From Betaproteobacteria bacterium (GTDB taxonomy: Bacteria > Pseudomonadota > Gammaproteobacteria > Burkholderiales > SG8-41), in NCBI GenBank assembly GCA_900299145.1, contig OMIN01000038.1:1-64000 (forward strand): 64,000 bases of DNA, given 5' to 3'. The position numbers and the translations under genes were made by a program. The notes beneath the pieces are model-generated. The model ran no database searches. It saw nothing but the letters and a program-made list of their open reading frames with translations, and was not told the DNA's origin. Shown here in pieces: positions 1 to 64,000 of the stretch. The stretch's first letter is position 1. Every line of letters begins with the position of its first letter.

Positions 1-954
1 GGTGTTGCGCTGGCCGCCGACGCCAACAAGCGCGAAATCTGGCGCAACGATTCCACCGCTGCGCAGCGCCTGCGCGAGGCCGCGCCCGGCGAGGTCTATC
101 GGATTTATCTTGATGAGCGCCCCGGCTACGCGCACGAGGCCAATTACTACACCGACGCCGCCGAAATGCTGCTGCGCGCCGGGCAACCCGAACTGGCGTT
201 GCGCGTGTTGTCGAATCTTGCGGAAATGGATCTGGAAAACCGCCACAACCTGCGCCAGCTCGCGATGCGCCTGCAGCTGGCGGGGCACAACGATCTGGCA
301 ATTCCGCTGCTCGAACGCGTGCGCGATCTTGCGCCCGAAGAGCCGCAGTCCCACCGTGATCTCGCGCTGGCACTGGTGGCGCGTGGCGACCATCAACGCG
401 CGGTGGATTTGCTGTATCACGTGGTCGAGCGGCGTTGGGACGCGCGCTTTCCCGACATCGGCGTGATGGCGGCGGTGGACATGAACGCCGTTATCACCTC
501 GGCCTCGGCCGCCGGCAAAACACTCGACACCGGCGGCATCGACACGCGGCTCATGCGCCATCTGCCGCTGGACGTGCGCGTGGTGCTGACGTGGGACGCC
601 GACAACACCAATATCGACCTTGTGGTGACCGACCCCAACGAGCGTTTGCAGCGTTATGGCCTGCCGTCGTATCAGGGCGGCCTGTTGTCGATGAACTTCG
701 TGGGCGGCTATGGCCCGGAGGAATACGCGTTGCGCAATGCCAAGCCCGGCAAGTACCGTATCGAAGCGCGCCACTCGGGCCATCGCCAGCAGGTGTCACG
801 TCCGATCGACCCCACGGTGCTGGTGCGTGTTCAGACGGCCTTCGGCACACCGCAACAGCAGGAGAAGCTCTACAGCGTGCGCTTGTCACGCGTGGGCGAG
901 ATGCGCTTCGCGGGCGAGCTCGAAATCCCCGGCGTGGCGGAGGAGAACCGGTAA
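1..954 (+). CDS. TPR / DUF2135 (YfaP-like) domain protein, C-terminal part
   Basis: The gene runs in from the left edge, so its start is missing; 317 codons are visible. The first half (about residues 45-150) reads as helical TPR-like repeats (LLRAGQPELALRVLSNLAEM, then HNDLAIPLLERVRDLAPEEP). The second half matches the DUF2135/YfaP type of beta domain, with the segment VVLTWDADNTNIDLVVTDP and a C-terminal KPGKYRIEA strand. Proteins with this tail usually carry VIT and vWA domains further upstream and are exported, but those domains would lie outside the window. The role is unknown. Frame and stop are clear; the family call rests on the DUF2135 motif. Confidence 0.85.
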   Translation, partial: GVALAADANKREIWRNDSTAAQRLREAAPGEVYRIYLDERPGYAHEANYYTDAAEMLLRAGQPELALRVLSNLAEMDLENRHNLRQLAMRLQLAGHNDLAIPLLERVRDLAPEEPQSHRDLALALVARGDHQRAVDLLYHVVERRWDARFPDIGVMAAVDMNAVITSASAAGKTLDTGGIDTRLMRHLPLDVRVVLTWDADNTNIDLVVTDPNERLQRYGLPSYQGGLLSMNFVGGYGPEEYALRNAKPGKYRIEARHSGHRQQVSRPIDPTVLVRVQTAFGTPQQQEKLYSVRLSRVGEMRFAGELEIPGVAEENR

Positions 955-1046
955 GCCACGGCAGGCGTGAACAACACAAAGCGCTTTTCACGGCGCGCCA
1001 ACTGCTGCTACACTAAAGTCCCGCAATTTTGAAAGGAGGTGATCCC

Positions 1047-1136
1047 GTGAAAGTCCGATTAGGCACGACCCTGCTGGCAGGTGCACCGAACTTCAACCGC
1101 GGATCAACCCGCGCAGGAGGCCAGTTCGCCAGTTAG
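1047..1136 (+). CDS. Small 29-codon ORF with a near-maximal Shine-Dalgarno
   Basis: A GTG-initiated ORF encodes a short basic peptide beginning MKVRLGTTLLAGAPNFNRG. It is preceded at 1031-1045 by GAAAGGAGGTGATCC, a 15-base perfect complement of the usual 16S rRNA 3' end, placed about 7 nt before the GTG. The ORF is followed at 1174 by a strong terminator, so it forms a compact transcription unit of its own or ends the preceding one. I do not recognise the product. It could be a leader peptide, a small secreted peptide or a non-translated decoy. The composition is consistent with coding but is too short to prove it. Confidence 0.5.
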   Translation: MKVRLGTTLLAGAPNFNRGSTRAGGQFAS

Positions 1137-1173
1137 CCGGTTGGCGTGTCTGAGCTGTACTCGCATCAAGCAG

Positions 1174-1208
1174 CGCCCCGTGGATGGTTCACGGGGCGTT
1201 TGTGTTTT
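1174..1208 (+). terminator. Rho-independent terminator
   Basis: A perfect 9-bp stem (CGCCCCGTG / CACGGGGCG) with a 7-nt loop is followed by a T-rich tail (TTTGTGTTTTT). It closes the unit that ends with the small ORF at 1047. Confidence 0.85.
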
Positions 1209-1247
1209 TGGGGTGCGCGAAGCCGCGAGTAGGTAGCGCACCCTACT

Positions 1248-1360
1248 CGTCATTCCGGCGCAGGCCGGAATCCAGGTTGTGCTGTCCTGCGAAGCTGCCT
1301 GAATTTCGATCCCGCGGATCGGGTTAACGTACTGGATTCTGACTTTCGCCAGAATGACGG
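1248..1360. repeat. REP/MITE-like element with inverted ends
   Basis: The left end CGTCATTCCGGCGCAGGCC continues to GAATCCAG. The right end CTGGATTCTGACTTTCGCC continues to AGAATGACGG and is nearly its reverse complement. Elements built on 'GTCATTC...GAATCC' are common non-coding dispersed repeats in Proteobacteria. An adjoining perfect 8-bp inverted pair (GGGTGCGC / GCGCACCC, 1211-1243) lies just to the left. Confidence 0.7.
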
Positions 1361-1377
1361 TGGAGATAGGTACGCCT

Positions 1378-1659
1378 CTATAACTTCTTACGAGAAGCAA
1401 TAAGCCCAGCGACGCCGGCAACAAACCCAGCCAAAGACAGCACAAATAGAAATGGATGATTGCGTATCAGATACCACTCGAAATACTTGCCATGCGTACA
1501 CACTCCCGCTTCCCAGTGTGAAGGCATCGGTGCGCAGCTGATATTGTGACCGGGCTGATTTGGAGGGTCTGCGTTTAGAAACATAAATACAGCATATAGC
1601 GATAACGCCGTCACGAGCATCGCAACTACACGTATCAGAAAAATGCCGAATCGTTCCAT
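1378..1659 (-). CDS. Small two-helix membrane protein, hypothetical
   Basis: This 93-residue product has one hydrophobic helix near the N-terminus (IFLIRVVAMLVTALSLYAVF) and a second at the C-terminus (FLFVLSLAGFVAGVAGLIA), with an intervening loop containing two cysteines and a basic tail RKKL. That is the topology expected of a small inner-membrane protein. Base composition is less GC-rich than its neighbours. The start has only a weak GTGAG ribosome-binding site. No family is recognised. Confidence 0.55.
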   Translation of the reverse strand: MERFGIFLIRVVAMLVTALSLYAVFMFLNADPPNQPGHNISCAPMPSHWEAGVCTHGKYFEWYLIRNHPFLFVLSLAGFVAGVAGLIASRKKL

Positions 1660-1699
1660 AGCGGCTCACTAGTTTTAGTGGCGGTCAGCGCGAGTTTCC

Positions 1700-2668
1700 T
1701 CACCGCGCCACAATCCCAGCCGCCTTAACCACCTTCGCCCATTTCGCAATTTCCACTGCGATGAATTTCTCAAACGCCTGCGGTGTGGTGCCTTGCGGCA
1801 GCAGGCCTTCGTTGGAGAGGCGTTTTTGCATATCCGCCGTTTTGGCGATGTCGGCGACTTCGCGGTGCAGGCGGGTAACCAGTTCCAGCGGCAGTTTCGC
1901 CGGGCCGAACAGGCCCTGCCAGCTTGAGCTCTCGTAACCCGGTACGCCGGCTTCGGACACGGTTGGGATTTCCGGCAGGCTCGGCCAGCGCTCGGGCGAC
2001 GATACGCCCAGCGCTCGCAGCCGCCCGCTGCGCACCAGTGGCAGGGTGCTCGCCATGCTGCTGAAACTGAAATCGATTTCGCCGCCCACCAGCGCAGTGA
2101 GCGACGCGGGCGCGCCCTTGTAGGCGACGTGCAGAATGTCGATGCCCGCCATGGTACGAAACAATTCGCCGGTCAGGTGCGAAGCGCCCGCCGTGCCCGA
2201 AGACGCGTAGGTTACCTTGCCGGGGCGCGCCTTGGCGGCATTGATGAGGTCGCGCACGGTGCGCGCCGGGTGATTTTGGTTGACCACCATGATGTTGTAG
2301 CCGATACCGAGCAGCGAAATCGCTTTCACGTCGCGCTGCGTGTCGTAGGGCAGCTTGGCGATGAGGCTGGGGTTGATGGCGTGCGCGGTGGGCGAGAGCA
2401 GCAGCGTGTAACCATCCGGCTGCGCGTTTACCACCAGCTCGGTGGCGATGATGCCGGAGCCGCCGCCGCGATTGTCGACGACGATTTGCTGGCCCAGGCG
2501 TTCGCTCAGCCGCTGGCCGTAAGCGCGCGCCACCATGTCGGAATTGCCGCCGGCGGTTTGCGCGACGATCAGGCGTATGGGGCGAGTGGGGTAATCCGCG
2601 GCGGCGGCGTGCGTGATGGCTGCAGCCTGACCCCATAGAATTATTGTAAGTATTTGTTTTATTTGCAT
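1700..2668 (-). CDS. Bug/TctC-family periplasmic substrate-binding protein
   Basis: This 322-residue protein has a signal peptide ending around AAITHAAAA, then DYPTRPIRLIVAQTAGGNSD, the classic first strand and loop of the tripartite tricarboxylate receptor family. Such proteins bind small carboxylates or related acids in the periplasm, normally for a TctAB permease, though most Burkholderiales copies are orphans, as here. The start codon and the first residues (MQIKQILTI) are encoded by a copy of the dispersed AT-rich motif, so the N-terminus is unlike that of its relatives. It is the first of seven such genes in the window. Confidence 0.93.
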   Translation of the reverse strand: MQIKQILTIILWGQAAAITHAAAADYPTRPIRLIVAQTAGGNSDMVARAYGQRLSERLGQQIVVDNRGGGSGIIATELVVNAQPDGYTLLLSPTAHAINPSLIAKLPYDTQRDVKAISLLGIGYNIMVVNQNHPARTVRDLINAAKARPGKVTYASSGTAGASHLTGELFRTMAGIDILHVAYKGAPASLTALVGGEIDFSFSSMASTLPLVRSGRLRALGVSSPERWPSLPEIPTVSEAGVPGYESSSWQGLFGPAKLPLELVTRLHREVADIAKTADMQKRLSNEGLLPQGTTPQAFEKFIAVEIAKWAKVVKAAGIVAR

Positions 2669-2677
2669 TTTTTAAAA
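2646..2677 (-). repeat. AT-rich dispersed motif, copy 1
   Basis: On the minus strand it reads AAATAAAACAAATACTTACA with a T/A-rich lead (TTTTAAAAAATG). It contains the ATG of the Bug gene at 2668 and encodes its first residues. Confidence 0.85.
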
Positions 2678-2807
2678 TTCCGTATGCCGGACATGGCGGG
2701 AGCCGCAGCAGGATTGCGCGGGCGGCGGAATCCACTATTATGCGCTACCCGTGCCGCCCGCCGCGCGGCATGTCATTCAACTTTCTTCCCCTTCAAGGAG
2801 CTTCACC

Positions 2808-3110
2808 ATGCTGTGGATCGTAACCTGCGTCGACAACCCCAACACAGCCGCGATACGCGAATCGGTGCTGCAACCGCATCGCGACTATCTGGGCAGCCAG
2901 AAAAAAATACTTGTGCTGGCGGGCGCCACGCAATCAGACGATGGCAAAACCGCCATCGGCAGCCATTTCGTGCTGAACGTCAACAGCCGCGCCGAGGCGA
3001 AAGCGTTTTCAGACGGCGATCCATTCACGCAAAAGGGCGTCTTTGCCAGCATCACCATCACGCGCATGCGCAAGGGGCAGTGGAACCCGGAAGCGGCTGC
3101 GGACGCGTAA
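2808..3110 (+). CDS. YCII-family protein
   Basis: The 100-residue product begins MLWIVTCVDNPNTAAIRES and contains the YciI-type pattern of a ferredoxin-like fold (LQPHRDYLGS, a central IGSHFVLNVNSRAEAKAF and a DPF motif near residue 73). The start at 2808 is chosen because AAGGAG lies 8 nt upstream; longer in-frame extensions have no such site. YCII proteins are small dimeric enzymes of mostly unknown substrate, often beside catabolic genes. It is followed by an alpha/beta hydrolase in the same direction, 30 nt away, and is probably cotranscribed. Codons at 2898-2915 hold a weak match to the dispersed AT-rich motif. Confidence 0.85.
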   Translation: MLWIVTCVDNPNTAAIRESVLQPHRDYLGSQKKILVLAGATQSDDGKTAIGSHFVLNVNSRAEAKAFSDGDPFTQKGVFASITITRMRKGQWNPEAAADA

Positions 3111-3140
3111 CCATCATCCGTTCATTAAAAGGAGAGCACC

Positions 3141-3881
3141 ATGCCAACCATCCAGCACAACGGCGCAACGATTTACTATGAGGAATACGGCAGCGGATTC
3201 CCGATACTCACCTTCGCGCCGGCGGGCGTGCAATCGACCATTGAGGTCTGGCGCAAGCCCATGGCGCCGATCAACCCGATGACCGAATGGGCGGCGAACT
3301 ACCGCGTGATCGTGATGGATCAGCGCAACGCCGGCGGCCAATCGCACGCGCCGCTGACGGCGCAATACGGCTGGCCGTCATATGAATCCGATCATGTCGC
3401 GGTGCTCGACCATCTGAAAATCAAACGTTGCCATTTGTACGGGCAATGCATCGGCGGCTCGTTTATTTTCAGTCTGCTGAAGAACCATCCGGATCGCATC
3501 GCCAGCGCGGTGATTGCGCAGGCCATTGGCCGTATCGGCCCGCTGAAACCCGGCCGCGCCGAGCGCTTCAACACCTGGGCCAAAGGTCTCGCCGATAGCG
3601 GCAGTCACCCCGAAATCAACGAAGCGCTGCTGGATACCGTGTATCAAAATATGTATGGCGCGGGCTTTGTCTACAGCGCCGACCGTGCGTTTGTCGCCAG
3701 TTGCCAGACACCGTGCCTCACGCTCGCCGGCAATGACGACGCGCATCCGTATCCGATTTCGGAAGAAATTTCGCGGCTGTTGCCAAAGAACGAGGGCTTG
3801 ATTAAAGAATGGAAATCCGGCCAGCCGCTGGTGGCGGCACGGACGGCGGTCAACGCTTTTTGGGCGAAGCACACGCCATAA
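3141..3881 (+). CDS. Alpha/beta hydrolase with a cysteine nucleophile
   Basis: This 246-residue cytosolic hydrolase has no signal peptide. The nucleophile elbow reads GQCIGG (about residues 100-105), placing cysteine where most family members have serine, as in dienelactone hydrolase. The probable acid and base lie in LTLAGNDDAHPYP (about residue 195 onwards). The oxyanion-side motif MDQRNAGGQS is typical of the fold. AAAGGAG sits 8 nt before the ATG. It forms a small unit with the YCII gene. The substrate cannot be deduced. Confidence 0.88.
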   Translation: MPTIQHNGATIYYEEYGSGFPILTFAPAGVQSTIEVWRKPMAPINPMTEWAANYRVIVMDQRNAGGQSHAPLTAQYGWPSYESDHVAVLDHLKIKRCHLYGQCIGGSFIFSLLKNHPDRIASAVIAQAIGRIGPLKPGRAERFNTWAKGLADSGSHPEINEALLDTVYQNMYGAGFVYSADRAFVASCQTPCLTLAGNDDAHPYPISEEISRLLPKNEGLIKEWKSGQPLVAARTAVNAFWAKHTP

Positions 3882-3889
3882 TGTCGTTG

Positions 3890-3920
3890 GGAGCGCGGGC
3901 GTTTCGTCCGCGCTCCCAGT
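3890..3920. repeat. Palindromic hairpin, REP-like
   Basis: TGGGAGCGCGG and CCGCGCTCCCA form an 11-bp perfect stem around a 9-nt loop (GCGTTTCGT), between two convergent genes. No T-run follows on either side, so it looks more like a dispersed REP than a canonical terminator, although it could still attenuate transcription from either gene. Confidence 0.65.
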
Positions 3921-3975
3921 GTGGTCCTGCCGGGTACTGGTGCTTAATCTTCCGGTGTCTCTTGCCGTTGCGCAA

Positions 3976-4839
3976 TCACGGCGCCAGAAACTTGAACTCA
4001 AAAGCCTCGCCCAGCGGTGCAATACGCCCCGCAGTCGTGCCTGGGAAGTGCGTCGGAATCACCAGCGTATCGGTGTTGACATGCTCCCGGAAAAACCGCC
4101 AGCGCGTGGCTGCGGAAGCCTTTACGTCATAGCAAAAACACGAACTCCAGTCGGGCTGCAGCACCTGCGCGCAGTGGTGCATCATGTCGCCAGTGAAGAG
4201 CGCGCGTTCGCCGCCGGATTGCAGATCCACGCAAACGTGGCCCGGCGAATGGCCCGGTGTCGGCACCAGGCGCAGTTCATCGGACAGCACAAACGCGTCG
4301 TCCACCAGCAACGCCTGCCCAGCCTTGACGATGGGCTCCACGCAGTCTTCGTGCACGGCGGCAAAGCCCGGTTCGGTGGCCTTTTTCCAGTGCTCGTATT
4401 CGGTGCGGCTGAACACGTATTTTGCGTTGGGGAACGTTGGCACCAGACGGCCATCGCGCAGGCGCGTGTTCCAGCCGACATGATCGACATGCAGGTGCGT
4501 GCAGAACACGTAGTCGATGTCGTCGAATTTCAGGCCGTGTGCCGCGAAGCCGTCGAGCCACGGTTGCTTGTTGAACAGCAGTTGCGGCGGACGATTCTGA
4601 TGTTCGCCGACGCAGGTGTCGATCAGCGCGGTGCAGCGCGGCGTGCGAATCACGAACGTCTGATACGTGATACACAGCAAATCCTGCTGGCGGTCGTAGG
4701 CGAAATCGGGCACGCGCGCCATGGTTTCGACAAGTTTCTCAGGCGTGGCGGTGGGGAACATCGTCGCAGGCGCGCGCCACGGGCCTTCGCGCTCGATAAT
4801 GCTGGAAACGCTGACGTTGCCGACTTTGAGAGGCTTCAT
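3976..4839 (-). CDS. Metallo-beta-lactamase-fold hydrolase
   Basis: The 287-residue protein carries the metal-binding signature THLHVDHVG at about residues 113-121, a second histidine region TPGHSPGHV and the aspartate in FTGDMMHH. It lacks a signal peptide and so probably acts in the cytosol on a lactone, thioester or phosphoester; the family does not fix the substrate. The ribosome-binding site AAAGGA overlaps the end of a copy of the dispersed AT-rich motif that lies immediately upstream. It converges on the alpha/beta hydrolase. Confidence 0.9.
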   Translation of the reverse strand: MKPLKVGNVSVSSIIEREGPWRAPATMFPTATPEKLVETMARVPDFAYDRQQDLLCITYQTFVIRTPRCTALIDTCVGEHQNRPPQLLFNKQPWLDGFAAHGLKFDDIDYVFCTHLHVDHVGWNTRLRDGRLVPTFPNAKYVFSRTEYEHWKKATEPGFAAVHEDCVEPIVKAGQALLVDDAFVLSDELRLVPTPGHSPGHVCVDLQSGGERALFTGDMMHHCAQVLQPDWSSCFCYDVKASAATRWRFFREHVNTDTLVIPTHFPGTTAGRIAPLGEAFEFKFLAP

Positions 4840-5176
4840 GGAGAATCCTTTAAGTATCTGATTTTATTAAATATTTATTGCGCTTCTGCTGGGCAGGCTT
4901 GAGCCGTCCCTTAATTCCTGAATTTCCGAAAACAATGCCTGATTGTCGCGCCGCACCTTCTGGCGTGTCGAGCGTTTTCATTGCCGCCGCAATGCACGCG
5001 AAACGTACGAGTAAGCCCAGCATAAACATCCATCATGCGGCGCGTCCGAACGGCAGCGATGCCCGCCGGGTTGACGCCGCGCTGGCGCAAGGATTAGGCT
5101 AACCGCGCATGGCGTCACAACGCCGTCATTCCCCGTCGTGATCTTCCGCCGTTAATCTTTTTCCACGGAGCAGCCC
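4840..5176. other. Intergenic region between divergent MBL and TauD genes
   Basis: This 337-nt divergent spacer holds an AT-rich motif copy (4850-4880) next to the MBL start. The rest (about 4890-5140) is GC-rich with no convincing gene, hairpin or repeat. A CACGGAG-type ribosome-binding site precedes the TauD gene. Confidence 0.6.
4850..4880 (-). repeat. AT-rich dispersed motif, copy 2
   Basis: On the minus strand it reads AATAAAATCAGATACTTAAA, preceded by AATAAATATTT. It lies in the 5' leader of the MBL gene and contributes the AAAGGA ribosome-binding site at its end. Confidence 0.85.
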
Positions 5177-6088
5177 ATGTCCGCCGTTCTCAAGAGTGCC
5201 ACTGGCATCACCGTCAAACCCCTGCACCCGCTGTTCGTGGCTGAAGTCACAGGCGTTGATCTCACCGTGCCGGTGTCGCGTGACGATTTTCGCGTAATCT
5301 GGGATGCGTTCAATCAATACGAAGTGCTGGTGGTGCGCGATCAAAAGTTCGAGGACGACACGCAGATCGCCTTTAGCCGCAACTTCGGGCCGCTCGAAAC
5401 CATGGAGGCGCATCCGGCGAACAACTTCAAACCCGGCCACATCGCGGTGATGACCAATCTCGATGCGCAGGGCAATCTGCTGCCACTCGATGATCCGGGC
5501 ATGCTGCACCGGCTGCGCAACGAGCACTGGCACACCGACAGTTCGTTCAAGGCGATTCCGTCGTTGTGTTCCATGCTGTCCGGGCGCATCGTGCCGCCGG
5601 TGGGCGGCAACACCGATTTCGTCAGCGCGCGCGCGGCCTATGCGGCATTCCCCGACGCGCGCAAGCCGGCGCTGGAGGGTTTGGTTGCCGTGCATCGCGT
5701 GGCCAAGCCGGGAGAGGAAGACGATCCCGCCTATAACGAGGAGCAAAAGAAGCGCCTCACCGTGACGCATCCGCTGATTCGCACCAACCCGGTCAACGGC
5801 CGCAAGAATTTTTACGCCGGCGCGCACGCGCAGGCCATCGTCGGCATGCCGCGGGAGGAAGCGCGCGCGCTGATCGCTGAAATCACCGCGTTTTGCACGC
5901 AGCCGCAATTCTTCTACAGCCACCCGTGGCGCCTGCACGACCTGGTGATCTGGGACAACCGCAGCGTGCTGCATCGCGCCACCACCTTCGATAAAACCAA
6001 GTACCGCCGCAAAATGCACCGCACCACCGTGGCGGGCGAAGCGCAGGAAAGCCATTTCGCGACGATGCCTCAGCCGCAAGCCGCCTGA
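5177..6088 (+). CDS. TauD/TfdA-family Fe(II)/2-oxoglutarate dioxygenase
   Basis: The 303-residue enzyme has the iron-binding HxD in EHWHTDSSF (about residue 115), the distal histidine in NRSVLHRAT (about residue 270) and the 2-oxoglutarate-binding arginine in KMHRTTV. Family members couple oxidation of 2-oxoglutarate to hydroxylation of a small substrate such as taurine or phenoxyacetates. The next gene in the same direction is an amidohydrolase, then a second amidohydrolase and a second TauD, suggesting a catabolic series. The substrate is not deducible from the sequence. Confidence 0.93.
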   Translation: MSAVLKSATGITVKPLHPLFVAEVTGVDLTVPVSRDDFRVIWDAFNQYEVLVVRDQKFEDDTQIAFSRNFGPLETMEAHPANNFKPGHIAVMTNLDAQGNLLPLDDPGMLHRLRNEHWHTDSSFKAIPSLCSMLSGRIVPPVGGNTDFVSARAAYAAFPDARKPALEGLVAVHRVAKPGEEDDPAYNEEQKKRLTVTHPLIRTNPVNGRKNFYAGAHAQAIVGMPREEARALIAEITAFCTQPQFFYSHPWRLHDLVIWDNRSVLHRATTFDKTKYRRKMHRTTVAGEAQESHFATMPQPQAA

Positions 6089-6147
6089 TTTTTTCATTTG
6101 CTTTCGCATTCGTATATCCGCAAGTTCACCCTTTCAAGGAGACCGCC

Positions 6148-7176
6148 ATGATCGACATGCATGCCCACTGGAGACCCGCCGAACTCATCGATGCCCTGCG
6201 CGCCCGCACCCGCGAGCCGCGCATCGTGCGTAACGACGCCGGCGTTGAGGTGTTGAGAACGCGTAATGGCGACGAGACACTCGACAAGGCATTCGACGAC
6301 GTGAAGTTTCACGTGTCGCGCATGGATCGACAGGGCGTGACCACCAGCGTGCTGTCGCTGGTCGGCGGCTTTTGCTGGATCGAGTCGCAGCCGGTGGAAG
6401 TGTCGTTACCACTGTGCAAGATGGTGAACGACGCGATGTCGCGCATTTCTCAGGATTACGCTGGCCGCTTTGCCGTGTTCGGCGCGCTGCCGCTCACTGA
6501 CATGAACGCCGCAGCGGCGGAACTGGAACGCATCATGACGCTGCCCGGCGTGGTCGGCGTGCAGGTGCCCGGCAATCTGTTCCTCACGAAAAAGCACGGC
6601 GAGGACGCCAGGCCGCTGATGGAGGCGGCCAACCGCACGAAAGCGATCGTGTTTGTGCACCACGGCCCGCGCCCCGGCGATGCGTTCCCGAAAATCGGCG
6701 GCGACACCGACAACGCGCGCCGCCGCAATGGCACGCTCGACATGCAGGCGAGCCTGTCGTCGGTGATGGTGACGCTGTGCCTCACCGATTACCTGGTGCC
6801 GTACCCCGATGCCACCGTTCTGGTGCACAATCTCGGCGGCAACATCCCCTATGAGATCGAGCGCATGGATCACCGTTGCCTGCTCGATACGCCCAAGGAA
6901 GAGCTGCCCTCGTCGCGCTTCAAGCGCGCCAAGGTGTTCGTCGACTGCAATTCGTTCGGCCCGCGTTCCATCGAAGCCGCCGTGCGGCTCTACGGCGGTG
7001 AGCGCATTGTGTGCGGTACCGACGGCAGCGAATTCGGCTGCGAATGGACCAGCAACGCGTTAAAGGATGCGGACATCGGCGCCGATGTCCGCCAGGCCAT
7101 CCTGCACGGCAATGCCACGCAAATGCTCGCCTCGCGCATCAATAAGGCAGCGCAACGGGAGCGCGCAGCGGCGTAG
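6148..7176 (+). CDS. Amidohydrolase-2 (ACMSD-type) family protein
   Basis: This 342-residue TIM-barrel protein starts with the metal-binding HxH (MIDMHAHWRP). Further ligands are expected in FVHHGPRP (about residue 170) and at the histidine of VLVHNLGGN, and the terminal aspartate in CGTDGSEFG. Relatives include aminocarboxymuconate-semialdehyde and gamma-resorcylate decarboxylases, which decarboxylate aromatic or muconate-type acids. It lacks a signal peptide and so is cytosolic. AAGGAG precedes the start. It lies between a TauD dioxygenase and an exported relative. Confidence 0.9.
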   Translation: MIDMHAHWRPAELIDALRARTREPRIVRNDAGVEVLRTRNGDETLDKAFDDVKFHVSRMDRQGVTTSVLSLVGGFCWIESQPVEVSLPLCKMVNDAMSRISQDYAGRFAVFGALPLTDMNAAAAELERIMTLPGVVGVQVPGNLFLTKKHGEDARPLMEAANRTKAIVFVHHGPRPGDAFPKIGGDTDNARRRNGTLDMQASLSSVMVTLCLTDYLVPYPDATVLVHNLGGNIPYEIERMDHRCLLDTPKEELPSSRFKRAKVFVDCNSFGPRSIEAAVRLYGGERIVCGTDGSEFGCEWTSNALKDADIGADVRQAILHGNATQMLASRINKAAQRERAAA

Positions 7177-7360
7177 TGTTTCGCGCAGTGGCTGTGGCGA
7201 TGGGTGCATGCGTCGCGCCGCTGCGATTGGCCGGTGAGTGCCAAAACATTTCCAGCCTTGGCGCATTCAAAGCCGAAGCTGGGTTGCGACAGCGAACAGT
7301 CGCTGATGACGAGTGGCCGGGAAATTCGTCACACGCGGAGGGCTGTCAAGGCTAATCCAG

Positions 7361-7388
7361 TAAAAATACATTAAAAACAAATAGTTAC
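7361..7388 (+). repeat. AT-rich dispersed motif, copy 3
   Basis: It reads ATTAAAAACAAATAGTTACA, with TAAAAATAC before it and TCATTTAATATC after. It sits 26 nt upstream of the amidohydrolase start at 7414; the ribosome-binding site GGGAG is outside it. Confidence 0.85.
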
Positions 7389-7413
7389 AATCATTTAATA
7401 TCGGGGAGCCTAC

Positions 7414-8484
7414 ATGAGCACTCGCAGGGAATTCTTGCAGCAAAGCGCAGCCGTGGCCGGCGTGGCGTTTACCAGTTGCGCGATGCTGGATCACGCGCAT
7501 GCGCAAGGCGGCAAACCGAACCAGGGCAGGCGGCAGGTGGTGGTGGCGGGCAAGCGCATTCGCACCATCGACGTACACGCGCATTGCGTGATTCCAGAGG
7601 CGATGTCGTTGGTGGGCATGAAAATCGCGCCGCAGACGCTGGTTGTCGTTGAGGATCGCCTGCGCATCATGGACGAGCAGGGCATCGACATGGAAGCGCT
7701 GTCGATCAATCCGTTCTGGTATCGCAACAATGACCGCGACAAAGTCACGGAGCTGATACGCATTCAGAACGAAAAGCTCGCCGAAATCTGCGCAAAAAAT
7801 CCGGATCGATTTGTCGCGTTCGCCTCACTCGCGCTGCAATACCCGGATCTTGCCGTGCAGCAGCTGGAAACCGCCGTGAAGAAACTTGGCCTTCGTGGCG
7901 CGGCCATCGGTGGCAGTGTCGGCGACGACGAATTTGCCAATCCAAAATTTCATCCGGTGTGGGCCAAGGCGCAGGAACTCGGCGTGCTGCTCTTCATTCA
8001 CCCCGCGGGCGTGCCGGCGCTCAACAAGCGGCTGGCGGGCAACGGCGTGCTGGAAAACGTCATCGGCAATCCACTCGACACCACCATCGCGCTGTCGCAC
8101 CTGATTTTTCAGGGCACATTCGACCGTTTTCCCGGCCTGAAAGTGTGCGCGGCACATGGCGGTGGCTATCTGCCTTCGTATGCGGATCGTTCGGACCACG
8201 GCTGTCTCACCTTCCCCGAGCGTTGCGACCCGAACATCAAGCTGCAGAAAAAGCCCACGGAATATCTCAAGCAGATTTATTTTGATTCACTGATTTTCGG
8301 TGGCGAGGCGCTGCGTCATCTGGCAGCGCAGGTGGGCGTGAACCAGATCGTACTCGGCACCGATTACCCATTTCCGTGGCAGGATAAATCGGTGGATCAC
8401 ATCCTCAATGCCCCCACCTTCACCGATGCGCAGCGCGCGGCTATGCTTGGGGAAACCGCCGCGAAATTGCTGGGCATAAAATAG
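7414..8484 (+). CDS. TAT-exported amidohydrolase-2 family protein
   Basis: The 356-residue protein opens with a twin-arginine signal (STRREFLQQSAAVAGVAF), so it is probably exported folded with its metal. The mature part has HxH in IDVHAHCV, a histidine in FIHPAGVPA, another in AAHGGGYLP and an aspartate in GTDYPFPW, all in the ACMSD-family order. Its exported state distinguishes it from the cytosolic neighbour at 6148. The pair may act on the same compound class on the two sides of the membrane; that is inference. Confidence 0.92.
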   Translation: MSTRREFLQQSAAVAGVAFTSCAMLDHAHAQGGKPNQGRRQVVVAGKRIRTIDVHAHCVIPEAMSLVGMKIAPQTLVVVEDRLRIMDEQGIDMEALSINPFWYRNNDRDKVTELIRIQNEKLAEICAKNPDRFVAFASLALQYPDLAVQQLETAVKKLGLRGAAIGGSVGDDEFANPKFHPVWAKAQELGVLLFIHPAGVPALNKRLAGNGVLENVIGNPLDTTIALSHLIFQGTFDRFPGLKVCAAHGGGYLPSYADRSDHGCLTFPERCDPNIKLQKKPTEYLKQIYFDSLIFGGEALRHLAAQVGVNQIVLGTDYPFPWQDKSVDHILNAPTFTDAQRAAMLGETAAKLLGIK

Positions 8485-8521
8485 CCGCATACACCGGTAT
8501 CCGTTCAGAAGGAGCCTTATC

Positions 8522-9415
8522 ATGACCATAGCCATTAACGCAATCACGCCGGATTTCGTGGCCGAAATTTACGATGTTGATCTGGCGCAGCTGTCTGCCG
8601 AAGACCTGCATGCGGTCAAGCAGGCGTTCTGGAAATACTCGGTGCTGATATTCCCGGAGCAGAAATTAACCCCGCAGCAGCATGTCGCCTTCGCGCAGCA
8701 GTTCGGCCCGATAGAAATGGATCGCGTGCTCGCCGCCGAGAACGCCGATCCGCGGCTGGGGCACGAATTCGCCGACATTTCGAACCTTAATCGTGAAGGC
8801 AAAATCTGGGACAAGGCAAGCCGCCAGCGCCTTTACAAGGAAGGCAACAAGCTGTGGCACACCGACAGCTCGTTTAAATACAAGCCGGGGCTGTGTTCGC
8901 TGCTGTATTCGACCAAGATTGTGCCCATCGGCGGCCACACCGAGTTTGCCGATCAGCGCGCGGCCTACGACGCGCTGTCACCCGCCATGAAGCAAAAACT
9001 CGACGGCCTCATTGCCATGCACGCCATCGAGTATTCGCGCAAGCGCACAGGCTTCATGGAGTTCGAGCAAAGCGAAGCCCAGCGCCTGCCGCCGGTGCCG
9101 CAATTGCTGGTACGTACCATCCCCGAAAGCGGCCGCAAATCGCTTGACATCGCTTCGCACATTGGCGCCATAAAGGGCATGGGGGCAGCGGAAGCCGAAG
9201 CGCTGTTCCAGCAACTGCTCGCCCACGTCATCCAGCGCCAGTTCGTGTTCACCCACCGCTGGCGCGTCAACGATCTGGTGATGTGGGATAACCGCTGTAC
9301 ACTGCATCGCGGCACCGATTTCGACGACATGCGCTTCGTGCGTGACATGCGCCGTGCAACGGTGGGGGATGTGGCGAATACGTGTGAGCAGGCGGGGGTT
9401 GCGGTGCCGGCGTAG
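8522..9415 (+). CDS. TauD/TfdA-family dioxygenase, second copy
   Basis: This 297-residue paralogue of the gene at 5177 has KLWHTDSSFKY for the HxD pair, NRCTLHRGT for the distal histidine and DMRRATVGD for the 2-oxoglutarate arginine. It has an internal insertion relative to the first copy (HEFADISNLNREGKIWDKAS). Spacing of 37 nt to the preceding amidohydrolase and an AAGGAG site suggest cotranscription. The two dioxygenases flank two amidohydrolases symmetrically. Confidence 0.93.
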   Translation: MTIAINAITPDFVAEIYDVDLAQLSAEDLHAVKQAFWKYSVLIFPEQKLTPQQHVAFAQQFGPIEMDRVLAAENADPRLGHEFADISNLNREGKIWDKASRQRLYKEGNKLWHTDSSFKYKPGLCSLLYSTKIVPIGGHTEFADQRAAYDALSPAMKQKLDGLIAMHAIEYSRKRTGFMEFEQSEAQRLPPVPQLLVRTIPESGRKSLDIASHIGAIKGMGAAEAEALFQQLLAHVIQRQFVFTHRWRVNDLVMWDNRCTLHRGTDFDDMRFVRDMRRATVGDVANTCEQAGVAVPA

Positions 9416-9443
9416 GATTTCGCCGTATCCACCCGTAGTAGTT

Positions 9444-9474
9444 GTAGGGCGGGAGAAGCGCAGCGCATCCCGCC
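9444..9474 (+). repeat. REP element, left of RAYT gene
   Basis: A 31-nt imperfect palindrome begins GTAGGGCGGGAGAAGCG and ends CATCCCGCC. Its near reverse complement lies on the other side of the RAYT gene at 10025. Confidence 0.8.
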
Positions 9475-9489
9475 ATCCAAGGTTTCAAC

Positions 9490-10017
9490 ATGCCCAGATA
9501 CGTACGCGCTTTCGCCCCTGGCGGCACGTTCTTCTTTACCGTCAATTTGTACGAACGCCATCGCATGTTGTTGACGGATCACATCTCAGATTTACGCGCT
9601 GCGTTCGCTTTTGTGCGCGAGCAAAAGCCGTTCGTAAATCGGGCCTATGTTGTCCTGCCGGATCACATACATTGCATCTGGACATTGCCGAAAGGCGATG
9701 CAGATTTTTCGTTGCGATGGCAGTCGATCAAAGCGCGTTTCGCCCGCCAAATCCCTGAGGGCGAACATTTGTCAGCGCGCCGGTTAAAAAAGGGTGAACG
9801 TGGCATCTGGCAGCGGCGGTTTTGGGAGCACATGATTCGCGACGAGAACGATTTTCAACGTCACGTCGATTACATTCACATCAATCCTGTGAAGCACGGT
9901 CACGCGCAAGCAGTGCGCGATTGGCCGCACTCGAGTTTCCGGGCGTATGTGAGGCGTGGCGTTTATCCAGCGGACTGGGCGGGCGGGGAGGACATACGGA
10001 ATCTCGATTGGGAATGA
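9490..10017 (+). CDS. REP-associated tyrosine transposase (RAYT, Y1_Tnp)
   Basis: The 175-residue protein has the HUH pair in VLPDHIHCIW and the catalytic tyrosine in HVDYIHINPVKHG, the layout of the IS200-like REP-associated transposases. The gene is single and intact, flanked by inverted copies of a GTAGGGCGGG palindrome rather than by IS ends. Such domesticated enzymes nick and join REP DNA and are thought to spread REPs. A third matching REP lies at 24241. RAYTs are usually single-copy per type and chromosomally fixed. Confidence 0.92.
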   Translation: MPRYVRAFAPGGTFFFTVNLYERHRMLLTDHISDLRAAFAFVREQKPFVNRAYVVLPDHIHCIWTLPKGDADFSLRWQSIKARFARQIPEGEHLSARRLKKGERGIWQRRFWEHMIRDENDFQRHVDYIHINPVKHGHAQAVRDWPHSSFRAYVRRGVYPADWAGGEDIRNLDWE

Positions 10018-10024
10018 GGCGGGT

Positions 10025-10055
10025 GGCGGGATACGCTACGCTCCTCCCGCCCTAC
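10025..10055 (-). repeat. REP element, right of RAYT gene
   Basis: It reads GGCGGGATACGCTACGCTCC then TCCCGCCCTAC, inverted relative to the left copy. It overlaps the last codons of the minus-strand gene that ends at 10052. Confidence 0.8.
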
Positions 10056-10441
10056 GAAATCTGGAGGTAGGTCGGGAGCTTGCCTTCATTGGCTGCCACC
10101 TCCTCCATCACATCAAGCCATTTGAGGTTGCTTTCGTCTTGCGTGAATCCTCGAATTTGATGTAGCAAAATCAATGCATGATTCCAAGAAACAACCGTTT
10201 GGTTGATTGCGCGCCACCCGATTGTCTCTTGTCCATCGTGAGAGTCACGAAACTCTACACGCTCGAAGACGAGTGGTTTTTCGAAACCAATACGGATGAC
10301 ATTGCCGGACGGAGCGTGTGCTTGAATCAGATTAAAACAGAGAGAATATTTCGTTCCATTGTTCCCAATGAACGTTGAAGCCAGCGAGCCACCGTCGCGA
10401 ATCATTTCAACGGAAACGACCGCATCAATTGCCGGGAGCAT
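10052..10441 (-). CDS. Hypothetical protein in a lower-GC islet
   Basis: This 129-residue product begins MLPAIDAVVSVEMIRDGG and ends PTYLQIS. Base composition is clearly lower in GC than the genes around it, and its 3' end runs into the REP beside the transposase gene. The start at 10441 avoids overlap with the upstream gene; a longer start at 10477 would overlap the lactonase by 28 nt. The sequence is soluble, without signal or membrane segments. I recognise no family. Low GC and a RAYT neighbour suggest acquisition by transfer. Confidence 0.65.
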   Translation of the reverse strand: MLPAIDAVVSVEMIRDGGSLASTFIGNNGTKYSLCFNLIQAHAPSGNVIRIGFEKPLVFERVEFRDSHDGQETIGWRAINQTVVSWNHALILLHQIRGFTQDESNLKWLDVMEEVAANEGKLPTYLQIS

Positions 10442-10449
10442 GCTGCAAC

Positions 10450-11634
10450 TTACAACCCCACCATCCCCACCCACCACTGCAACTTCCCGTTCAGCTCAAC
10501 ATCGTACTTCCGCACAAAAGTCAGTTTCCCATCATCCCCAATCCGAAACACGCTCATCGCCGCCGGGGCAAGGCGTACGCCGCTACCGTCTTTCACCCAC
10601 ATATCGCGGATGCTGGCAGACACCAGTAGCCGGCCGCTGGGGTCGATGCCGAAGGTGCGCACGTGGTGGGTTTGCGGGTCGACGCTCTGAATGCGGGTGG
10701 GTTCGCCGGTATTCTGATCGATGGCGAACACGGCGATGCTGTTTTCGCCGCCAGCGAAGACCTGCTTGCCGTTGAATTCCACCTTGCCGTCAGCGCGGTT
10801 GGCGGTGTAAACGAAACGCCCGTTTGGATGCACGTGGATCGCGCTGGTGGTTTGATGCATTTTTGGGTCGCGCGGTGCAGCCAGCGTGGTTTTGACGAAC
10901 TCCGGCGTGGGCGTGATTTCATCGCCGTTGATGCGGTGCATGTGTATGTCGTTCTGGCTTTCGACGTTCGCGTACATCCACGGCTGCGCCGGATGAAAAT
11001 CAACATGGCGCGGGCGGTAATCCATGCCGCCCTTGCCCACGGCGTCGATGGATTGTGATTGCGTGAGCTGGCCATTGTTAAAACGGTACACCTTGATTGC
11101 GCCCGGATCCTCTGCCTTGCCGCCCTTGGCGTCATTGCCGCGCGCGGGGAACACCACCAGCCGGTTCGACGGCGTGGTAACGACCTGATGCGCGTAAATG
11201 CCGACATCAACATTCGCCGATTGCGCTACGCGTTGCCCGATGCTGCCGTCGCTGTTAATGCGGTTAACCGTGATGTTGCTGGGGTTGTTAAAGGCGCACA
11301 GCGCGTAGGCGCCAGCGCGATCCACGCAATGATGAATCGGGCGCGAAGGCAGCGGCTGCGGCTCGCCGTGCAATGCCAGTGCGCCGTCCGCCGCGATGCT
11401 CACCGAACACAGCCGGTGCATGACGCCGGGCACGGGCGTGTTGCCCGACGCGGCGTCGCTGGTGGAGACCGTTAGGAATTTTTTCCCGCCGGCGGTGGTG
11501 ACGGGCCACGCGTACTGCACATTGGAAGGCAGCGTAACAGAGCCGCGTTTGGTCAGCGTGGCGGCTTCGACGTCGACCTCCCAGTGTGTGAGTTGATCAC
11601 CAATGCTTTGGTACAGCGCAGTTTTGGTTGCCAT
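10450..11634 (-). CDS. Seven-bladed beta-propeller lactonase-like protein
   Basis: The 394-residue protein shows repeated blades with motifs such as DYRPRHVDFHPAQPWMYAN, IHVHPNGRFVYTANRA and TFGIDPSGRLLVSAS, characteristic of the 6-phosphogluconolactonase-type (YbhE/Pgl2) propeller family. It has no signal peptide. Members hydrolyse sugar lactones or bind small ligands, and many lack proven activity. It is transcribed away from the AT-rich motif copy at 11644. Confidence 0.88.
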   Translation of the reverse strand: MATKTALYQSIGDQLTHWEVDVEAATLTKRGSVTLPSNVQYAWPVTTAGGKKFLTVSTSDAASGNTPVPGVMHRLCSVSIAADGALALHGEPQPLPSRPIHHCVDRAGAYALCAFNNPSNITVNRINSDGSIGQRVAQSANVDVGIYAHQVVTTPSNRLVVFPARGNDAKGGKAEDPGAIKVYRFNNGQLTQSQSIDAVGKGGMDYRPRHVDFHPAQPWMYANVESQNDIHMHRINGDEITPTPEFVKTTLAAPRDPKMHQTTSAIHVHPNGRFVYTANRADGKVEFNGKQVFAGGENSIAVFAIDQNTGEPTRIQSVDPQTHHVRTFGIDPSGRLLVSASIRDMWVKDGSGVRLAPAAMSVFRIGDDGKLTFVRKYDVELNGKLQWWVGMVGL

Positions 11635-11643
11635 GACAGCCTC

Positions 11644-11673
11644 TTAAAAATATTATATAAATCAGATACTTAC
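11644..11673 (+). repeat. AT-rich dispersed motif, copy 4
   Basis: It reads TATATAAATCAGATACTTAC after TTAAAAATATTA. It lies between two minus-strand genes but is itself oriented on the plus strand, so its direction does not follow that of the flanking genes. Confidence 0.85.
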
Positions 11674-11726
11674 GTTATGATGTCAATTGTCGGATGTCGA
11701 ATTGAAAGGTTCGACCCTACGAATCT

Positions 11727-12542
11727 TTACTGCTTCACCGGCGGCGCCACCGATAATCCCTTGACGCCGCTTTTTTCGATCCACTGTGCCACCAACCCTT
11801 TGGCTTTGACGTCCTCAATGAATTCGCGCAGATACGCAGCAGCGGCATTGCCGCGGCCCTTGGGCGTGCCGACCGTGTGCTGAATCACACTGAAGTTACC
11901 ATCGAGGATGCGCGCGCCGGGCAGCTTCGGCATGAGTTCGATCAAATTGGGTTTGAGGCCCGCCAATGCGTCGAGCTTGTCGTTGGTGAAGGTTTGCACG
12001 GCGGAACTGGTGGGCGAGTTCGCCACGCGCACCAGTTGCGCCTGTTTGATGATGCGCGTCAATGCCAGATCGTAAGCGGCATTGGCCGGCACCGCGATGC
12101 GGATGCCTGGTCGGTCGGCATCGGCAACGGTTTTCAGCGGGGAACCGGCGCGCACCAGATACGTCGCTTCGATTTGGGTCATCGGCGTACCAAATGAAAT
12201 CTCCTGCGCGCGCTGCGGTTCAGCGCCGAGTATCGAAATATCCCAGGCGCCACCCTTGGCGGCATCGGCCGCGGCCCCGGCGGATTTGTAGGGGATGATT
12301 TCCAGCGGCACCTCGAGCCGGCGCGCGAGTTCGCGCGAAACCTCCACTGCCACGCCGCCTTGTTCGCCGTTCGGCCCCAGCGTGGTGAGTAGCACGTTGC
12401 TGAAGGCAATGGCCGCGCGTAGTTTTCCGGTGGGTGCGAGCTCCGCGCGCGCGGCAGATGACACGGTGGGCGCGCTGGTGGGTACACTGGCGCAGCCCGC
12501 CAGCAACACAACGACAGCCAGCGCGGCGAACAGCTTTTTCAT
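11727..12542 (-). CDS. Solute-binding lipoprotein, SBP_bac_3 type
   Basis: This 271-residue protein has a lipoprotein signal (AVVVLLAGCAS, cysteine at about 17). The mature part follows the amino-acid-type periplasmic binding fold: PTGKLRAAIAFSNVLLT, GGVAVEVSRELARRLEVPLE and WDISILGAEPQRAQEI. It is a close paralogue of the gene directly upstream at 12564, and no ABC permease or ATPase genes are nearby, so it may serve a distant transporter or act as a sensor. The ligand is unknown. Confidence 0.9.
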   Translation of the reverse strand: MKKLFAALAVVVLLAGCASVPTSAPTVSSAARAELAPTGKLRAAIAFSNVLLTTLGPNGEQGGVAVEVSRELARRLEVPLEIIPYKSAGAAADAAKGGAWDISILGAEPQRAQEISFGTPMTQIEATYLVRAGSPLKTVADADRPGIRIAVPANAAYDLALTRIIKQAQLVRVANSPTSSAVQTFTNDKLDALAGLKPNLIELMPKLPGARILDGNFSVIQHTVGTPKGRGNAAAAYLREFIEDVKAKGLVAQWIEKSGVKGLSVAPPVKQ

Positions 12543-12563
12543 GGCGGAGCTCCGCGCGGCGAA

Positions 12564-13304
12564 TCAGGGCTTGACCAACGGCGCGGCCGACAAACCGTCA
12601 ACGCCGCTCTTGTTGATCCACTGCTGCACCAGCCCTTCGCCCTTCACGGCTTCGACGAAGGCATTGAGATAGGCTTCGCCGTCCGTACCGCGCCCGCGCG
12701 GCACGCCGGCGGTGTGGCACACCGTCATGAATCGCCCGTCGAGGATGCGGCAACCGGGCATTTGCGCGGCGAATTTCATGATTTCGGTTTTGAGGCCGGC
12801 GTAGGCTTCGAGCTTGTCATCGGTGAACTTTTTGAACGCGGCGGCGGAGCCTGCGACCGGTACGCGCTGCGCATGCTTCAGGGTGCGTGTGAGATACAAG
12901 TCGTAACCGCTCTTCGCACCGAGCGCGATGCGCACGCCGGGGCTGTCGACGTCCTCGATTTTTTGCAGCTTCGAACCCGGCGGCACCAGATAGGTGGCGA
13001 CAATTTCCGTGGTAGGCCCGGCGAAGGCGATGTCCTTGGCCCGCTCCGCTTCAACGGCCAGCACCGACACATCCCACTTGCCGCCTTTGACCGACTCGGC
13101 GAGTTCGCCAGCCGAGTGATACACAATGACTTCGATCGGCACGCCCATGCGGCGCGCGAGCTCATGCACCAGATCGACGGCGACGCCGCTTTGCTCGCCG
13201 TTCGGGCCGAGCTTGGTGAGCAGCGGATTCTGAAAATTGATGCCGGCGCGCAGTTTGCCGGTGGGGGCGAGTTGGGCGAGGGCGGCGGCTGAGGGAGCGG
13301 TCAT
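12564..13304 (-). CDS. SBP_bac_3-type binding protein lacking a signal peptide
   Basis: The 246-residue protein is a tandem paralogue of the lipoprotein at 11727, sharing PTGKLRAGINFQNPLLTKLGP and SGVAVDLVHELARRMGVP. It begins MTAPSAAALAQLAPTGK with no export signal, and an in-frame TAG directly before the GAAGGA site rules out a longer reading. It is therefore either cytosolic or has lost its signal after duplication. Twenty-one nucleotides separate it from its partner, so they are cotranscribed. Confidence 0.87.
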   Translation of the reverse strand: MTAPSAAALAQLAPTGKLRAGINFQNPLLTKLGPNGEQSGVAVDLVHELARRMGVPIEVIVYHSAGELAESVKGGKWDVSVLAVEAERAKDIAFAGPTTEIVATYLVPPGSKLQKIEDVDSPGVRIALGAKSGYDLYLTRTLKHAQRVPVAGSAAAFKKFTDDKLEAYAGLKTEIMKFAAQMPGCRILDGRFMTVCHTAGVPRGRGTDGEAYLNAFVEAVKGEGLVQQWINKSGVDGLSAAPLVKP

Positions 13305-13396
13305 GGCGGGCTATCCTTCGTGATCTAAACGGTTGCGGGTCTTGAATTGACGGGTTTTTTCAGAGAGGCGAACAAAAAGGGGCGAACAACAGAGCG

Positions 13397-13690
13397 TCAG
13401 GCGACGCCTTCAACAATGCGCATGTCGCGCTCGACGCCATCGCCCAGCACTTTGAGCGCGGCTTGATAGGCGGGGCTGTCGTGCGCGGCGACGGCGTTTT
13501 CCACGCTGGGAAATTCGATCACCACCACGCGTTGATTCACGCCCAGCTCATAAGTCTTCGATGGCATGCCGCGCACCAGAAATTTGCCGCCGTGCGCCTG
13601 AATCGCGGCGGGTGCGAGCTTGGCGTACGCCGCCAGTTGATCGGGCTTGTTGATGGATTTGTAGAAGGCGATCCAGTACGCGTTGGCCAT
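13397..13690 (-). CDS. DUF1330 family protein
   Basis: This 97-residue protein begins MANAYWIAFYKSINKPDQL and carries the family's conserved GGKFLVRGMPSKTYE and VVIEFPSVENAVAAHDSPAYQAA segments of a dimeric alpha-beta barrel (ferredoxin-like) fold. No enzyme activity is established for DUF1330. GGAG precedes the ATG. It may head the unit that continues into the two binding proteins. Confidence 0.9.
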   Translation of the reverse strand: MANAYWIAFYKSINKPDQLAAYAKLAPAAIQAHGGKFLVRGMPSKTYELGVNQRVVVIEFPSVENAVAAHDSPAYQAALKVLGDGVERDMRIVEGVA

Positions 13691-13810
13691 GAGAGTCTCC
13701 GGAGGTTTGGGCGGGGAAGGGAAATTGAAACTGGGCAGACAAGTTTACCGCTATTCGCACGGTTGCCAAGCGCTCGCGCTTATACTCTGTGGCTGTTTTC
13801 AGAGCGGGCA

Positions 13811-13840
13811 GAGAAACCAGAGAAACCAAAGAAACCAAAG
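13811..13840 (+). repeat. Short tandem repeat AGAAACC
   Basis: Three consecutive near-identical 9-10 nt units built on AGAAACCA lie just upstream of the exported amidohydrolase start, in its 5' leader. Function is unknown; copy number could vary between strains. Confidence 0.6.
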
Positions 13841-13859
13841 AGATGCCAGGGAGATTTCC

Positions 13860-15209
13860 ATGATTCGGTCTGCAGTTCGTGGTGTGGTGGTGGGTATGCT
13901 GATGGGGTGCGCCACGGCGGGCGCGCAGCTATATGAAGGCGCGCGGCTGATTCCGGGCGACGGCGGGCCGGCCATTGAGTCGTCGTCGTTTCTGGTCGAG
14001 AAGGGGCGTATCACGCGCGTGGGAAAGGCCGGTGAAGTCACCGCGCCGGCGGGCGTGCAGCGGGTGAATCTCGCGGGTAAAACCGTGATGCCCACGATTA
14101 TCAGCAGCCACGTGCATCCGGGCTTTCAAAAGGGCCTTACCTACAGCGCGGAAAACTACACACGCGAGGTGATCCTCAACGATCTGAATCTGGCGTGGTA
14201 CTACGGCATTTCAGTGGTGATGTCGCAGGGCATCGAGCGCGGCGATCTGGCCATCCAGATACGCGACGAACAGCTCGCCGGCAAGCTGGGCGGCGCGCAG
14301 CTGCTGGTGGCCGGCCGCGGCATCGGCGCGCCCAATGCCGGGCCGGGCGCGCTTGCCTACCGGGGCATTGCGCATGAGGTCACCACCGAGGAGCAAATCC
14401 GCCAGGCGGTGCGCAGCGAAGCCACGCGCAAGGTCAACGCCATCAAAATCTGGGTCGATGATCGCGGCGGGCGCGCACCCAGCCTGACGCCGGAACTGTC
14501 CGCCGCCGCAGCCGATGAAGCGAAGAAGCACAAGCTGCGCATCAGCGCGCATGTGTATTATCACCGCGACGCCGTCGGTCTGGCCGCGGCGAAGGTGGAC
14601 AGCTTTGCGCATCTGGTGCGCGACGCGGTGATGGACGAACCGCTGCTGGTGTCGGTGATCCGCAACCGCGTGTTCGTCATGCCCAACATGGGCGGCGCCG
14701 AGCGCAACACCCACGACAAGACGCCGCCGTGGTTCGATGAGCCGTACCTCGCGGGTTTGCTCAAAGACACCGTGTCACCGGAAGTGATCGAACGCATGAA
14801 GGGCCTGTGGTCGCCGCGCGACCCCAAGGTGCTGGAGCAAACGCGCCGCATCTACGGCAACATCCATCGCAATGCCAGCCGGCTGAAAGACGCCGGTGCG
14901 CGGGTGATTCTGGGTAGCGACACCGGGTTGCCCGATCACTTTTTCGGCTACGCCGAGCAGCGTGAACTGGAGTTGATGCATTCGGCGGGGATGACCACCA
15001 TGGAAGTCATTGTTGCCGCCACCAGCCGGGGTGCGGAATATTTGCAATTGCCCGACCGCGGTACGCTCGCGCCGGGCAAGCGCGCGGATTTTCTGGTGCT
15101 GGATGCCAATCCACTTGACGACATTCGCAATACGCGGCGTATTGCGCGAATGTTTATCGGCGGCGCAGAAATCGACCGCGCTGAATTGAAGTCAAAATTA
15201 TTGAAATAA
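13860..15209 (+). CDS. Exported amidohydrolase (imidazolonepropionase/prolidase-like)
   Basis: The 449-residue protein has a signal peptide (MIRSAVRGVVVGMLMGCATAG) and metal motifs SSHVHPG, a histidine in ISAHVYYH and one in SFAHLVRD, and the catalytic aspartate in LGSDTGLPD. The ending GTLAPGKRADFLVLDANPLDDI is diagnostic of this amidohydrolase-1 branch. The start at 13860 has GGGAG 8 nt upstream. Its stop codon TAA lies inside a copy of the dispersed AT-rich motif. It converges with the SulP gene. The substrate may be a peptide or a cyclic amide. Confidence 0.92.
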   Translation: MIRSAVRGVVVGMLMGCATAGAQLYEGARLIPGDGGPAIESSSFLVEKGRITRVGKAGEVTAPAGVQRVNLAGKTVMPTIISSHVHPGFQKGLTYSAENYTREVILNDLNLAWYYGISVVMSQGIERGDLAIQIRDEQLAGKLGGAQLLVAGRGIGAPNAGPGALAYRGIAHEVTTEEQIRQAVRSEATRKVNAIKIWVDDRGGRAPSLTPELSAAAADEAKKHKLRISAHVYYHRDAVGLAAAKVDSFAHLVRDAVMDEPLLVSVIRNRVFVMPNMGGAERNTHDKTPPWFDEPYLAGLLKDTVSPEVIERMKGLWSPRDPKVLEQTRRIYGNIHRNASRLKDAGARVILGSDTGLPDHFFGYAEQRELELMHSAGMTTMEVIVAATSRGAEYLQLPDRGTLAPGKRADFLVLDANPLDDIRNTRRIARMFIGGAEIDRAELKSKLLK

Positions 15210-15222
15210 ATCAAATACTTGC
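15195..15222 (+). repeat. AT-rich dispersed motif, copy 5
   Basis: It reads TTGAAATAAATCAAATACTT then GC. It includes the TAA stop of the amidohydrolase ending at 15209 and lies in the 26-nt space between two convergent genes. Confidence 0.8.
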
Positions 15223-15235
15223 ATTTCGCCTGCCG

Positions 15236-16918
15236 CTAAGCACGTGCTTCTGCTTGCGGCAGGCTGCCGCTTTGCGCGAGTTCTGCAGCGCGCGACCGTG
15301 CATTTTCCAGCGAGACTTTGACGTTTTCCCGTCCGAGCTTCTGGATGAGCCCAGACAGCAGCATGAGCCTGAGCGGCTGCCGTTGTGCGGCGGCCAGCAC
15401 CAGCGCGCCACCGTTTTGGCACACACGTTCGGCAAGCGCTTCCAGACTGTAGAGCGCCGTGGTATCCAGATAAGCGACGCGCGTGAGATTGAGCACCAAC
15501 ACGCGTGCCGTGGCATCGAGCTCAATGTCGTCGAGTTTGTCGGCGGTGCCGAAAAACAGAATGCCGGTCACGTGCAACACGCGCACGCCGGCGTGGTTTT
15601 GCACGGACGCGGCGGCTTCGCGGTAAATTGACGTCACCTGCGTCATGCGCTGAATCAGCATCACCATGGTGCACAACACGCCCACCTGCACGGCGGTGGT
15701 AATGTCGAGTATCACCGTCAGCGCGAACGTTACCAGCATGATGATATTGCGCGGTGTTGAGTGCCTGCGCAGCGTGACGAATGCCCGCCAGTCGCCCATT
15801 CGGATCGCCACGCCCATCAAGATCGCGGCGAGGGCGGCGAGCGGCACGTGCATGGCCAGCGGCGCAGCTGCCAGCATGATCACCAGCAGCGTTGCCGCGT
15901 GCAGGATGCCGGATACCGGTGTCTGCGCGCCGTTCTTGATGTTGGCGGTGGTGCGCGCGATGGTGCCGGTGGCGGCGAACCCGCCAAAGAACGGCGCTGC
16001 AATATTGGCGATGCCCTGGCCCATCAGCTCCTGATTCGGGTCGTGACGGTCTTTGGTGGCGTGATCGGAGACGATGGCGCACAGCAACGATTCCAGCGCG
16101 CCGAGTAGTGCGATGGTCATGGCGGGCGACAGCAGCCGGCGCAGGTTTTCCATGGAGAGATCGGGCATGGCAAAGGCCGGCAGATTCTGCGGAATACCGC
16201 CAAAGCGCGTGCCGATGGTTTCAACCGGCAGTCCACCCACGGCGGCAGCCAGCGTGCCCGCCAGCAGAATCGCCACCGGTGCGGGGAAGCGCGTCACCCA
16301 GCGCACGGGCCACAATAACATTGCAGTGGTGCACACAACGGCCAAAATCAGCGCGGCAACATTGACCGTGCCCAGGTTCGCAGCCAACGTGCGCACCAGC
16401 GCAAAAAACTCGGCCGGCATGCGGGTGACCTGCAGGCCCAGCACGTCGCGCAGTTGCGACAGCATGATCAGCACGGCGATGCCGTTGGTGAAGCCGACGA
16501 CCACCGGCTCCGGCACAAACTTGATCACCGTGCCCAGCCGCAACATGCCCATCAGGAACATCATGGCGCCCGCCATCAGCGTGCAGATCAACAAGTTGGC
16601 CGCGCCGTATTGTTCGACAATACCGTAGACCACCACGATAAAAGCGCCCGCCGGCCCGCCGATGGAAAAGCGCGTGCCGCCGAACGCACTGATGCAAAAG
16701 CCGGCGATGATCGCAGTGTAAAGGCCCTGTTCCGGCTTAAGTCCGCTGGCAATGGCGAACGCCATTGAAAGGGGCAGCGCGATGATGCCCACACTGATGC
16801 CAGCGAAAATATCCTGCACGAAACGCTCGCGCGAGTAATGTTGCAGGCAATCGAAAAGCCGCGGCCGGAAGCGCAAATTCATGCGGCGCAGCATTGCCTG
16901 CATCATTGACGAGCGCAT
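15236..16918 (-). CDS. SulP-family anion permease with STAS domain
   Basis: This product of about 560 residues has 10-12 hydrophobic segments. An early VGIIALPLSMAFAIASGLKPEQGLYTA is the SulP consensus, AGAMMFLMGMLRLG and SHDQ-like HDPNQELMGQGIANI follow, and a cytosolic STAS domain sits at the C-terminus (HVTGILFFGTADKLDDIELDA, VLNLTRVAYLDTTAL). SulP proteins move sulfate, bicarbonate or dicarboxylates. The start is uncertain: in-frame ATGs occur at 16918, 16906, 16894 and 16882, none with a strong ribosome-binding site. Further upstream the frame runs antisense to the cyclase gene and is not coding. Confidence 0.9.
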   Translation of the reverse strand: MRSSMMQAMLRRMNLRFRPRLFDCLQHYSRERFVQDIFAGISVGIIALPLSMAFAIASGLKPEQGLYTAIIAGFCISAFGGTRFSIGGPAGAFIVVVYGIVEQYGAANLLICTLMAGAMMFLMGMLRLGTVIKFVPEPVVVGFTNGIAVLIMLSQLRDVLGLQVTRMPAEFFALVRTLAANLGTVNVAALILAVVCTTAMLLWPVRWVTRFPAPVAILLAGTLAAAVGGLPVETIGTRFGGIPQNLPAFAMPDLSMENLRRLLSPAMTIALLGALESLLCAIVSDHATKDRHDPNQELMGQGIANIAAPFFGGFAATGTIARTTANIKNGAQTPVSGILHAATLLVIMLAAAPLAMHVPLAALAAILMGVAIRMGDWRAFVTLRRHSTPRNIIMLVTFALTVILDITTAVQVGVLCTMVMLIQRMTQVTSIYREAAASVQNHAGVRVLHVTGILFFGTADKLDDIELDATARVLVLNLTRVAYLDTTALYSLEALAERVCQNGGALVLAAAQRQPLRLMLLSGLIQKLGRENVKVSLENARSRAAELAQSGSLPQAEARA

Positions 16919-16982
16919 AAAAAGTCGGAGGCTGGGCTGCGGGAAGCCGCGCGGGCGTGTTACGATCTTGAAAGCCGATGCT

Positions 16983-17000
16983 ATAACAATCTGATTCAAA
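16983..17000 (-). repeat. Degenerate AT-rich motif candidate
   Basis: The minus strand reads TTTGAATCAGATTGTTAT, differing from the AATCAGATACTTAC form at three positions in the core 14, in the divergent spacer before the cyclase gene. Its flank is less AT-rich than in the clear copies, so it may be chance. Confidence 0.35.
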
Positions 17001-18046
17001 TGGGAAATTTTGATATGCCCGGTCAAGCCGCCAAACGCTGGAAAAATCGTCCGCCTGGCTCCAACTGGGGCGAGTTTGGCGACGACGATCAACACGGCCG
17101 CATGAACTACATCACCGCCGAACGGCGGCTGGCGGCCCTGCAGGAAGTGAAAACCGGGCAGGTGTTCACGCTGTCGCATCCGCTGGACAGGCCCGGCGGC
17201 ATGGTGCTCAACGGCAATCGCAAGCCGCCGGTGTTTCATCCGGTGTTTCGCGGCAAGGAGACCTATTTCAATCTCGAATCGTCGAAAATCGATCCGCGCT
17301 TTAACGATGTCGGCTCCGACGAAGCCATCATGCTCTACATGCAGTACTCCACGCACTGGGACAGCTTCGCCCACAAGGGCACGGTGTTCGATGCCGACGG
17401 CGACGGCGTGGAAGAAAAGGTTTCCTATAACGGCTGGCGGCTCGTCGACGATGAGGGGCGCGGCCTTCATGGTGAACTCGGTGCGCGCGCGGTGTCAGTG
17501 GCGGAAATGGCGGTGACCGGCGTGCAAGGGCGTGCGGTGATGGTGGATTTGCGCCATCACTACGGAGATGCACGTACCGCGATTACGTATGAAATGCTCG
17601 AGAAAGTGATGAAGGCCGACAACGTCAGCGTGCAAAAGGGAGACATCCTCTGTCTGCACACGGGACTGGGCCAGCTAATCAGGGACGCTGATGGAAAGCT
17701 CGATACGTCGATCAAGACCGCCTGCGCGGTGCTCGATGGTTACGACAAGCCGCTGCTGGAATGGATTGCCGACAGTGGCATCGCAGCCATAGCGGCAGAC
17801 AATCTGGCGGTGGAACGCTCCTCCACGCTGGGCGCCGATCCGCGCCTGCCGCATCGGGGGCCGGCGTTGCCGCTGCATGAACATTGTCTGGTGAAGCTTG
17901 GCATCCATCTGGGCGAGCTGTGGTATCTCACCGGGCTGGCCGAATGGCTGCGGGCAAATCAGCGAACGAGTTTTTTGTTGACCGCGCCGCCACTGAGAAT
18001 GCCGGGTGCCGCCGGATCGCCGGTGACGCCTGTGGCGACGGTTTAA
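17000..18046 (+). CDS. Cyclase-family metal-dependent hydrolase
   Basis: The 348-residue protein carries the cyclase/kynurenine-formamidase signature in YSTHWDSFAHKGT (about residues 115-127) and a second metal region HHYGD. Members hydrolyse N-formyl or lactone-type bonds with zinc or manganese. No signal peptide is present. It is transcribed divergently from SulP and 54 nt ahead of a malic enzyme gene in the same direction. The start at 17000 has GGTCTT-poor context and no clear Shine-Dalgarno; the in-frame ATG at 17015 (MPGQAAKRW) is an alternative. Confidence 0.88.
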   Translation: MGNFDMPGQAAKRWKNRPPGSNWGEFGDDDQHGRMNYITAERRLAALQEVKTGQVFTLSHPLDRPGGMVLNGNRKPPVFHPVFRGKETYFNLESSKIDPRFNDVGSDEAIMLYMQYSTHWDSFAHKGTVFDADGDGVEEKVSYNGWRLVDDEGRGLHGELGARAVSVAEMAVTGVQGRAVMVDLRHHYGDARTAITYEMLEKVMKADNVSVQKGDILCLHTGLGQLIRDADGKLDTSIKTACAVLDGYDKPLLEWIADSGIAAIAADNLAVERSSTLGADPRLPHRGPALPLHEHCLVKLGIHLGELWYLTGLAEWLRANQRTSFLLTAPPLRMPGAAGSPVTPVATV

Positions 18047-18100
18047 GCTGGCGGCGCCAGACTATTGAATGACAAAAGCGACAAAAATAAAGGAACTTTG

Positions 18101-19738
18101 ATGTCCGCAAACACGAACGGCAATAACCCCGGCGCAAAGCGCGGTATGGACGTGTTGCGTGATCCGCTGCTCAACAAGGGCAGCGCTTTCACGGAGAAGG
18201 AGCGTGACGTGCTGGGGCTGCGCGGTCTGCTGCCGCCGCACGTGCACAGCCAGGCGGAGCAGGCGCAGCGCTTTCTGACCAATCTGCGCAAGTTTCCCGA
18301 TCCGCTGGATAAATTCGTCGCGTTAAATTCGCTGCACGACCGCAACGAAGCGCTGTACTTTCATGTGCTATGCGAGAACATCGACGAGCTGCAGCCCATT
18401 GTTTACACACCGATCGTGGGCCTGGCTTGCCAGCGTTTCGGCCAGATTTTTCAGCGTCCGCGCGGCATGTTCATCGGCATCAATGATCGCGGCAACATCG
18501 CCAATGTGTTGCGCAATTGGCCGCACCCGGTGGGCATCATCGTGGTCACCGACGGCGAACGCATTCTGGGCCTGGGCGATCTGGGCGCCAACGGCATGGG
18601 CATTCCGGTGGGCAAGTTGTCGCTGTATACCGCTTGCGCCGGAATCCACCCGCGGCTGTGCTTGCCCATCACGCTGGATGTGGGCACCAACAATGTCGCG
18701 CTTCTGAACGACATGTACTACGTCGGCCTGCGCCAGACGCGTGTGAAAGGTGCTGAATACGACGAGTTCATCGAAGAATTCATGGCCGCCACGCAGGAAG
18801 TTTTCCCCGGCGCGCTGGTGCAGTTTGAAGATTTTGCCAATCACAATGCCTTCCGGCTGCTCGAAAAATACCGTGACCGCATCTGCTCATTCAATGATGA
18901 TATACAGGGCACGGCGGCTGTCGCGCTGGCGGGTCTGTTTTCGGCGCTGCGCATTACCGGCACGCCGTTGACGGAGCAAAAGGTGTTGTTCCTAGGCGCT
19001 GGCGAGGCCGCGACCGGTATTGCGGATCTGATCGTGTCGGCCATGGTGGCCAACGGGCTGCCGCGCGAACAGGCGCTACGCCAGTGCTGGCTGGTGGATT
19101 CGCAGGGGTTGGTGGTGAAAAGCCGTACCAAGCTCGCCGAGCACAAGCTGACCTACGCGCACGATCATCCGCCCGCGCAGGATTTTTTGACAGCCATCAA
19201 AATGTTGAAGCCCACCGCCATCATCGGCGTGTCGGCGGTGGGGGGCACGTTCACGCAGGAAATCGTCGAGGAAATGGCGCGCATCAACACGCAGCCCATT
19301 ATTTTCGCGTTGTCGAATCCGACGTCGCAATCCGAGTGCACCGCCGAGGAAGCCTACCGCTGGACGAACGGACGCGCCCTCTTTGCCTGCGGCAGCCCGT
19401 TTGATCCGGTACAGTTGGAGGGCAAGACGTTCGTGCCGCGCCAAGGCAATAACTCGTACATCTTTCCCGGCGTGGGGCTGGGCGCCATCGCCAGCGGCGC
19501 GAAATCCATTACCGACGACATGTTCATGTCCGCCGCGCACGCGCTAGCGCATCTGGTGACGGAATCTGATCTCGAACAGGGCAGCCTCTATCCCGCGCTG
19601 CCGCGCATCCGCGAAGTGTCGGCGTCGATTGCAGCTACCGTGGCTGATTCTGCGTACAAGCAGGGCCTCGCGCGCAAGCCGCGGCCCGGCGACACGCTGC
19701 GCGATGTTGAGTCACAGATGTTCGATCCGCGCTATTAG
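18101..19738 (+). CDS. maeA: NAD-type malic enzyme
   Basis: The 545-residue enzyme matches bacterial malic enzyme along its length: QPIVYTPIVGLACQRFGQIF, the catalytic-region VVTDGERILGLGDLGANGM, metal-site VQFEDFANHNAF and CSFNDDIQGTAAV, and the nucleotide fold VLFLGAGEAATGIADLI. It oxidatively decarboxylates malate to pyruvate. The start at 18101 follows AAAGGA; an upstream TTG at 18065 is less likely. Codon use is ordinary. It is the only clear central-metabolism gene in the area. Confidence 0.94.
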   Translation: MSANTNGNNPGAKRGMDVLRDPLLNKGSAFTEKERDVLGLRGLLPPHVHSQAEQAQRFLTNLRKFPDPLDKFVALNSLHDRNEALYFHVLCENIDELQPIVYTPIVGLACQRFGQIFQRPRGMFIGINDRGNIANVLRNWPHPVGIIVVTDGERILGLGDLGANGMGIPVGKLSLYTACAGIHPRLCLPITLDVGTNNVALLNDMYYVGLRQTRVKGAEYDEFIEEFMAATQEVFPGALVQFEDFANHNAFRLLEKYRDRICSFNDDIQGTAAVALAGLFSALRITGTPLTEQKVLFLGAGEAATGIADLIVSAMVANGLPREQALRQCWLVDSQGLVVKSRTKLAEHKLTYAHDHPPAQDFLTAIKMLKPTAIIGVSAVGGTFTQEIVEEMARINTQPIIFALSNPTSQSECTAEEAYRWTNGRALFACGSPFDPVQLEGKTFVPRQGNNSYIFPGVGLGAIASGAKSITDDMFMSAAHALAHLVTESDLEQGSLYPALPRIREVSASIAATVADSAYKQGLARKPRPGDTLRDVESQMFDPRY

Positions 19739-19751
19739 CGATTAGCGTGAA

Positions 19752-19782
19752 TTAAAAATAGTTAATAAAAATAGATAGTTAC
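19752..19782 (+). repeat. AT-rich dispersed motif, copy 6
   Basis: It reads AATAAAAATAGATAGTTACG with TTAAAAATAGTT before it. It lies between malic enzyme and the NMT1-like gene, reaching to within 32 nt of the earliest usable start of the latter. It shares the ATAGTTAC variant core with copy 3. Confidence 0.85.
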
Positions 19783-19813
19783 GGATGATCTGCTCGATTG
19801 GGCTCGTATTGCG

Positions 19814-20758
19814 GTGGTTGCAGTTATGACCGCAGCCGCGCTGACGAAAGTACGCATGACCACGGCGCTGCGCGCGCCCACGCACAGTCTGGCATGGTGC
19901 GGCACCGAAGCTGGCGTGTTCAAAGCGCAGGGCATCGACGTGACGTTCCCGGTCATCGAAACCACCGGGCCGGAAGCCGTTCACGGTCTTGAACGCGGCG
20001 AATGGGATTTCTGCCAGACCGGCACGCTGCCGGTGGTGGAAAGCTTTTTGCAGGGGAAGGACGCCGTGGTGCTGTTTCGCAATGCCGTGCAACACGACAA
20101 CCTGTGCATCGCGCTGCAGCCCGGGTTGAAATCGCTGGCGGAACTCACCGGAAAAAAAGTCGGCGTGCTGTCGGACGCCACCTCCGGCCAAACCGGCATC
20201 AATGCCCGTCTGACCATCGAAAAAGCCGGCGCCACCGCAACCTATGTCGGTTTGGGCGGTTACGGCAACATCTACAAAGCATTGATTGCCGGCGAGATCG
20301 ACGCCGGCCCCCTGCCGCTGCATTTGCGCTTTGCCGGCGAACGGAAGTACGGCTGGAACATTTTCAGTCTGGCGTTTGGCGGCGAGATTCCCTCGGTGGT
20401 TGCCACCACGCGAAAACTCATCGCGACAAATCGCGAGCTGGTGCTGCGCGTGGCGCAAGGATTCATTCGCACCGTGCATACGTTTAAGACACAGCCGGAG
20501 GTTTACGTTCCGCTGTTGCAGCGCTTTTTGCAGGTGGACGAGCGCGAGCTGGTGGAAGATCAGGTGCGCTTTTACCTGCCGCTGTTTCCGCCGGTGCCGC
20601 GCATGGCATTAAGCGCCGAAGGTTTGCAATCGATACGCAACACCTTTGCCAGGACCTACCCGGCGGCGCATCAACTGCAGGAAGCGGATTTCACGGACTC
20701 GTCGATCGTGGATGAGCTGGAGCACAGCGGGTTTATCGATAGGCTTTACCGCAGATAG
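19814..20758 (+). CDS. NMT1/SsuA-like substrate-binding protein
   Basis: This product of about 314 residues follows the ABC nitrate/sulfonate binding-protein pattern: LAWCGTEAGVFKAQGIDVTF, GLERGEWDFCQTGTLPVVESF and LAELTGKKVGVLSDATSGQTG. No standard start is visible: the first candidates are GTG 19814 and ATG 19826, neither with a good ribosome-binding site. Upstream in-frame codons (LLDWARIAVVAVMTAAALT) read like the tail of a signal peptide whose beginning is replaced by an AT-rich motif copy. It may therefore be N-terminally damaged or start at a rare codon. No permease is adjacent. Confidence 0.8.
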   Translation: MVAVMTAAALTKVRMTTALRAPTHSLAWCGTEAGVFKAQGIDVTFPVIETTGPEAVHGLERGEWDFCQTGTLPVVESFLQGKDAVVLFRNAVQHDNLCIALQPGLKSLAELTGKKVGVLSDATSGQTGINARLTIEKAGATATYVGLGGYGNIYKALIAGEIDAGPLPLHLRFAGERKYGWNIFSLAFGGEIPSVVATTRKLIATNRELVLRVAQGFIRTVHTFKTQPEVYVPLLQRFLQVDERELVEDQVRFYLPLFPPVPRMALSAEGLQSIRNTFARTYPAAHQLQEADFTDSSIVDELEHSGFIDRLYRR

Positions 20759-20816
20759 CCGTGGGACGGTGGTGGTCCCGCCTGCCGTCCATTCATCGCG
20801 CATTCAGTGCAGATTT

Positions 20817-21740
20817 CTAGGGGCGTGGTGCGTGGCCCGCCGCGCGTCCCAATGCCCGCGACACCGCCGTTACGTGCCGTACCATGGCGGCTGCGACACG
20901 CGTAGGCGGCGTGTCTGCGCGCATGTACATGCCCACTGTCACCGACGGCAGCGGGTCGGCGATTTCGATGGCCTGCAACAGTTCCCGTGTCGGTGATCGG
21001 TTGAGAATATGCCGCTGCGCCAGGGTCAACATATCGCTGTGTGCCAGCAATGACAAAGCACTGGTGTGCGAGACGCACCGCACGATGGCCTGTGGGGGTT
21101 CAAGACCTGCTGAACGGAACATTTTCTCCACGGCGTCTCCCGGCGCAAAACTGATTCCGTTGGCCAGCCAGTCAGCACCGGCGAGCTCTGCGAGCGAATG
21201 CGCGCGGCTCAAAGGGTGGCCCTTGCGCGCGCACACGGCCTGCTCGCTGCGAAACAGCGGGCGGAAGCGGATTGCGGCATCCAGCGTGTTGGCGGATTTT
21301 TGGCCAAAGGCGAAGTCGAGTGTCCCGTTGCGCAGGTCGGCCAACATCAAGTGGCCGTGTCCCTCGACAATATTCACGCGCGCGCGCGGGAACTGGCGCC
21401 GGAAGCGTGCCAGCGCCTCGGGCAATACCGCGATCACGCCGACCGGCCCCATGCTGAATGTCACGGTGCCCGCCTCCGAACCGCCCGTCTGCGCAGCCTC
21501 TTCGCTGGCCTTGCGTAATTCCGTTGCAGCCGCTTGCGCGCGTGCGTGAAACGCGCGTCCGGCACGGGTGAGCACCACGCCGCGCGGGCTGCGGCCCAGC
21601 AGCTGCACATGCAGTTCCACTTCGAGTTCGCGCACGCTGTTGGAGAGCGTGGGTTGCGACACGCCGAGCTTGCGCGCGGCTGCGCGCACGCCGCCGCACT
21701 CCACTACTGCCAGAAAATCCCGAATTTGTGTGAGTCTCAC
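20817..21740 (-). CDS. LysR-family transcriptional regulator
   Basis: The 307-residue protein starts at a GTG (VRLTQIRDFLAVVECGGVRA). The winged helix-turn-helix includes ARKLGVSQPTLSNSVRELEVEL, followed by a substrate-binding domain of two lobes (TVTFSMGPVGVIAVLPEALARF onwards). The start is set by family length; an extension to 21854 is unsupported. It is divergent from the dihaem cytochrome gene with 134 nt between starts, so that gene or the nearby binding proteins are likely targets. The effector is unknown. Confidence 0.92.
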   Translation of the reverse strand: MRLTQIRDFLAVVECGGVRAAARKLGVSQPTLSNSVRELEVELHVQLLGRSPRGVVLTRAGRAFHARAQAAATELRKASEEAAQTGGSEAGTVTFSMGPVGVIAVLPEALARFRRQFPRARVNIVEGHGHLMLADLRNGTLDFAFGQKSANTLDAAIRFRPLFRSEQAVCARKGHPLSRAHSLAELAGADWLANGISFAPGDAVEKMFRSAGLEPPQAIVRCVSHTSALSLLAHSDMLTLAQRHILNRSPTRELLQAIEIADPLPSVTVGMYMRADTPPTRVAAAMVRHVTAVSRALGRAAGHAPRP

Positions 21741-21874
21741 GGTGATACCTGTTTTCCTATCACGATCATGGTTTCCCCATCTTACGCCGTCACGCGTTAC
21801 GTGATCCAATTCAGCGCTGCTCAGCCGGGTTCGGGAAAAATACTTTGGCCTCAAAACATAGGGGAAGATCGTTC

Positions 21875-22873
21875 GTGAAAGCGCTTAAAAGCCATTTGCT
21901 TCATGCACTGGGATTATTGACCATCGCCGTCAGTGGCAGCAGTTACGCCCAGAGCGGCGTTTCGCCAGCCGCACCAGCCGCCGATGCACTGCCGAATTGG
22001 GCCTTCATCTGGGACCCGACGGTCAAGGTGCCGCCACCGGACGACAAACCCAATTCGCTTCCCGGCAGCAGCGCAAGTTACAGCTGGCGGCAGGCGCGCG
22101 ACCTGTTCGTCGCACCGGACTGGCATCCGGGCAATCACGGGCCCATGCCGGACATTGTCGCCTCTGGCCGCAAGCCGGATGTGCGTGCCTGCGGCTCCTG
22201 CCACCGTGCCGAGGGAACTGGTGGCCCAGAGAATGCCAATCTCGCCGGACTGCCCGTCAATTATTTTGTTCAGCAGATCGCCGACTTCAAGAGCGGCGCA
22301 AGAAAGATGTCGGGCCCTGACAGGCCGTCCGTATCATTGATGTTGGGCTCGGTCAAAGGTATGACTGATGCCGAGATACTTGCTGCTGCGCAATATTTTG
22401 CAGCGTTGAAGCCCAAGCGGAATATCAAAGTCGTCGAGGCCGGGACGATTCCGAAAATTGGCGAAGCGCGGCTGTTTTTTACCAAGAGCCCGGGCGGTGG
22501 CACCGAGCCGCTCGGCCGCCGCATTGTTGAATTTCCGGATAACGAAGAACAGTTCGAGCTTCGCGACTCGAATTCGACGTTCACCGCCTATGTGCCGGCG
22601 GGCAGCGTGGCCAGGGGCGAAGCGCTGGCCACGACCGGCGGTGCGGGAACCACAGTCGCTTGCGGCACCTGTCACGGACCGGCTTTGAAGGGCGTTGGCC
22701 CGATTCCGCCAATTGCCGGACGTTCGCCGACTTACATCGTGCGCCAGCTTTATGAATTCAAGACCGGCGGCCGCGCGTCCTCTTCCGGCGCATTGATGAA
22801 ACAGGCTGTCGAAAAGCTTTCGCCCGACGACATTATTGCGCTCGCGGCGTATGTTGGCTCGCTGGAGCCTTAG
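21875..22873 (+). CDS. Exported dihaem cytochrome c
   Basis: The 332-residue protein has a signal peptide (MKALKSHLLHALGLLTIAVS) and two haem-attachment motifs, ACGSCHR (about residue 107) and ACGTCHG (about residue 265), each in a cytochrome c4/alcohol-dehydrogenase-subunit-like domain with later methionines as possible axial ligands. A GTG start at 21875 is preceded by GGGGAAG. It could serve as electron acceptor of the GMC oxidoreductase pair at 24279-26667, although a Bug gene lies between. It is divergent from the LysR gene. Confidence 0.9.
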   Translation: MKALKSHLLHALGLLTIAVSGSSYAQSGVSPAAPAADALPNWAFIWDPTVKVPPPDDKPNSLPGSSASYSWRQARDLFVAPDWHPGNHGPMPDIVASGRKPDVRACGSCHRAEGTGGPENANLAGLPVNYFVQQIADFKSGARKMSGPDRPSVSLMLGSVKGMTDAEILAAAQYFAALKPKRNIKVVEAGTIPKIGEARLFFTKSPGGGTEPLGRRIVEFPDNEEQFELRDSNSTFTAYVPAGSVARGEALATTGGAGTTVACGTCHGPALKGVGPIPPIAGRSPTYIVRQLYEFKTGGRASSSGALMKQAVEKLSPDDIIALAAYVGSLEP

Positions 22874-23214
22874 ACATCCCAACAGGTTGTTCCTGGCGGG
22901 CTTCGCCAGTTTGTCATGGCGAATTCGTGTAAGACATGCGTGGTGTCCGGTGGCAATATCGCCGATAGCCCACCGGCGGTATTTGCGACACGGGTCAAGG
23001 CCGAGACTGCGACCAAGGGCAATTTACGCATGGCTTTCAGTGCCCACGAAAATTAGTCAATAAAAACAGATACTTATGTAACATCTCACGGCATCCGCCC
23101 CGTCCACTTTGGGCGAAGCCGCAGTTCGCGGCATTTGACCGGTACTCACCGCCCGCACACACCTTGACGGGCTTTGTAAGATAGCGCCGAAGCAGAGCGA
23201 GAAAGGCGCCCGGT
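22874..23214. other. Intergenic region upstream of Bug gene
   Basis: This 341-nt space holds AT-rich motif copy 7 at 23049-23077. I see no credible gene; the 5' part is moderately GC-rich, and no clear hairpin terminator follows the cytochrome gene. Confidence 0.6.
23049..23077 (+). repeat. AT-rich dispersed motif, copy 7
   Basis: It reads CAATAAAAACAGATACTTAT after AAAATTAGT. It lies about 140 nt upstream of the Bug gene at 23215, the most distant from a gene of any clear copy. Confidence 0.85.
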
Positions 23215-24213
23215 ATGTATGTGCGAGGGATGGTGAGTGTGAAGGTGAGCGTGAAAATTGTTGTCGCGTGTCTTCTATTGACGCACGCTGCTGCTTTTGC
23301 CGGACTGGTTGTTGCCCAGAGTTACCCCGTCAAACCCATCCGCATGGTCGTGGCCTTCCCGCCCGGCGGCTTGGCGGATGTAGTCGCGCGCATCATTTTT
23401 CAGCCGGTGACGCAGCAACTCGGCCACAACATCATCATCGATAACCGGCCCGGCGCACTGGGTGCGATCGCCGGCGACATCGTGGCCAAAGCGCCGCCGG
23501 ACGGCTACACACTGCTGTTCACCACCAGCAGCACCATGTCGGCTGTGCCGACGCTGACGCGCAGGCCGCCCTACGACCCGGTGCGTGATTTCACGCCGAT
23601 TACCGACGTGGGGCGGGTGACGTTTTTCATGTTCGTGCATCCATCGGTGCCGGCACGCAACATGACGGAGTTGATCAGCCACATCCGTGCCAATCCGGGC
23701 AAGCTGGCCTACGGCACCACCAGTGCCACGCCGATGATCGCCACTGCTCAGTTACTGCTGGCGCATCAATTGGACGCGTTGCGCGTGCCGTACAAGGGTG
23801 ATGCGCTCACTGCCACCGATCTCGTCGGCGGGCGCATCCAGTTCGCATTCATGAGCACCGTGCCCGGCTACGCGCAGGCGCGCGAAGGCAAGCTGCGCAC
23901 GCTGGCCACGCTGATGCCCAAACGCAGTGCAATGGCGCCGGATATCCCGACACTGGAGGAAGCCGGCGTAAAAGGCGTGTCCACGACCTCATGGGCGGGT
24001 TTATTCGGCCCGGCGCGTTTGCCGGATGCGGTGGTTGATCGATTGTCCCGCGAGTTTCGCGCGGTGCTGACGCGCCCGGATATTGTCGACAAGCTTGGCC
24101 AGCAGGGCTTTCTCGCCCACGCCTCGACGCCCGCGGAACTGGGCGCTTACGTCAAAGAGCAGCTGGAGACGTGGCGGCGCATCGTGCGTGAGGCGGGAAT
24201 ACCGGTGGAATAG
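23215..24213 (+). CDS. Bug/TctC-family periplasmic substrate-binding protein
   Basis: This 332-residue Bug protein has a signal peptide ending near AGLVVAQ and the mature start SYPVKPIRMVVAFPPGGLAD. The ligand-loop motif IDNRPGALGAIAGDIVAKAPPDGYT is well conserved. Orphan receptor: no tctA/tctB adjacent. The N-terminus offers alternatives (23215, 23230) and the leader contains the run VKVSVKIVVACLLL. Position between cytochrome c and the GMC oxidoreductase suggests capture of a compound oxidised by that enzyme; that is conjecture. Confidence 0.92.
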   Translation: MYVRGMVSVKVSVKIVVACLLLTHAAAFAGLVVAQSYPVKPIRMVVAFPPGGLADVVARIIFQPVTQQLGHNIIIDNRPGALGAIAGDIVAKAPPDGYTLLFTTSSTMSAVPTLTRRPPYDPVRDFTPITDVGRVTFFMFVHPSVPARNMTELISHIRANPGKLAYGTTSATPMIATAQLLLAHQLDALRVPYKGDALTATDLVGGRIQFAFMSTVPGYAQAREGKLRTLATLMPKRSAMAPDIPTLEEAGVKGVSTTSWAGLFGPARLPDAVVDRLSREFRAVLTRPDIVDKLGQQGFLAHASTPAELGAYVKEQLETWRRIVREAGIPVE

Positions 24214-24240
24214 ATTGCAGTCCAGCAATCCGTTGAAATC

Positions 24241-24270
24241 GTAGGGCGGGATGCGCTCTGCCCGCCCCAC
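24241..24270 (+). repeat. Solo REP matching the RAYT-flanking repeats
   Basis: GTAGGGCGGGATGCGCTCTG followed by CCCGCCCCAC resembles the palindromes at 9444 and 10025, 14 kb from the transposase gene. It lies between convergent genes. Confidence 0.7.
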
Positions 24271-24278
24271 GCATTGGA

Positions 24279-25985
24279 TCAGGTGGCTATCGACTTCCAC
24301 TGCTGTGCCAGCCGCTCGGCCGAGCGCCACGAAAGTGCCATGATGGAGAGCGTTGGGTTGCGCGCGCCGGACACGCCCATCACTGAGCCGCCCATTACGC
24401 CCAAATTCGGCACTTCATGCGCGAAGCCCCAGCGATCCACCGTGTTGGTGGATTTGTTGTCTCCCATGCGCGTGCCGCCGATGGCGTGCGTCGACGGGCC
24501 TTGCGTGCCGGTGGGCGCGTCCTGTGTGGCGATGGCGCCGGCAGCCTTGAACCAGATGCGCATTTTTTCGCGCAGATAGGCGCTCATTTTCAAGTCGTTT
24601 TCTTTCCAGTCGGCGGTGATGCGGATCACAGGGTTGCCGAGCGGATCTTTCACCGTGGGGTCGAGATCGAGATAGTTGTCCTCGTACGGCAAGGTGGTTT
24701 TTTGCATCGTTGCGAGATTCCAGCGGTCGGCGTTTTCCTTGATGAAGGCCTTCCAGGCTGAACCCCAGTTCGGGCGGCCAAACGTCGGCATGGTGGCCGC
24801 GTCGATGGGCCGCCGGTCGGAATACACAAACAGATTGCCGCCGCCGATGAAATCCAGCGCGCCGTGATCGAAATTGTCGTCCGCCCAGTCGTCGAGCGCG
24901 ACGCCCTGACCCTGAGTGCCGTACCAGTTGTTTATGTTCTTCGGGAACAGACCGTAGACGCGTGACGACGTGTTGTGCGTCATGTAGTGCCGGCCAACTT
25001 GCCCATTGTTGTTGGCGAGCCCGTTGGGGAAAGCCTTCGACTTTGACATCAACAGCAGCCGCACGTTTTCATAGGTGTAGCTTGAGAGCAGTACCACATC
25101 GGCGGGCTGGAAGTATTCGACGCCGTCCTTGATGTAAGTGGCGCCGGTGGCACGGCCGGTTTTTTCGTCGATTTCAATTCGGGTTACATGGGCACGTGTA
25201 ACTACCGTCAGGCGTTTAGTTTCAAGTGCCTTGGGGATGGTGGTGACATGCGGCCCGTTTTTTGCACTCACATGGCAGCCACCGCGTGTGCAATAGCCGT
25301 GAAAGACACAGGCCCCGCGCCCGCCGTAGGGCACGGAATTGATCAGCGCCGCACCCGGGAACGGGTGCCAGCCCAGTGACTTCGCAGCGCCATACATTTG
25401 CTCGGTGAATTCAGTAAGCCGCAGCGGTGGCATCGGATAATCGCGACTGCGCGGCGCCTCGAATACATTGCCGCGTGGATCGACCTTGCCCTTGAGGTTA
25501 CCAGCCACGCCCGACACGCCAACTTCGACATCAACCTTGTCGTAATACGGCTCGAGTTCCTCGTGACCAAAAGGCCAGTCTTCCACCGTGCAGCCCTTGG
25601 GGATGCGCGCAGCGCCGTAGCGGCGCGTGGTTTCCGACACCACCTTGTAGTCCCATGGGTTAAGCCGCCACGCCTGTGCAAAAAAATGCAGCGTGGTACC
25701 ACCCACCGCGTTCATCATCGGATGAACCGCAGGGCGCGGCGAATACGGCGATTTTTCGTTACGCCGGTGTGTAGGCACTTCACGATTGGCTTTTTGAACC
25801 GACTGCGGCCAGCCGCGAAAATTATTGCGCAGCTCATCGGGCGCAAAATCCCTCGGGCTTAACCAGTCGCCCGCTTCGAGCCCCACCACCTCGATGCCTG
25901 CGCGCGTGAGTGGCAGTACCGCCGTGCCGCCCGCTGCACCCAAGCCGATCACGACCACCTGGGTTTTCTTGAGATTAGTGGCCAT
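24279..25985 (-). CDS. GMC-family FAD oxidoreductase (gluconate/sugar dehydrogenase large subunit)
   Basis: The 568-residue protein has the dinucleotide-binding start VVVIGLGAAGGTAVLPLTRAG, the GMC segments AVGGTTLHFFAQAWR and HAIGGTRMGDNKSTNTVDRW, and a C-terminal MGVSGARNPTLSIMALSWR. It pairs with the TAT-exported small subunit whose gene overlaps its start by 11 nt, matching the two-subunit membrane gluconate-2-dehydrogenase arrangement, in which the large subunit is exported by hitchhiking on the small one. Electrons would pass to a cytochrome c. The substrate is unknown. Confidence 0.92.
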   Translation of the reverse strand: MATNLKKTQVVVIGLGAAGGTAVLPLTRAGIEVVGLEAGDWLSPRDFAPDELRNNFRGWPQSVQKANREVPTHRRNEKSPYSPRPAVHPMMNAVGGTTLHFFAQAWRLNPWDYKVVSETTRRYGAARIPKGCTVEDWPFGHEELEPYYDKVDVEVGVSGVAGNLKGKVDPRGNVFEAPRSRDYPMPPLRLTEFTEQMYGAAKSLGWHPFPGAALINSVPYGGRGACVFHGYCTRGGCHVSAKNGPHVTTIPKALETKRLTVVTRAHVTRIEIDEKTGRATGATYIKDGVEYFQPADVVLLSSYTYENVRLLLMSKSKAFPNGLANNNGQVGRHYMTHNTSSRVYGLFPKNINNWYGTQGQGVALDDWADDNFDHGALDFIGGGNLFVYSDRRPIDAATMPTFGRPNWGSAWKAFIKENADRWNLATMQKTTLPYEDNYLDLDPTVKDPLGNPVIRITADWKENDLKMSAYLREKMRIWFKAAGAIATQDAPTGTQGPSTHAIGGTRMGDNKSTNTVDRWGFAHEVPNLGVMGGSVMGVSGARNPTLSIMALSWRSAERLAQQWKSIAT

Positions 25986-26667
25986 GATTACCCCCGCGCT
26001 TGCTGAACATGGCCTGATCGTACGCCGATTGCCGCAGCACCTTGGGCGGCTTACTCATGCTTTGTTCGTCGGGCGCCACCACCATGCGTATGCCTGGATA
26101 GCCGATCAAATCCCAGCCGATAAAATTCGCGTTGCCGCCGTAATACGGATCGCTGAACATGCCCTGCATGGTGTGTTCACGCACCATATTGAAAAACGCG
26201 GCCGAGTTCGGGCGAAAGTTTTTTGCGACGTTTTTTTCCAGATCGGTCAGCACGGCATCCTGATCCGCCGCGCCGAGCTTGGTGAAGAGTGCACCCTTTG
26301 ACGACTTCGCGTAATCGTCGAGCGCAGCCAAGCCCGATACATACGCTGCCTTGGACCCCGCCAGCGGACCGGTGAGCGCGCGGTCGATATAGTGCGCCGC
26401 ACGCGCTTCGGCAGCACCGGGGCCGTTGTTATCCGTGGGCACGATACGAGCGACCATGGCTTCCAGCACGTCGGATTCAGCAGCCGTGAGCACCTCCAGC
26501 GCTTCGCGCAAGTTACCGCTATTGGATTGTGCGTGGGCCTGCTGCGTAACCTGCGCGACCGGTACGGCGACGGTTGCGCCGATGGCGCCTGCCGCGCCCA
26601 CGCGCTTAAGCATTTCACGCCGCGACGGATCGCGCGGCTGGTTAATTTTCTGAATTGTGTTTGACAT
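25975..26667 (-). CDS. Gluconate 2-dehydrogenase subunit 3 family protein, TAT-exported
   Basis: The 230-residue protein carries a twin-arginine signal (SRREMLKRVGAAGAIGATVA) and the subunit-3 features LTAAESDVLEAMVARIVPTD and FFNMVREHTMQGMFSDPYYGGN. The start at 26667 is preceded by GGGAG; a longer reading to 26718 is not needed. It is translationally coupled to the GMC gene and likely chaperones and exports it. Confidence 0.92.
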   Translation of the reverse strand: MSNTIQKINQPRDPSRREMLKRVGAAGAIGATVAVPVAQVTQQAHAQSNSGNLREALEVLTAAESDVLEAMVARIVPTDNNGPGAAEARAAHYIDRALTGPLAGSKAAYVSGLAALDDYAKSSKGALFTKLGAADQDAVLTDLEKNVAKNFRPNSAAFFNMVREHTMQGMFSDPYYGGNANFIGWDLIGYPGIRMVVAPDEQSMSKPPKVLRQSAYDQAMFSKRGGNHGH

Positions 26668-26831
26668 GATCTCCCTTTTTCCTGGCCTTTCCTCTCCCGT
26701 GGAAACAGCGTGCAACACTAAGGCGCTGCCGCATTCGGGTCAAGTGGCCACAGTATGGCCTGCATAAATAGCGGATTCGATTATGCTATCGTGGCCTCCA
26801 AAATTTGCGAATTAAATCAGGGAAGATCGTC

Positions 26832-27899
26832 ATGATGTCTCGTCTCATTGCCGTGCTCATTTTCGGGGTGGCGCTGCACGCACACGCACAAACCACCGTG
26901 CCGGAAATCCCGTTTCAGTCAGTGGCGGATTTTCTGAAACTGCCCGAAGGCATGAACTTCGGTGAAGTGCCGGGTGTCGCGGTGAATTCCAAAGGCCACG
27001 TGTTCGTGTTCACGCGCTCGAACACCACGCAGGGGCCGGCGTACGGGCCGTCGGCGTCGCAGTTGTTTGAATTCGACGCGCGTGGCAATTTCGTGCGCGA
27101 GATCGGCAAGGGGCTTTACGGTTTTGCGTTCGCACACACCGTGCGTATCGACAAGGACGACAACATCTGGGCCGTGGACAAAGGCTCGGACATGATCATC
27201 AAACTCAGCCCCGCCGGGCGCGTGCTGATGGTGTTCGGCCGGCGCATGGAATCCACCAGCCCGAATACCAAACCTCACGAGCATCCGGTTCCGCCCAAGC
27301 CCGCAACCGATGGCTTGTTTCGCGAACCGACCGACGTGGCGTGGGATTCCGACGGCAATATTTACATCACCGACGGCTACGTGAACTCGCGCGTTGCCAA
27401 ATATGACAAGAACGGCGAATGGCTGAAATCCTGGGGCGAATACGGCAGCGGCCCAGGGCAGTTGCGCGTGCCCCATTCGATTGCCATTGATCAAAACAAT
27501 CAAATTTACGTTGGCGACCGCTCAAACGCACGCGTGCAGGTCTACGACACCGAAGGCAATCTGCTGCGCACGATCAAGGTGGAAGTGCCGCCCGCATCCG
27601 GCACCAAGGGTGTTTATGGCAACACGCCCACCGGCGCGCGGCTCGCGCAACTCATCGGTGCGCCAAACGCGCTTTGCATTCCGCCGGGGCGGAGCAATGT
27701 GCTGTTTTTGGGCGAAACCATTTTCCCTGGCCGTATTTTCAAGCTCACGCTCGACGGCAAGGTGCTGGGCGTCATCGGACGTTCCGGGCGGCAGCTTGGC
27801 CAGTTTTCCGGCGCACACCAACTCGCATGCCCGTCGGAAAACGAAATCTATGCGGCGGAAACCGCCAACTGGCGCGTGCAGAAGTTGCTGCTGAAATAA
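26832..27899 (+). CDS. Exported NHL-repeat beta-propeller protein
   Basis: The 355-residue protein has a signal peptide (SRLIAVLIFGVALHAHAQ) and at least five NHL-type blades, such as LFREPTDVAWDSDGNIYITDG, LRVPHSIAIDQNNQIYVGD and GAHQLACPSENEIYAAETAN. Relatives include peptidyl-alpha-hydroxyglycine lyase and vitellogenin-like or SMP-30-like propellers; most bacterial members are uncharacterised. Two adjacent ATGs (26832, 26835) follow GGGAAG. It is divergent from the oxidoreductase pair. Confidence 0.88.
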   Translation: MMSRLIAVLIFGVALHAHAQTTVPEIPFQSVADFLKLPEGMNFGEVPGVAVNSKGHVFVFTRSNTTQGPAYGPSASQLFEFDARGNFVREIGKGLYGFAFAHTVRIDKDDNIWAVDKGSDMIIKLSPAGRVLMVFGRRMESTSPNTKPHEHPVPPKPATDGLFREPTDVAWDSDGNIYITDGYVNSRVAKYDKNGEWLKSWGEYGSGPGQLRVPHSIAIDQNNQIYVGDRSNARVQVYDTEGNLLRTIKVEVPPASGTKGVYGNTPTGARLAQLIGAPNALCIPPGRSNVLFLGETIFPGRIFKLTLDGKVLGVIGRSGRQLGQFSGAHQLACPSENEIYAAETANWRVQKLLLK

Positions 27900-27929
27900 A
27901 GAACGCTATTTCAGCGGACTTTCAACCGG

Positions 27930-28322
27930 CTACTCCAGCGGGTCCAGCCGGCTCGGCCCCATGCCGTAGAACAGCAGCACCGCGCCTTCGTCTTTGGTTA
28001 AACCGAAGTGGCCCTGCTTCGCCGGCTCGGTGAACCAGGTGCCGGCTTCGTGACGGTTCAACTTGGCCTCGTCGTATTTCTCGCCGTATCCGATGTAATG
28101 CACGCCCTGTAGCACAACGCAGTAGCGCGAATCGGGGTGGTAATGCGCCAGCGCCTTGCTGTGCGCGGGCCAGCGCGTGGCGTAGATGTAAGGCCCCGGC
28201 TCCCTGGGATTGCCGTGCAGATAGGCGTTTTCGCGGCCCGAGCTGCTGGGCGTCCACGGCCAATCTTTCATCGGCTTCAAATCGACGCCGGGCGGCAGTG
28301 GGCCTCGCGTATTTTGATCCAT
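27930..28322 (-). CDS. Cupin-fold protein
   Basis: This 130-residue product has a single cupin-like core: AHYHPDSRYCVVLQGVHYIGYG supplies the first metal-type motif and GTWFTEPAKQGHFGL the second. The HxH is reduced to H-Y-H. It has no signal peptide. It lies 45 nt downstream of a Bug gene on the same strand and may be cotranscribed. Confidence 0.85.
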   Translation of the reverse strand: MDQNTRGPLPPGVDLKPMKDWPWTPSSSGRENAYLHGNPREPGPYIYATRWPAHSKALAHYHPDSRYCVVLQGVHYIGYGEKYDEAKLNRHEAGTWFTEPAKQGHFGLTKDEGAVLLFYGMGPSRLDPLE

Positions 28323-28367
28323 GTGATTTCTCCCTGAAATTAGGTGACTTGGAGTTGACCTCTGCGG

Positions 28368-29345
28368 CTACTGTAACGGAATGCCCGCCGCCTTGGCTAC
28401 CTTGCGGTAGCGCTCGATCTCATTGGGCAGCAGATTGGCAAGTTGTTGCGGGGTGGCGATCCACGGCTCGGCGCTTTCCTGCTCAAGAAAGCGCTTGAGT
28501 TCCGGCGCGTTCAACAGTTTGTTGATGGTGCTGTTGAGAAAATTGAGGCGCTCGGCGGAAATGCCCGCGGGCGCGAAGAGTGCCCACCACAATTCGTATT
28601 CATAACCCGGTACGCCCGATTGGGCGAGCGAGGGCAGATTCGGCAGCAGTGGCGAAGGCTTGGTACCGCTCATGCCGAGCGCGCGCACGCGGCCCGCGCG
28701 CAATTGCGGGTTCACGGCAGCGGAACTCGCGATCACCACTTCCACTTCGCCAGATGCCACCGCCGTCATCGCCAGCGAAATGCCCTTGTACGGCACATGA
28801 ATCATTTTTGTGCCCGCCGCCAGATCAAACAGCGCGCCGGAAAAATGATTGTTGCCGCCGATGCCCGACGAGCCGTAATTCAGTTTGCCCGGATTTTTCT
28901 TTGCCAGTTCGATGAATTCTTTGACGTTCTTCACCGGCAGCGAGGGGTGTACCACCATTACCAGCGACGATTTGCCGATGCCCGCCACCGGCACGATAGC
29001 GCGCGCCGGGTCGAACGGTAGCTTGGCGCGCACCGCCGCCGTACCGGTGTACGACGACGTATGCCCCAGCAGCGTGTGGCCGTCGGGCTCAAGCTTGGTG
29101 AAAATCTCCGTGCCGATCATGCCCGATGCGCCGGGCCGGTTGTCGACCACGATATTGCGGTTCAATGCCTTGGAAAGCTCCGCCATCACCGCACGCGTCA
29201 TCACGTCGATGGAGCCGCCTGGCGCGTAGGGCACGATGGCTTGCATGTTGCGTGTGGGGAACTGTTGGGCGCGGACGTGTGTTACGCCGCTCGCGGCAAG
29301 GACAAGGGTTGCCGCGAAGGAATATATATAAGTATCTGATTTCAT
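28368..29345 (-). CDS. Bug/TctC-family periplasmic substrate-binding protein
   Basis: This 325-residue receptor has QQFPTRNMQAIVPYAPGGSID at the start of the mature part and VVDNRPGASGMIGTEIFTKLEPDG in the ligand loop. The start codon and first residues (MKSDTYIYS) come from a copy of the AT-rich motif, giving a signal peptide with a polar, tyrosine-containing beginning before AATLVLAASGVTHVRA. No other usable start is seen. The cupin gene follows. Confidence 0.92.
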   Translation of the reverse strand: MKSDTYIYSFAATLVLAASGVTHVRAQQFPTRNMQAIVPYAPGGSIDVMTRAVMAELSKALNRNIVVDNRPGASGMIGTEIFTKLEPDGHTLLGHTSSYTGTAAVRAKLPFDPARAIVPVAGIGKSSLVMVVHPSLPVKNVKEFIELAKKNPGKLNYGSSGIGGNNHFSGALFDLAAGTKMIHVPYKGISLAMTAVASGEVEVVIASSAAVNPQLRAGRVRALGMSGTKPSPLLPNLPSLAQSGVPGYEYELWWALFAPAGISAERLNFLNSTINKLLNAPELKRFLEQESAEPWIATPQQLANLLPNEIERYRKVAKAAGIPLQ

Positions 29346-29354
29346 TTATATTTC
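29328..29354 (-). repeat. AT-rich dispersed motif, copy 8
   Basis: The minus strand reads ATATAAATGAAATCAGATAC then TTAT. It contains the ATG of the Bug gene at 29345 and encodes its first residues. Confidence 0.85.
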
Positions 29355-29437
29355 TTGATGAGGCTGCGCGAAGGTAAAGTCTTCACGGGCGCGTATTGTG
29401 ACAGGTACGCTCTGCCACGCAAGTGCCGAACGTCTGT

Positions 29438-30376
29438 CTACGGAATCTCCCGGTAAATCGCCGTGGCCGCCGCGTGGATGCGCAGCGGCTGATCCCAGTC
29501 TGGATATTCGCCGGCGAATTCCGTGCGCAGCGTCGTGGCGGTTTCGTCGGATGACTTTCCCTGCTTTTTCATTTCCGCCACGCGTCCGCGCAGTGCGGTG
29601 AGAAAGCCGCGGTAAGCGCCGATCATCGAGGCATCGCTCATGCCGTAATGCGCGCCGATGACCTGTTTCGCGCGCAATGCGTCCAGTGCATCAAGGCTCG
29701 TCAGCCAACTGCCAAGCCGCGACTGCGGCGTGGCAAATGCGGGAAACAGTTTGTGCATGGCAAGGTCGCCGGAAAACAGCACGCTGTCGCCTTCGACAAA
29801 CACAGCGGTGTCGCCGCGCGTGTGTGCAGGGCCCAGCCGCAGCAACTTCACGCGCACGCCGCCCAAATCGAGCAGCTTTTCCTTGTCGAAAATTTCCGAA
29901 GGCTCGCGAAATTTCGCGCCCTGCAACTGGTCGCGCAAATGCGTGCCTCGCGCGGCGAACACGGCCACCCATTTAAAACCCATCTCATCGACATCTTCCT
30001 GCTGCGCCGCCGCGCGCAACAGCTTTGCGCTGGCCGGAAAGGCCAGATCGCCGGTGGTGTGCTCCGGATGAAAGTGCGTGTTGATGATGTATAAGTCTTT
30101 GTTTTTACTAATTTTTTAAACTTCTCGCAAAACCGCTTCGCCACTTTTCAGGCCCATGCCTGGGTCGACCACGAGCGTAGCCCGGCTGCCGACGATGATG
30201 CCGACGTTGGGCACCATGCCGACTTTTTCATCGGGAATCAGATATACGTGTGGCGAAATTTTTTGCGTTTTGCCTTCCTTGACGACAGGCAGGACCGGCG
30301 CTTGCCCGTGGGCGACAAGGCTTGCGCAACAGAGCAGGGCTGCAAACCAGTGGTGTTTCGTGCGTGACTCGTTCAT
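29438..30376 (-). pseudogene. Exported MBL-fold hydrolase interrupted by one in-frame TAA
   Basis: Read through, this encodes about 312 residues: signal peptide (TKHHWFAALLCCASLVAHGQ), then ISPHVYLIPDEKVGMVPNVG, the metal motif NTHFHPEHTTG, a second site GPAHTRGDTAV and FSGDLAMHKLFP, as in exported quinoprotein-associated MBL hydrolases. After LKSGEAVLREV a TAA (30116-30118) interrupts the frame, which then resumes unchanged as KISKNKDLYIINTHFH. The stop and the eight following codons coincide with an AT-rich motif copy, and no bases appear added or lost. GGAGG precedes the ATG at 30376. Either inactive, read through, or restarted internally. Confidence 0.85.
30091..30120 (-). repeat. AT-rich dispersed motif, copy 9, inside the MBL gene
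   Basis: The minus strand reads TTAGTAAAAACAAAGACTTA with TTTAAAAAA before it. It lies in frame inside the MBL gene and its leading TTTAAAAAA supplies the interrupting TAA. Confidence 0.8.
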
Positions 30377-30410
30377 CAAGAGGGCCTCCATCAGGTTGTA
30401 GTTCGAGAAT

Positions 30411-31397
30411 TCAATCCACCGGCGGAATTTTCGCGCGAGCAACAATCTCTTTCCACGTTTGAATCTCGCGCCGGTACCACTGCGTCAATTCAGCGACGCT
30501 CACCGGCTCCGACACGCCACCCTGTTTGCGCAGCAGTTCCTTCACTTCGGGCAGGCTGATCACGTTGTTGATCGCGGTGTTCAGCGTCTGAACGATGGCT
30601 GCGGGCGTCTTCGCCGCGACATACACGGCGGCGGTGGCCCCCGCGCGTTGCCCCGGCAGGCCGGCCTCGGCGGTGGTGGGCACGTCCGGGTAGGCGGGCA
30701 GGCGCTTGTCGCTCACCATGGCGAGCATTCTGACGCGTCCCGACGCGAAAAACGGCAGAAACGGCGACGGGTCCATGATCGCGAGCTGCGTTTCGCCGGT
30801 GGCAACCGCCAGCGCGGCTTGTCCAGTGCCGTTATACGACACCACTTCGATGCGGATGTTGTTGCGAATGCGGAAAAGCTCCACCGACAGCCGCGTGCCA
30901 ATGCCGCCAGCCGACGCGTTCAGCGTGGCGGCATTCTTTTGCCCCAGCGCGATTAACTCGCGCACGTTTTTCACCGGCAGGTGGTTGTTGATCACAATGG
31001 CGTAGGGGTATTCCGCGATCGCCGCCACCGGCTGGATGTCGTTAATCGGGTCAAAGCGCAGATTGCGAAACAGCGCCGGGTTTTGGGTGGATGCCGTGGC
31101 GCTGAACAGAATGGTGTGGCCGTCGGGCACGGATTTCGCCACCGCCTCAATGCCGATGTTGCCCGCGGCGCCGGGGCGGTTTTCTACCACCACCTGCTGG
31201 CCGAGGGTTTTGGCCAGGTGCGGCGTGATCATGCGTGCAGTAATGTCGTTGGTGCCGCCGGTGGCGAACGGCACCACCGCGCGGATCAGGCGTTCGGGGT
31301 ATTGGGCTTGCGCCAAGGCCTGCATCGGCCACACGCCAGTCAGCGCAATGCTTGTGCCTGCCAGTGCCGTCACCCATTGCTTAACGTCGTCAACCAT
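30411..31397 (-). CDS. Bug/TctC-family periplasmic substrate-binding protein
   Basis: This 328-residue receptor has a signal peptide ending near MQALAQ, mature start AQYPERLIRAVVPFATGGTND and ligand loop VVENRPGAAGNIGIEAVAKSVPDGHT. It is divergent from a paralogue at 31438, with only 40 nt between the two start codons, so both share one control region. It precedes the broken MBL gene on the same strand. Confidence 0.92.
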   Translation of the reverse strand: MVDDVKQWVTALAGTSIALTGVWPMQALAQAQYPERLIRAVVPFATGGTNDITARMITPHLAKTLGQQVVVENRPGAAGNIGIEAVAKSVPDGHTILFSATASTQNPALFRNLRFDPINDIQPVAAIAEYPYAIVINNHLPVKNVRELIALGQKNAATLNASAGGIGTRLSVELFRIRNNIRIEVVSYNGTGQAALAVATGETQLAIMDPSPFLPFFASGRVRMLAMVSDKRLPAYPDVPTTAEAGLPGQRAGATAAVYVAAKTPAAIVQTLNTAINNVISLPEVKELLRKQGGVSEPVSVAELTQWYRREIQTWKEIVARAKIPPVD

Positions 31398-31437
31398 TCT
31401 TTCCTCGTTTGCTGGTCAAGCTCTTATACTGCGAACC

Positions 31438-32415
31438 GTGAAGACATACCTTACACCGATTGTTGTCATGCTCGCTACCGGGAGTGTTGCCATGGGTGCC
31501 GTCATGGGTGCCCATGCCGCCGACTATCCGGAGCGCAACCTCATCGCGGTCGTGCCTTTCGCCGCCGGTTCGTCCAACGATGTCATCGCGCGCCGCGTCG
31601 GGCCGCATCTGGCAAAGGCGCTGGGACAGCAGGTGATTATCGAAAACCGTCCCGGCGCGGACGGCCGCATTGGCGTCGAAGTAATGGCCAAGGCCGCGCC
31701 CGACGGCCACACCATTTTATTTAGCGGCGGCGCGGTGGCGCTGATTCCCACGCTGCGCTGGAACGTGCCGTGGGACCCAATGCGCAGCATTCAACCGGTG
31801 GCCGAGCTGGGCACTATTCCCTATGTGATCGCGGTGAACCCCAACGTGCCCGCGCCAAATGTGGCCGCGTTCATCAAGCTCGCGCTGGCGCAGCCCGGCC
31901 GGCTCAATGGCTCCGCCGGCGGCAACTCGTCAGAAATGTCCATCGCGCTGTTTCGCATCAAGACCGGTACGCGCATGGAAATCATTCCCTACAAAGGCAC
32001 GGGCTACGCCGCGCTGGCCGTCGCCACTGGCGAAGCGGATTTCGCCATCATGGATGCCTCGGCGTGGCTGCCGTATTGGCAGGCGAAGCGCGTGCGCGTG
32101 CTGGCGGTGCTGGGCGAAAAGCGCATTGCCGCCATGCCTGACGTGCCGACCATGCGCGAAGCGGGATACGTTGGCCATGAAAGCGGCGCGCAGTTTGGGA
32201 TATTCACTACCGGCGGCACGCCCCTGAACACGGTGCGGCGGCTCAATTCTGAAATCAACCGTATCATCGCGACGCCGGAAATCACCAAAAGCTTTATTGG
32301 TATCGGCATGGAGCCGGGCGGCATGACGGTGGAGGCGTTTACCAAACGCTATTTCGCCGACTTGGCACTTTGGAAGGACGTGGTGGCGCGGGCGAAAATT
32401 CCGATGACGGATTAA
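31438..32415 (+). CDS. Bug/TctC-family periplasmic substrate-binding protein
   Basis: This 325-residue receptor probably starts at GTG 31438 (VKTYLTPIVVMLATGSVAMG), giving a signal peptide that ends near GAHA before ADYPERNLIAVVPFAAGSSND. ATG 31468 is an alternative. The ribosome-binding site is poor. It is a clear paralogue of the divergent gene at 30411. Its C-terminal third is duplicated as a decayed fragment at 35115. The enolase-superfamily gene follows after 17 nt and is probably cotranscribed, suggesting uptake linked to an acid-sugar or cycloalkanoate step. Confidence 0.9.
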   Translation: MKTYLTPIVVMLATGSVAMGAVMGAHAADYPERNLIAVVPFAAGSSNDVIARRVGPHLAKALGQQVIIENRPGADGRIGVEVMAKAAPDGHTILFSGGAVALIPTLRWNVPWDPMRSIQPVAELGTIPYVIAVNPNVPAPNVAAFIKLALAQPGRLNGSAGGNSSEMSIALFRIKTGTRMEIIPYKGTGYAALAVATGEADFAIMDASAWLPYWQAKRVRVLAVLGEKRIAAMPDVPTMREAGYVGHESGAQFGIFTTGGTPLNTVRRLNSEINRIIATPEITKSFIGIGMEPGGMTVEAFTKRYFADLALWKDVVARAKIPMTD

Positions 32416-32432
32416 AGGAGTGAAAAGAGACC

Positions 32433-33587
32433 ATGACTACGCATACCAAACCCAACTACGACCGCCCCCTTTTCAATCTACACAACGTATCCAGCACGCC
32501 GGTGATTGTGGAAAGCATCGATCTCGTGCGCTGGCGTGACATTTATTTTCTGCGTGCACGGTCCAAGGGTGGTGCGGCGGGGCTGGTGATGATCCACGAG
32601 GGCAGTCACTTCCTCACGGCGATGCTGAAAGAGAAGGTGTTGCCGTTCTTCGTGGGGCGCGATGCCCGCGACCTGGAATCGATGATCGATGAGATCTACG
32701 TCTACAAGTGGAATTACAAGTATGCCGGTTCGGCATTCTGGACTACTGTTGCTTGGGTAGAGGCAGCACTCTTTGACCTTCTTGGTAAAGCCAGCGGTAA
32801 ATCCATCGGCGATCTGCTGGGTGGACGCAAGCGCGATCAGGTTCCGGTTTACGTTTCCAGCCTCATACGCGAAACGACTGCAGAAGAAGAGGTCGAGTGG
32901 GTTGGACAGCGCATCGAGCAGACAAAAGCGAAGGCCGTAAAGTTGAAGATTGGCGGACGCTTAAGCAGAAATGCCGATGCCTCGCCCGGACGCACCGAAC
33001 GTCTGCTGGCGCTTGCCCGGAAAGCCTGGGGCAGCAGTATGAAAATATACATTGATGCCAACGGCTCCTACGATGCACAGTACGCCATCGACATCGCGAA
33101 GCTGCTGAAGGAGCACAACGTGGCTTTTTTCGAAGAGCCATGCCCGTTTGAAGACCTGGATACCACCAAGGCGGTGGCAGACGCGCTGGACATGCCGGTT
33201 GCTGGCGGCGAGCAGGATGCCAGCCTGCCGCGCTTCGAGTACATGGCGCGCAACCGCGTGGTGGATATCCTGCAGCCCGACATGCTCTACAACGGCGGCT
33301 TCATCCGTAACCACCGCACCAACGTGATTGCCGAGCACTACGGCTTGCCGCTGACGCCGCATAGTCCATACCTCGGCCCTCGACAGGCGCTGACGACGCA
33401 TTTTTGCGCCTCTTTGCCAAAGTTGCCGATTGAGATGGAGTATGCCGCCGCGCTGCCGAAGCAGCCGATGGACTGGTATGGCCCGCAGATCGAGGTGAAA
33501 GACGGCATGGTTGCTGTGCCGACCGGCCCGGGGCTGGGCATCGAGTTTTTACCCGAAGTGGTGAGCGGGCTAAAGGTCGTTGATTAA
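32433..33587 (+). CDS. Mandelate racemase / muconate-lactonizing (enolase superfamily) enzyme
   Basis: The 384-residue enzyme has the capping domain first (residues 1-130), then the barrel with a KxK-type base in AVKLKIGGR, metal ligands in IDANGSY, FFEEPCPFED and AGGEQDAS, and a histidine region TPHSPYLG near residue 308. Members abstract the proton alpha to a carboxylate. The substrate is likely a hydroxy-acid or acid sugar. It sits directly behind a Bug receptor. Confidence 0.93.
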   Translation: MTTHTKPNYDRPLFNLHNVSSTPVIVESIDLVRWRDIYFLRARSKGGAAGLVMIHEGSHFLTAMLKEKVLPFFVGRDARDLESMIDEIYVYKWNYKYAGSAFWTTVAWVEAALFDLLGKASGKSIGDLLGGRKRDQVPVYVSSLIRETTAEEEVEWVGQRIEQTKAKAVKLKIGGRLSRNADASPGRTERLLALARKAWGSSMKIYIDANGSYDAQYAIDIAKLLKEHNVAFFEEPCPFEDLDTTKAVADALDMPVAGGEQDASLPRFEYMARNRVVDILQPDMLYNGGFIRNHRTNVIAEHYGLPLTPHSPYLGPRQALTTHFCASLPKLPIEMEYAAALPKQPMDWYGPQIEVKDGMVAVPTGPGLGIEFLPEVVSGLKVVD

Positions 33588-33620
33588 GAGCACCTGACAA
33601 AATGGGCCGGGTGGCCCGCC

Positions 33621-33720
33621 GTTCATACTTCGACTGCGGCCAAAACCCGCCTACGCTCAGCACGAACGTCTATTTTTCCCGTTCGCCCTGAGCGGAGCGC
33701 AGCGAAGTCGAAGGGTGAAC
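33621..33720. repeat. Pair of inverted REP-like units
   Basis: Unit one (33621-33668) runs from GTTCATACTTCGACT to GCTCAGCACGAAC. Unit two (33681-33720) runs from GTTCGCCCTGAGC to GTCGAAGGGTGAAC and is its inverse. Units of this GTTC...GTCGAAGGG type are widespread non-coding repeats in Proteobacteria. They lie between convergent genes and may also stop transcription. Confidence 0.8.
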
Positions 33721-33814
33721 ACTCATTTTGGCAGGTACTCCAGGTAAGTTTCAGTCTTTACCGCGCGTCAATGCCACTGCGGTTTGCCAGACTGCCTCGC
33801 AGCTACCTCCGGTA

Positions 33815-34927
33815 TCAAGCCCAAACCGCACGCAACGCTGCGATAGCCTGATCCACCTCCCGGCGCGCGTTGTAGCCATGAAAACTGAAACGAATGCGCC
33901 CCATGCCGTTCCATGCCTGCACCCCGCGCTGCGCCATGGCATCGACGATGGCTTGCGCGCGCGGTGACGGGATGCAAACACTGGCACCATGCCGCGCCGG
34001 TTCGGCTGGCGTGAGGGTTGGAATTTGCAGGGCTTGCAGCCGCTCCAGCATCGCCGTCGTCATGCCTTGCACATGCGATTGAATGTCCCGCACATCCCAC
34101 GCGGCCAGATAATCCAGCGCATCCGCCAGCACATAGGCCGACGCATGCGCGGGATTCCCGCGGGTGAAGCGCAGCGCATCATCGCGCAGCTGTGGCGGAT
34201 CATCGTAACTGCGCGATCCCGGCGCGAAGGAATACCAGCCCGCGGAGGCAGGTGACCACCCCGGCTGCCGCGCCCGGTTCCAGTAGGCGACCGCAACGCC
34301 GGTGACGCCGAGCAGCCATTTGTAACAGGCCGAAAACGCGAAATCTGCGACCGAAGCCTCAATCGGTAAATAACCGGCTGCCTGCGTAAAATCCACGACC
34401 AACAACGCGCCCACACTGTCCGCCAGCGTACGCAGCGCGGCAATATCCTGCCGTTCCCCGGTGAGGTAGGAAACGTAACTCACGCCTATCACGCGCGTGC
34501 GTGCATCGACGTAAGCGTTATAGCGATCTGCTCCGGTTCCCCGTGCTTGTCGCAGGGTCACACGTGGATTGCGGCGCGCGAGGAAAGGGCCGACGACCGA
34601 TGGATACTCGTTGGCATCGATGACCATATTGTCACCGTCACGCCAGTCGAGACTTTCCGCAACGATGGCAACACCCTCGGCGACGTTGCTGACAAATCCG
34701 ATCGACGCGGTGTCTACGTTCCAGGCGTGCGCGATGGCGGCGCGGGCACGGGCAATTTGCGCTTCCTGCGCGACCCGGCCGGCCATTCCGTTACTTTTGT
34801 CCCGCAGATAACGGGAAAACGCGGCGGCATGGCGATGCAGGCAGGCGCTCTCGCCGCCGGCGCAGAGGTGGGCAACCCCTTCAGTGATAAGGAAATCCTG
34901 TGGATCGAAGAGAGATTCTTCGTTCAC
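33815..34927 (-). CDS. Class V aminotransferase-family PLP enzyme
   Basis: The 370-residue protein follows the cysteine desulfurase/isopenicillin N epimerase fold: AGGESACLHRH near the start, IGFVSNVAEGVAIVAESL, the PLP-binding aspartate in LLVVDFTQAAGYLPI and the Schiff-base lysine in FSACYKWLLGVTG (about residue 225). No cysteine-bearing desulfurase loop is obvious, so an epimerase, lyase or kynureninase-like role is as likely. No partner genes are adjacent. Confidence 0.9.
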   Translation of the reverse strand: MNEESLFDPQDFLITEGVAHLCAGGESACLHRHAAAFSRYLRDKSNGMAGRVAQEAQIARARAAIAHAWNVDTASIGFVSNVAEGVAIVAESLDWRDGDNMVIDANEYPSVVGPFLARRNPRVTLRQARGTGADRYNAYVDARTRVIGVSYVSYLTGERQDIAALRTLADSVGALLVVDFTQAAGYLPIEASVADFAFSACYKWLLGVTGVAVAYWNRARQPGWSPASAGWYSFAPGSRSYDDPPQLRDDALRFTRGNPAHASAYVLADALDYLAAWDVRDIQSHVQGMTTAMLERLQALQIPTLTPAEPARHGASVCIPSPRAQAIVDAMAQRGVQAWNGMGRIRFSFHGYNARREVDQAIAALRAVWA

Positions 34928-35114
34928 TCAGCGGTTCCTTTCGAGTCACAACGTTATTGTGATGGCTATAGTGACACACCCGGGTTGCGCTTGCCAGTGC
35001 ATGGCGTAACGGGTTGTCTGGCGCGGATGCGCGGCTATCTCGCCGAACTTACGCTAATGTCAACGGCCAATAGCGCGAGTATGCCTGAGAACTTTGGCCG
35101 GGGGGCGGTTGTGC

Positions 35115-35381
35115 GCACCACGCGCGAAGCCGGATACGTCGGCAGAAATTTGCGTGCAGTTCGGCCTATTTACCACCGGCGGCACGCCACTGCATACGGT
35201 GAACCGCCTCAAAACGAAAATCAACCGCCTGATCGCCACTTCGGAGAACACTAAAAGCTTTATCGGCATCTGCATGGAGCCGGGCGGGATGATGGTCGAA
35301 ACCTTTACCAAGCACTATTTTGCCGATCTGGCGCTGTGGAAAGTCGTGGTGGCGTGGGCGAAAATTCCGATGACGGATTAA
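35115..35381 (+). pseudogene. Bug/TctC C-terminal fragment, frameshifted
   Basis: The last 80 or so codons of a Bug gene, ending SFIGICMEPGGMMVETFTKH and AKIPMTD, closely match the C-terminus of the gene at 31438. The preceding segment TREAGYVG is in another frame, so at least one indel is present, and nothing upstream resembles the rest of the gene. It is a leftover of a 3'-end duplication. Confidence 0.8.
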
Positions 35382-35426
35382 GTGTTGGAACCGCTAGTGC
35401 TCGTAAAAAGAGTCGTCAACGTTGCG

Positions 35427-35759
35427 TCACACATAGTCATCGGTTAGAAATACACCATCGATAGCTACACGCACCTTTACATTTGCCACTGCCTTGAGAA
35501 AAATCTCAATTTTTCTCGTTTTGCCGCTTGTTGTCGGAACTTCCGCGAGGAGAAAAGGCTTCTGGCCGGCGACTTCAAACATCTTGCTATTTTGGCTTCG
35601 AACTACGCCGTCAACCAATAGCTTTGCTCCGTAACGCCATTCATTGACTATCTTGCATGGCAGTCCATCGACATTAAACTCCCAAACTTCTATTGGATTG
35701 CCACCAAACAGAAATTTGAGTTTGTCGTGCCAAGATGGTGTGGTGGTTTTTGTGATCAT
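35427..35759 (-). CDS. Hypothetical protein, lower-GC islet
   Basis: The 110-residue product begins MITKTTTPSWHDKLKFLFGG and reads as a compact beta-rich protein (WEFNVDGLPCKIVNEWRYGA, FLKAVANVKVRVAIDG). GC is distinctly lower than in the flanking metabolic genes. Its ATG overlaps the stop of a tiny ORF upstream (ATGA), implying coupling. No family is recognised. It could be a recently acquired gene or part of a toxin-immunity-like remnant. Confidence 0.65.
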   Translation of the reverse strand: MITKTTTPSWHDKLKFLFGGNPIEVWEFNVDGLPCKIVNEWRYGAKLLVDGVVRSQNSKMFEVAGQKPFLLAEVPTTSGKTRKIEIFLKAVANVKVRVAIDGVFLTDDYV

Positions 35760-35920
35760 ATGATTGCATCCGGTTCGCAGCCGAATACGAAATTGTCGGA
35801 AAACATGTTGCGGATGTCCTTCTTTGTTTTCATGCCCGAGGCTCCAAAACCGTCGGTGACATTTTCCGGTTTGCTCAATTCCTCAACGCGGTATCGATAC
35901 GGCGCCGCATCACGACACAC
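35756..35920 (-). CDS. Small ORF between dehydrogenase and the hypothetical protein
   Basis: The 54-codon ORF would start at a GTG that abuts the dehydrogenase stop and ends RNMFSDNFVFGCEPDAII. Composition matches the lower-GC gene downstream rather than the dehydrogenase. It may be the tail of a longer foreign gene whose start was lost at the junction. Low confidence as a functional gene. Confidence 0.35.
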   Translation of the reverse strand: MCRDAAPYRYRVEELSKPENVTDGFGASGMKTKKDIRNMFSDNFVFGCEPDAII

Positions 35921-36933
35921 TATGAATCGACAGCCGCTTCGTTGATCAGCGGTTGCGCTTGCAGATACCGCTGCAAATTCCGCATGAAAATCTCCACGCC
36001 GCGCGCGTACGTGCCAGTCGACGCCCCCGCGTTGTGCGGCGAGATCAGCACATTGGGCAAATCCCACAGCGGTGACGACGCGGGCAGCGGCTCGGTGTGA
36101 AACACGTCGAGGTACGCCTGTTTGATGCGCCCGGCCTTGAGTGCTTCCACCATCGCGGCTTCGTCGATGATTTCACCGCGCGCGATGTTGGCAATGCCGG
36201 CAGCGGGCTTCATTAACGCCAGGCGCCGGGCATCGATCAGGTTGCGCGTTTCCGGCACCAGCGGGCAGGCAATGACCAGCCAGTCGCAGGCGGGCAGCAG
36301 GCTGTCGAGCGCGGAAGGGGAGAGCACTTGATCGAAATGTTCGGCGGGCGCGGCGTTGCGCCGCACGCCGATGGTTTTCATGCCTGCCGCGCGCAGCACG
36401 CGCGCGATCACCGTGCCGATGTAGCCGGTGCCGACGATCACTGCGGTTTGCCCCGGAATATCCGGCGGAACATCTTTGCCGCGCAACGGCGACCACTCGT
36501 GCCGCCGCTGTGCGTTAAGCCAGTGCGGCACGCCGCGCGCCAGCGCCAGCACGCCGGTGGCGCACGCAAGGCCCACGGATTCTGATTGCGCGCCTGCGCT
36601 GCTGGTGAGCCGCACGCCGCGCTTCATGGCGTCGACGTAGCGCTGTTGATCCATGCCCGCCGAGTAGACCGCCATCCACTTGAGATTTTGCGCGCGGTCG
36701 ATGATCGCCCAGAACGCCTGCGCAGCGGGGCTTAACACGCTTTTCTCGGTGCCCTCCCAGACGTCGCGCGAGTAATACGCGGCCTCAAGGGCGGCGATCT
36801 GTTCGGGTGCCAATTGCAGCGCCGGCGTGAACGAAACGATGTCGATGCGGCGTGGCGCGGCGGCGAGGATATCGTTAATGCGCGGGCCGAATTCGGCGAT
36901 GACTTTGGCGGAAAGCAGCAGGGTCGGATTCAT
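35920..36933 (-). CDS. D-2-hydroxyacid dehydrogenase
   Basis: The 337-residue enzyme has the NAD motif VIVGTGYIGTVIARVLRAAG, then the catalytic arginine in IANIARGEIIDE, a glutamate in VFHTEPLPASS and the catalytic histidine in VLISPHNAGAS. It reduces a 2-keto acid or oxidises a D-2-hydroxy acid with NAD(P). It has no signal peptide. A Bug gene lies upstream on the same strand, 303 nt away, with an AT-rich motif between. Confidence 0.92.
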   Translation of the reverse strand: MNPTLLLSAKVIAEFGPRINDILAAAPRRIDIVSFTPALQLAPEQIAALEAAYYSRDVWEGTEKSVLSPAAQAFWAIIDRAQNLKWMAVYSAGMDQQRYVDAMKRGVRLTSSAGAQSESVGLACATGVLALARGVPHWLNAQRRHEWSPLRGKDVPPDIPGQTAVIVGTGYIGTVIARVLRAAGMKTIGVRRNAAPAEHFDQVLSPSALDSLLPACDWLVIACPLVPETRNLIDARRLALMKPAAGIANIARGEIIDEAAMVEALKAGRIKQAYLDVFHTEPLPASSPLWDLPNVLISPHNAGASTGTYARGVEIFMRNLQRYLQAQPLINEAAVDS

Positions 36934-37236
36934 GACTCAATACAGTGTTGAAATGGCATTGAGCTTAAGGGAGAAACCGCTGCAACGGAACGCAGGGTCA
37001 GTGTGTGCGAAGAAAGACCGTGCTGGCGCTTTTGCGTGTGAACGCTTCACAATCGTTGTTTCTTAAGTATTTGTTTTATAATACTTTTTTTATAACGCTA
37101 AGCGAAAAGCCGCTGGCGTCGACACGGCGCAAAAGGCCAGCGGGATGCGGCCGCTACTAGATCTGAAAATCCACGAGATAAAGCCGGATTACTGTGGAGT
37201 CCGGCTAAACACCCGCAGTGGCAATGAATGCGATGG
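36934..37236. other. Intergenic region between dehydrogenase and Bug gene
   Basis: It contains AT-rich motif copy 11 (37063-37094) and a 7-bp inverted pair AGCCGGA / TCCGGCT (about 37181-37205), which could be a weak terminator for the Bug gene but has no T-run. Nothing else is supported. Confidence 0.55.
37063..37094 (-). repeat. AT-rich dispersed motif, copy 11
   Basis: The minus strand reads TATAAAACAAATACTTAAGA after ATAAAAAAAGTAT. It lies in the leader region of the dehydrogenase, 130 nt from its ATG. Confidence 0.85.
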
Positions 37237-38268
37237 TCAATCAATCCGCGCGCCTGATGCCCTGACCACCTTGGACCATTTTGCGACGTCTGCCACCAAA
37301 AGTTTGTGAAACTCCTCGGGTGTAGTGAGCAGCACATCAGCGCCCTGCGCTTTCAAAAAATCCTGCAGGTCTTTGGTTTTAAGCACGTCGTTGGCATCGG
37401 TATTGACCTTGCGCACGATGCGCATGTCCGTGCCCGCGGGCGCGAGGATGCCCCACCATGGGTTCACGTCGAAGCCTGCAAGGTTACCCAGGCCGGATTC
37501 GGCAATGGTTGGCACGGTGGGCGCGACAGACACGCGCTGCGCGCTGGTGACGGCGATTACGCGCATGCGGCCGCTGGCAACGTGCTGGATGACCGAGGGC
37601 ACGCTGGTGAATGCAAGATCAACCTGGCCCGCCATCACATCCAGTATCGCGGGCGCAACGCCCTTGTAGGGAATGTGGCGCATGCGGATGCCGGCATCGA
37701 CCTTAAGCATTTCGCCCAGCAAGTGGTTGACTGAACCGTTGCCCGACGATGCGTAGGACAACAGTTCGGGCTTGGCGCGCGCGAGTGCGATCAGTTCCTT
37801 CAACGTTTTCGCTGGCACACTGTTGTTGACGATGAGCAAAAACGGCGTGACGGCTATGGTCGCCACCGTTTGAAAATCCTTCACCGAATCAAACGCGAGC
37901 TTCGGGTAAAGGCTTTGATTCACTGCCTGTGAACCCGCGTAAGTGACCAGCAGCGTGTAGCCATCCGCAGGCGATTTGGCCACCAGCTCCGTACCGAGAT
38001 TACCGCCCGCGCCGAAACGGTTTTCCACCAGCACGTTGCGCCCCCAGCGGTCTGACAGCCGTTGGCCCATGGCGCGCGCGAAAACATCTGTCGCGCCGCC
38101 CGGCACTTGGGGCACCACAAAGCGCACCGGTTTGGTGGGGTAATCTTGCGCGGCTGAACTCACGCAAAGCGTTCCACTCACGACGGTGAGCAGCGCTTGC
38201 GACACGATGCGCCATCCGGCCGGAAATAGTGAACTTTGGAACTGGTGTAAGTAATTGATTTTATTCAT
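37237..38268 (-). CDS. Bug/TctC-family periplasmic substrate-binding protein
   Basis: This 343-residue receptor has DYPTKPVRFVVPQVPGGATD and VENRFGAGGNLGTELVAKSPADG. The N-terminus MNKINYLHQFQSSLFPAGW precedes a second, more usual signal segment (RIVSQALLTVVSGTLCVSSAA); the first nine residues come from an AT-rich motif copy. It is the third Bug gene whose start lies inside that motif. Confidence 0.92.
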   Translation of the reverse strand: MNKINYLHQFQSSLFPAGWRIVSQALLTVVSGTLCVSSAAQDYPTKPVRFVVPQVPGGATDVFARAMGQRLSDRWGRNVLVENRFGAGGNLGTELVAKSPADGYTLLVTYAGSQAVNQSLYPKLAFDSVKDFQTVATIAVTPFLLIVNNSVPAKTLKELIALARAKPELLSYASSGNGSVNHLLGEMLKVDAGIRMRHIPYKGVAPAILDVMAGQVDLAFTSVPSVIQHVASGRMRVIAVTSAQRVSVAPTVPTIAESGLGNLAGFDVNPWWGILAPAGTDMRIVRKVNTDANDVLKTKDLQDFLKAQGADVLLTTPEEFHKLLVADVAKWSKVVRASGARID

Positions 38269-38278
38269 TTAATTTTGA
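38247..38278 (-). repeat. AT-rich dispersed motif, copy 12
   Basis: The minus strand reads GAATAAAATCAATTACTTAC after AAAATTAAAT. It contains the ATG of the Bug gene at 38268. Confidence 0.85.
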
Positions 38279-38582
38279 TCGATTTGTGCGGCGACTATCG
38301 TATCAAACCTTGAAAGATTTCTCTTATTTTGCCCACCGAGGTTTTGGTGGAAAAAATCAGTAGCCCAAAATAGCGACCTCGGCCACAAGGCAATTTTGAT
38401 CACGAACCAAGATACCACGCGCGGATAGTTGCATGGGTGCTTCGGGCGTCGCGCTCGCGCGTTGGCTTGCACTAAAGGATTAGTGGATTTCCTGTTCCAT
38501 CAAGATAGCGGGGTAATACAGTTTATCCGGTGTTTGAAAATCCGCTATGATCTTCCCTCACTTTGTTTTGGAGGAATGCCTC
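38269..38582. other. Divergent intergenic region
   Basis: This 314-nt space separates the Bug gene from the CmcJ-like gene. Apart from the motif at its left edge and a possible promoter at its right edge, I see no gene, hairpin or repeat. Confidence 0.55.
38523..38551 (+). promoter_or_regulatory. Possible sigma-70 promoter of the CmcJ-like gene
   Basis: TTATCC and TATGAT are spaced 17 nt apart, about 32 nt before the ATG. The -10 is good, the -35 weak. Confidence 0.3.
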
Positions 38583-39428
38583 ATGAGCATCGTCGCCGAA
38601 AGGGCTGCTACCGGTGCGGCCGATACCCTTAGCGCCCGGTTTAATTACGTGGTTGATAACGGCCGGCCGGCGGTGCGCTACATCGACTGGCCGGAAATGG
38701 CGCACAACGCCGTGGAGCCGGTTTACCAGCAGCATGAAATGCCGGTGCGCAATGGCCGCCCGCTGCGTGACACGTTTGATATCGACACACATGGTTTCGT
38801 GTTCGTGGATCATCACACGCAAGTGAAGGATTTCACCGACGAAGCGCAGCGCGCGAGTATCTACGACGCCGAGGTGCAGGCGCTGATCAAAAAACACACG
38901 GGCGCATCCAGCGTGGTGGTGTTCGACCACACGCTACGCGTGAGCGACGAGGCCGGGCAGAAATCCATCAACGCGCGGCCCACGGTAAAGGGCGTGCACA
39001 ACGACTACACCGAGGATTCCGCGCCTCGCCGCCTGCGTGAAATCGTCGGCGATGCCGAAGCCGAGCGCCGCTTCAAGAAGCGCTGGGCAATAGTGCAGGT
39101 GTGGCGGCCGATCCGCGGAAAAGTATTGATGGATCCGCTGGGCATTTGCGATGGCCGCAGCATTCCGCAAAAAGGCTTCATCCGCGTGCAACGGCGCTAC
39201 AAGGATCGCACTGGCGAGGTCTATCACATTGCCCACAATCCGTCGCACATCTGGTTTCACTTCCCGCAAATGGAGCGCCACGAGGCGCTGGTGTTCAAGG
39301 TATTTGATTCGGATACCAGCAAGCCCTCGCGATTTACCGCGCACAGCGCGTTTGATGATCCGCAGTCGCCGTCGAATGCACCGGGGCGCGAGAGTATCGA
39401 AACACGCACGTTTGCCTTCTTCGATTAG
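38583..39428 (+). CDS. CmcJ/NvfI-family oxidoreductase
   Basis: The 281-residue protein matches the CmcJ/NvfI/asaB-type family, whose members occur in secondary metabolism and act like 2-oxoglutarate-type hydroxylases or methoxylases. Visible features are DTFDIDTHGFVFVDHHTQVKD, VKGVHNDYTEDSAPRRLRE, IVQVWRPIRGKVLMDPLGIC and the ending FTAHSAFDDPQ. GGAGG precedes the start at 38583. An SDR gene follows after 10 nt, so the two are one operon. The substrate is unknown. Confidence 0.85.
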   Translation: MSIVAERAATGAADTLSARFNYVVDNGRPAVRYIDWPEMAHNAVEPVYQQHEMPVRNGRPLRDTFDIDTHGFVFVDHHTQVKDFTDEAQRASIYDAEVQALIKKHTGASSVVVFDHTLRVSDEAGQKSINARPTVKGVHNDYTEDSAPRRLREIVGDAEAERRFKKRWAIVQVWRPIRGKVLMDPLGICDGRSIPQKGFIRVQRRYKDRTGEVYHIAHNPSHIWFHFPQMERHEALVFKVFDSDTSKPSRFTAHSAFDDPQSPSNAPGRESIETRTFAFFD

Positions 39429-39438
39429 GCGTTTTGTC

Positions 39439-40182
39439 ATGGAACTCAAGGGCTGCACGGCCATAGTCACCGGGGGCAGTGGCGGTCTTGGCCACCGTAT
39501 TTGCATCGCGCTGGCGAAAAACGGCGTCAATGTGGTGGTGAACTATGCCGAGTCGGAATCCAAGGCGAAAGGTGTCGCTGACGAACTCAAACAGCTGGGC
39601 GTGCGCGCCATCGCCGTGCGTGCCGACGTGGCCGACCCTGCCGCTGTCGCGCGCATGGTTGAGCAGACTAAAGCCGAGTTTGGCCGCGTGGATATTCTGG
39701 TCAACGATGCAGCCTTCAACAAGGAAGTGGCGTTTGCCGATCTGGATGGTCTGACGCTGGAGTTGTGGAATCACATCATGACCACCAATCTCACCGGCAC
39801 GTTCAATTGCATCAAGGCCGTCGCGCCGTTGATGAAGGCGCAAGGCAAGGGGCGCATTATCAACATTTCGTCGGGTGCGGGCCTGGTGCCGCGCGGCAGC
39901 AGCATTGCGTATGCGGTTTCCAAGGCGGGCATGATTCATCTCACCAAATGCATGGCGGTGGCACTGGCGCCCGCAGTAACGGTAAATTCCATAGCGCCGG
40001 GCTGGATGGACGGCACGCGCATGAGCGCGAACTGGTCGCCCGAGTACGCGGCGGGCGCCGCGGGCCGAACGCTGTTGAAACGCGCGGTCGACAAAGACGA
40101 CGTGGCCGAGCAGTTGATCACGTTTTGCAAAAGCGAAAGCGTGACCGGGCAGACCATTTTGATGGACAGCGGGCGGGTCTAG
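39439..40182 (+). CDS. Short-chain dehydrogenase/reductase (FabG-like)
   Basis: The 247-residue enzyme shows the cofactor motif TGGSGGLG, the NNAG-type NDAAFN, the catalytic serine in NISSGAG and YxxxK in AYAVSKAG, ending with a PGWMDGTRM loop. It reduces or oxidises a carbonyl/alcohol with NAD(P). Tight coupling to the CmcJ-like gene suggests a joint pathway. Confidence 0.93.
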   Translation: MELKGCTAIVTGGSGGLGHRICIALAKNGVNVVVNYAESESKAKGVADELKQLGVRAIAVRADVADPAAVARMVEQTKAEFGRVDILVNDAAFNKEVAFADLDGLTLELWNHIMTTNLTGTFNCIKAVAPLMKAQGKGRIINISSGAGLVPRGSSIAYAVSKAGMIHLTKCMAVALAPAVTVNSIAPGWMDGTRMSANWSPEYAAGAAGRTLLKRAVDKDDVAEQLITFCKSESVTGQTILMDSGRV

Positions 40183-40190
40183 TTGGCGCC

Positions 40191-40685
40191 ATGCGTGCGC
40201 CAGCGCATCATTGTCAGCGGGGTTTCGGGCTGGGTCTGGGCAGCCGCACTTTTGAAAATGCTTTGCTGCCGTTGATCCTGATCGGCGTTCTCGGGGCCGT
40301 TGCATGGCCGGTATTCTCCGATTACGTTGCCGGTACTCGCGTGCGTGAAGGCTTGGTGCTGGCATTGCCCGCGCAGGACGCGATCGAACAAGCCTTCAGG
40401 ACGACAGGCCCCATGAATTTTTCTGCTGAGAACGCAATTCCGTGGTCGCCGCCACCGCCCGGCGCCAACGTCCAGTCGGTCAGTGTCGAGCGCAGTGGTC
40501 GGGTTGTCATTCACTACACGGTTCGAGTATCCAGAGCGGGAAAGAACCGGCTTGAAATCGTGCCGCAGGCGCAGGGGAAGGCGCTTGATCTTAGCGACCC
40601 GGCAAATGCCGGCAAGAAATTCTTGTGGCGATGCGGCGGTGGAAATTCGACCGTGCCGGAGAAGTATCGGGGCGATTGCCGCTAG
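40191..40685 (+). CDS. Type IV pilin-like protein with atypical N-terminus
   Basis: The 164-residue product has the pilin-type helix NALLPLILIGVLGAVAWPVFSDYVAG followed by TRVREGLVLALPAQDAIEQAF, then a beta-rich C-domain closed by a cysteine pair (FLWRCGGG ... RGDCR), as in PilA. The classic leader GFTLIE is replaced by RGFGLGLGSRTFENA, with glutamate displaced. Prepilin processing is therefore uncertain. It is isolated from other pilus genes and starts 8 nt after the SDR stop. Confidence 0.7.
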   Translation: MRAPAHHCQRGFGLGLGSRTFENALLPLILIGVLGAVAWPVFSDYVAGTRVREGLVLALPAQDAIEQAFRTTGPMNFSAENAIPWSPPPPGANVQSVSVERSGRVVIHYTVRVSRAGKNRLEIVPQAQGKALDLSDPANAGKKFLWRCGGGNSTVPEKYRGDCR

Positions 40686-40814
40686 GCGGTGCAGCTTTTT
40701 CGCGGGTGGTCGCGTGGGCCATGCGTTCAAGCGGCGTGTGTTTGGGCTATCATGCGCCCTCGCGAGTATCGCGATCCTGATAACCCTTTAGTACATCCTA
40801 CTTTCAGAAATTCC

Positions 40815-42479
40815 ATGGCCCAATACGTTTACAGCATGCGCGGCGTGAACAAGGTGGTTCCGCCCAAGCGTGTCATCATCAAGGATATTTCACTGTCTTT
40901 CTTCCCGGGCGCCAAGATTGGCGTGCTCGGCGTCAACGGCTCAGGCAAATCCAGCCTGCTGAAGATCATGGCGGGTGTGGATACGGATTTTGACGGTGAT
41001 GCTGAACCGATGCCGAATCTGAACGTGGGCTTTTTGCCGCAGGAGCCGCAGCTCGATCCGGACAAGACCGTGCGTGAAACGGTGGAAGAAGGGCTGGGCG
41101 ACATTGCCGCGGCTAAAAAGAAGCTCGATGAGATTTACGCCGCTTATGCCGAACCGGACGCGGATTTCGACAAGCTCGCCGCTGAGCAGGCCAAATACGA
41201 AGCCATTGTGAACGGCGGCGGTGGCGATATCGAGCACGAACTGGAAATTGCCGCCGATGCGCTGCGGCTGCCGCCGTGGGACGCGAAAATCGCGCCGCTT
41301 TCCGGTGGTGAGAAGCGCCGCGTTGCGCTGTGCCGTTTGCTGCTGTCCAAGCCCGACATGTTGCTGCTGGATGAACCGACCAACCATCTGGATGCCGAAA
41401 GTGTGGAATGGATTGAACAGTTTTTAAAGCGCTTTCCGGGCACCGTGGTGGCGGTGACGCATGACCGCTACTTCCTTGACAACGCCGCCGAGTGGATTCT
41501 TGAACTCGACCGCGGCCACGGCATACCGTGGAAAGGCAATTACAGTTCCTGGCTTGATCAAAAGCAGGAGCGGCTGAAAATCGAGGAAGCCGCCGAATCC
41601 GCGCGGCAGAAGGCGCTGAAGAAAGAGCTGGAATGGGTGCGCCAGAACGCCAAGGCACGGCAGGCTAAATCCAAGGCGCGGCTCGCGCGTTTTGAGGAAA
41701 TGTCGTCACACGAATATCAGAAGCGCAACGAGACACAGGAGATTTTTATTCCCGTGGCGGAGCGCCTCGGCGAATCGGTGATTGAACTCAAGAACGTCAG
41801 TAAGGGTTATGGCGACCGGCTGCTGATCGATAAGGCAAATCTTGTGATTCCACAAGGCGCCATTGTCGGCATCATCGGGCCAAATGGCGCGGGCAAGTCA
41901 ACGCTGTTTCGCATGATCACCGGCAAGGAAAAGCCGGATAGCGGCGAAGTCGTCATCGGCTCAACGGTCAAAATCGCCATGGTCGATCAGGCGCGCGATG
42001 CATTGCCCAACGACAAAACCGCGTGGGAGGCGATCTCCGGCGGTTTGGATATCATCAACGTCGGCAAATTTGAAATGCCGTCGCGCGCGTATCTCGGCCG
42101 CTTCAATTTCAAGGGGCCTGATCAGCAGAAGATGGTGGGCAATCTGTCAGGTGGCGAGCGGGGGCGGCTGCATCTTGCCAAGACATTGCTCGCGGGCGCG
42201 AACGTGCTGTTGCTCGACGAACCTTCTAACGATCTCGATGTGGAAACCCTGCGCGCGCTGGAGGATGCGCTGCTGGAATTTGCCGGCTGCGTGCTGGTAA
42301 TTTCGCATGACCGCTGGTTCCTCGACCGTATTGCCACGCACATTCTCGCCTTCGAGGGTGATTCACAACTGGTGTTCTTCAACGGCAACTATCAGGAATA
42401 TGAGGCGGACAAGAAAAAGCGCCTGGGGGAAGAAGGTGCCCGGCCCAAGCGGGTTCGCTTCAAGGCGCTGAAGGGGTAG
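40815..42479 (+). CDS. ettA: Energy-dependent translational throttle protein EttA (ABC-F)
   Basis: The 554-residue ABC-F protein has two nucleotide-binding domains: Walker A VNGSGKS and PNGAGKS, signatures LSGGEKRR and LSGGERGR, Walker B LLLDEPTNHLD and LLLDEPSNDLD. A linker and arm region lie between (IAAAKKKLDEIY, KSKARLARFEEMSSHEYQKRN). EttA binds the ribosomal E site and gates translation with the ATP/ADP ratio. Length and SNDLD motif fit EttA. The start at 40815 gives MAQYVYSMRGVNKVV as usual. Confidence 0.96.
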   Translation: MAQYVYSMRGVNKVVPPKRVIIKDISLSFFPGAKIGVLGVNGSGKSSLLKIMAGVDTDFDGDAEPMPNLNVGFLPQEPQLDPDKTVRETVEEGLGDIAAAKKKLDEIYAAYAEPDADFDKLAAEQAKYEAIVNGGGGDIEHELEIAADALRLPPWDAKIAPLSGGEKRRVALCRLLLSKPDMLLLDEPTNHLDAESVEWIEQFLKRFPGTVVAVTHDRYFLDNAAEWILELDRGHGIPWKGNYSSWLDQKQERLKIEEAAESARQKALKKELEWVRQNAKARQAKSKARLARFEEMSSHEYQKRNETQEIFIPVAERLGESVIELKNVSKGYGDRLLIDKANLVIPQGAIVGIIGPNGAGKSTLFRMITGKEKPDSGEVVIGSTVKIAMVDQARDALPNDKTAWEAISGGLDIINVGKFEMPSRAYLGRFNFKGPDQQKMVGNLSGGERGRLHLAKTLLAGANVLLLDEPSNDLDVETLRALEDALLEFAGCVLVISHDRWFLDRIATHILAFEGDSQLVFFNGNYQEYEADKKKRLGEEGARPKRVRFKALKG

Positions 42480-42540
42480 ATGTAGCCACTGCATGCCCCC
42501 CGCCGCGATGATCACGCAATGTCTGCAAAAGAGCGTCGTG

Positions 42541-43542
42541 ATGCCGGCGGGGCGGTTCGCCGCGTTACCGAAGCGCACTGTCGCGTCTGCGTTATTTTGT
42601 GCGGCTGTGGTTTATTTCACCCATAACGCGGCCGCTCAATCAGCCTATCCAGTAAAGCCCGTTCGCATCATCGCTTCGCAATCGGCTGGAGGGGGCGTGG
42701 ACACCGTAGCGCGGCTGCTGGCGGCGCGATTATCCGAAGTATTTGGCCAACAGGTGATCGTCGATAACCGCGCGGGCGCCAATGGTTCACTCGCGGCGGA
42801 GATCACCGCCAAATCGCCGCCCGACGGCTACACGCTGATGCTGGGCGCGGTGGGTAATCTCGGCGTGAACCAGTTTTTCATCAAGCAGATGAATTACGAC
42901 GCAGCGGCGGACCTGGCGCCCATCACGCAGGTCATTTCCAGCAGCAGTGTGCTCGTTACGCATCCCGCGCTGCCGGTGAAATCGGTAAAGGAATTGATCG
43001 CGCTGGCCCGCGCCAAACCAGGTACGCTGGCGCATGGCTCGTCGGGTGTTGGCGGCGCTGGCCATCTGGCGGGCGCGCTGTTTCAGTCGATGACGCAAAC
43101 GAAAATGCTGCACGTGCCCTACAAGGGCGGCGCCCCGGCCATGGTGGATATCATCGCGGGTCAGGTGCAGTTCTCGTTTGCCTCCACGCCGACGGCCATA
43201 CCCAATATCACCTCGGGGCGGATTCGCGCGCTGGCGGTGACGCTCGCACAACGCACCAGATTGCTGCCGCAAACGCCGACGATAGCCGAGGCTGGCGTAT
43301 CGGGTTATGAATCGAGCAGTTGGTATGGCGTTGTCGCGCCGGCCAGGACGCCGCAGCCAATCATCTCGCGCCTGGCGAAAGTGATCGTGCAGATCATCAA
43401 CCGCGCGGACGCTACGGATGCGCTGCTCAAGGTGGGGTTGGAGCCGCACACGTCGTCGCCCGACGTGTTTGGCGCATACATCAAATCGGAGGTGGCGAAG
43501 TGGGGCCGCATCATCAAGGAACTCGGCATTACGGCGAATTGA
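42541..43542 (+). CDS. Bug/TctC-family periplasmic substrate-binding protein
   Basis: This 333-residue receptor starts at ATG 42541 with signal peptide TVASALFCAAVVYFTHNAAA, then SAYPVKPVRIIASQSAGGGVD and DNRAGANGSLAAEITAKSPPDG. An in-frame extension to 42493 contains MITQCLQKSVVMPAGRF, which resembles the first codons of the next gene (LITQCLQQDFVAPVGRY). The extension is probably a leftover fragment rather than part of this protein. Its stop lies one base before the ATG of the following gene. Confidence 0.9.
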   Translation: MPAGRFAALPKRTVASALFCAAVVYFTHNAAAQSAYPVKPVRIIASQSAGGGVDTVARLLAARLSEVFGQQVIVDNRAGANGSLAAEITAKSPPDGYTLMLGAVGNLGVNQFFIKQMNYDAAADLAPITQVISSSSVLVTHPALPVKSVKELIALARAKPGTLAHGSSGVGGAGHLAGALFQSMTQTKMLHVPYKGGAPAMVDIIAGQVQFSFASTPTAIPNITSGRIRALAVTLAQRTRLLPQTPTIAEAGVSGYESSSWYGVVAPARTPQPIISRLAKVIVQIINRADATDALLKVGLEPHTSSPDVFGAYIKSEVAKWGRIIKELGITAN

Positions 43543-43543
43543 C

Positions 43544-45846
43544 ATGAGCGCCGTGCTGATCACGCAGTGTTTGCAACAGGACTTTGTGGCGCCCGTGGGC
43601 CGCTATGACCAGCTGCCCAATCTGCTTCATATCGGCTTTGAAGAGGCGCGCCGGCTGATGGGGGAGGTGCCCGCCGAAGGCCCTGTGGCGCGCGTCATGC
43701 GCTGGGCGTACCAGCAGCCCGATGCACGGCTGCAACTCATCCACATCCGCGACTGGCACGATGCCGGCGACCCCGAGCAAAAAAGACATTTCGAGCAGTT
43801 TGGCGAGCATTGCGTGAAAGACACGCCCGGTGCGGCGTTTGTATTCGAGGCGCCCGCGCGCGCAGGCAAGCTGGTGACGTTGATCGACTCGCCGGGGCTG
43901 AATGATTTTCTTGGCACGTCGCTGGCATCCGCATTGGCGGTGCCGGCACGAATTGGTGTCATGGGCGTGTGGACGGAAGCCAAGGTGAGTTTTCTCGCCT
44001 ACGAGTTGCGCACGCGTTTTCCCACCGCCGAGATCGCAGTGTGCTCGGCGCTGACCGCCAGCGCCAGCCGCAACGGGCACTTCCTTGCGCTGACGCAAAT
44101 GCAGAAGCTGCTGGGCGTGCGCATCATCGATTCGGTTGGCGGCTTTGTCGATTTTCTCGGGGGCAAGCTGGATGAGGCGCCGCTGCCGGTGTCAACGGTG
44201 GCGGGCGCGCAGCCGCAGTTTGAATTCACCGGCAAGGTTGCGCCCAGCGATGTGGACCGGCAGTTGCTCGCGTACCTGTTCCGTGACTGCACCACTGTGC
44301 GCGCGAAGGCGCTGTCCGGCGGGTTTTCCGGCAATCTGGTGCTGGCCTGCGACAGCACGGATCGTGAGCGGCGACGCCAGGTGCCGCATGTGGTGAAGAT
44401 CGGCGAGCGCGATCCCATCGGCCGCGAGCGTGCGGCCTTCGAGCAGATCGAGCAGGTGCTGGGCAACTCCGCGCCGCGTATCACAGACTTTGCCGACTGG
44501 GGCGGGCGTGGCGCGATCAAGTATCGCTATGCCGCCATGGGCGAGGGCGTGGCCAGCACGTTTCAGCGTCTGTATATGGAGGGGCTGCCGCAGTCGGAAG
44601 TCGAGCGCATTCTCGATACCGTGTTCGGCGAGCAACTGGCGCGGCTCTACAGCGCACCGGAACGCGAGCGTGCGGATTTGTTCGATTATTACGCGTTCAG
44701 TGCGAAGTGGGCGCCACACGTACGCGAGCGTGTTGAGGCGTTGTTGGGTGCGCCCGCCCATGGGGAATCGCTCATTTTGTCCGGCAATGTGACCACGCCC
44801 AATGTTTGCCGCTTCTACGACAGCGTGCTCGACAGTTTGCCCCGTCAGCGGTCGCGTTCGTGGTGGTTCGCGCATGTGCATGGCGACCTAAACGGCGCCA
44901 ACATCATTCTCGATGCGCACCAGAACGTGTGGCTGATTGATTTTTCCATACGCATCGTGGCCATATCCTCAAGGACCTGGCCAAGCTGGAAAACGATGTG
45001 CTCTACATCTGGACACCAGTGAATGGCGCGGCGGAGTTGGCAGAGGCTGTCCGCGTGACCGAAGGGCTGCTGGCGGTGCGTGACCTCGCCGCGGAATTGC
45101 CGCATGCCGCCGATGCCGGCATCACCACGCCCGTGTTCGTGCGTGCGTGGGAGACGGTGCGCAAGTTGCGTTCGTATTACCCGGCGTTGCTGCAAAGCGA
45201 CCGCGACCCGCTGCAACTGCTGATTGCGCAACTGCGCTACGCCGTGCATACGCTGGGGTTTGATGAATGCAACCACTGGCAGAAATTGTGGGCGCTACAT
45301 ACTGCCGGGTACGCGGCCGCCATTATTGAGCAGCGTTTGACGCGCACGGGGCCGCTGCGCGTGGATTGGCTTAATCCAGCATTGCCCAATCTGGGCATCA
45401 CCCTCCTGCCCGGGCGACGTGACTATGGACGCGATCTCGCCACCGATATCGCCAGCCTCAAGGCAGCGGGTGTCACGCATGTGCTGTCGCTCATCACCGA
45501 CGATGAACTCGCGGCGCGTGGCGTGGAGGGGCTGGGCGCGGCCCTGCGTGAGGCGGGCCTCGTGCAGCGGCAGGATGCGTTGCTCGATCAGCGTGCCGCT
45601 ACCATTGAGCAGATGGACAGGATTGCGGAATGGCTCGACGCGACGCTGAAGCAGGGCGCACGCGTCGCGATTCACTGTATGGCGGGTCTGGGTCGTTCCG
45701 GCATGGTGGCAGCGAGTTATTTGACGCGTTCCGGCATGCGCGCGGATGCGACGATTGCGCTGGTGCGCGAAAAGCGTTCACCGCGTGCGGTGGAGACGGC
45801 GGTGCAGGAGGAGTTTGTGCACAAGTACGCAGCATATAGAGAATAA
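43544..45846 (+). pseudogene. Cysteine-hydrolase fold / phosphotransferase kinase / dual-specificity phosphatase fusion, frameshifted
   Basis: Domain 1 (about residues 1-215) is isochorismatase-like, with LITQCLQQDF, but the catalytic cysteine segment reads GVWTEAKV instead of a TDxCV form. Domain 2 (about 230-600) is an aminoglycoside/choline-phosphotransferase-like kinase with HGDLNGANIILD and a metal-site LIDF. Domain 3 (about 610-767) is a dual-specificity phosphatase with IHCMAGLGRSG. After LIDF the frame breaks at a run of five T (about 44940-44944); one added T restores HTHRGHILKDLAKLENDVLYI and continuity to 45846. It is either a real frameshift or a sequencing error in about 767 codons. 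The kinase resembles those tied to MoxR-vWA ternary systems. Confidence 0.85.
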
Positions 45847-45870
45847 AAGTATTTAAAAACAAATACTTAC
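45843..45870 (+). repeat. AT-rich dispersed motif, copy 13
   Basis: It reads TATTTAAAAACAAATACTTA then C, after TAAAAG. Its first bases are the TAA stop of the phosphatase-domain frame, and its end is followed directly by the GGGAGAGG ribosome-binding site of the MoxR gene. Confidence 0.9.
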
Positions 45871-45884
45871 GGGAGAGGTGCCCC

Positions 45885-47471
45885 ATGGGTTTGCTGGACA
45901 TGTTCCAAAAAGTTTCCGAGTCACCGACGCGGTCGTCGAAGGCCAAGCCTTCGAAAACGTTCGATGTCGCCGATCTCTACGACGGCCCGCTTGCGCAGCC
46001 GCTGGCACAGGGGGGCGCAAACGCGGTGGCGCTCGATGAAAAGCTGCGGCAGGCGTACTTCTGGATTGTCAATCAGGCCATCATCAACCCGTTCTATGAC
46101 ATCGAGTATCAGGACGGGCCGTCGCCGCAGTACACTTTTGGCGATCAGAAAAGCGTGTTGCGATTGCCGTCGGGCCAGAGTTATTCGAGCTTTGTGCTGC
46201 TGCCCCTGCTAAATCTTGTCGTGCGCAAGCGCTGTCTGTTGGTGGGCGGGCCCGGGCGCGGCAAGACGGCGAGCGCCATTCTGATGGGCATTCTCGCGGG
46301 TTATCCGCTGAAGGATGTGAAGCGTGCGATCCAGCATGGCCAACCGCAGATGACGATTACCGATCTCCTGGGCAACCCATTGCCTGGTGATCTGGTGAAG
46401 GCCGAGAGCATGGACAACATTCGCATCGCGTGGCGTAAATGGCTGGCGATGCGCGTGAAAATTATCGACGAGTACAACCGCATTCCAACGCGCACGCAAT
46501 CGGCGTTGCTGACCGTGATGGCCGACAACTACGCTGAACTGCTGGACCAGATTTACGAATGCCCGGAGGCGGCGTGGTACCTCACCGCCAACGATGATGC
46601 GGGCGGAGGCACGTATCAGGTGATTGAAGCACTGCGTGACCGCATCGACGTGGTGGTGAAGGCGCTGCACTTTAACCCACGCTTTCTGGGCGAGTTGCTC
46701 GCACGCATCGAGGCCGGCGTGAAGCCGGAGACACTGGTGCCGCGTGCCATCATCTTTAACGAGGCGGAGATCGACGCCGCCAATGCCGCCATCCTCGCGG
46801 TGAAGGTGCCCGATCCGCTGCGCCGCCGCATCGAGCACTTTGCCAGCCAGTTTGAGTATTACGAATACGCCGCCGCGCAGCTCGAATACAAAACCAAGGA
46901 CACGGTCAAATTGTCGGGCGTGGAATTTCACCAGCTTGATGCGCTCGACACCGGCAAGGACAAGGTAAAGGACCTCGGCCTGCAAACGCGCAACGGCCTG
47001 TCGGTTCGCGCGCTGATGACCGTGCTGGTGTACGTGAAGGCGATGGCGTGGTTTCGCGGTGATGAGTTCGTCACCCTGGAGGACATCAGGCAGGTGCTGC
47101 CGTTTGTGTTGCATGACAAACTCACTCAGAACGCCGATGCGCCGTACTTCGAGCAGGGCGGGCAGGCGGTTTATCGTGTGGATCGCATCGGGTGGTTGCG
47201 CCAGCTGTTCGATCTGTCGTGCCAGGAATTTGACCGGTTGAACCTCGACAAGGAAGACCCGGTCGCGCGGTTTGATGCCGAGTTTCAGAATGGGTTGGAT
47301 GGCCTGCCTGAAGCCGAGGTGCGCAAGCGCCTGGCGCAGATCGAGCGCACGCTCGAAGCGTGGGCCGCGCAGCGCAAGGTGATCGGGCCTCGCTTTGATG
47401 ACATCCTCAAGCTCAAATACCTGCACCAGCGCTACACCAACTATCTGCATTGGCTGGTGAACAAGCCATGA
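45885..47471 (+). CDS. MoxR-family AAA+ ATPase
   Basis: The 528-residue protein has Walker A VGGPGRGKTAS (about residue 120), Walker B KIIDEYNRIP, sensor-1 YLTANDDAGGGTYQV and an arginine-finger-type region ALRDRIDV. MoxR ATPases form rings that remodel vWA-domain partners. Here the next two genes overlap or touch, ending with a vWA protein, as in MoxR-vWA operons. It is longer than simple MoxR (about 330), with an added C-terminal alpha-helical region (residues 390-528). Confidence 0.93.
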   Translation: MGLLDMFQKVSESPTRSSKAKPSKTFDVADLYDGPLAQPLAQGGANAVALDEKLRQAYFWIVNQAIINPFYDIEYQDGPSPQYTFGDQKSVLRLPSGQSYSSFVLLPLLNLVVRKRCLLVGGPGRGKTASAILMGILAGYPLKDVKRAIQHGQPQMTITDLLGNPLPGDLVKAESMDNIRIAWRKWLAMRVKIIDEYNRIPTRTQSALLTVMADNYAELLDQIYECPEAAWYLTANDDAGGGTYQVIEALRDRIDVVVKALHFNPRFLGELLARIEAGVKPETLVPRAIIFNEAEIDAANAAILAVKVPDPLRRRIEHFASQFEYYEYAAAQLEYKTKDTVKLSGVEFHQLDALDTGKDKVKDLGLQTRNGLSVRALMTVLVYVKAMAWFRGDEFVTLEDIRQVLPFVLHDKLTQNADAPYFEQGGQAVYRVDRIGWLRQLFDLSCQEFDRLNLDKEDPVARFDAEFQNGLDGLPEAEVRKRLAQIERTLEAWAAQRKVIGPRFDDILKLKYLHQRYTNYLHWLVNKP

Positions 47472-48496
47472 GTGGCGCGGTCAGCAGTGCGCTGGCGTCG
47501 GTGTTAAAGGCGCGGCGCGACGAGTTCAATCAACGATTTCTCGCCGCGCAGCAACAGCATCGAACGCTCACGCCAGAGGCTTGGCACGCATTTCTGCGCG
47601 AGACATTGAGCCCCGTGGCGGAGATCATCGCCGCGCACGATGCGGCCGCCGTCGATGGCGTCATCAACGTGCTCTACGATCAGGCGCTGCCGTTGGTGGC
47701 GAAGCAATGGCTGGGGCCGGCGCCTCGCGATGCGGTGTTTGCCGCGTGCTACAAGCAGTTGGTGGCGGCGCTGGCGCCACTGGTGGCACGCGAGCCGGAG
47801 CGCATGTCCGGCGCGGTGTTGAATGCGTTGCATCAACTGTGCGCGATGGATGGTGCGCGTGCAAAGGAGTGGACACAGCGCGTGGCGGCAATTTTGAAGC
47901 CTGTTGCCACATTCGCCACGGTGGATCAAGCGCTCGCGCTCGGCCGTGTTATTGCTTGGCGCGTGGGTCTGGCGTCGCAGCGCGAGGTGGCCTTGCGCGA
48001 AGCGCCCGCGTTGCCGCCAGACTGGACGCGCGCGGCGCTGGACCTGCCGTTCACGCCGGACGCGGGGCTGTGGAGCGCGCTGGCGCAGAACCCCGCCATG
48101 CGCGCCGAAGAAAAGATGCCGCCCATCAAGCCGGAGTGGCTGGGCTGGTGCGGCAGCTTTCGCGGGCTGGGAGGGCCATTTGCCATGCTGCCCAATTTGG
48201 GCTTGGCCGGTGGGCGGCTTGCGGCAAGTGATGGACAGCACACATGGTGGGTGGCGGCTGATGGCTATGGCCAGCAATGCGTGCGTATGGGGGCAGCGTC
48301 GGAGTGGCCGTTGGAATCGGCGGACAAGAGTGCTGCCAGCAAGGTAAGCGAAGCGGGAGCGATCGTACTTGCGGGTAGATCGCATCCTTTCCCGGAGCTG
48401 GAGACCGCGCGCGATGCCGTGTGGCACAACGGCATTCTCGCCGTCGTCCTGCGTACCTCGTATCAGGTGGCGCTGCTGCGATGCCCGAAGCTCTAA
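47468..48496 (+). CDS. Uncharacterised middle component of the MoxR-vWA operon
   Basis: The 342-residue protein starts inside the MoxR stop (ATGA) and ends one base into the vWA start (TAATG). The N-half is helical (LASVLKARRDEFNQRFLAAQ). The C-half has beta-propeller-like stretches (GWCGSFRGLGGPFAMLPNLG, DGQHTWWVAADGYGQQ, TSYQVALLRCP). By position and these strands it may be the bpX-type third component of a MoxR-vWA ternary system, but I recognise no defining motif. Confidence 0.8.
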   Translation: MSGAVSSALASVLKARRDEFNQRFLAAQQQHRTLTPEAWHAFLRETLSPVAEIIAAHDAAAVDGVINVLYDQALPLVAKQWLGPAPRDAVFAACYKQLVAALAPLVAREPERMSGAVLNALHQLCAMDGARAKEWTQRVAAILKPVATFATVDQALALGRVIAWRVGLASQREVALREAPALPPDWTRAALDLPFTPDAGLWSALAQNPAMRAEEKMPPIKPEWLGWCGSFRGLGGPFAMLPNLGLAGGRLAASDGQHTWWVAADGYGQQCVRMGAASEWPLESADKSAASKVSEAGAIVLAGRSHPFPELETARDAVWHNGILAVVLRTSYQVALLRCPKL

Positions 48497-50304
48497 TGCA
48501 GGCAAACGCGCTGGAGCAACTGCGTGACAGCTGGCGCGAGCAATGGCCACAGGCGTTGTCGTTGTGGAGCACCTATGCGCGCCTTACGGAGCCGCGCTGG
48601 TGCCTGACGCACAAGGAGGCGAAGCAGGAACACCTGACGATGAGCTTCGCCATGATCCGGCTGACGGATCATGCGGTGGTGCTTAACCTGCAGGACATCG
48701 CCGAACGCGGACTGCAGGCATTTCCGGTGGAGATTATGGCGCATGAGATCGGCCATCACATCTACTGCCCCGGAGACCTTACTGATCAGGGGCGCCTGCT
48801 GGCGCGTGTGCGGCGTGGTTTGCCTGGCGTGGAGGAAAGCGCACCGATGATCGCTAACCTCTATGCCGACCTGTTTATCAACGACCGGCTGCAACGAAGT
48901 CACGGACTTAATCTCGACCGCATCTACGCCAGGCTGGGCGATGACGGCAGCAGCGTGCTGTGGCGTATTTATCTGCGCATGTACGAGATTTTGTGGCAGC
49001 TGGAGCGAGGCACGCTGGTAAAGCACCCGCTGACGCCCGGGCAGGAGGGCGATGCTCAGCTCGGCGCACGCATGATCCGTGTCTATGCCCGGGACTGGAT
49101 GAAGGGCGCGGCGTCGTTCGGTGCGCTGTGCCTGACGTATCTCACCAAGGACGAGGGCAGCAAGCTGCGCAAGGCGGCGAGCCGGCTGCTCGACAGTGAG
49201 GGCGATCCGGGAGGGGACGGCGAAGCATTGCCCGACGGATTGTCCGGCATTGATGACGATGAACTGGAGCCGGTGCGGCATCCGTCGGAGGACCCGCTGG
49301 TGGCAGGGGAGAAAGTGGAAGGGGCGGATCGCGACGCCTCGGGCGCGCAGGGCGAAGAGGATGCAGACCACAGCAAAGACCCCGGCGGCCAGAAATCCAC
49401 CAAGAATTTCCGTGATATTCGCGAGTATCGCGAACTTATCAAGCAGTTGAATGGCAAGGCCAGTGACAGCGACATTACCATCCGCTACTACCGTGAGCGC
49501 GCGATGCCCTATCTCATCCGCTTTCCGGTCAAGGAGACCCCACTGGCACAGGAGCCGATGCCCGAAGGGTTGGAAACCTGGGACATCGGTCGCCCGCTGA
49601 CCGAGGTGGACTGGGTGGAGAGCGTGGTGATGAGCCCGCACGTGGTACCGGGCGTGACCACACTCGCGCGTGTGTATGGCGACACGCCGGGCAGCGACCC
49701 TCGCAAGGAGCCGTTTGATTTGTATGTCGGCATCGACTGCTCCGGCTCCATGCCCAACCCCACGGTGAATCTTTCGTATCCGGTGCTCGCGGGGTTTATC
49801 GTTGCGTTGTCGGCGCTGCGCGCGGGCGGGCGCGTGATGGCCTGTCTGTCGGGCGAGGTCGGCAAGTCCATTGCCACTGATGGCTTTCAGCGGGAACAGG
49901 CCGCGGTGCTGGGGTTGATGACGCAGTATCTGGGCACCGGCTACAGTTACGGCATTTTCCGCCTTGACGACATGGTCACGGAGCTGCGCAAACAAAAGGC
50001 GCGCAAGCGCCCGGTGCATATCCTGATTGTCACAGATACCGATATCTACACGTCCCTCGCCTCCAACCAGGGCAAGAAAGATTCGCGTCTGGGCTGGACT
50101 GTCGCACAGGAGGCGCTGACGGCGGCGGGTGGTGGCGGTACCATGCTGTTGAATGCCGCGCCGTCGAGCAAGGACAAAAATGCCGAAGCGCTGCGTGCGC
50201 AGGGCTGGCGCTTGGCTTATGTCAGTCGCTGGGAAGAGGTACTGGATTTCGCACGCAAATTCTCCAGTGATCTGTGGGGGCAGACGGGACAGGTGAAGCG
50301 GTGA
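48496..50304 (+). CDS. vWA-domain protein with N-terminal HExxH metallopeptidase-like segment
   Basis: The 602-residue protein has a zinc-type HEIGHH at about residue 90, within VEIMAHEIGHHIYCPGD. An acidic linker follows (residues 235-300, rich in D, E and G), then a vWA domain with the MIDAS DCSGSMPNP (about residue 415) and later SYPVLAGF, HILIVTDTDIY. Co-occurrence of a protease-like domain and MIDAS in one protein next to a MoxR ring suggests ATP-regulated proteolysis or adhesion-like capture. It starts by TAATG coupling; a start at 48481 is possible. Confidence 0.92.
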   Translation: MQANALEQLRDSWREQWPQALSLWSTYARLTEPRWCLTHKEAKQEHLTMSFAMIRLTDHAVVLNLQDIAERGLQAFPVEIMAHEIGHHIYCPGDLTDQGRLLARVRRGLPGVEESAPMIANLYADLFINDRLQRSHGLNLDRIYARLGDDGSSVLWRIYLRMYEILWQLERGTLVKHPLTPGQEGDAQLGARMIRVYARDWMKGAASFGALCLTYLTKDEGSKLRKAASRLLDSEGDPGGDGEALPDGLSGIDDDELEPVRHPSEDPLVAGEKVEGADRDASGAQGEEDADHSKDPGGQKSTKNFRDIREYRELIKQLNGKASDSDITIRYYRERAMPYLIRFPVKETPLAQEPMPEGLETWDIGRPLTEVDWVESVVMSPHVVPGVTTLARVYGDTPGSDPRKEPFDLYVGIDCSGSMPNPTVNLSYPVLAGFIVALSALRAGGRVMACLSGEVGKSIATDGFQREQAAVLGLMTQYLGTGYSYGIFRLDDMVTELRKQKARKRPVHILIVTDTDIYTSLASNQGKKDSRLGWTVAQEALTAAGGGGTMLLNAAPSSKDKNAEALRAQGWRLAYVSRWEEVLDFARKFSSDLWGQTGQVKR

Positions 50305-50921
50305 AAAGTGAAGGCCCGTTACTGCAATACTTGATGCGGCGCATTGCCGAGATGCCGCCGGATCTGCTCGCCGAGCTGGCAAGTGACGCGGCACCTGGCA
50401 TCGAGGCGGGTGCTGTGACCGGGGATGTCTTGCGCGGGCTGGGGTTGCTCAATCCGGACCGGCGCTGGCTCGAGTCGCTGCGGCCCGCCAAGCTCGACAA
50501 GACCAGCCGCAATATCATTCGCGTCACGCTGGTGGGTGGCTGGCTTCTGGCCGACCCGTGGTTTCAGGGCAGGGCCAATCCCGCACAGGCCCAGGTGTGG
50601 CTCGTGACCGTGGTCCGCGATCTTGCGGCGGTAACCACGGCCGATGCGTTGGTGAAGGATGACGACCGGCGCGAGGAGCTGGCGCGCTTGTGTCTGAAGG
50701 CGCTGGAATTCAGACCGCAGGGCGAAAATGCCAAGCAGGCGCAGCAGCGGCTGGAGTCGATTTCCAGCGTCGAGCGTGAGCGCGTCATCGCGGCGTCGCG
50801 CGAGTTGCAGGAGGCGGTGCGCAAGAAGCGCGCCGAGGAAGAAGAGCGCGCGCGCAAGGTGCGCGAAGAAATGGCGCGCAAGGCGGCGGAGGAAGCGGCA
50901 GCGAAGGGGACAAGGGAATGA
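50301..50921 (+). CDS. Coiled-coil helical protein of the MoxR-vWA operon
   Basis: The 206-residue protein starts at a GTG overlapping the vWA stop (GTGA). Its first 130 residues are helical and hydrophobic-patterned (LLQYLMRRIAEMPPDLLAEL). The last 60 form a charged coiled coil (RERVIAASRELQEAVRKKRA, followed by EEEERARKVREEMARKAAEE). It could be a scaffold or effector adaptor for the preceding proteins. It has no recognised family. It ends the four-gene coupled block. Confidence 0.8.
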   Translation: MKSEGPLLQYLMRRIAEMPPDLLAELASDAAPGIEAGAVTGDVLRGLGLLNPDRRWLESLRPAKLDKTSRNIIRVTLVGGWLLADPWFQGRANPAQAQVWLVTVVRDLAAVTTADALVKDDDRREELARLCLKALEFRPQGENAKQAQQRLESISSVERERVIAASRELQEAVRKKRAEEEERARKVREEMARKAAEEAAAKGTRE

Positions 50922-50984
50922 AGCTTTCAATCAGGCCCTACGGGGCAGGCAGGATTTTTCGTGAGGGTTGTCTGATGGCATGAC

Positions 50985-51013
50985 GTAAGTAATTGTTTTT
51001 AAATATATTTTAG
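50985..51013 (-). repeat. AT-rich dispersed motif, copy 14
   Basis: The minus strand reads TTTAAAAACAATTACTTACG after AAATATA. It lies between the coiled-coil gene and the adenylase gene, antiparallel to both. Confidence 0.85.
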
Positions 51014-51053
51014 TTGATTATCCTGTGCATCCTTTTTTAATGCTGTTGACACA

Positions 51054-52469
51054 ATGACGACCGTGCAGGCCCCCACGCTGCAACGCCTCTACGAACTCTC
51101 GCCCACGGCAAACGCCGAAAGCCGGGAGACGCTGGCGGCCCTGTATGGGCACGCCTGCGCGCCGGTGTGGAACCATCCGGCGGGGGATCGGTTGCAGCCG
51201 GATGATGTCGAGCAACTTGCGCAGTTCGCCAACACCTTGAAGGCGAATCGGGGCGTTCGTGCCTCGCAACCCGGTGAGAGCATTCTCGCCTGGGCTGCAT
51301 CGCGCATCGCACAATCGCCACTGTATCGCTTGCGTTTTGGCGAAGACTTGTCGGAGCACGGCCTCGCGCAGCGCTGGCACGAACTGCCGACCACTTCGCG
51401 CGAAGACGTGGCCATGCACGCGGACCGGTTGACGCCCGACGATGCGCCGCTGGAACGCATGATTATTTACCGCACAGCTGGGACGACGGGCCACGCGCTG
51501 CTGGTGCCGCAGGATGCGCTGGCGGTGGCGTGTTATCTGCCGTTGCTCAATTTCGCGCTGTCCCGGTTTGATGTGGATACCCAATTCGCGCCGGGCGACA
51601 TCGCATGCTTTCTGGTGGGGTCGCAGCGCCACACGGTGACCTATCCGACCGTGATGGCGGGCTGGAGCGGCGCGGGTTTTTGCAAGCTGAACCTGTTCGC
51701 AGAGGAATGGCCGGACGCGAATGCAGATTCGGCGCGCACCAAATACTTCGAACACTTCAAGCCGCGCATTCTGACTGGCGACCCATTGAGCTTTGCTGAC
51801 ATGCTGGACTACGGCGTGGGTGGCGCGCCCAGGGCACTGGTTACCACGGCGGTGGCGATGTCGGCAGCCTTGAAAGAGAAACTTCAACGCCATTACCGCT
51901 GCCCGGTGATCGACTGGTATTCGCTCACCGAAACCGGGCCGCTGGGTTATGCCTGTCCGCAAGGCCACGGCTACCACTGGTTGCCGCACGATGTGCATCT
52001 GGAAACGTTGGATGGCAATGGTCGCCCGACCACCGGCATTGGTGAAATCACGGTAACTGGCGGGCGTAATCCATTCATCCCGTTGCTGCGCTATCGCACG
52101 GGTGATTGGGGGCGGATCGATTTCACGCCATGCTCATGCGGCGACCCGATGCCGCGGCTGATGGAACTGGAAGGCCGCTCGCCGGTGGTATTTCGTGCGG
52201 CGAACGGCATGCGTGTGACCACGCAGGATGTGGCCACGGTGTTGCGGCGTTATCCGCTAGTACAACATCGATTTGTGCAGAATGAAGATGGCGCCTGCGA
52301 ACTGACCTATCGTACGCTCACATCGGCGGCGTGGCCTCGTGGCGAACTCGAAGCGGAATTGCGCGCGCTGCTGCACCAGGATGTCTTGCTGCTCGAAGAC
52401 GCACAACTCGGTAATCGCGGCGTGGCGGACAAAGTGATTCCTTACGCGAGCAAAATGATCGAGGAATGA
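51054..52469 (+). CDS. PaaK-like adenylate-forming enzyme
   Basis: The 471-residue protein has the ANL/PaaK motifs IIYRTAGTTGHALLVP (AMP-loop), YSLTETGPLGYACPQ (A5) and LLRYRTGDWGR (A7), with a small C-terminal domain. Such enzymes activate aryl or other acids as adenylates, for CoA or another nucleophile. A zinc-like CSCGDP follows A7. The gene is followed by two radical-SAM genes with one-base or overlapping junctions, so its product likely acts with them. Confidence 0.92.
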   Translation: MTTVQAPTLQRLYELSPTANAESRETLAALYGHACAPVWNHPAGDRLQPDDVEQLAQFANTLKANRGVRASQPGESILAWAASRIAQSPLYRLRFGEDLSEHGLAQRWHELPTTSREDVAMHADRLTPDDAPLERMIIYRTAGTTGHALLVPQDALAVACYLPLLNFALSRFDVDTQFAPGDIACFLVGSQRHTVTYPTVMAGWSGAGFCKLNLFAEEWPDANADSARTKYFEHFKPRILTGDPLSFADMLDYGVGGAPRALVTTAVAMSAALKEKLQRHYRCPVIDWYSLTETGPLGYACPQGHGYHWLPHDVHLETLDGNGRPTTGIGEITVTGGRNPFIPLLRYRTGDWGRIDFTPCSCGDPMPRLMELEGRSPVVFRAANGMRVTTQDVATVLRRYPLVQHRFVQNEDGACELTYRTLTSAAWPRGELEAELRALLHQDVLLLEDAQLGNRGVADKVIPYASKMIEE

Positions 52470-52470
52470 G

Positions 52471-53193
52471 TTGAATACATCGCTGCGCAACCCTCCGCTT
52501 GACCACCCTTACGCGGGACGGGCACACCGCGTCTACGTCGCACTCACCAATCACTGCAATCGCGCCTGCCCGTGGTGCAGCACCTATTCTTCACCGGCGC
52601 GCGGCACGTGGATTACGTGGGCGCAGTTGCAGGCGAGCTTGCCCGTAGCAGGGAATTTTGATGTGCAACTCGAAGGCGGTGAACCGACGCTACATCCCGA
52701 ATTTTGGGATTTCATCGCTCGGCTGCGTGGCAACCCGCGTTGTGGCTGTTTGGTACTGTGCACCAATGGTGTGGCGTTGCCGCGCCACGCGGGCAAATTG
52801 CACGATTGGCTCGCCCGGCTCGGCGCGCCTTTGATAATAAAACTTTCAATAAATCAATATCTTATGGATCACGACCCTGGCTTGCTGCAATTGGCCGCCG
52901 GGGTGCAAAGCGCGATACAGACGTTGGGCGGCGAGCGCGAAGTGATCTACAACGTGCGCCTGCGCAGAGGCAACGACGGCGACGACAGGGCCGAGATCGA
53001 TGCCGTGCACGAGGCCGGCCTCATGCCGCGCGCCAATGTGTTTTATTTACAGCGCTACGGACTTGCGAGCAACGAAGCGGCTTGGGACGCGCCACATCTG
53101 GCGGGTGAAAACTTCCGGCTGGTAAATCCCGACGGACGCGTGTTCGGCCCCGACTTGATTGCACGTTCAGAATACATGGGCGGTCTCGCGTGA
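52471..53193 (+). CDS. Radical SAM protein, short
   Basis: The 240-residue enzyme has the cluster motif NHCNRACPWCST (CX3CX2C at about residues 30-37) and the SAM-binding GGEPTLHPEF. Start TTG at 52471, one base after the adenylase stop. Residues about 122-132 (IIKLSINQYLM) are encoded by an AT-rich motif copy in frame. It lacks auxiliary-cluster cysteines. Confidence 0.9.
   Translation: MNTSLRNPPLDHPYAGRAHRVYVALTNHCNRACPWCSTYSSPARGTWITWAQLQASLPVAGNFDVQLEGGEPTLHPEFWDFIARLRGNPRCGCLVLCTNGVALPRHAGKLHDWLARLGAPLIIKLSINQYLMDHDPGLLQLAAGVQSAIQTLGGEREVIYNVRLRRGNDGDDRAEIDAVHEAGLMPRANVFYLQRYGLASNEAAWDAPHLAGENFRLVNPDGRVFGPDLIARSEYMGGLA
52834..52865 (+). repeat. AT-rich dispersed motif, copy 15, in frame in radical-SAM gene
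   Basis: It reads TCAATAAATCAATATCTTAT after ATAATAAAACTT. Codons are strikingly A/T-rich compared with the gene around them, yet the frame stays open. Confidence 0.75.
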
Positions 53194-54302
53194 ATGCGCC
53201 CCACGTCCCATTTTTGCCGCGGTGGCGTGATTTACAAAGTACGGCGTTTGATCTCGCCCGCAACAGCACCGCGCGCCGCACGGTGACCATCGATTTGTGG
53301 GGCAAGCCCGCTGAAGTTTACGCCAATGCCAATCTGTCGATTTACAGTGCTCAAACGTGTAATGCGCGCTGCGCCTTTTGCGTGGAGGAACTGCGGCCCG
53401 CCGCACGTGGTGTTTCACTTGCCACACAAAAAGTTGTGGAACGTGATGACACACGTTACTTTACCGCGCTGCGCGACGTGCTGAATGCGTTAAAGCCGCT
53501 GAATCCCAGTATGTCGGTGACAGGCGGCGAGCCAAGCCAGGATGCGCGCTTGCCACGCATCCTGCGCACGCTGCAGGCGGCTTACGCACAGGGCGCGCGC
53601 AAACGTACGGTGACCACTAACGGCTCCGGATTGCTCGATCAACGCGATGGCCGGCGGGTGATTGACTGGATTGCCGATACGGGTGTTGCGCACCTGAATA
53701 TCAGCCGCGCGCATTGGGATGACCGTGTCAATGCCCGTCTAATGCGTTATCGCAGCGATGCCTCGCCCGATGCCGCCGCGCTGCGTGAAATCGTCGCGTG
53801 TGCGAAGCTCGGCGGCACGCGCGTGCGGCTGTCGTGTGTGCTGGTGGCGCGCGCGGTGGATGATCTGGATGATGTGGTGCGCTATCTTGATTTTGCCGCC
53901 AGCGTGGGCGTGGATAACGTGATTTTCCGGCAGTTGATGCGGCATGATCCAGCGGTGACACGAGCCAATTTCGTCACCCGCTTCTCCGAGCGGCGCGGTG
54001 TAGTCATGACACCGCTGCTGACAGCGTTGCAGCAACGCAGTGACTTCTCGTTCGTGCGGCAGGTAATGGGTTATTACTACTATGTCGAAGTGTGGCGCTA
54101 CGGTGAACCGGGGTGCGCCGGCGGGATCGACGTGGTGTTTGAAGGCGCTGATCTGGCGCGGCTGGAGCGCAGCAAGGCCGACATGCCTGGCGTAATTCAG
54201 GAGCTGATTTTTCACCCCAATGCGCGGCTGGCTTCGACTTGGCAGCCGTGGGATGGCGTGCTTGGGCCGCCCGGTCAGTCCGGCCTGCCCATGACCTTGT
54301 AA
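53190..54302 (+). CDS. Radical SAM protein, second
   Basis: The 370-residue enzyme has CX3CX2C in TCNARCAFCVEELR (about residue 55), GGEPSQDARLP and the SAM-region TVTTNGSGLL. The GTG start overlaps the previous stop (GTGA). It is a different subfamily from its partner, longer, with a C-terminal EVWRYGEPGCAGGID. It ends the module. Possible roles are tailoring a peptide, nucleotide or cofactor activated by the adenylase. Confidence 0.92.
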   Translation: MNAPHVPFLPRWRDLQSTAFDLARNSTARRTVTIDLWGKPAEVYANANLSIYSAQTCNARCAFCVEELRPAARGVSLATQKVVERDDTRYFTALRDVLNALKPLNPSMSVTGGEPSQDARLPRILRTLQAAYAQGARKRTVTTNGSGLLDQRDGRRVIDWIADTGVAHLNISRAHWDDRVNARLMRYRSDASPDAAALREIVACAKLGGTRVRLSCVLVARAVDDLDDVVRYLDFAASVGVDNVIFRQLMRHDPAVTRANFVTRFSERRGVVMTPLLTALQQRSDFSFVRQVMGYYYYVEVWRYGEPGCAGGIDVVFEGADLARLERSKADMPGVIQELIFHPNARLASTWQPWDGVLGPPGQSGLPMTL

Positions 54303-54419
54303 CAGTTTGTTTCGCCGGGCCGTCGGCGGCTCACGAATGCGTTATTCTTGGCAGTCACGCGCACTGTGCGCTACCTATTTGTGCGTCCGGGCTGGGCGCA
54401 AACAGCGAGTCGAAAACGA

Positions 54420-56270
54420 ATGACCAGATTAACCAAGTGGATGGCCGGTCTGGCTGGCGCTGCGGCGCTGGGCGGTGGCGGCTATTGGGGTTATCAGCAG
54501 TGGCAGGCGTCGAACGACCCCGCCGCCGTTGTTGCCAAGGATGGCAAGGGTGACGCCAAGGGCAACAAGGCGGACGGTGCCGGCGCTGAAAAAGGCAAGG
54601 GCGACGGGAAAGGTGAAGGCAAGGGGGAAAGTAAGGGCAAGGGTGATGGCAAGAGCAAGGGCGGCCGTGGCCAGGCTGCGCCGGTGGCGGTGGGCATGGC
54701 GCGTGCCGGCAATGTCAATATCTATTTGAATGGCCTGGGCACGGTAACGCCCACCCGCACGGTCACGGTGCGTAGCCGGGTGGATGGTGAACTCCTGCGC
54801 GTTCACTTTCGCGAGGGGCAGGCCGTCAAGCAGGGGCAATTACTGGCGGAAGTTGACCCCCGCCCTTTTCAGGCGCAGCTTTTGCAGGCGCAGGGGCAGA
54901 TGCAGCGCGATCAGGCGCAGCTCGCCAATGCGCGCATTGATCTTGAGCGGTATCGCACGTTGCTCAAGCAGGATTCCATCGCCGAGCAGCAGGTGGCGAG
55001 TCAGGAGGCGCTGGTCAAGCAGCTTGAGGGCACGGTCAAGGTGGATCAAGGGCAGGTGGACAACGCGCGATTGCAAGTGACTTACTCACGTGTAACAGCA
55101 CCGATTTCCGGACAACTGGGCTTGCGGCAGGTCGATCCCGGCAACGTGGTGCGTTCGGGTGACGCCAACGGCATTGTGGTCATCACACAGGTGAAGCCGA
55201 TTACCGTGCTTTTCACCATTCCGCAGGATGACTTGCCGCGCGTGTTAAAGCGCTTGCGTGACGGCGAGCGGCTGCCGGTGGAAGTGTTTGACCGCGATCA
55301 GAAGACGCGCCTGGGGCGCGGGCGTTTGTTGACGGCGGATAACCAGATCGACACCACCACCGGGACGGTCAAGCTGAAGGCGCAATTGCCCAATGATGAA
55401 GGCAACCTGTTCCCCAACCAGTTTGTGAACGTGCGCATGCTGGTGGATACGCGCGAGGACGCCATCACCGTACCCTCGTCGGCGCTGCAACGCGGTGCTC
55501 AAGGTATTTTCGTCTATGTGCTGAACGAAGACCGAACTGTGTCGATGCGCAATGTGAAGACCGGGCCGGTGGACGGCACGCGCATCGTTGTTGAATCTGG
55601 CGTTGCCGCCGGTGAGCGCGTGGTAATTGACGGCATGGACCGCCTGCGTGACGGCATGCGGGTGGAGATTGCCGACCGCGAAAGTGCGTTCAAGGGCGAT
55701 GGCAAGGGTAAAGGCAAGGGAAAGGGCCGGCGAGACAAGGCTGTCGACGAAGCAGCGGGTGAGGCTGCCAAGGGGAATGCGGCGAAGGGAGACACCCCCA
55801 AAGGCGACATCAAGGATGATGGCAAGGGAGATGGCAGGCGCGAGTCGAAGGGCAAGGGGCGCCCAGAAAAAGGCGATGCCGCCGACGGTGAACGGCCCCG
55901 TCGGAAGGGCGAACGTGCTGGAAGCGAGGGCGCAAAAAGTGATTTTGCCGATGGCGAGCGCCCGCCGGGCAAGGGTGGCGCGAAAGGTGAGAAAGGCGAA
56001 GGTAAGGCGCGCCGTGACCGCAGGCCTGATGATGCCGGGGCAAGCCCGGACGCAGGCGACAGTGAACGCCCCACGAAGGCGCGCGAGGGCCGCGGTGAGA
56101 AGGGTGATCGAGCCAGAGAGGCCACCCCTGCGGATATCGCCAAAGAAGCCGCGATGGAAGGCATCAAACCTGACGCGGCTGGCGTTGACGCGGCGAAGGC
56201 GGAAAGAGGCGATAAAGGGGAAGGCAGACGCAAGGGTGATGCACGCAAGAAAGCGAAGGATGCAGAGTAG
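54420..56270 (+). CDS. mdtA: RND efflux membrane-fusion protein with Lys/Gly-rich tails (MdtA-like)
   Basis: The core (about residues 85-420) is MdtA-type: VRSRVDGELLRVHFREGQ, the lipoyl/hairpin region LLQAQGQMQRDQAQLANARI, and VTYSRVTAPISGQLGL. It is flanked by two low-complexity charged segments, residues about 41-84 and 424-616, made of GKGDGKGE-like repeats; the second spans nearly 200 residues. The N-terminal anchor is LTKWMAGLAGAAALGGG. It starts at ATG 54420. Together with two RND pumps and a NodT channel it forms an MdtABC-type exporter. Confidence 0.9.
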   Translation: MTRLTKWMAGLAGAAALGGGGYWGYQQWQASNDPAAVVAKDGKGDAKGNKADGAGAEKGKGDGKGEGKGESKGKGDGKSKGGRGQAAPVAVGMARAGNVNIYLNGLGTVTPTRTVTVRSRVDGELLRVHFREGQAVKQGQLLAEVDPRPFQAQLLQAQGQMQRDQAQLANARIDLERYRTLLKQDSIAEQQVASQEALVKQLEGTVKVDQGQVDNARLQVTYSRVTAPISGQLGLRQVDPGNVVRSGDANGIVVITQVKPITVLFTIPQDDLPRVLKRLRDGERLPVEVFDRDQKTRLGRGRLLTADNQIDTTTGTVKLKAQLPNDEGNLFPNQFVNVRMLVDTREDAITVPSSALQRGAQGIFVYVLNEDRTVSMRNVKTGPVDGTRIVVESGVAAGERVVIDGMDRLRDGMRVEIADRESAFKGDGKGKGKGKGRRDKAVDEAAGEAAKGNAAKGDTPKGDIKDDGKGDGRRESKGKGRPEKGDAADGERPRRKGERAGSEGAKSDFADGERPPGKGGAKGEKGEGKARRDRRPDDAGASPDAGDSERPTKAREGRGEKGDRAREATPADIAKEAAMEGIKPDAAGVDAAKAERGDKGEGRRKGDARKKAKDAE

Positions 56271-56297
56271 TTCTGCTGACTGGTCCCCGCTCTGACC

Positions 56298-59200
56298 ATG
56301 AATCCTTCCCGCCTCTTTATCCTGCGCCCTGTGGCCACCTCATTGTTGATGGTGGCCATCCTGCTGTCGGGCATCATCGCCTATCGATTGCTGCCGATTT
56401 CAGCGCTGCCGCAGGTGGATTACCCGACGATACAGGTTGTCACGTTTTACCCGGGCGCGAGCCCCGAGGTGATCGCGTCTTCAATCACCGCACCGCTGGA
56501 ACGGCAGTTCGGGCAGATGCCGGGCCTGCGGCAGATGTCATCCACCAGTTCGGGTGGCGCCTCGGTGGTGACCCTGCAGTTTTCGCTGGAACTGGAACTC
56601 GATTCCGCCGAGCAAAGTGTGCAGGCGTCGATCAACGCGGCGGCAAATCTACTGCCGACCGATTTGCCCGCGCCGCCGGTCTACAGCAAGGTAAACCCGG
56701 CCGATGCGCCAATATTGACACTGGGCATCACCTCGAAGACGCTTCCCATGACCACCGTGCAGAACCTCGCCGACACACGCGTGGCGCAGAAGATTTCGCA
56801 GGTCACTGGCGTGGGGCTGGTGACGCTGTCCGGCGGTAACCGGCCTGCCGTGCGCGTGCAGACCAATCCGTCGGCGCTGGCGGCCAATGGTCTGAGTCTG
56901 GAAGATGTGCGCCAGGCGGTGGCCGCGGCCAACGTGAATCAGGCCAAGGGCAGCTTCGATGGCCCGGAGCGCGCCTACACCATTGACGCCAACGACCAGC
57001 TGAAATCCGCCGACGAATACCGCAAGGTGGTGGTGGCGTATCGCAATGGCGCACCGGTGTATCTGACGGACGTGGCGGAGGTCATCGACGCGCCGGAAAA
57101 CATGCGGCTCGCGGCGTGGATGAACAACACGCCCGCCATTATCATGAACATTCAGCGTCAGCCCGGCGCCAATGTGATCGACGTGGTGAACCGCATCAAG
57201 GAACTGTTGCCGCAGTTGCAGGGCGCGTTGCCCGCCGCGGTGGATGTGGCCATTCTGACCGACCGCACAGTGACCATCCGCGCCTCGGTGCACGATGTGC
57301 AGATTGAGCTGCTGCTCGCCGTTGTGCTGGTGGTGCTGGTGATCTTTGTGTTCCTGCGCAACGTTCCGGCCACCCTCATCCCCGGTGTGGCGGTGCCGCT
57401 GTCGCTGGTGGGCACCTTCGGCGTGATGTATCTCGCCGGCTTTTCCATCAACAACCTCACGCTGATGGCGTTGACGATAGCCACCGGCTTTGTGGTGGAC
57501 GACGCCATTGTGATGATCGAAAACATCGCGCGCTATGTCGAGGAGGGCGAGTCGCCGCTGGCGGCTGCGCTGAAAGGCTCGCAGCAGATCGGCTTCACCA
57601 TCATCTCGCTCACGTTTTCGCTGATCGCAGTGTTGATCCCGTTGCTGTTTATGGGCGATGTGGTCGGGCGATTGTTCCGTGAATTCGCCATTACGCTGGC
57701 GGTGTCGATACTGATTTCCGCTGTCGTGTCGCTGACGCTGACGCCGATGATGTGCGCGCGCCTGTTGCGCCACACGCCGGAGCACGCGCACGGCCGACTC
57801 TACAAAATAACCGGTGCGTGGTTTGACGCGATGATTCGTTTCTATGGCGCGACGTTGCGCTGGGTGCTGGACCGCCAGTTCCTGACACTGCTCGTGGCCA
57901 TTGCCACGCTGGCACTGGCGGTGGTGATGTATGTATTTGTTTCCAAAGGATTTTTTCCGATTCAAGATACGGGCGTGATTCAGGGCATCACGGATGCTGA
58001 ACAGACCGTGTCGTTCGGTGCGATGGGCGAACGGCAGCAGCGGCTGGCGCAGGTGATCCTTGAGGATCCCGCGGTGGAAAGCCTGTCCTCGTTTATCGGT
58101 GTCGATGGCCAGAATGCAACATTGAACAGCGGGCGCATGCTCATCAACCTGAAGCCGCATGGCCAGCGCCCGCACGTGCTGACGGTGATCAACCGCCTGA
58201 AGGAAGCGACGGCGAAACTCGAGGGCATCACGCTCTATATGCAGCCCGTACAGGACCTGACCATTGAGGACAAGGTGAGCCGCACGCAGTTCCAGTTCAC
58301 GCTCGATACCGCGAAGCTCGACGAGCTCGGCGTGTGGGTTCCGCGCGTGGTGGATCGGCTGAGGCAGTTGCGCGAAATCACCGACGTGACGAGCGATTTG
58401 CAAAATCAGGGTTTGCAGGCGTATCTGGAAATCGACCGCGACACAGCCGCGCGCCTCGGCGTGACACCAGCGTCGATCAATACCGCGCTCTACAACGCCT
58501 TTGGGCAGCGGCTGATTTCCACCATCTTTACGCAAACCAGCCAGTACCGCGTGGTGCTGGAGGTGAAGCCGGAATACCGTATCGGCCCACAGGCGCTGTC
58601 TGAAATCTATGTGCCCGGTGCGGGTGGTTCGCAGGTGCGGTTGTCCACTGTCACCCGGCTGCTGGAAAAGCCTGCCACACTGGCGATCAACCATCTGGGC
58701 AATTTTCCGTCGTCGACGATCTCGTTCAACCTTGCGCCGGGCGTGGCGCTGGGCGACGCCGTGCAGGCCATTGAAGCTGCGCAGAAAGAAATCGGCATGC
58801 CCGCGAGCATCCGCACCAGTTTCCAAGGGGCGGCGCTCGCCTTTCGTGCGTCGCTCACCAACACGCTGTGGCTCATCATTGCCGCCATTGTCACCATGTA
58901 CATCGTCCTCGGCGTGCTGTACGAAAGCTACATTCACCCGGTAACGATACTCTCCACGCTGCCTTCGGCGGGCGTGGGTGCACTGCTGGCGCTGATCCTT
59001 GCGCGTATGGATCTGGGCATCATCGGCGTGATCGGCATCATTCTGCTGATTGGCATCGTCAAGAAAAACGCCATCATGATGATCGACTTTGCGCTGGATG
59101 CCGAGCGCAACGAGGGCAAGTCACCGCGCGAGGCGATCTACCAGGCCTGCTTGCTGCGCTTCCGCCCGATCATGATGACGACCGCTTGCGCGTTGCTGGG

Positions 59201-59405
59201 GGCGTTGCCGCTGATGCTGTCCACCGGCGTGGGCGCGGAATTGCGTCAACCGCTGGGCGTCACCATGGTGGGCGGTCTGATCGTGAGTCAGGTGCTGACG
59301 TTGTACACGACGCCGGTGATTTACCTCGCGTTTGACAGTCTCGCGCGGCGCTATCGGGCGAAACATCCCAGTCCGGTGGAAGAAGACATGGCTGGGACGG
59401 GTTAG
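56298..59405 (+). CDS. mdtB: RND efflux permease, MdtB-like
   Basis: The 1035-residue pump has the RND layout: [14 protein letters not shown] start, porter repeats, TM4 pair in [13 protein letters not shown] (two aspartates), [19 protein letters not shown] and the lysine in [13 protein letters not shown]. It acts as hetero-trimer with the following permease, driven by protons. Residues [15 protein letters not shown] are written in A/T-rich codons coinciding with an AT-rich motif copy (57929-57956). Confidence 0.95.
57929..57956 (-). repeat. AT-rich dispersed motif, copy 16, in frame in mdtB
   Basis: The minus strand reads GGAAACAAATACATACATCA after AAAAAATCCTTT. The core differs from ATACTTAC at one base. 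The paralogous site in the next gene encodes a similar peptide with GC-rich codons. Confidence 0.6.
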
Positions 59406-59408
59406 CGC

Positions 59409-62400
59409 ATGAATCTTGCTGAACCTTTCATCCGCCGCCCGGTCGCCACGGTTTTGCTGACGCTGGGGCTGGTGCTCGCGGGTGTGCTGGGCTTCACGCT
59501 GTTGCCGGTGTCACCGCTGCCCCAGGTGGATTACCCTACCATACAGGTCAGTGCGCAGTTGCCGGGTGCGAGCCCGGAGACCATGGCCGCGACTGTTGCG
59601 ACGCCACTCGAAAGAGCGCTGGGCAAGATTGCGGGCGTTACCGAGATCACGTCATCAAGTTCGCTGGGCAACTCACGTGTGACGCTGCAGTTTGATTTGT
59701 CGCGCAGCATCGATGGCGCGGCGCGCGAAGTGCAGGCGGCGATCAATGCTTCGCGCTCGGAACTGCCGTCCAGCCTGCCGCGCAACCCCACCTACCGCAA
59801 GATAAACCCAGCCGATGCGCCCATCATGATCATCGCGCTTACCTCGGAAACCTACGATCGCGGGCAGATGTACGACATCGCCTCCATCATCCTGGGCGAG
59901 AAGCTTGCGCAGGTGAAGGGCATCGGTCAGGTCACAGTGAGCGGCGCCTCACTCCCGGCTGTGCGCATTGAGATCAACCCCACGGCCTTGAACAAGTACG
60001 GCATTGGTCTTGATGAGGTGCGTACGGTCATCAACGCCAACAATGCTAACCGGCCCAAAGGCATTGTCGAGGAGGGTGACAAGCAGTGGCAGATCTACGC
60101 CAACGACCAGGCGGTGAAGGCATCGGAATACGCTCCGCTCATCGTGGCGTTTCGCAACGGGGCGCCGGTACGGTTGTCGGACGTGGCCGAGGTTGTCGAT
60201 GGGGTGCAGGATTTGCGCAATGCCGGCATTTCCAATGGCAAGTCAGCGGTCATTGTGCTGCTCTATCGCCAACCCGGCGCCAACATTATCGAGGTGGCGA
60301 ACCGCGTGCGCGACGTGCTGCCGCAGTTGCAGGCGTCGATACCGGGGGCGATTGATCTTAACGTGGTGATGGAGCGCACCACCACCATACGTGCCTCGCT
60401 GGCCGAGATCGAACGTACGCTGCTGATTTCGCTGGTGCTGGTGATCATGGTGGTGTTCCTGTTCCTGCGCAATGGACGTGCCGCACTGATCCCCAGCGTT
60501 GCGGTTCCAGTGTCATTGACCGGAACTTTTGCCTTCATGTATCTGTGCGGTTTCAGTCTGAACAATCTTTCGCTGATGGCGATCACGGTGGCCACGGGCT
60601 TCGTGGTGGATGACGCCATCGTGGTGCTGGAGAATGTATCGCGTCATATCGAAAAGGGTGTTGCGCCCTACCGGGCCGCATTGCTGGGGGTGAAGGAGGT
60701 GGGTTTCACGGTAATGTCGATCAGCGTGTCGCTCATCGCCGTGTTTATTCCCATTCTGATGATGGGTGGCATTGTTGGTCGGCTGTTTCGCGAATTTGCG
60801 GTAACGCTGTCGGTGGCGATACTGCTTTCCATGGTCGTGTCGCTGACCCTGACGCCCATGATGTGCTCGCGCCTGCTGCGCAAGGATGATGGCCGGCATG
60901 GCCGGCTTTATCGCATCACGGAAAGGGCCTTTAACTGGGTGTCGAAGGGCTACGAGAAATCGCTGGCGCTGGCGCTGCGCTGGCCGCTGCTGGTGCTGCT
61001 GGCGCTTTTTGCCACCATCGCACTCAATGTCTACCTCTACAACATTGTTCCCAAGGGATTCTTCCCGCGTCAGGACACTGGCCGCATGGTGGGGTCATTG
61101 CAGGCTGACCAGGCCAGCTCTTTCCAGGCGGTTCGTTTGAAGCTTGCTGATTTCATCAAGATTGTGCAGAGTGACCCTGCAGTCGAGAGCGTCACCGGCT
61201 TTACCGGTGGTGGGCAGCGCAATGGCGGGTTCATGTTTATCCAGCTTAAGCCCGTCAAGGAACGCAAGCTCACCGCCGACGAGGTGATCGCGCGGCTGCG
61301 GCCCAAGTTGACCGCGGTTGCCGGCGCGACATTGTTCCTCAATCCGGTGCAGGATATCCGCATGGGCGGGCGGCAAAGCAACACGGCCTATCAGTTCACG
61401 CTGCGTTCGGACAATCTGGAAGACTTGCGCACGTGGACGCCGCGGCTGCAACGGGCCTTGCAGGATGTGCCGGAACTCGCCGATGTGAACAGCGACCAGC
61501 AGGTGCGCGGCCTGCAAACCACGCTGACCATCGACCGTGAAAGTGCGGCGCGTCTCGGTATCTCCATCCGCGCCATCGACACGGCATTAAATCTCGCCTT
61601 CGGCCAGTCGTTGGTGTCGACGATTTACACCGAGAAAAACCAGTACCGCGTAGTGCTGGAAGTCGCGCCACCCTATTGGCAGGGCCCGGAGGCACTCGAA
61701 CACATCTACGTGCTGTCGCCCACGCGTGGATCAGTGCCGTTGTCGTCAATCGCGCGCCATGAGCTGACCAACACTGCTTTGTCGGTGAATCATCAGGGGC
61801 AGTTTGCCGCGGCCACCATCTCGTTCAATCTGCCGATTGGTTATTCGTTGTCTGACGCCGTGCGCGCCACCAATGACGCCATGGCGCGCATTGGCGTGCC
61901 GCCCACGATCCATGGCAGCTTTCAGGGCACGGCTCGTGCGTTTGAGGCATCGCTGGCGAGCCAGCCGTTCCTAATTCTGGCTGCGCTGATTACCGTATAT
62001 ATTGTGTTGGGCATCCTTTACGAAAGCACCATCCACCCGATAACCATTCTTTCCACGTTGCCGTCGGCCGGTGTGGGCGCGTTGCTGGCGCTGATGTGGT
62101 TTAACGCGGAGTTCAATATCATTGCCATGATTGGCGTGATCTTGTTGATTGGCATCGTCAAGAAAAACGCCATCATGATGATCGACTTCGCCATTGAGGC
62201 CGAGCGCCGTGACAACCTCTCCACGCGCGACGCCATCTTCCAGGCCTGCCTGCTGCGCTTTCGCCCCATCATGATGACTACCATGGCGGCGCTGCTGGGA
62301 GCGATTCCGCTGGCACTCGGCACGGGTGATGGCGCTGAAATGCGCCAGCCGTTGGGTATTTCCATCGTCGGTGGCCTCGTGATGAGTCAGATACTCACGC

Positions 62401-62501
62401 TCTATACAACGCCAGTGGTTTACCTCTACATGGATCGTTTTCGGTTGTGGACCTTGAAACTGCGAGGCAAGTCGGCGCACCCGGCGGCGCTATCGCAATG
62501 A
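59409..62501 (+). CDS. mdtC: RND efflux permease, MdtC-like
   Basis: The 1030-residue pump has [14 protein letters not shown] at the start, [14 protein letters not shown] in TM4, [16 protein letters not shown] in TM10 and the porter repeats. It lies 3 nt after its partner, as in mdtABC. MdtBC pumps export bile-salt-like, flavonoid or drug compounds in known cases. Confidence 0.95.
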
Positions 62502-63910
62502 AGACAATGAAGAATTGCGCGAATGTATTGATGTGGTTGGCTGTCGCGTCGGTTATGGCGTCCTGCGCCTTTGGCCCGGATTACCGCCGCCCACAAACCG
62601 TCACGCCGCCGGCGTACAAGGAAAACAAAGACTGGAAAATTGCCGAGCCGAGAGACAACGTGACGCGCGGCAAATGGTGGGAGGTTTTCGCCGATCCGCA
62701 ATTGAACGTGCTGGCGGACAAAGTCACCGCGTCGAATCTGAGTCTGCGCGTGGCGGAAGCGAACTACCGCCGCGCGCAGGCGCTGGTGCAATCGGCGCGT
62801 GCGGCATTGTTGCCCACGGTGTCGGCGAGTGCCGGCGTGACACGCGCGGGCTCGGGGACGCGCGCTGCAGCCACTACTTATGACATCGGCGCCAATGCCG
62901 GGTGGGATGCCGACCTGTGGGGCCGCGTGCGCCGCAATATCGAATCGAATCAGGCGGGTGCGGACGCGAGTGCGGCGGATTTCGAATCCGCGCGCCTCTC
63001 CGTGCAATCGGAACTGGTGATCAACTACTTGCAATTGCGCGTGCTTGATACGCAAAAGAAACTGCTCGATGAAACCGCGGAAGCCTTCGCCAAGTCGCTG
63101 CAGCTAACCCAAAACCGCTACAAGGCCGGGTTGGCGGGGCGCGTGGACGTGGCGCAGGCCGAGGCGCAGTTAAAGAGCACGCAGGCGCAATCCATCGACA
63201 CGGGTGTTCAGCGCGCGCAACTGGAGCACGCCATTGCAGCGCTGCTGGGCGTGGCGCCTGCCGAGCTTGGCTTGCCGCCGGCGCTGGTAAAGGCCGCCGT
63301 GCCCGCGATACCGGCTGGCTTACCCTCCGAATTGCTGGAACGCCGGCCCGACATTGCCGCCGCCGAGCGGCGCGTGGCAGCGGCCAATGCGCAAATCGGC
63401 GTGGCCAAGGCGGCGTTTTATCCGTCGCTTACACTCTCGGGCAGCGCCGGATTGCAGAGCACAAGCTGGTCGCGATGGTTAAGTGCGCCCAGTCGCGTGT
63501 GGTCGCTGGGGCCGGACCTCGCACAGTCCATTTTCGATGGCGGCCAGCGCAAGGCGCTTACCGATCAGGCGATAGCGTCGTATGACGCGAGCGTCGCCAC
63601 CTATCGCCAAACCGTGCTCGGTGCGTTCCAGGATGTCGAAGACGCGCTTGCCGCGCTGCGCATCCTGGAGCAGGAAGCGAAGGTGCAAAACGACGCGGTG
63701 ATCGCCGCACGCCAATCGGTCGAACTCACGGTGAACCAATACAAAGCCTGCATAGTCAGCTACCTCAATGTGGTCACCGTGCAGACCACACTGCTCAACA
63801 ACGAACGCACGGCGCTGTCGCTGTTGGGCCGGCGGTTGACGGCGGCAGCGCAACTGGTCAAAGCGCTGGGCGGGGGGTGGACGTTGGAAAATGCCTCTGA
63901 AAAAAAGTAA
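62498..63910 (+). CDS. NodT-family outer-membrane efflux lipoprotein
   Basis: The 470-residue channel is an OprM/NodT-type TolC-like factor: lipobox [28 protein letters not shown], the helical barrel regions [20 protein letters not shown] and [20 protein letters not shown], and [15 protein letters not shown]. It is coupled to mdtC by ATGA. It completes the tripartite pump. Its stop TAA lies in an AT-rich motif copy. Confidence 0.94.
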
Positions 63911-63928
63911 ATTAAAACAAATACTTAC
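63908..63928 (+). repeat. AT-rich dispersed motif, copy 17
   Basis: It reads AAATTAAAACAAATACTTAC and begins with the TAA stop of the outer-membrane factor. Confidence 0.85.
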
Positions 63929-63947
63929 GCTTACTTTCTCGGCCTGG

Positions 63948-64000
63948 TCATTTGCTGGTCATCTGTTTAAGCAACTCAAAATTCGACCGGTCCATCGCTA
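63948..64000 (-). CDS. Possible C-terminus of a gene beyond the window
   Basis: The minus strand gives AMDRSNFELLKQMTSK then TGA, in an open frame reaching the right edge. It looks like a plausible protein end but is too short for a family call. Confidence 0.35.
   Translation of the reverse strand, partial: AMDRSNFELLKQMTSK

Follow-up and report, generated by a model that had tools for sequence, protein, structure and literature searches.

A dispersed motif resembling the IHF recognition site as a probable chromosome-wide scaffold in a betaproteobacterial genome

In the usual view, chromosomes are organised by nucleoid proteins that act at weak and scattered sites. Both IHF sites and IHF-bearing repeats are already known. 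In E. coli, dispersed intergenic IHF sites are associated with REP sequences and are carried on longer repeats. The uptake sequences of the Neisseriaceae and Pasteurellaceae are another group of dispersed motifs; they occur in high copy number, are symmetric between the strands, differ between genera like dialects, and combine a core with AT tracts. The published IHF consensus is WATCARNNNNTTR, for which one report gives WAWCAAC and WWCARS as variants found in vivo, the third base being W (PMC8407004). An upstream A-tract is described as raising the affinity and the bending of IHF (PMC9519438). Gonococci have more than 120 copies of the Correia elements of Neisseria and meningococci about 250, and according to the same account only 17 per gonococcal genome contain a perfect IHF site (PMC2649163).

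The window, which is the whole stretch of 64,000 nucleotides analysed, contains many copies of a dispersed AT-rich motif (Table 1). A preliminary description had listed 16 copies, and each of the 16 coordinates gives a match to a matrix trained on 459 kb of the genome, the window DNA included. Fourteen of these copies score at least 37.5 bits; the weak ones are those listed at 52834 and 57929. The 57929 copy may be due to chance, because it scores weakly and lies inside a long called gene, apparently for an RND pump. A seventeenth match (16983-17011), also weak, was absent from that description. The plain consensus with up to three mismatches gave 8 matches in the window and 0 across 100 dinucleotide shuffles. 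In the whole 5.5-Mb assembly, WAAAWCARATACTTAC with up to two mismatches was found 638 times on the forward strand and 633 times on the reverse strand; the reversed pattern gave 4 and 5, respectively. The strands are balanced, and the 1271 near-copies, against 9, establish the genome-wide excess and the occurrence beyond the window on which the preliminary description had depended. The matrix finds 130 sites in the 459-kb sample, consisting of the window and stretches of contigs C15, C98, C99, and C60, and 6 when this DNA is read backwards; the 112 sites scoring at least 30 bits are referred to as strong sites. The commonest 14-mers of the sampled DNA are pieces of the motif. Two other approaches were abandoned: the first open-ended matrix refinement drifted into strand-symmetric AT-rich sequence (315 matches vs. 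544 in the control), and a k-mer comparison with the reversed sequence yielded mainly GATC-like and codon words and was of little use. The Rfam and ARAGORN searches of the window gave no match. An exact 17-mer scan of named genomes, which yields no density, identified drafts of Burkholderiales and Betaproteobacteria among the 80 of 104 stretches listed, together with single matches in unrelated phyla, which are taken as chance in a very large collection.

Table 1. IHF-like sites in the window. Site ends were computed from the centres of the matrix matches.
Feature	Position	Strand	Score (bits)	Remarks
IHF-like site	2646..2674	-	43.8	same place in G008, G007
IHF-like site	4850..4878	-	43.7	in place in G008, G007; not there in G013
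IHF-like site	7360..7388	+	41.4	
IHF-like site adjoining start of called gene 10449-11634 (-)	11645..11673	+	41.5	present in 6/10 relatives
IHF-like site overlapping gene end	15194..15222	+	38.1	
Weak IHF-like site within called gene 15235-17179	16983..17011	-	27.5	may be chance
IHF-like site	19754..19782	+	40.7	
IHF-like site	23049..23077	+	45.8	
IHF-like site	29328..29356	-	37.5	
IHF-like site	30091..30119	-	38.3	
IHF-like site	37063..37091	-	40.0	
IHF-like site at called gene start	38247..38275	-	42.4	
IHF-like site filling 38-bp gap between tandem genes	45842..45870	+	41.5	
IHF-like site	50985..51013	-	39.6	
Weak IHF-like site	52837..52865	+	27.7	
Weak match deep within long called gene 56297-59405	57929..57957	-	28.0	possibly chance
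IHF-like site	63900..63928	+	47.0	

The logo consists, in order, of an A-rich tract (positions -13 to -7), eight bases with a conserved T among them, a core that is mostly A-A-W-C-A-R, four bases that in this genome are mostly ATAC or ATAG, T-T-A, and C or T. This corresponds to an A-tract, 8 bp, and then WAWCARNNNNTTR (WAWCAR-NNNN-TTR). The preliminary description had recognised the motif itself but not its extent: the conserved element is about 30 bp long, not 20, and takes in the A-tract, which lies upstream of the IHF-like core at a distance of 8 bp. The WAWCARNNNNTTR core was found at the expected place in 99 of the 112 strong sites, a fit matched by 0 of 5000 column shuffles. At least five of the six bases at -12 to -7 are A or T in 108/112 strong sites, and 77/112 have four consecutive A within -14 to -7. 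The distance from A-tract to core in the lambda H' site is also 8 bp. Inverted ends, a palindrome, or a longer conserved body were not seen in the logo. The third consensus base is A in 71% and T in 28%; the strict T of WATCARNNNNTTR is therefore matched only in part, which counts against an IHF site.

IHF requires four bases between CAR and TTR, and these bases are not read. In the sampled part of the genome, a spacer of four gave 146 matches, against 45 in the reversed control; the other lengths from 0 to 8 were around or below the control, with the exception of spacer 0 (32 vs. 15). Genome-wide, WAAAWCAR-N4-TTR was found 1370 times (29 in the control), and the N5 form 28 times (26 in the control). 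In genus g8, the N4 counts are 175 vs. 17 (G020), 118 vs. 17 (G041), and 213 vs. 18 (G042), with a slight excess of N5 (34 vs. 6, 18 vs. 7, and 19 vs. 10, respectively). The spacer letters are free in g8, where ATAC or ATAG occurs in 8 of the 54 G041 matches listed; the 20 g8 loci compared were hand-chosen from the listed G041 and G042 matches and are informative only for spacers and flanks. The same applies to the g7 and g6 samples, which were chosen by the core pattern; ATAC is the commonest among many spacers in both (5 of 19 sites and 6 of 21 sites, respectively). At the site centred on 11660, aligned between this genome and only the six relatives having a site there, the spacers are ATAC, ATAT, ATAC, ATGC, ATAC, TAAC, and ATAG; CA(A/G) and TTA are kept. 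The spacer length thus matters while its letters drift, both between genera and at an orthologous site, as predicted for IHF. Judged by its sequence features, the motif is very probably an IHF recognition site. Of the options raised in the preliminary description, that of a nucleoid-protein or architectural site gains support from this fit.

The array was compared among genomes within the order. In the family of this bacterium (74 genomes), it is strong in g1, the genus of the bacterium itself (13/14), g6 (1/1), and g7 (21/21, with between 52 and 277 ATAC-form copies per genome), and it is present with a free spacer in g8 (3/3). A weak array was found in G014 of g2 (110 vs. 25 with the generic pattern); the remaining family genomes have low counts. 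G009 of g1 has no array, yet it has IhfA and IhfB. Of 399 genomes drawn from the order, 385 lie outside the family, and no array of comparable strength was found in any of these. The top count there belongs to G443 (459 vs. 149), and the largest ratios among genomes with more than 100 matches belong to G259 (133 vs. 17) and G415 (176 vs. 33).

The genome itself encodes IhfA (L162) and IhfB (L263). IhfB has the peptide IEIRGFGSF in common with the solved IHF structures (2iif/2iie), and the gene neighbouring IhfA is presumably pheT. Two PF00216 genes were found in 12 of the 14 g1 genomes; G010 has none, and G009 has three, the third encoding a divergent IhfB-like protein of unsure placement. In g7, 14 of 21 genomes have two such genes, four have one, one has none, and two have three. 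A tree of 95 proteins (from 96 fetched loci; 102 columns), with many unresolved forks and used only for this sorting, separates IhfA, IhfB, and HU. The 19 HU rows are from g2 (12), g3 (5), g5 (1), and G043 of g4 (1). The classified proteins of the array genomes, of which the tree sampled a part, include IhfA and IhfB, and no HU was found among them; this absence rests partly on incomplete drafts, with G010 and G049 lacking any PF00216 match, and the third match of G047 and G064 was left outside the classification. Among 51 genomes from outside the family, 50 show at least three matches at E <=1, a loose threshold (G019 has 4 matches, vs. 2 at E <=0.001; the genome studied here has 2 at both). 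The exception is G095, which has two matches and no array. In G014, every row is IhfA or IhfB, and no other g2 genome has as many IHF-like sites; this hints at a second case. Neither an HU row nor an array was found in g9 or in the g4 genomes G016, G024, and G044. HU loss alone as the cause of the array fails on g4, g9, and G095; HU loss is insufficient, because HU-less genomes without an array exist. The link between HU loss and the array is suggestive only.

The layout along the chromosome was analysed with gene boundaries from a home-made ORF caller, which give only approximate distances to start codons and on which the null model for spacing depends. Called intergenic space accounts for 95 of the 130 matrix sites; further sites touch the ends of genes. 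Of 255 gaps of at least 40 bp, 94 are occupied: 161 contain no site, 93 contain one, and 1 contains three. A Poisson distribution predicts 14 gaps with two or more sites, and one was observed. The occupancy is nearly independent of length, with 32 to 45% of the gaps occupied whatever the size class. By gap type, 13/36 convergent, 14/53 divergent, and 67/165 tandem gaps are occupied, and sites also fit gaps of 22-50 bp between tandem genes. In the tandem gaps, 36 sites have the same orientation as the genes and 33 the opposite one, in agreement with the earlier statement that orientation does not follow gene direction. The 112 strong sites are on average 4.1 kb apart, and the overall density is about one site per 3.5-4 kb. 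Their spacing has a CV of 0.638, against 0.849 for random gene boundaries (0/2000 as low). Intervals below 1 kb make up 3.7%, against 12.5% expected from random boundaries (P 0.001). Among the strong sites, intervals below 0.5 kb are not depleted (1.9% vs. 1.7%), nor are those above 8 kb significantly so (8.4% vs. 10.8%, P 0.17), and the longest interval is 13.6 kb. The evenness is therefore mostly an avoidance of near neighbours. Similar values were obtained for G018 (35 sites, CV 0.666 vs. 0.888, P 0.0165) and for g7 (19 sites, CV 0.448 vs. 0.847, 0/2000); 18/94 and 16/102 gaps are occupied, respectively, none of them twice, where 1.5 and 1.1 would be expected, too few to test the one-per-gap pattern. 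A slight agreement between site strand and the local majority direction of the genes was also observed (78 vs. 52).

The conservation of individual copies bears on their origin. Some relatives have a copy between the flanking genes of the site centred on 2659 but at another place (G006, 46.9 bits; G001, 39.6 bits; G011, 33.1 bits), and weak displaced copies were found in G010 (27.4 bits), G013 (24.5 bits), and G012 (22.5 bits). The 4862 site is present in two of the three relatives fetched. At 11660, no site was found in G003, G012, G013, and G005 among the ten relatives with the adjoining gene aligned. The G005 copy of that gene, with 66% identity, may be a paralog. Twelve of the 112 strong sites lie more than 60 bp inside called genes, and one of them is in era, which is essential in well-studied bacteria. 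No indel was found at this copy in 24 aligned era genes (this genome and 23 relatives). The site scores 42.1 bits in this genome, 40.6 in G008, 31.1 in G006, 27.9 in G001, 24.0 in G002, and 20.8 in G007; G003, G004, and G012 have the same NKNQIL peptide with different codons, and score -6.2, -2.3, and 1.3, respectively. Codon changes without an indel indicate substitution, and not insertion, as the source of the era copy. Transposition of a miniature mobile element, an option of the preliminary description, or of a REP-like one would explain the many similar short copies and their varying numbers between species. However, transposition is refuted for the era copy, to which the tracing of insertions against empty sites was confined, and the logo has the ends and body of no such element; this explanation is scarcely credible for the array. 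Another clade-specific DNA-binding protein, whose site resembles that of IHF by accident, might be suggested by the spacer bias of this genome (ATAC in 49 and ATAG in 29 of the 112 strong sites), which is more specific than IHF needs and also speaks against the IHF reading. Nevertheless, the spacer is free in g8 and varied in g6 and g7, and both half-motifs, the spacer length, and the A-tract all suit IHF, so that another protein appears very unlikely.

A DNA-uptake signal remains a main rival: the competence machinery would prefer fragments with the motif, and copies would accumulate by biased uptake and recombination. The high count, the strand symmetry, the dialect-like differences between genera, and the point substitutions behind the era copy are in its favour, as uptake signals also spread by substitution and show dialects, and the Pasteurellaceae signal also has a core with AT tracts. 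ComEC was found in the array genomes searched and is missing in the array-free G009; but it is present in 20/21 genomes, with or without an array, and equally so in the array-free g2, g3, g4, and g9, and it does not discriminate between the readings. The best-known uptake signals are unlike this motif in density and in their share within genes, the array having one site per 3.5-4 kb with few strong sites deep in genes. An occupancy that is nearly independent of gap length, with almost never more than one site per gap, is also unexpected under an uptake drive. This option of the preliminary description stays in consideration, but the fixed flanks around a free spacer of the right length suit IHF better, and we regard uptake as improbable. 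Ordinary regulatory IHF sites for neighbouring promoters, merely numerous, are about equally doubtful. Some copies are found immediately upstream of start codons, and IHF is described as a known regulator (PMC8407004). However, occupancy is as high in convergent gaps as in divergent ones, sites fit tandem gaps of 22-50 bp, close neighbours are rarer than chance, and no fixed orientation or place relative to gene starts was found, which disfavours a promoter-type site.

It is probable, as far as sequence can indicate, that these copies are high-affinity IHF sites forming a chromosome-wide scaffold. If IHF does recognise them, the scaffold role itself is likely; an architectural job is preferred over gene-by-gene regulation, because the strong sites occur one per gap and are blind to gene direction. 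IHF is reported to bend DNA strongly and to pin plectonemes, and in simulations it can bridge DNA into topological domains (PMC9519438). Each copy would be bound by the IhfA-IhfB heterodimer, and the DNA would be sharply bent there. The sites may have been created by point mutation and kept by selection about every 3.5-4 kb on either strand, selection almost never keeping two in one intergenic gap. Together, the fixed bends could pin supercoils or bound small topological domains. The scaffold might perhaps take over the compaction done by HU in most relatives, although this replacement is held with less confidence than the scaffold role. A more far-reaching possibility, which we consider only tentatively, is that after HU loss the lineage rebuilt its nucleoid on IHF, as a sequence-encoded ladder of about one site per 3.5-4 kb, at most one per gap, that fixes bends and partitions supercoils. 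Its standing is lowered by the soft HU comparison and the undepleted long intervals.

In the open literature, judged mostly by titles and with most subscription journals outside, no title describing a naked array of more than 1000 near-consensus IHF sites was found. Of 85 papers whose text contains letters of the motif, none among the 15 listed has a title that concerns it. This genome seems to encode the positions of its bender, in an arrangement that avoids close pairs and has one site to each occupied gap. Since array-free relatives are available for comparison, two questions become testable: whether supercoil domains are set by discrete bends, and whether HU loss favours the spread of IHF sites. 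In comparison with the known systems, the sites of the enterobacteria (lambda H', oriC, and others) share the WATCARNNNNTTR consensus, the upstream A-tract, and the two-subunit IHF; the array differs in its more than 1000 near-consensus copies, the rarity of close pairs, the near absence of two sites per gap, and W in place of the third-base T. Compared with the uptake sequences of the Neisseriaceae and Pasteurellaceae, the motif fits an IHF site, is mostly intergenic, and almost never occurs twice in a gap. The Correia elements are similar in being dispersed intergenic IHF sites; however, those sites ride on longer repeats, whereas the sites of the array occur bare, and substitution produced them where their origin was traced.

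The array of IHF-like sites that marks the genome of the window (G000) was absent from G009, a genome of the same genus, in the motif count across family genomes. The Era proteins of the two share 74% identity, and the GC content of G009 is 48% (100 kb sampled). ComEC was not detected in the gene search of this genome, which carries an additional, divergent IhfB-like gene. It is possible that G009 (loci L303, L315-L319, and L374) represents a natural case of loss.

Outside the family, the order-wide search found the IHF-like pattern in milder excess in genomes G443 (459 vs 149) and G259 (133 vs 17). Among the matches listed for G259, some recur about 295 bp apart, a recurrence that looks like a tandem array. 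G020, a genome of genus g8, has a repeat resembling ACCAATCACC; its 9-mers were counted about 30 times within the 100 kb sampled (L310-L314).

Several IHF-like sites lying more than 60 bp inside called genes of G000 encode NKNKYL-like peptides; examples of such genes are listed in the table. The same copies use the codon TTA; of all leucine codons counted across the genes sampled, 2.2% are TTA. Other words are also repeated in the window and the stretches of contigs C15, C98, C99, and C60: the 14-mers CCCTTGTACGGCAC (9 copies), CACGTGCCGTACAA (8 copies), and ATGGCTACACGCTG (7 copies) are perhaps the REP families named in the preliminary description.

Genes of G000 discussed in the text
Sequence	Position	Feature
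Window	5206-6070	paralogous gene
Window	~7530-8480	paralogous gene
C60	41283-42189	gene with deep intragenic site
C98	36572-38189	gene with deep intragenic site

The DNA of the two window genes has many further matches, about 67-75% identical, elsewhere in the genus's genomes. Judged from these matches, both genes are members of a large paralogous family. They may be Bug-type solute receptors.
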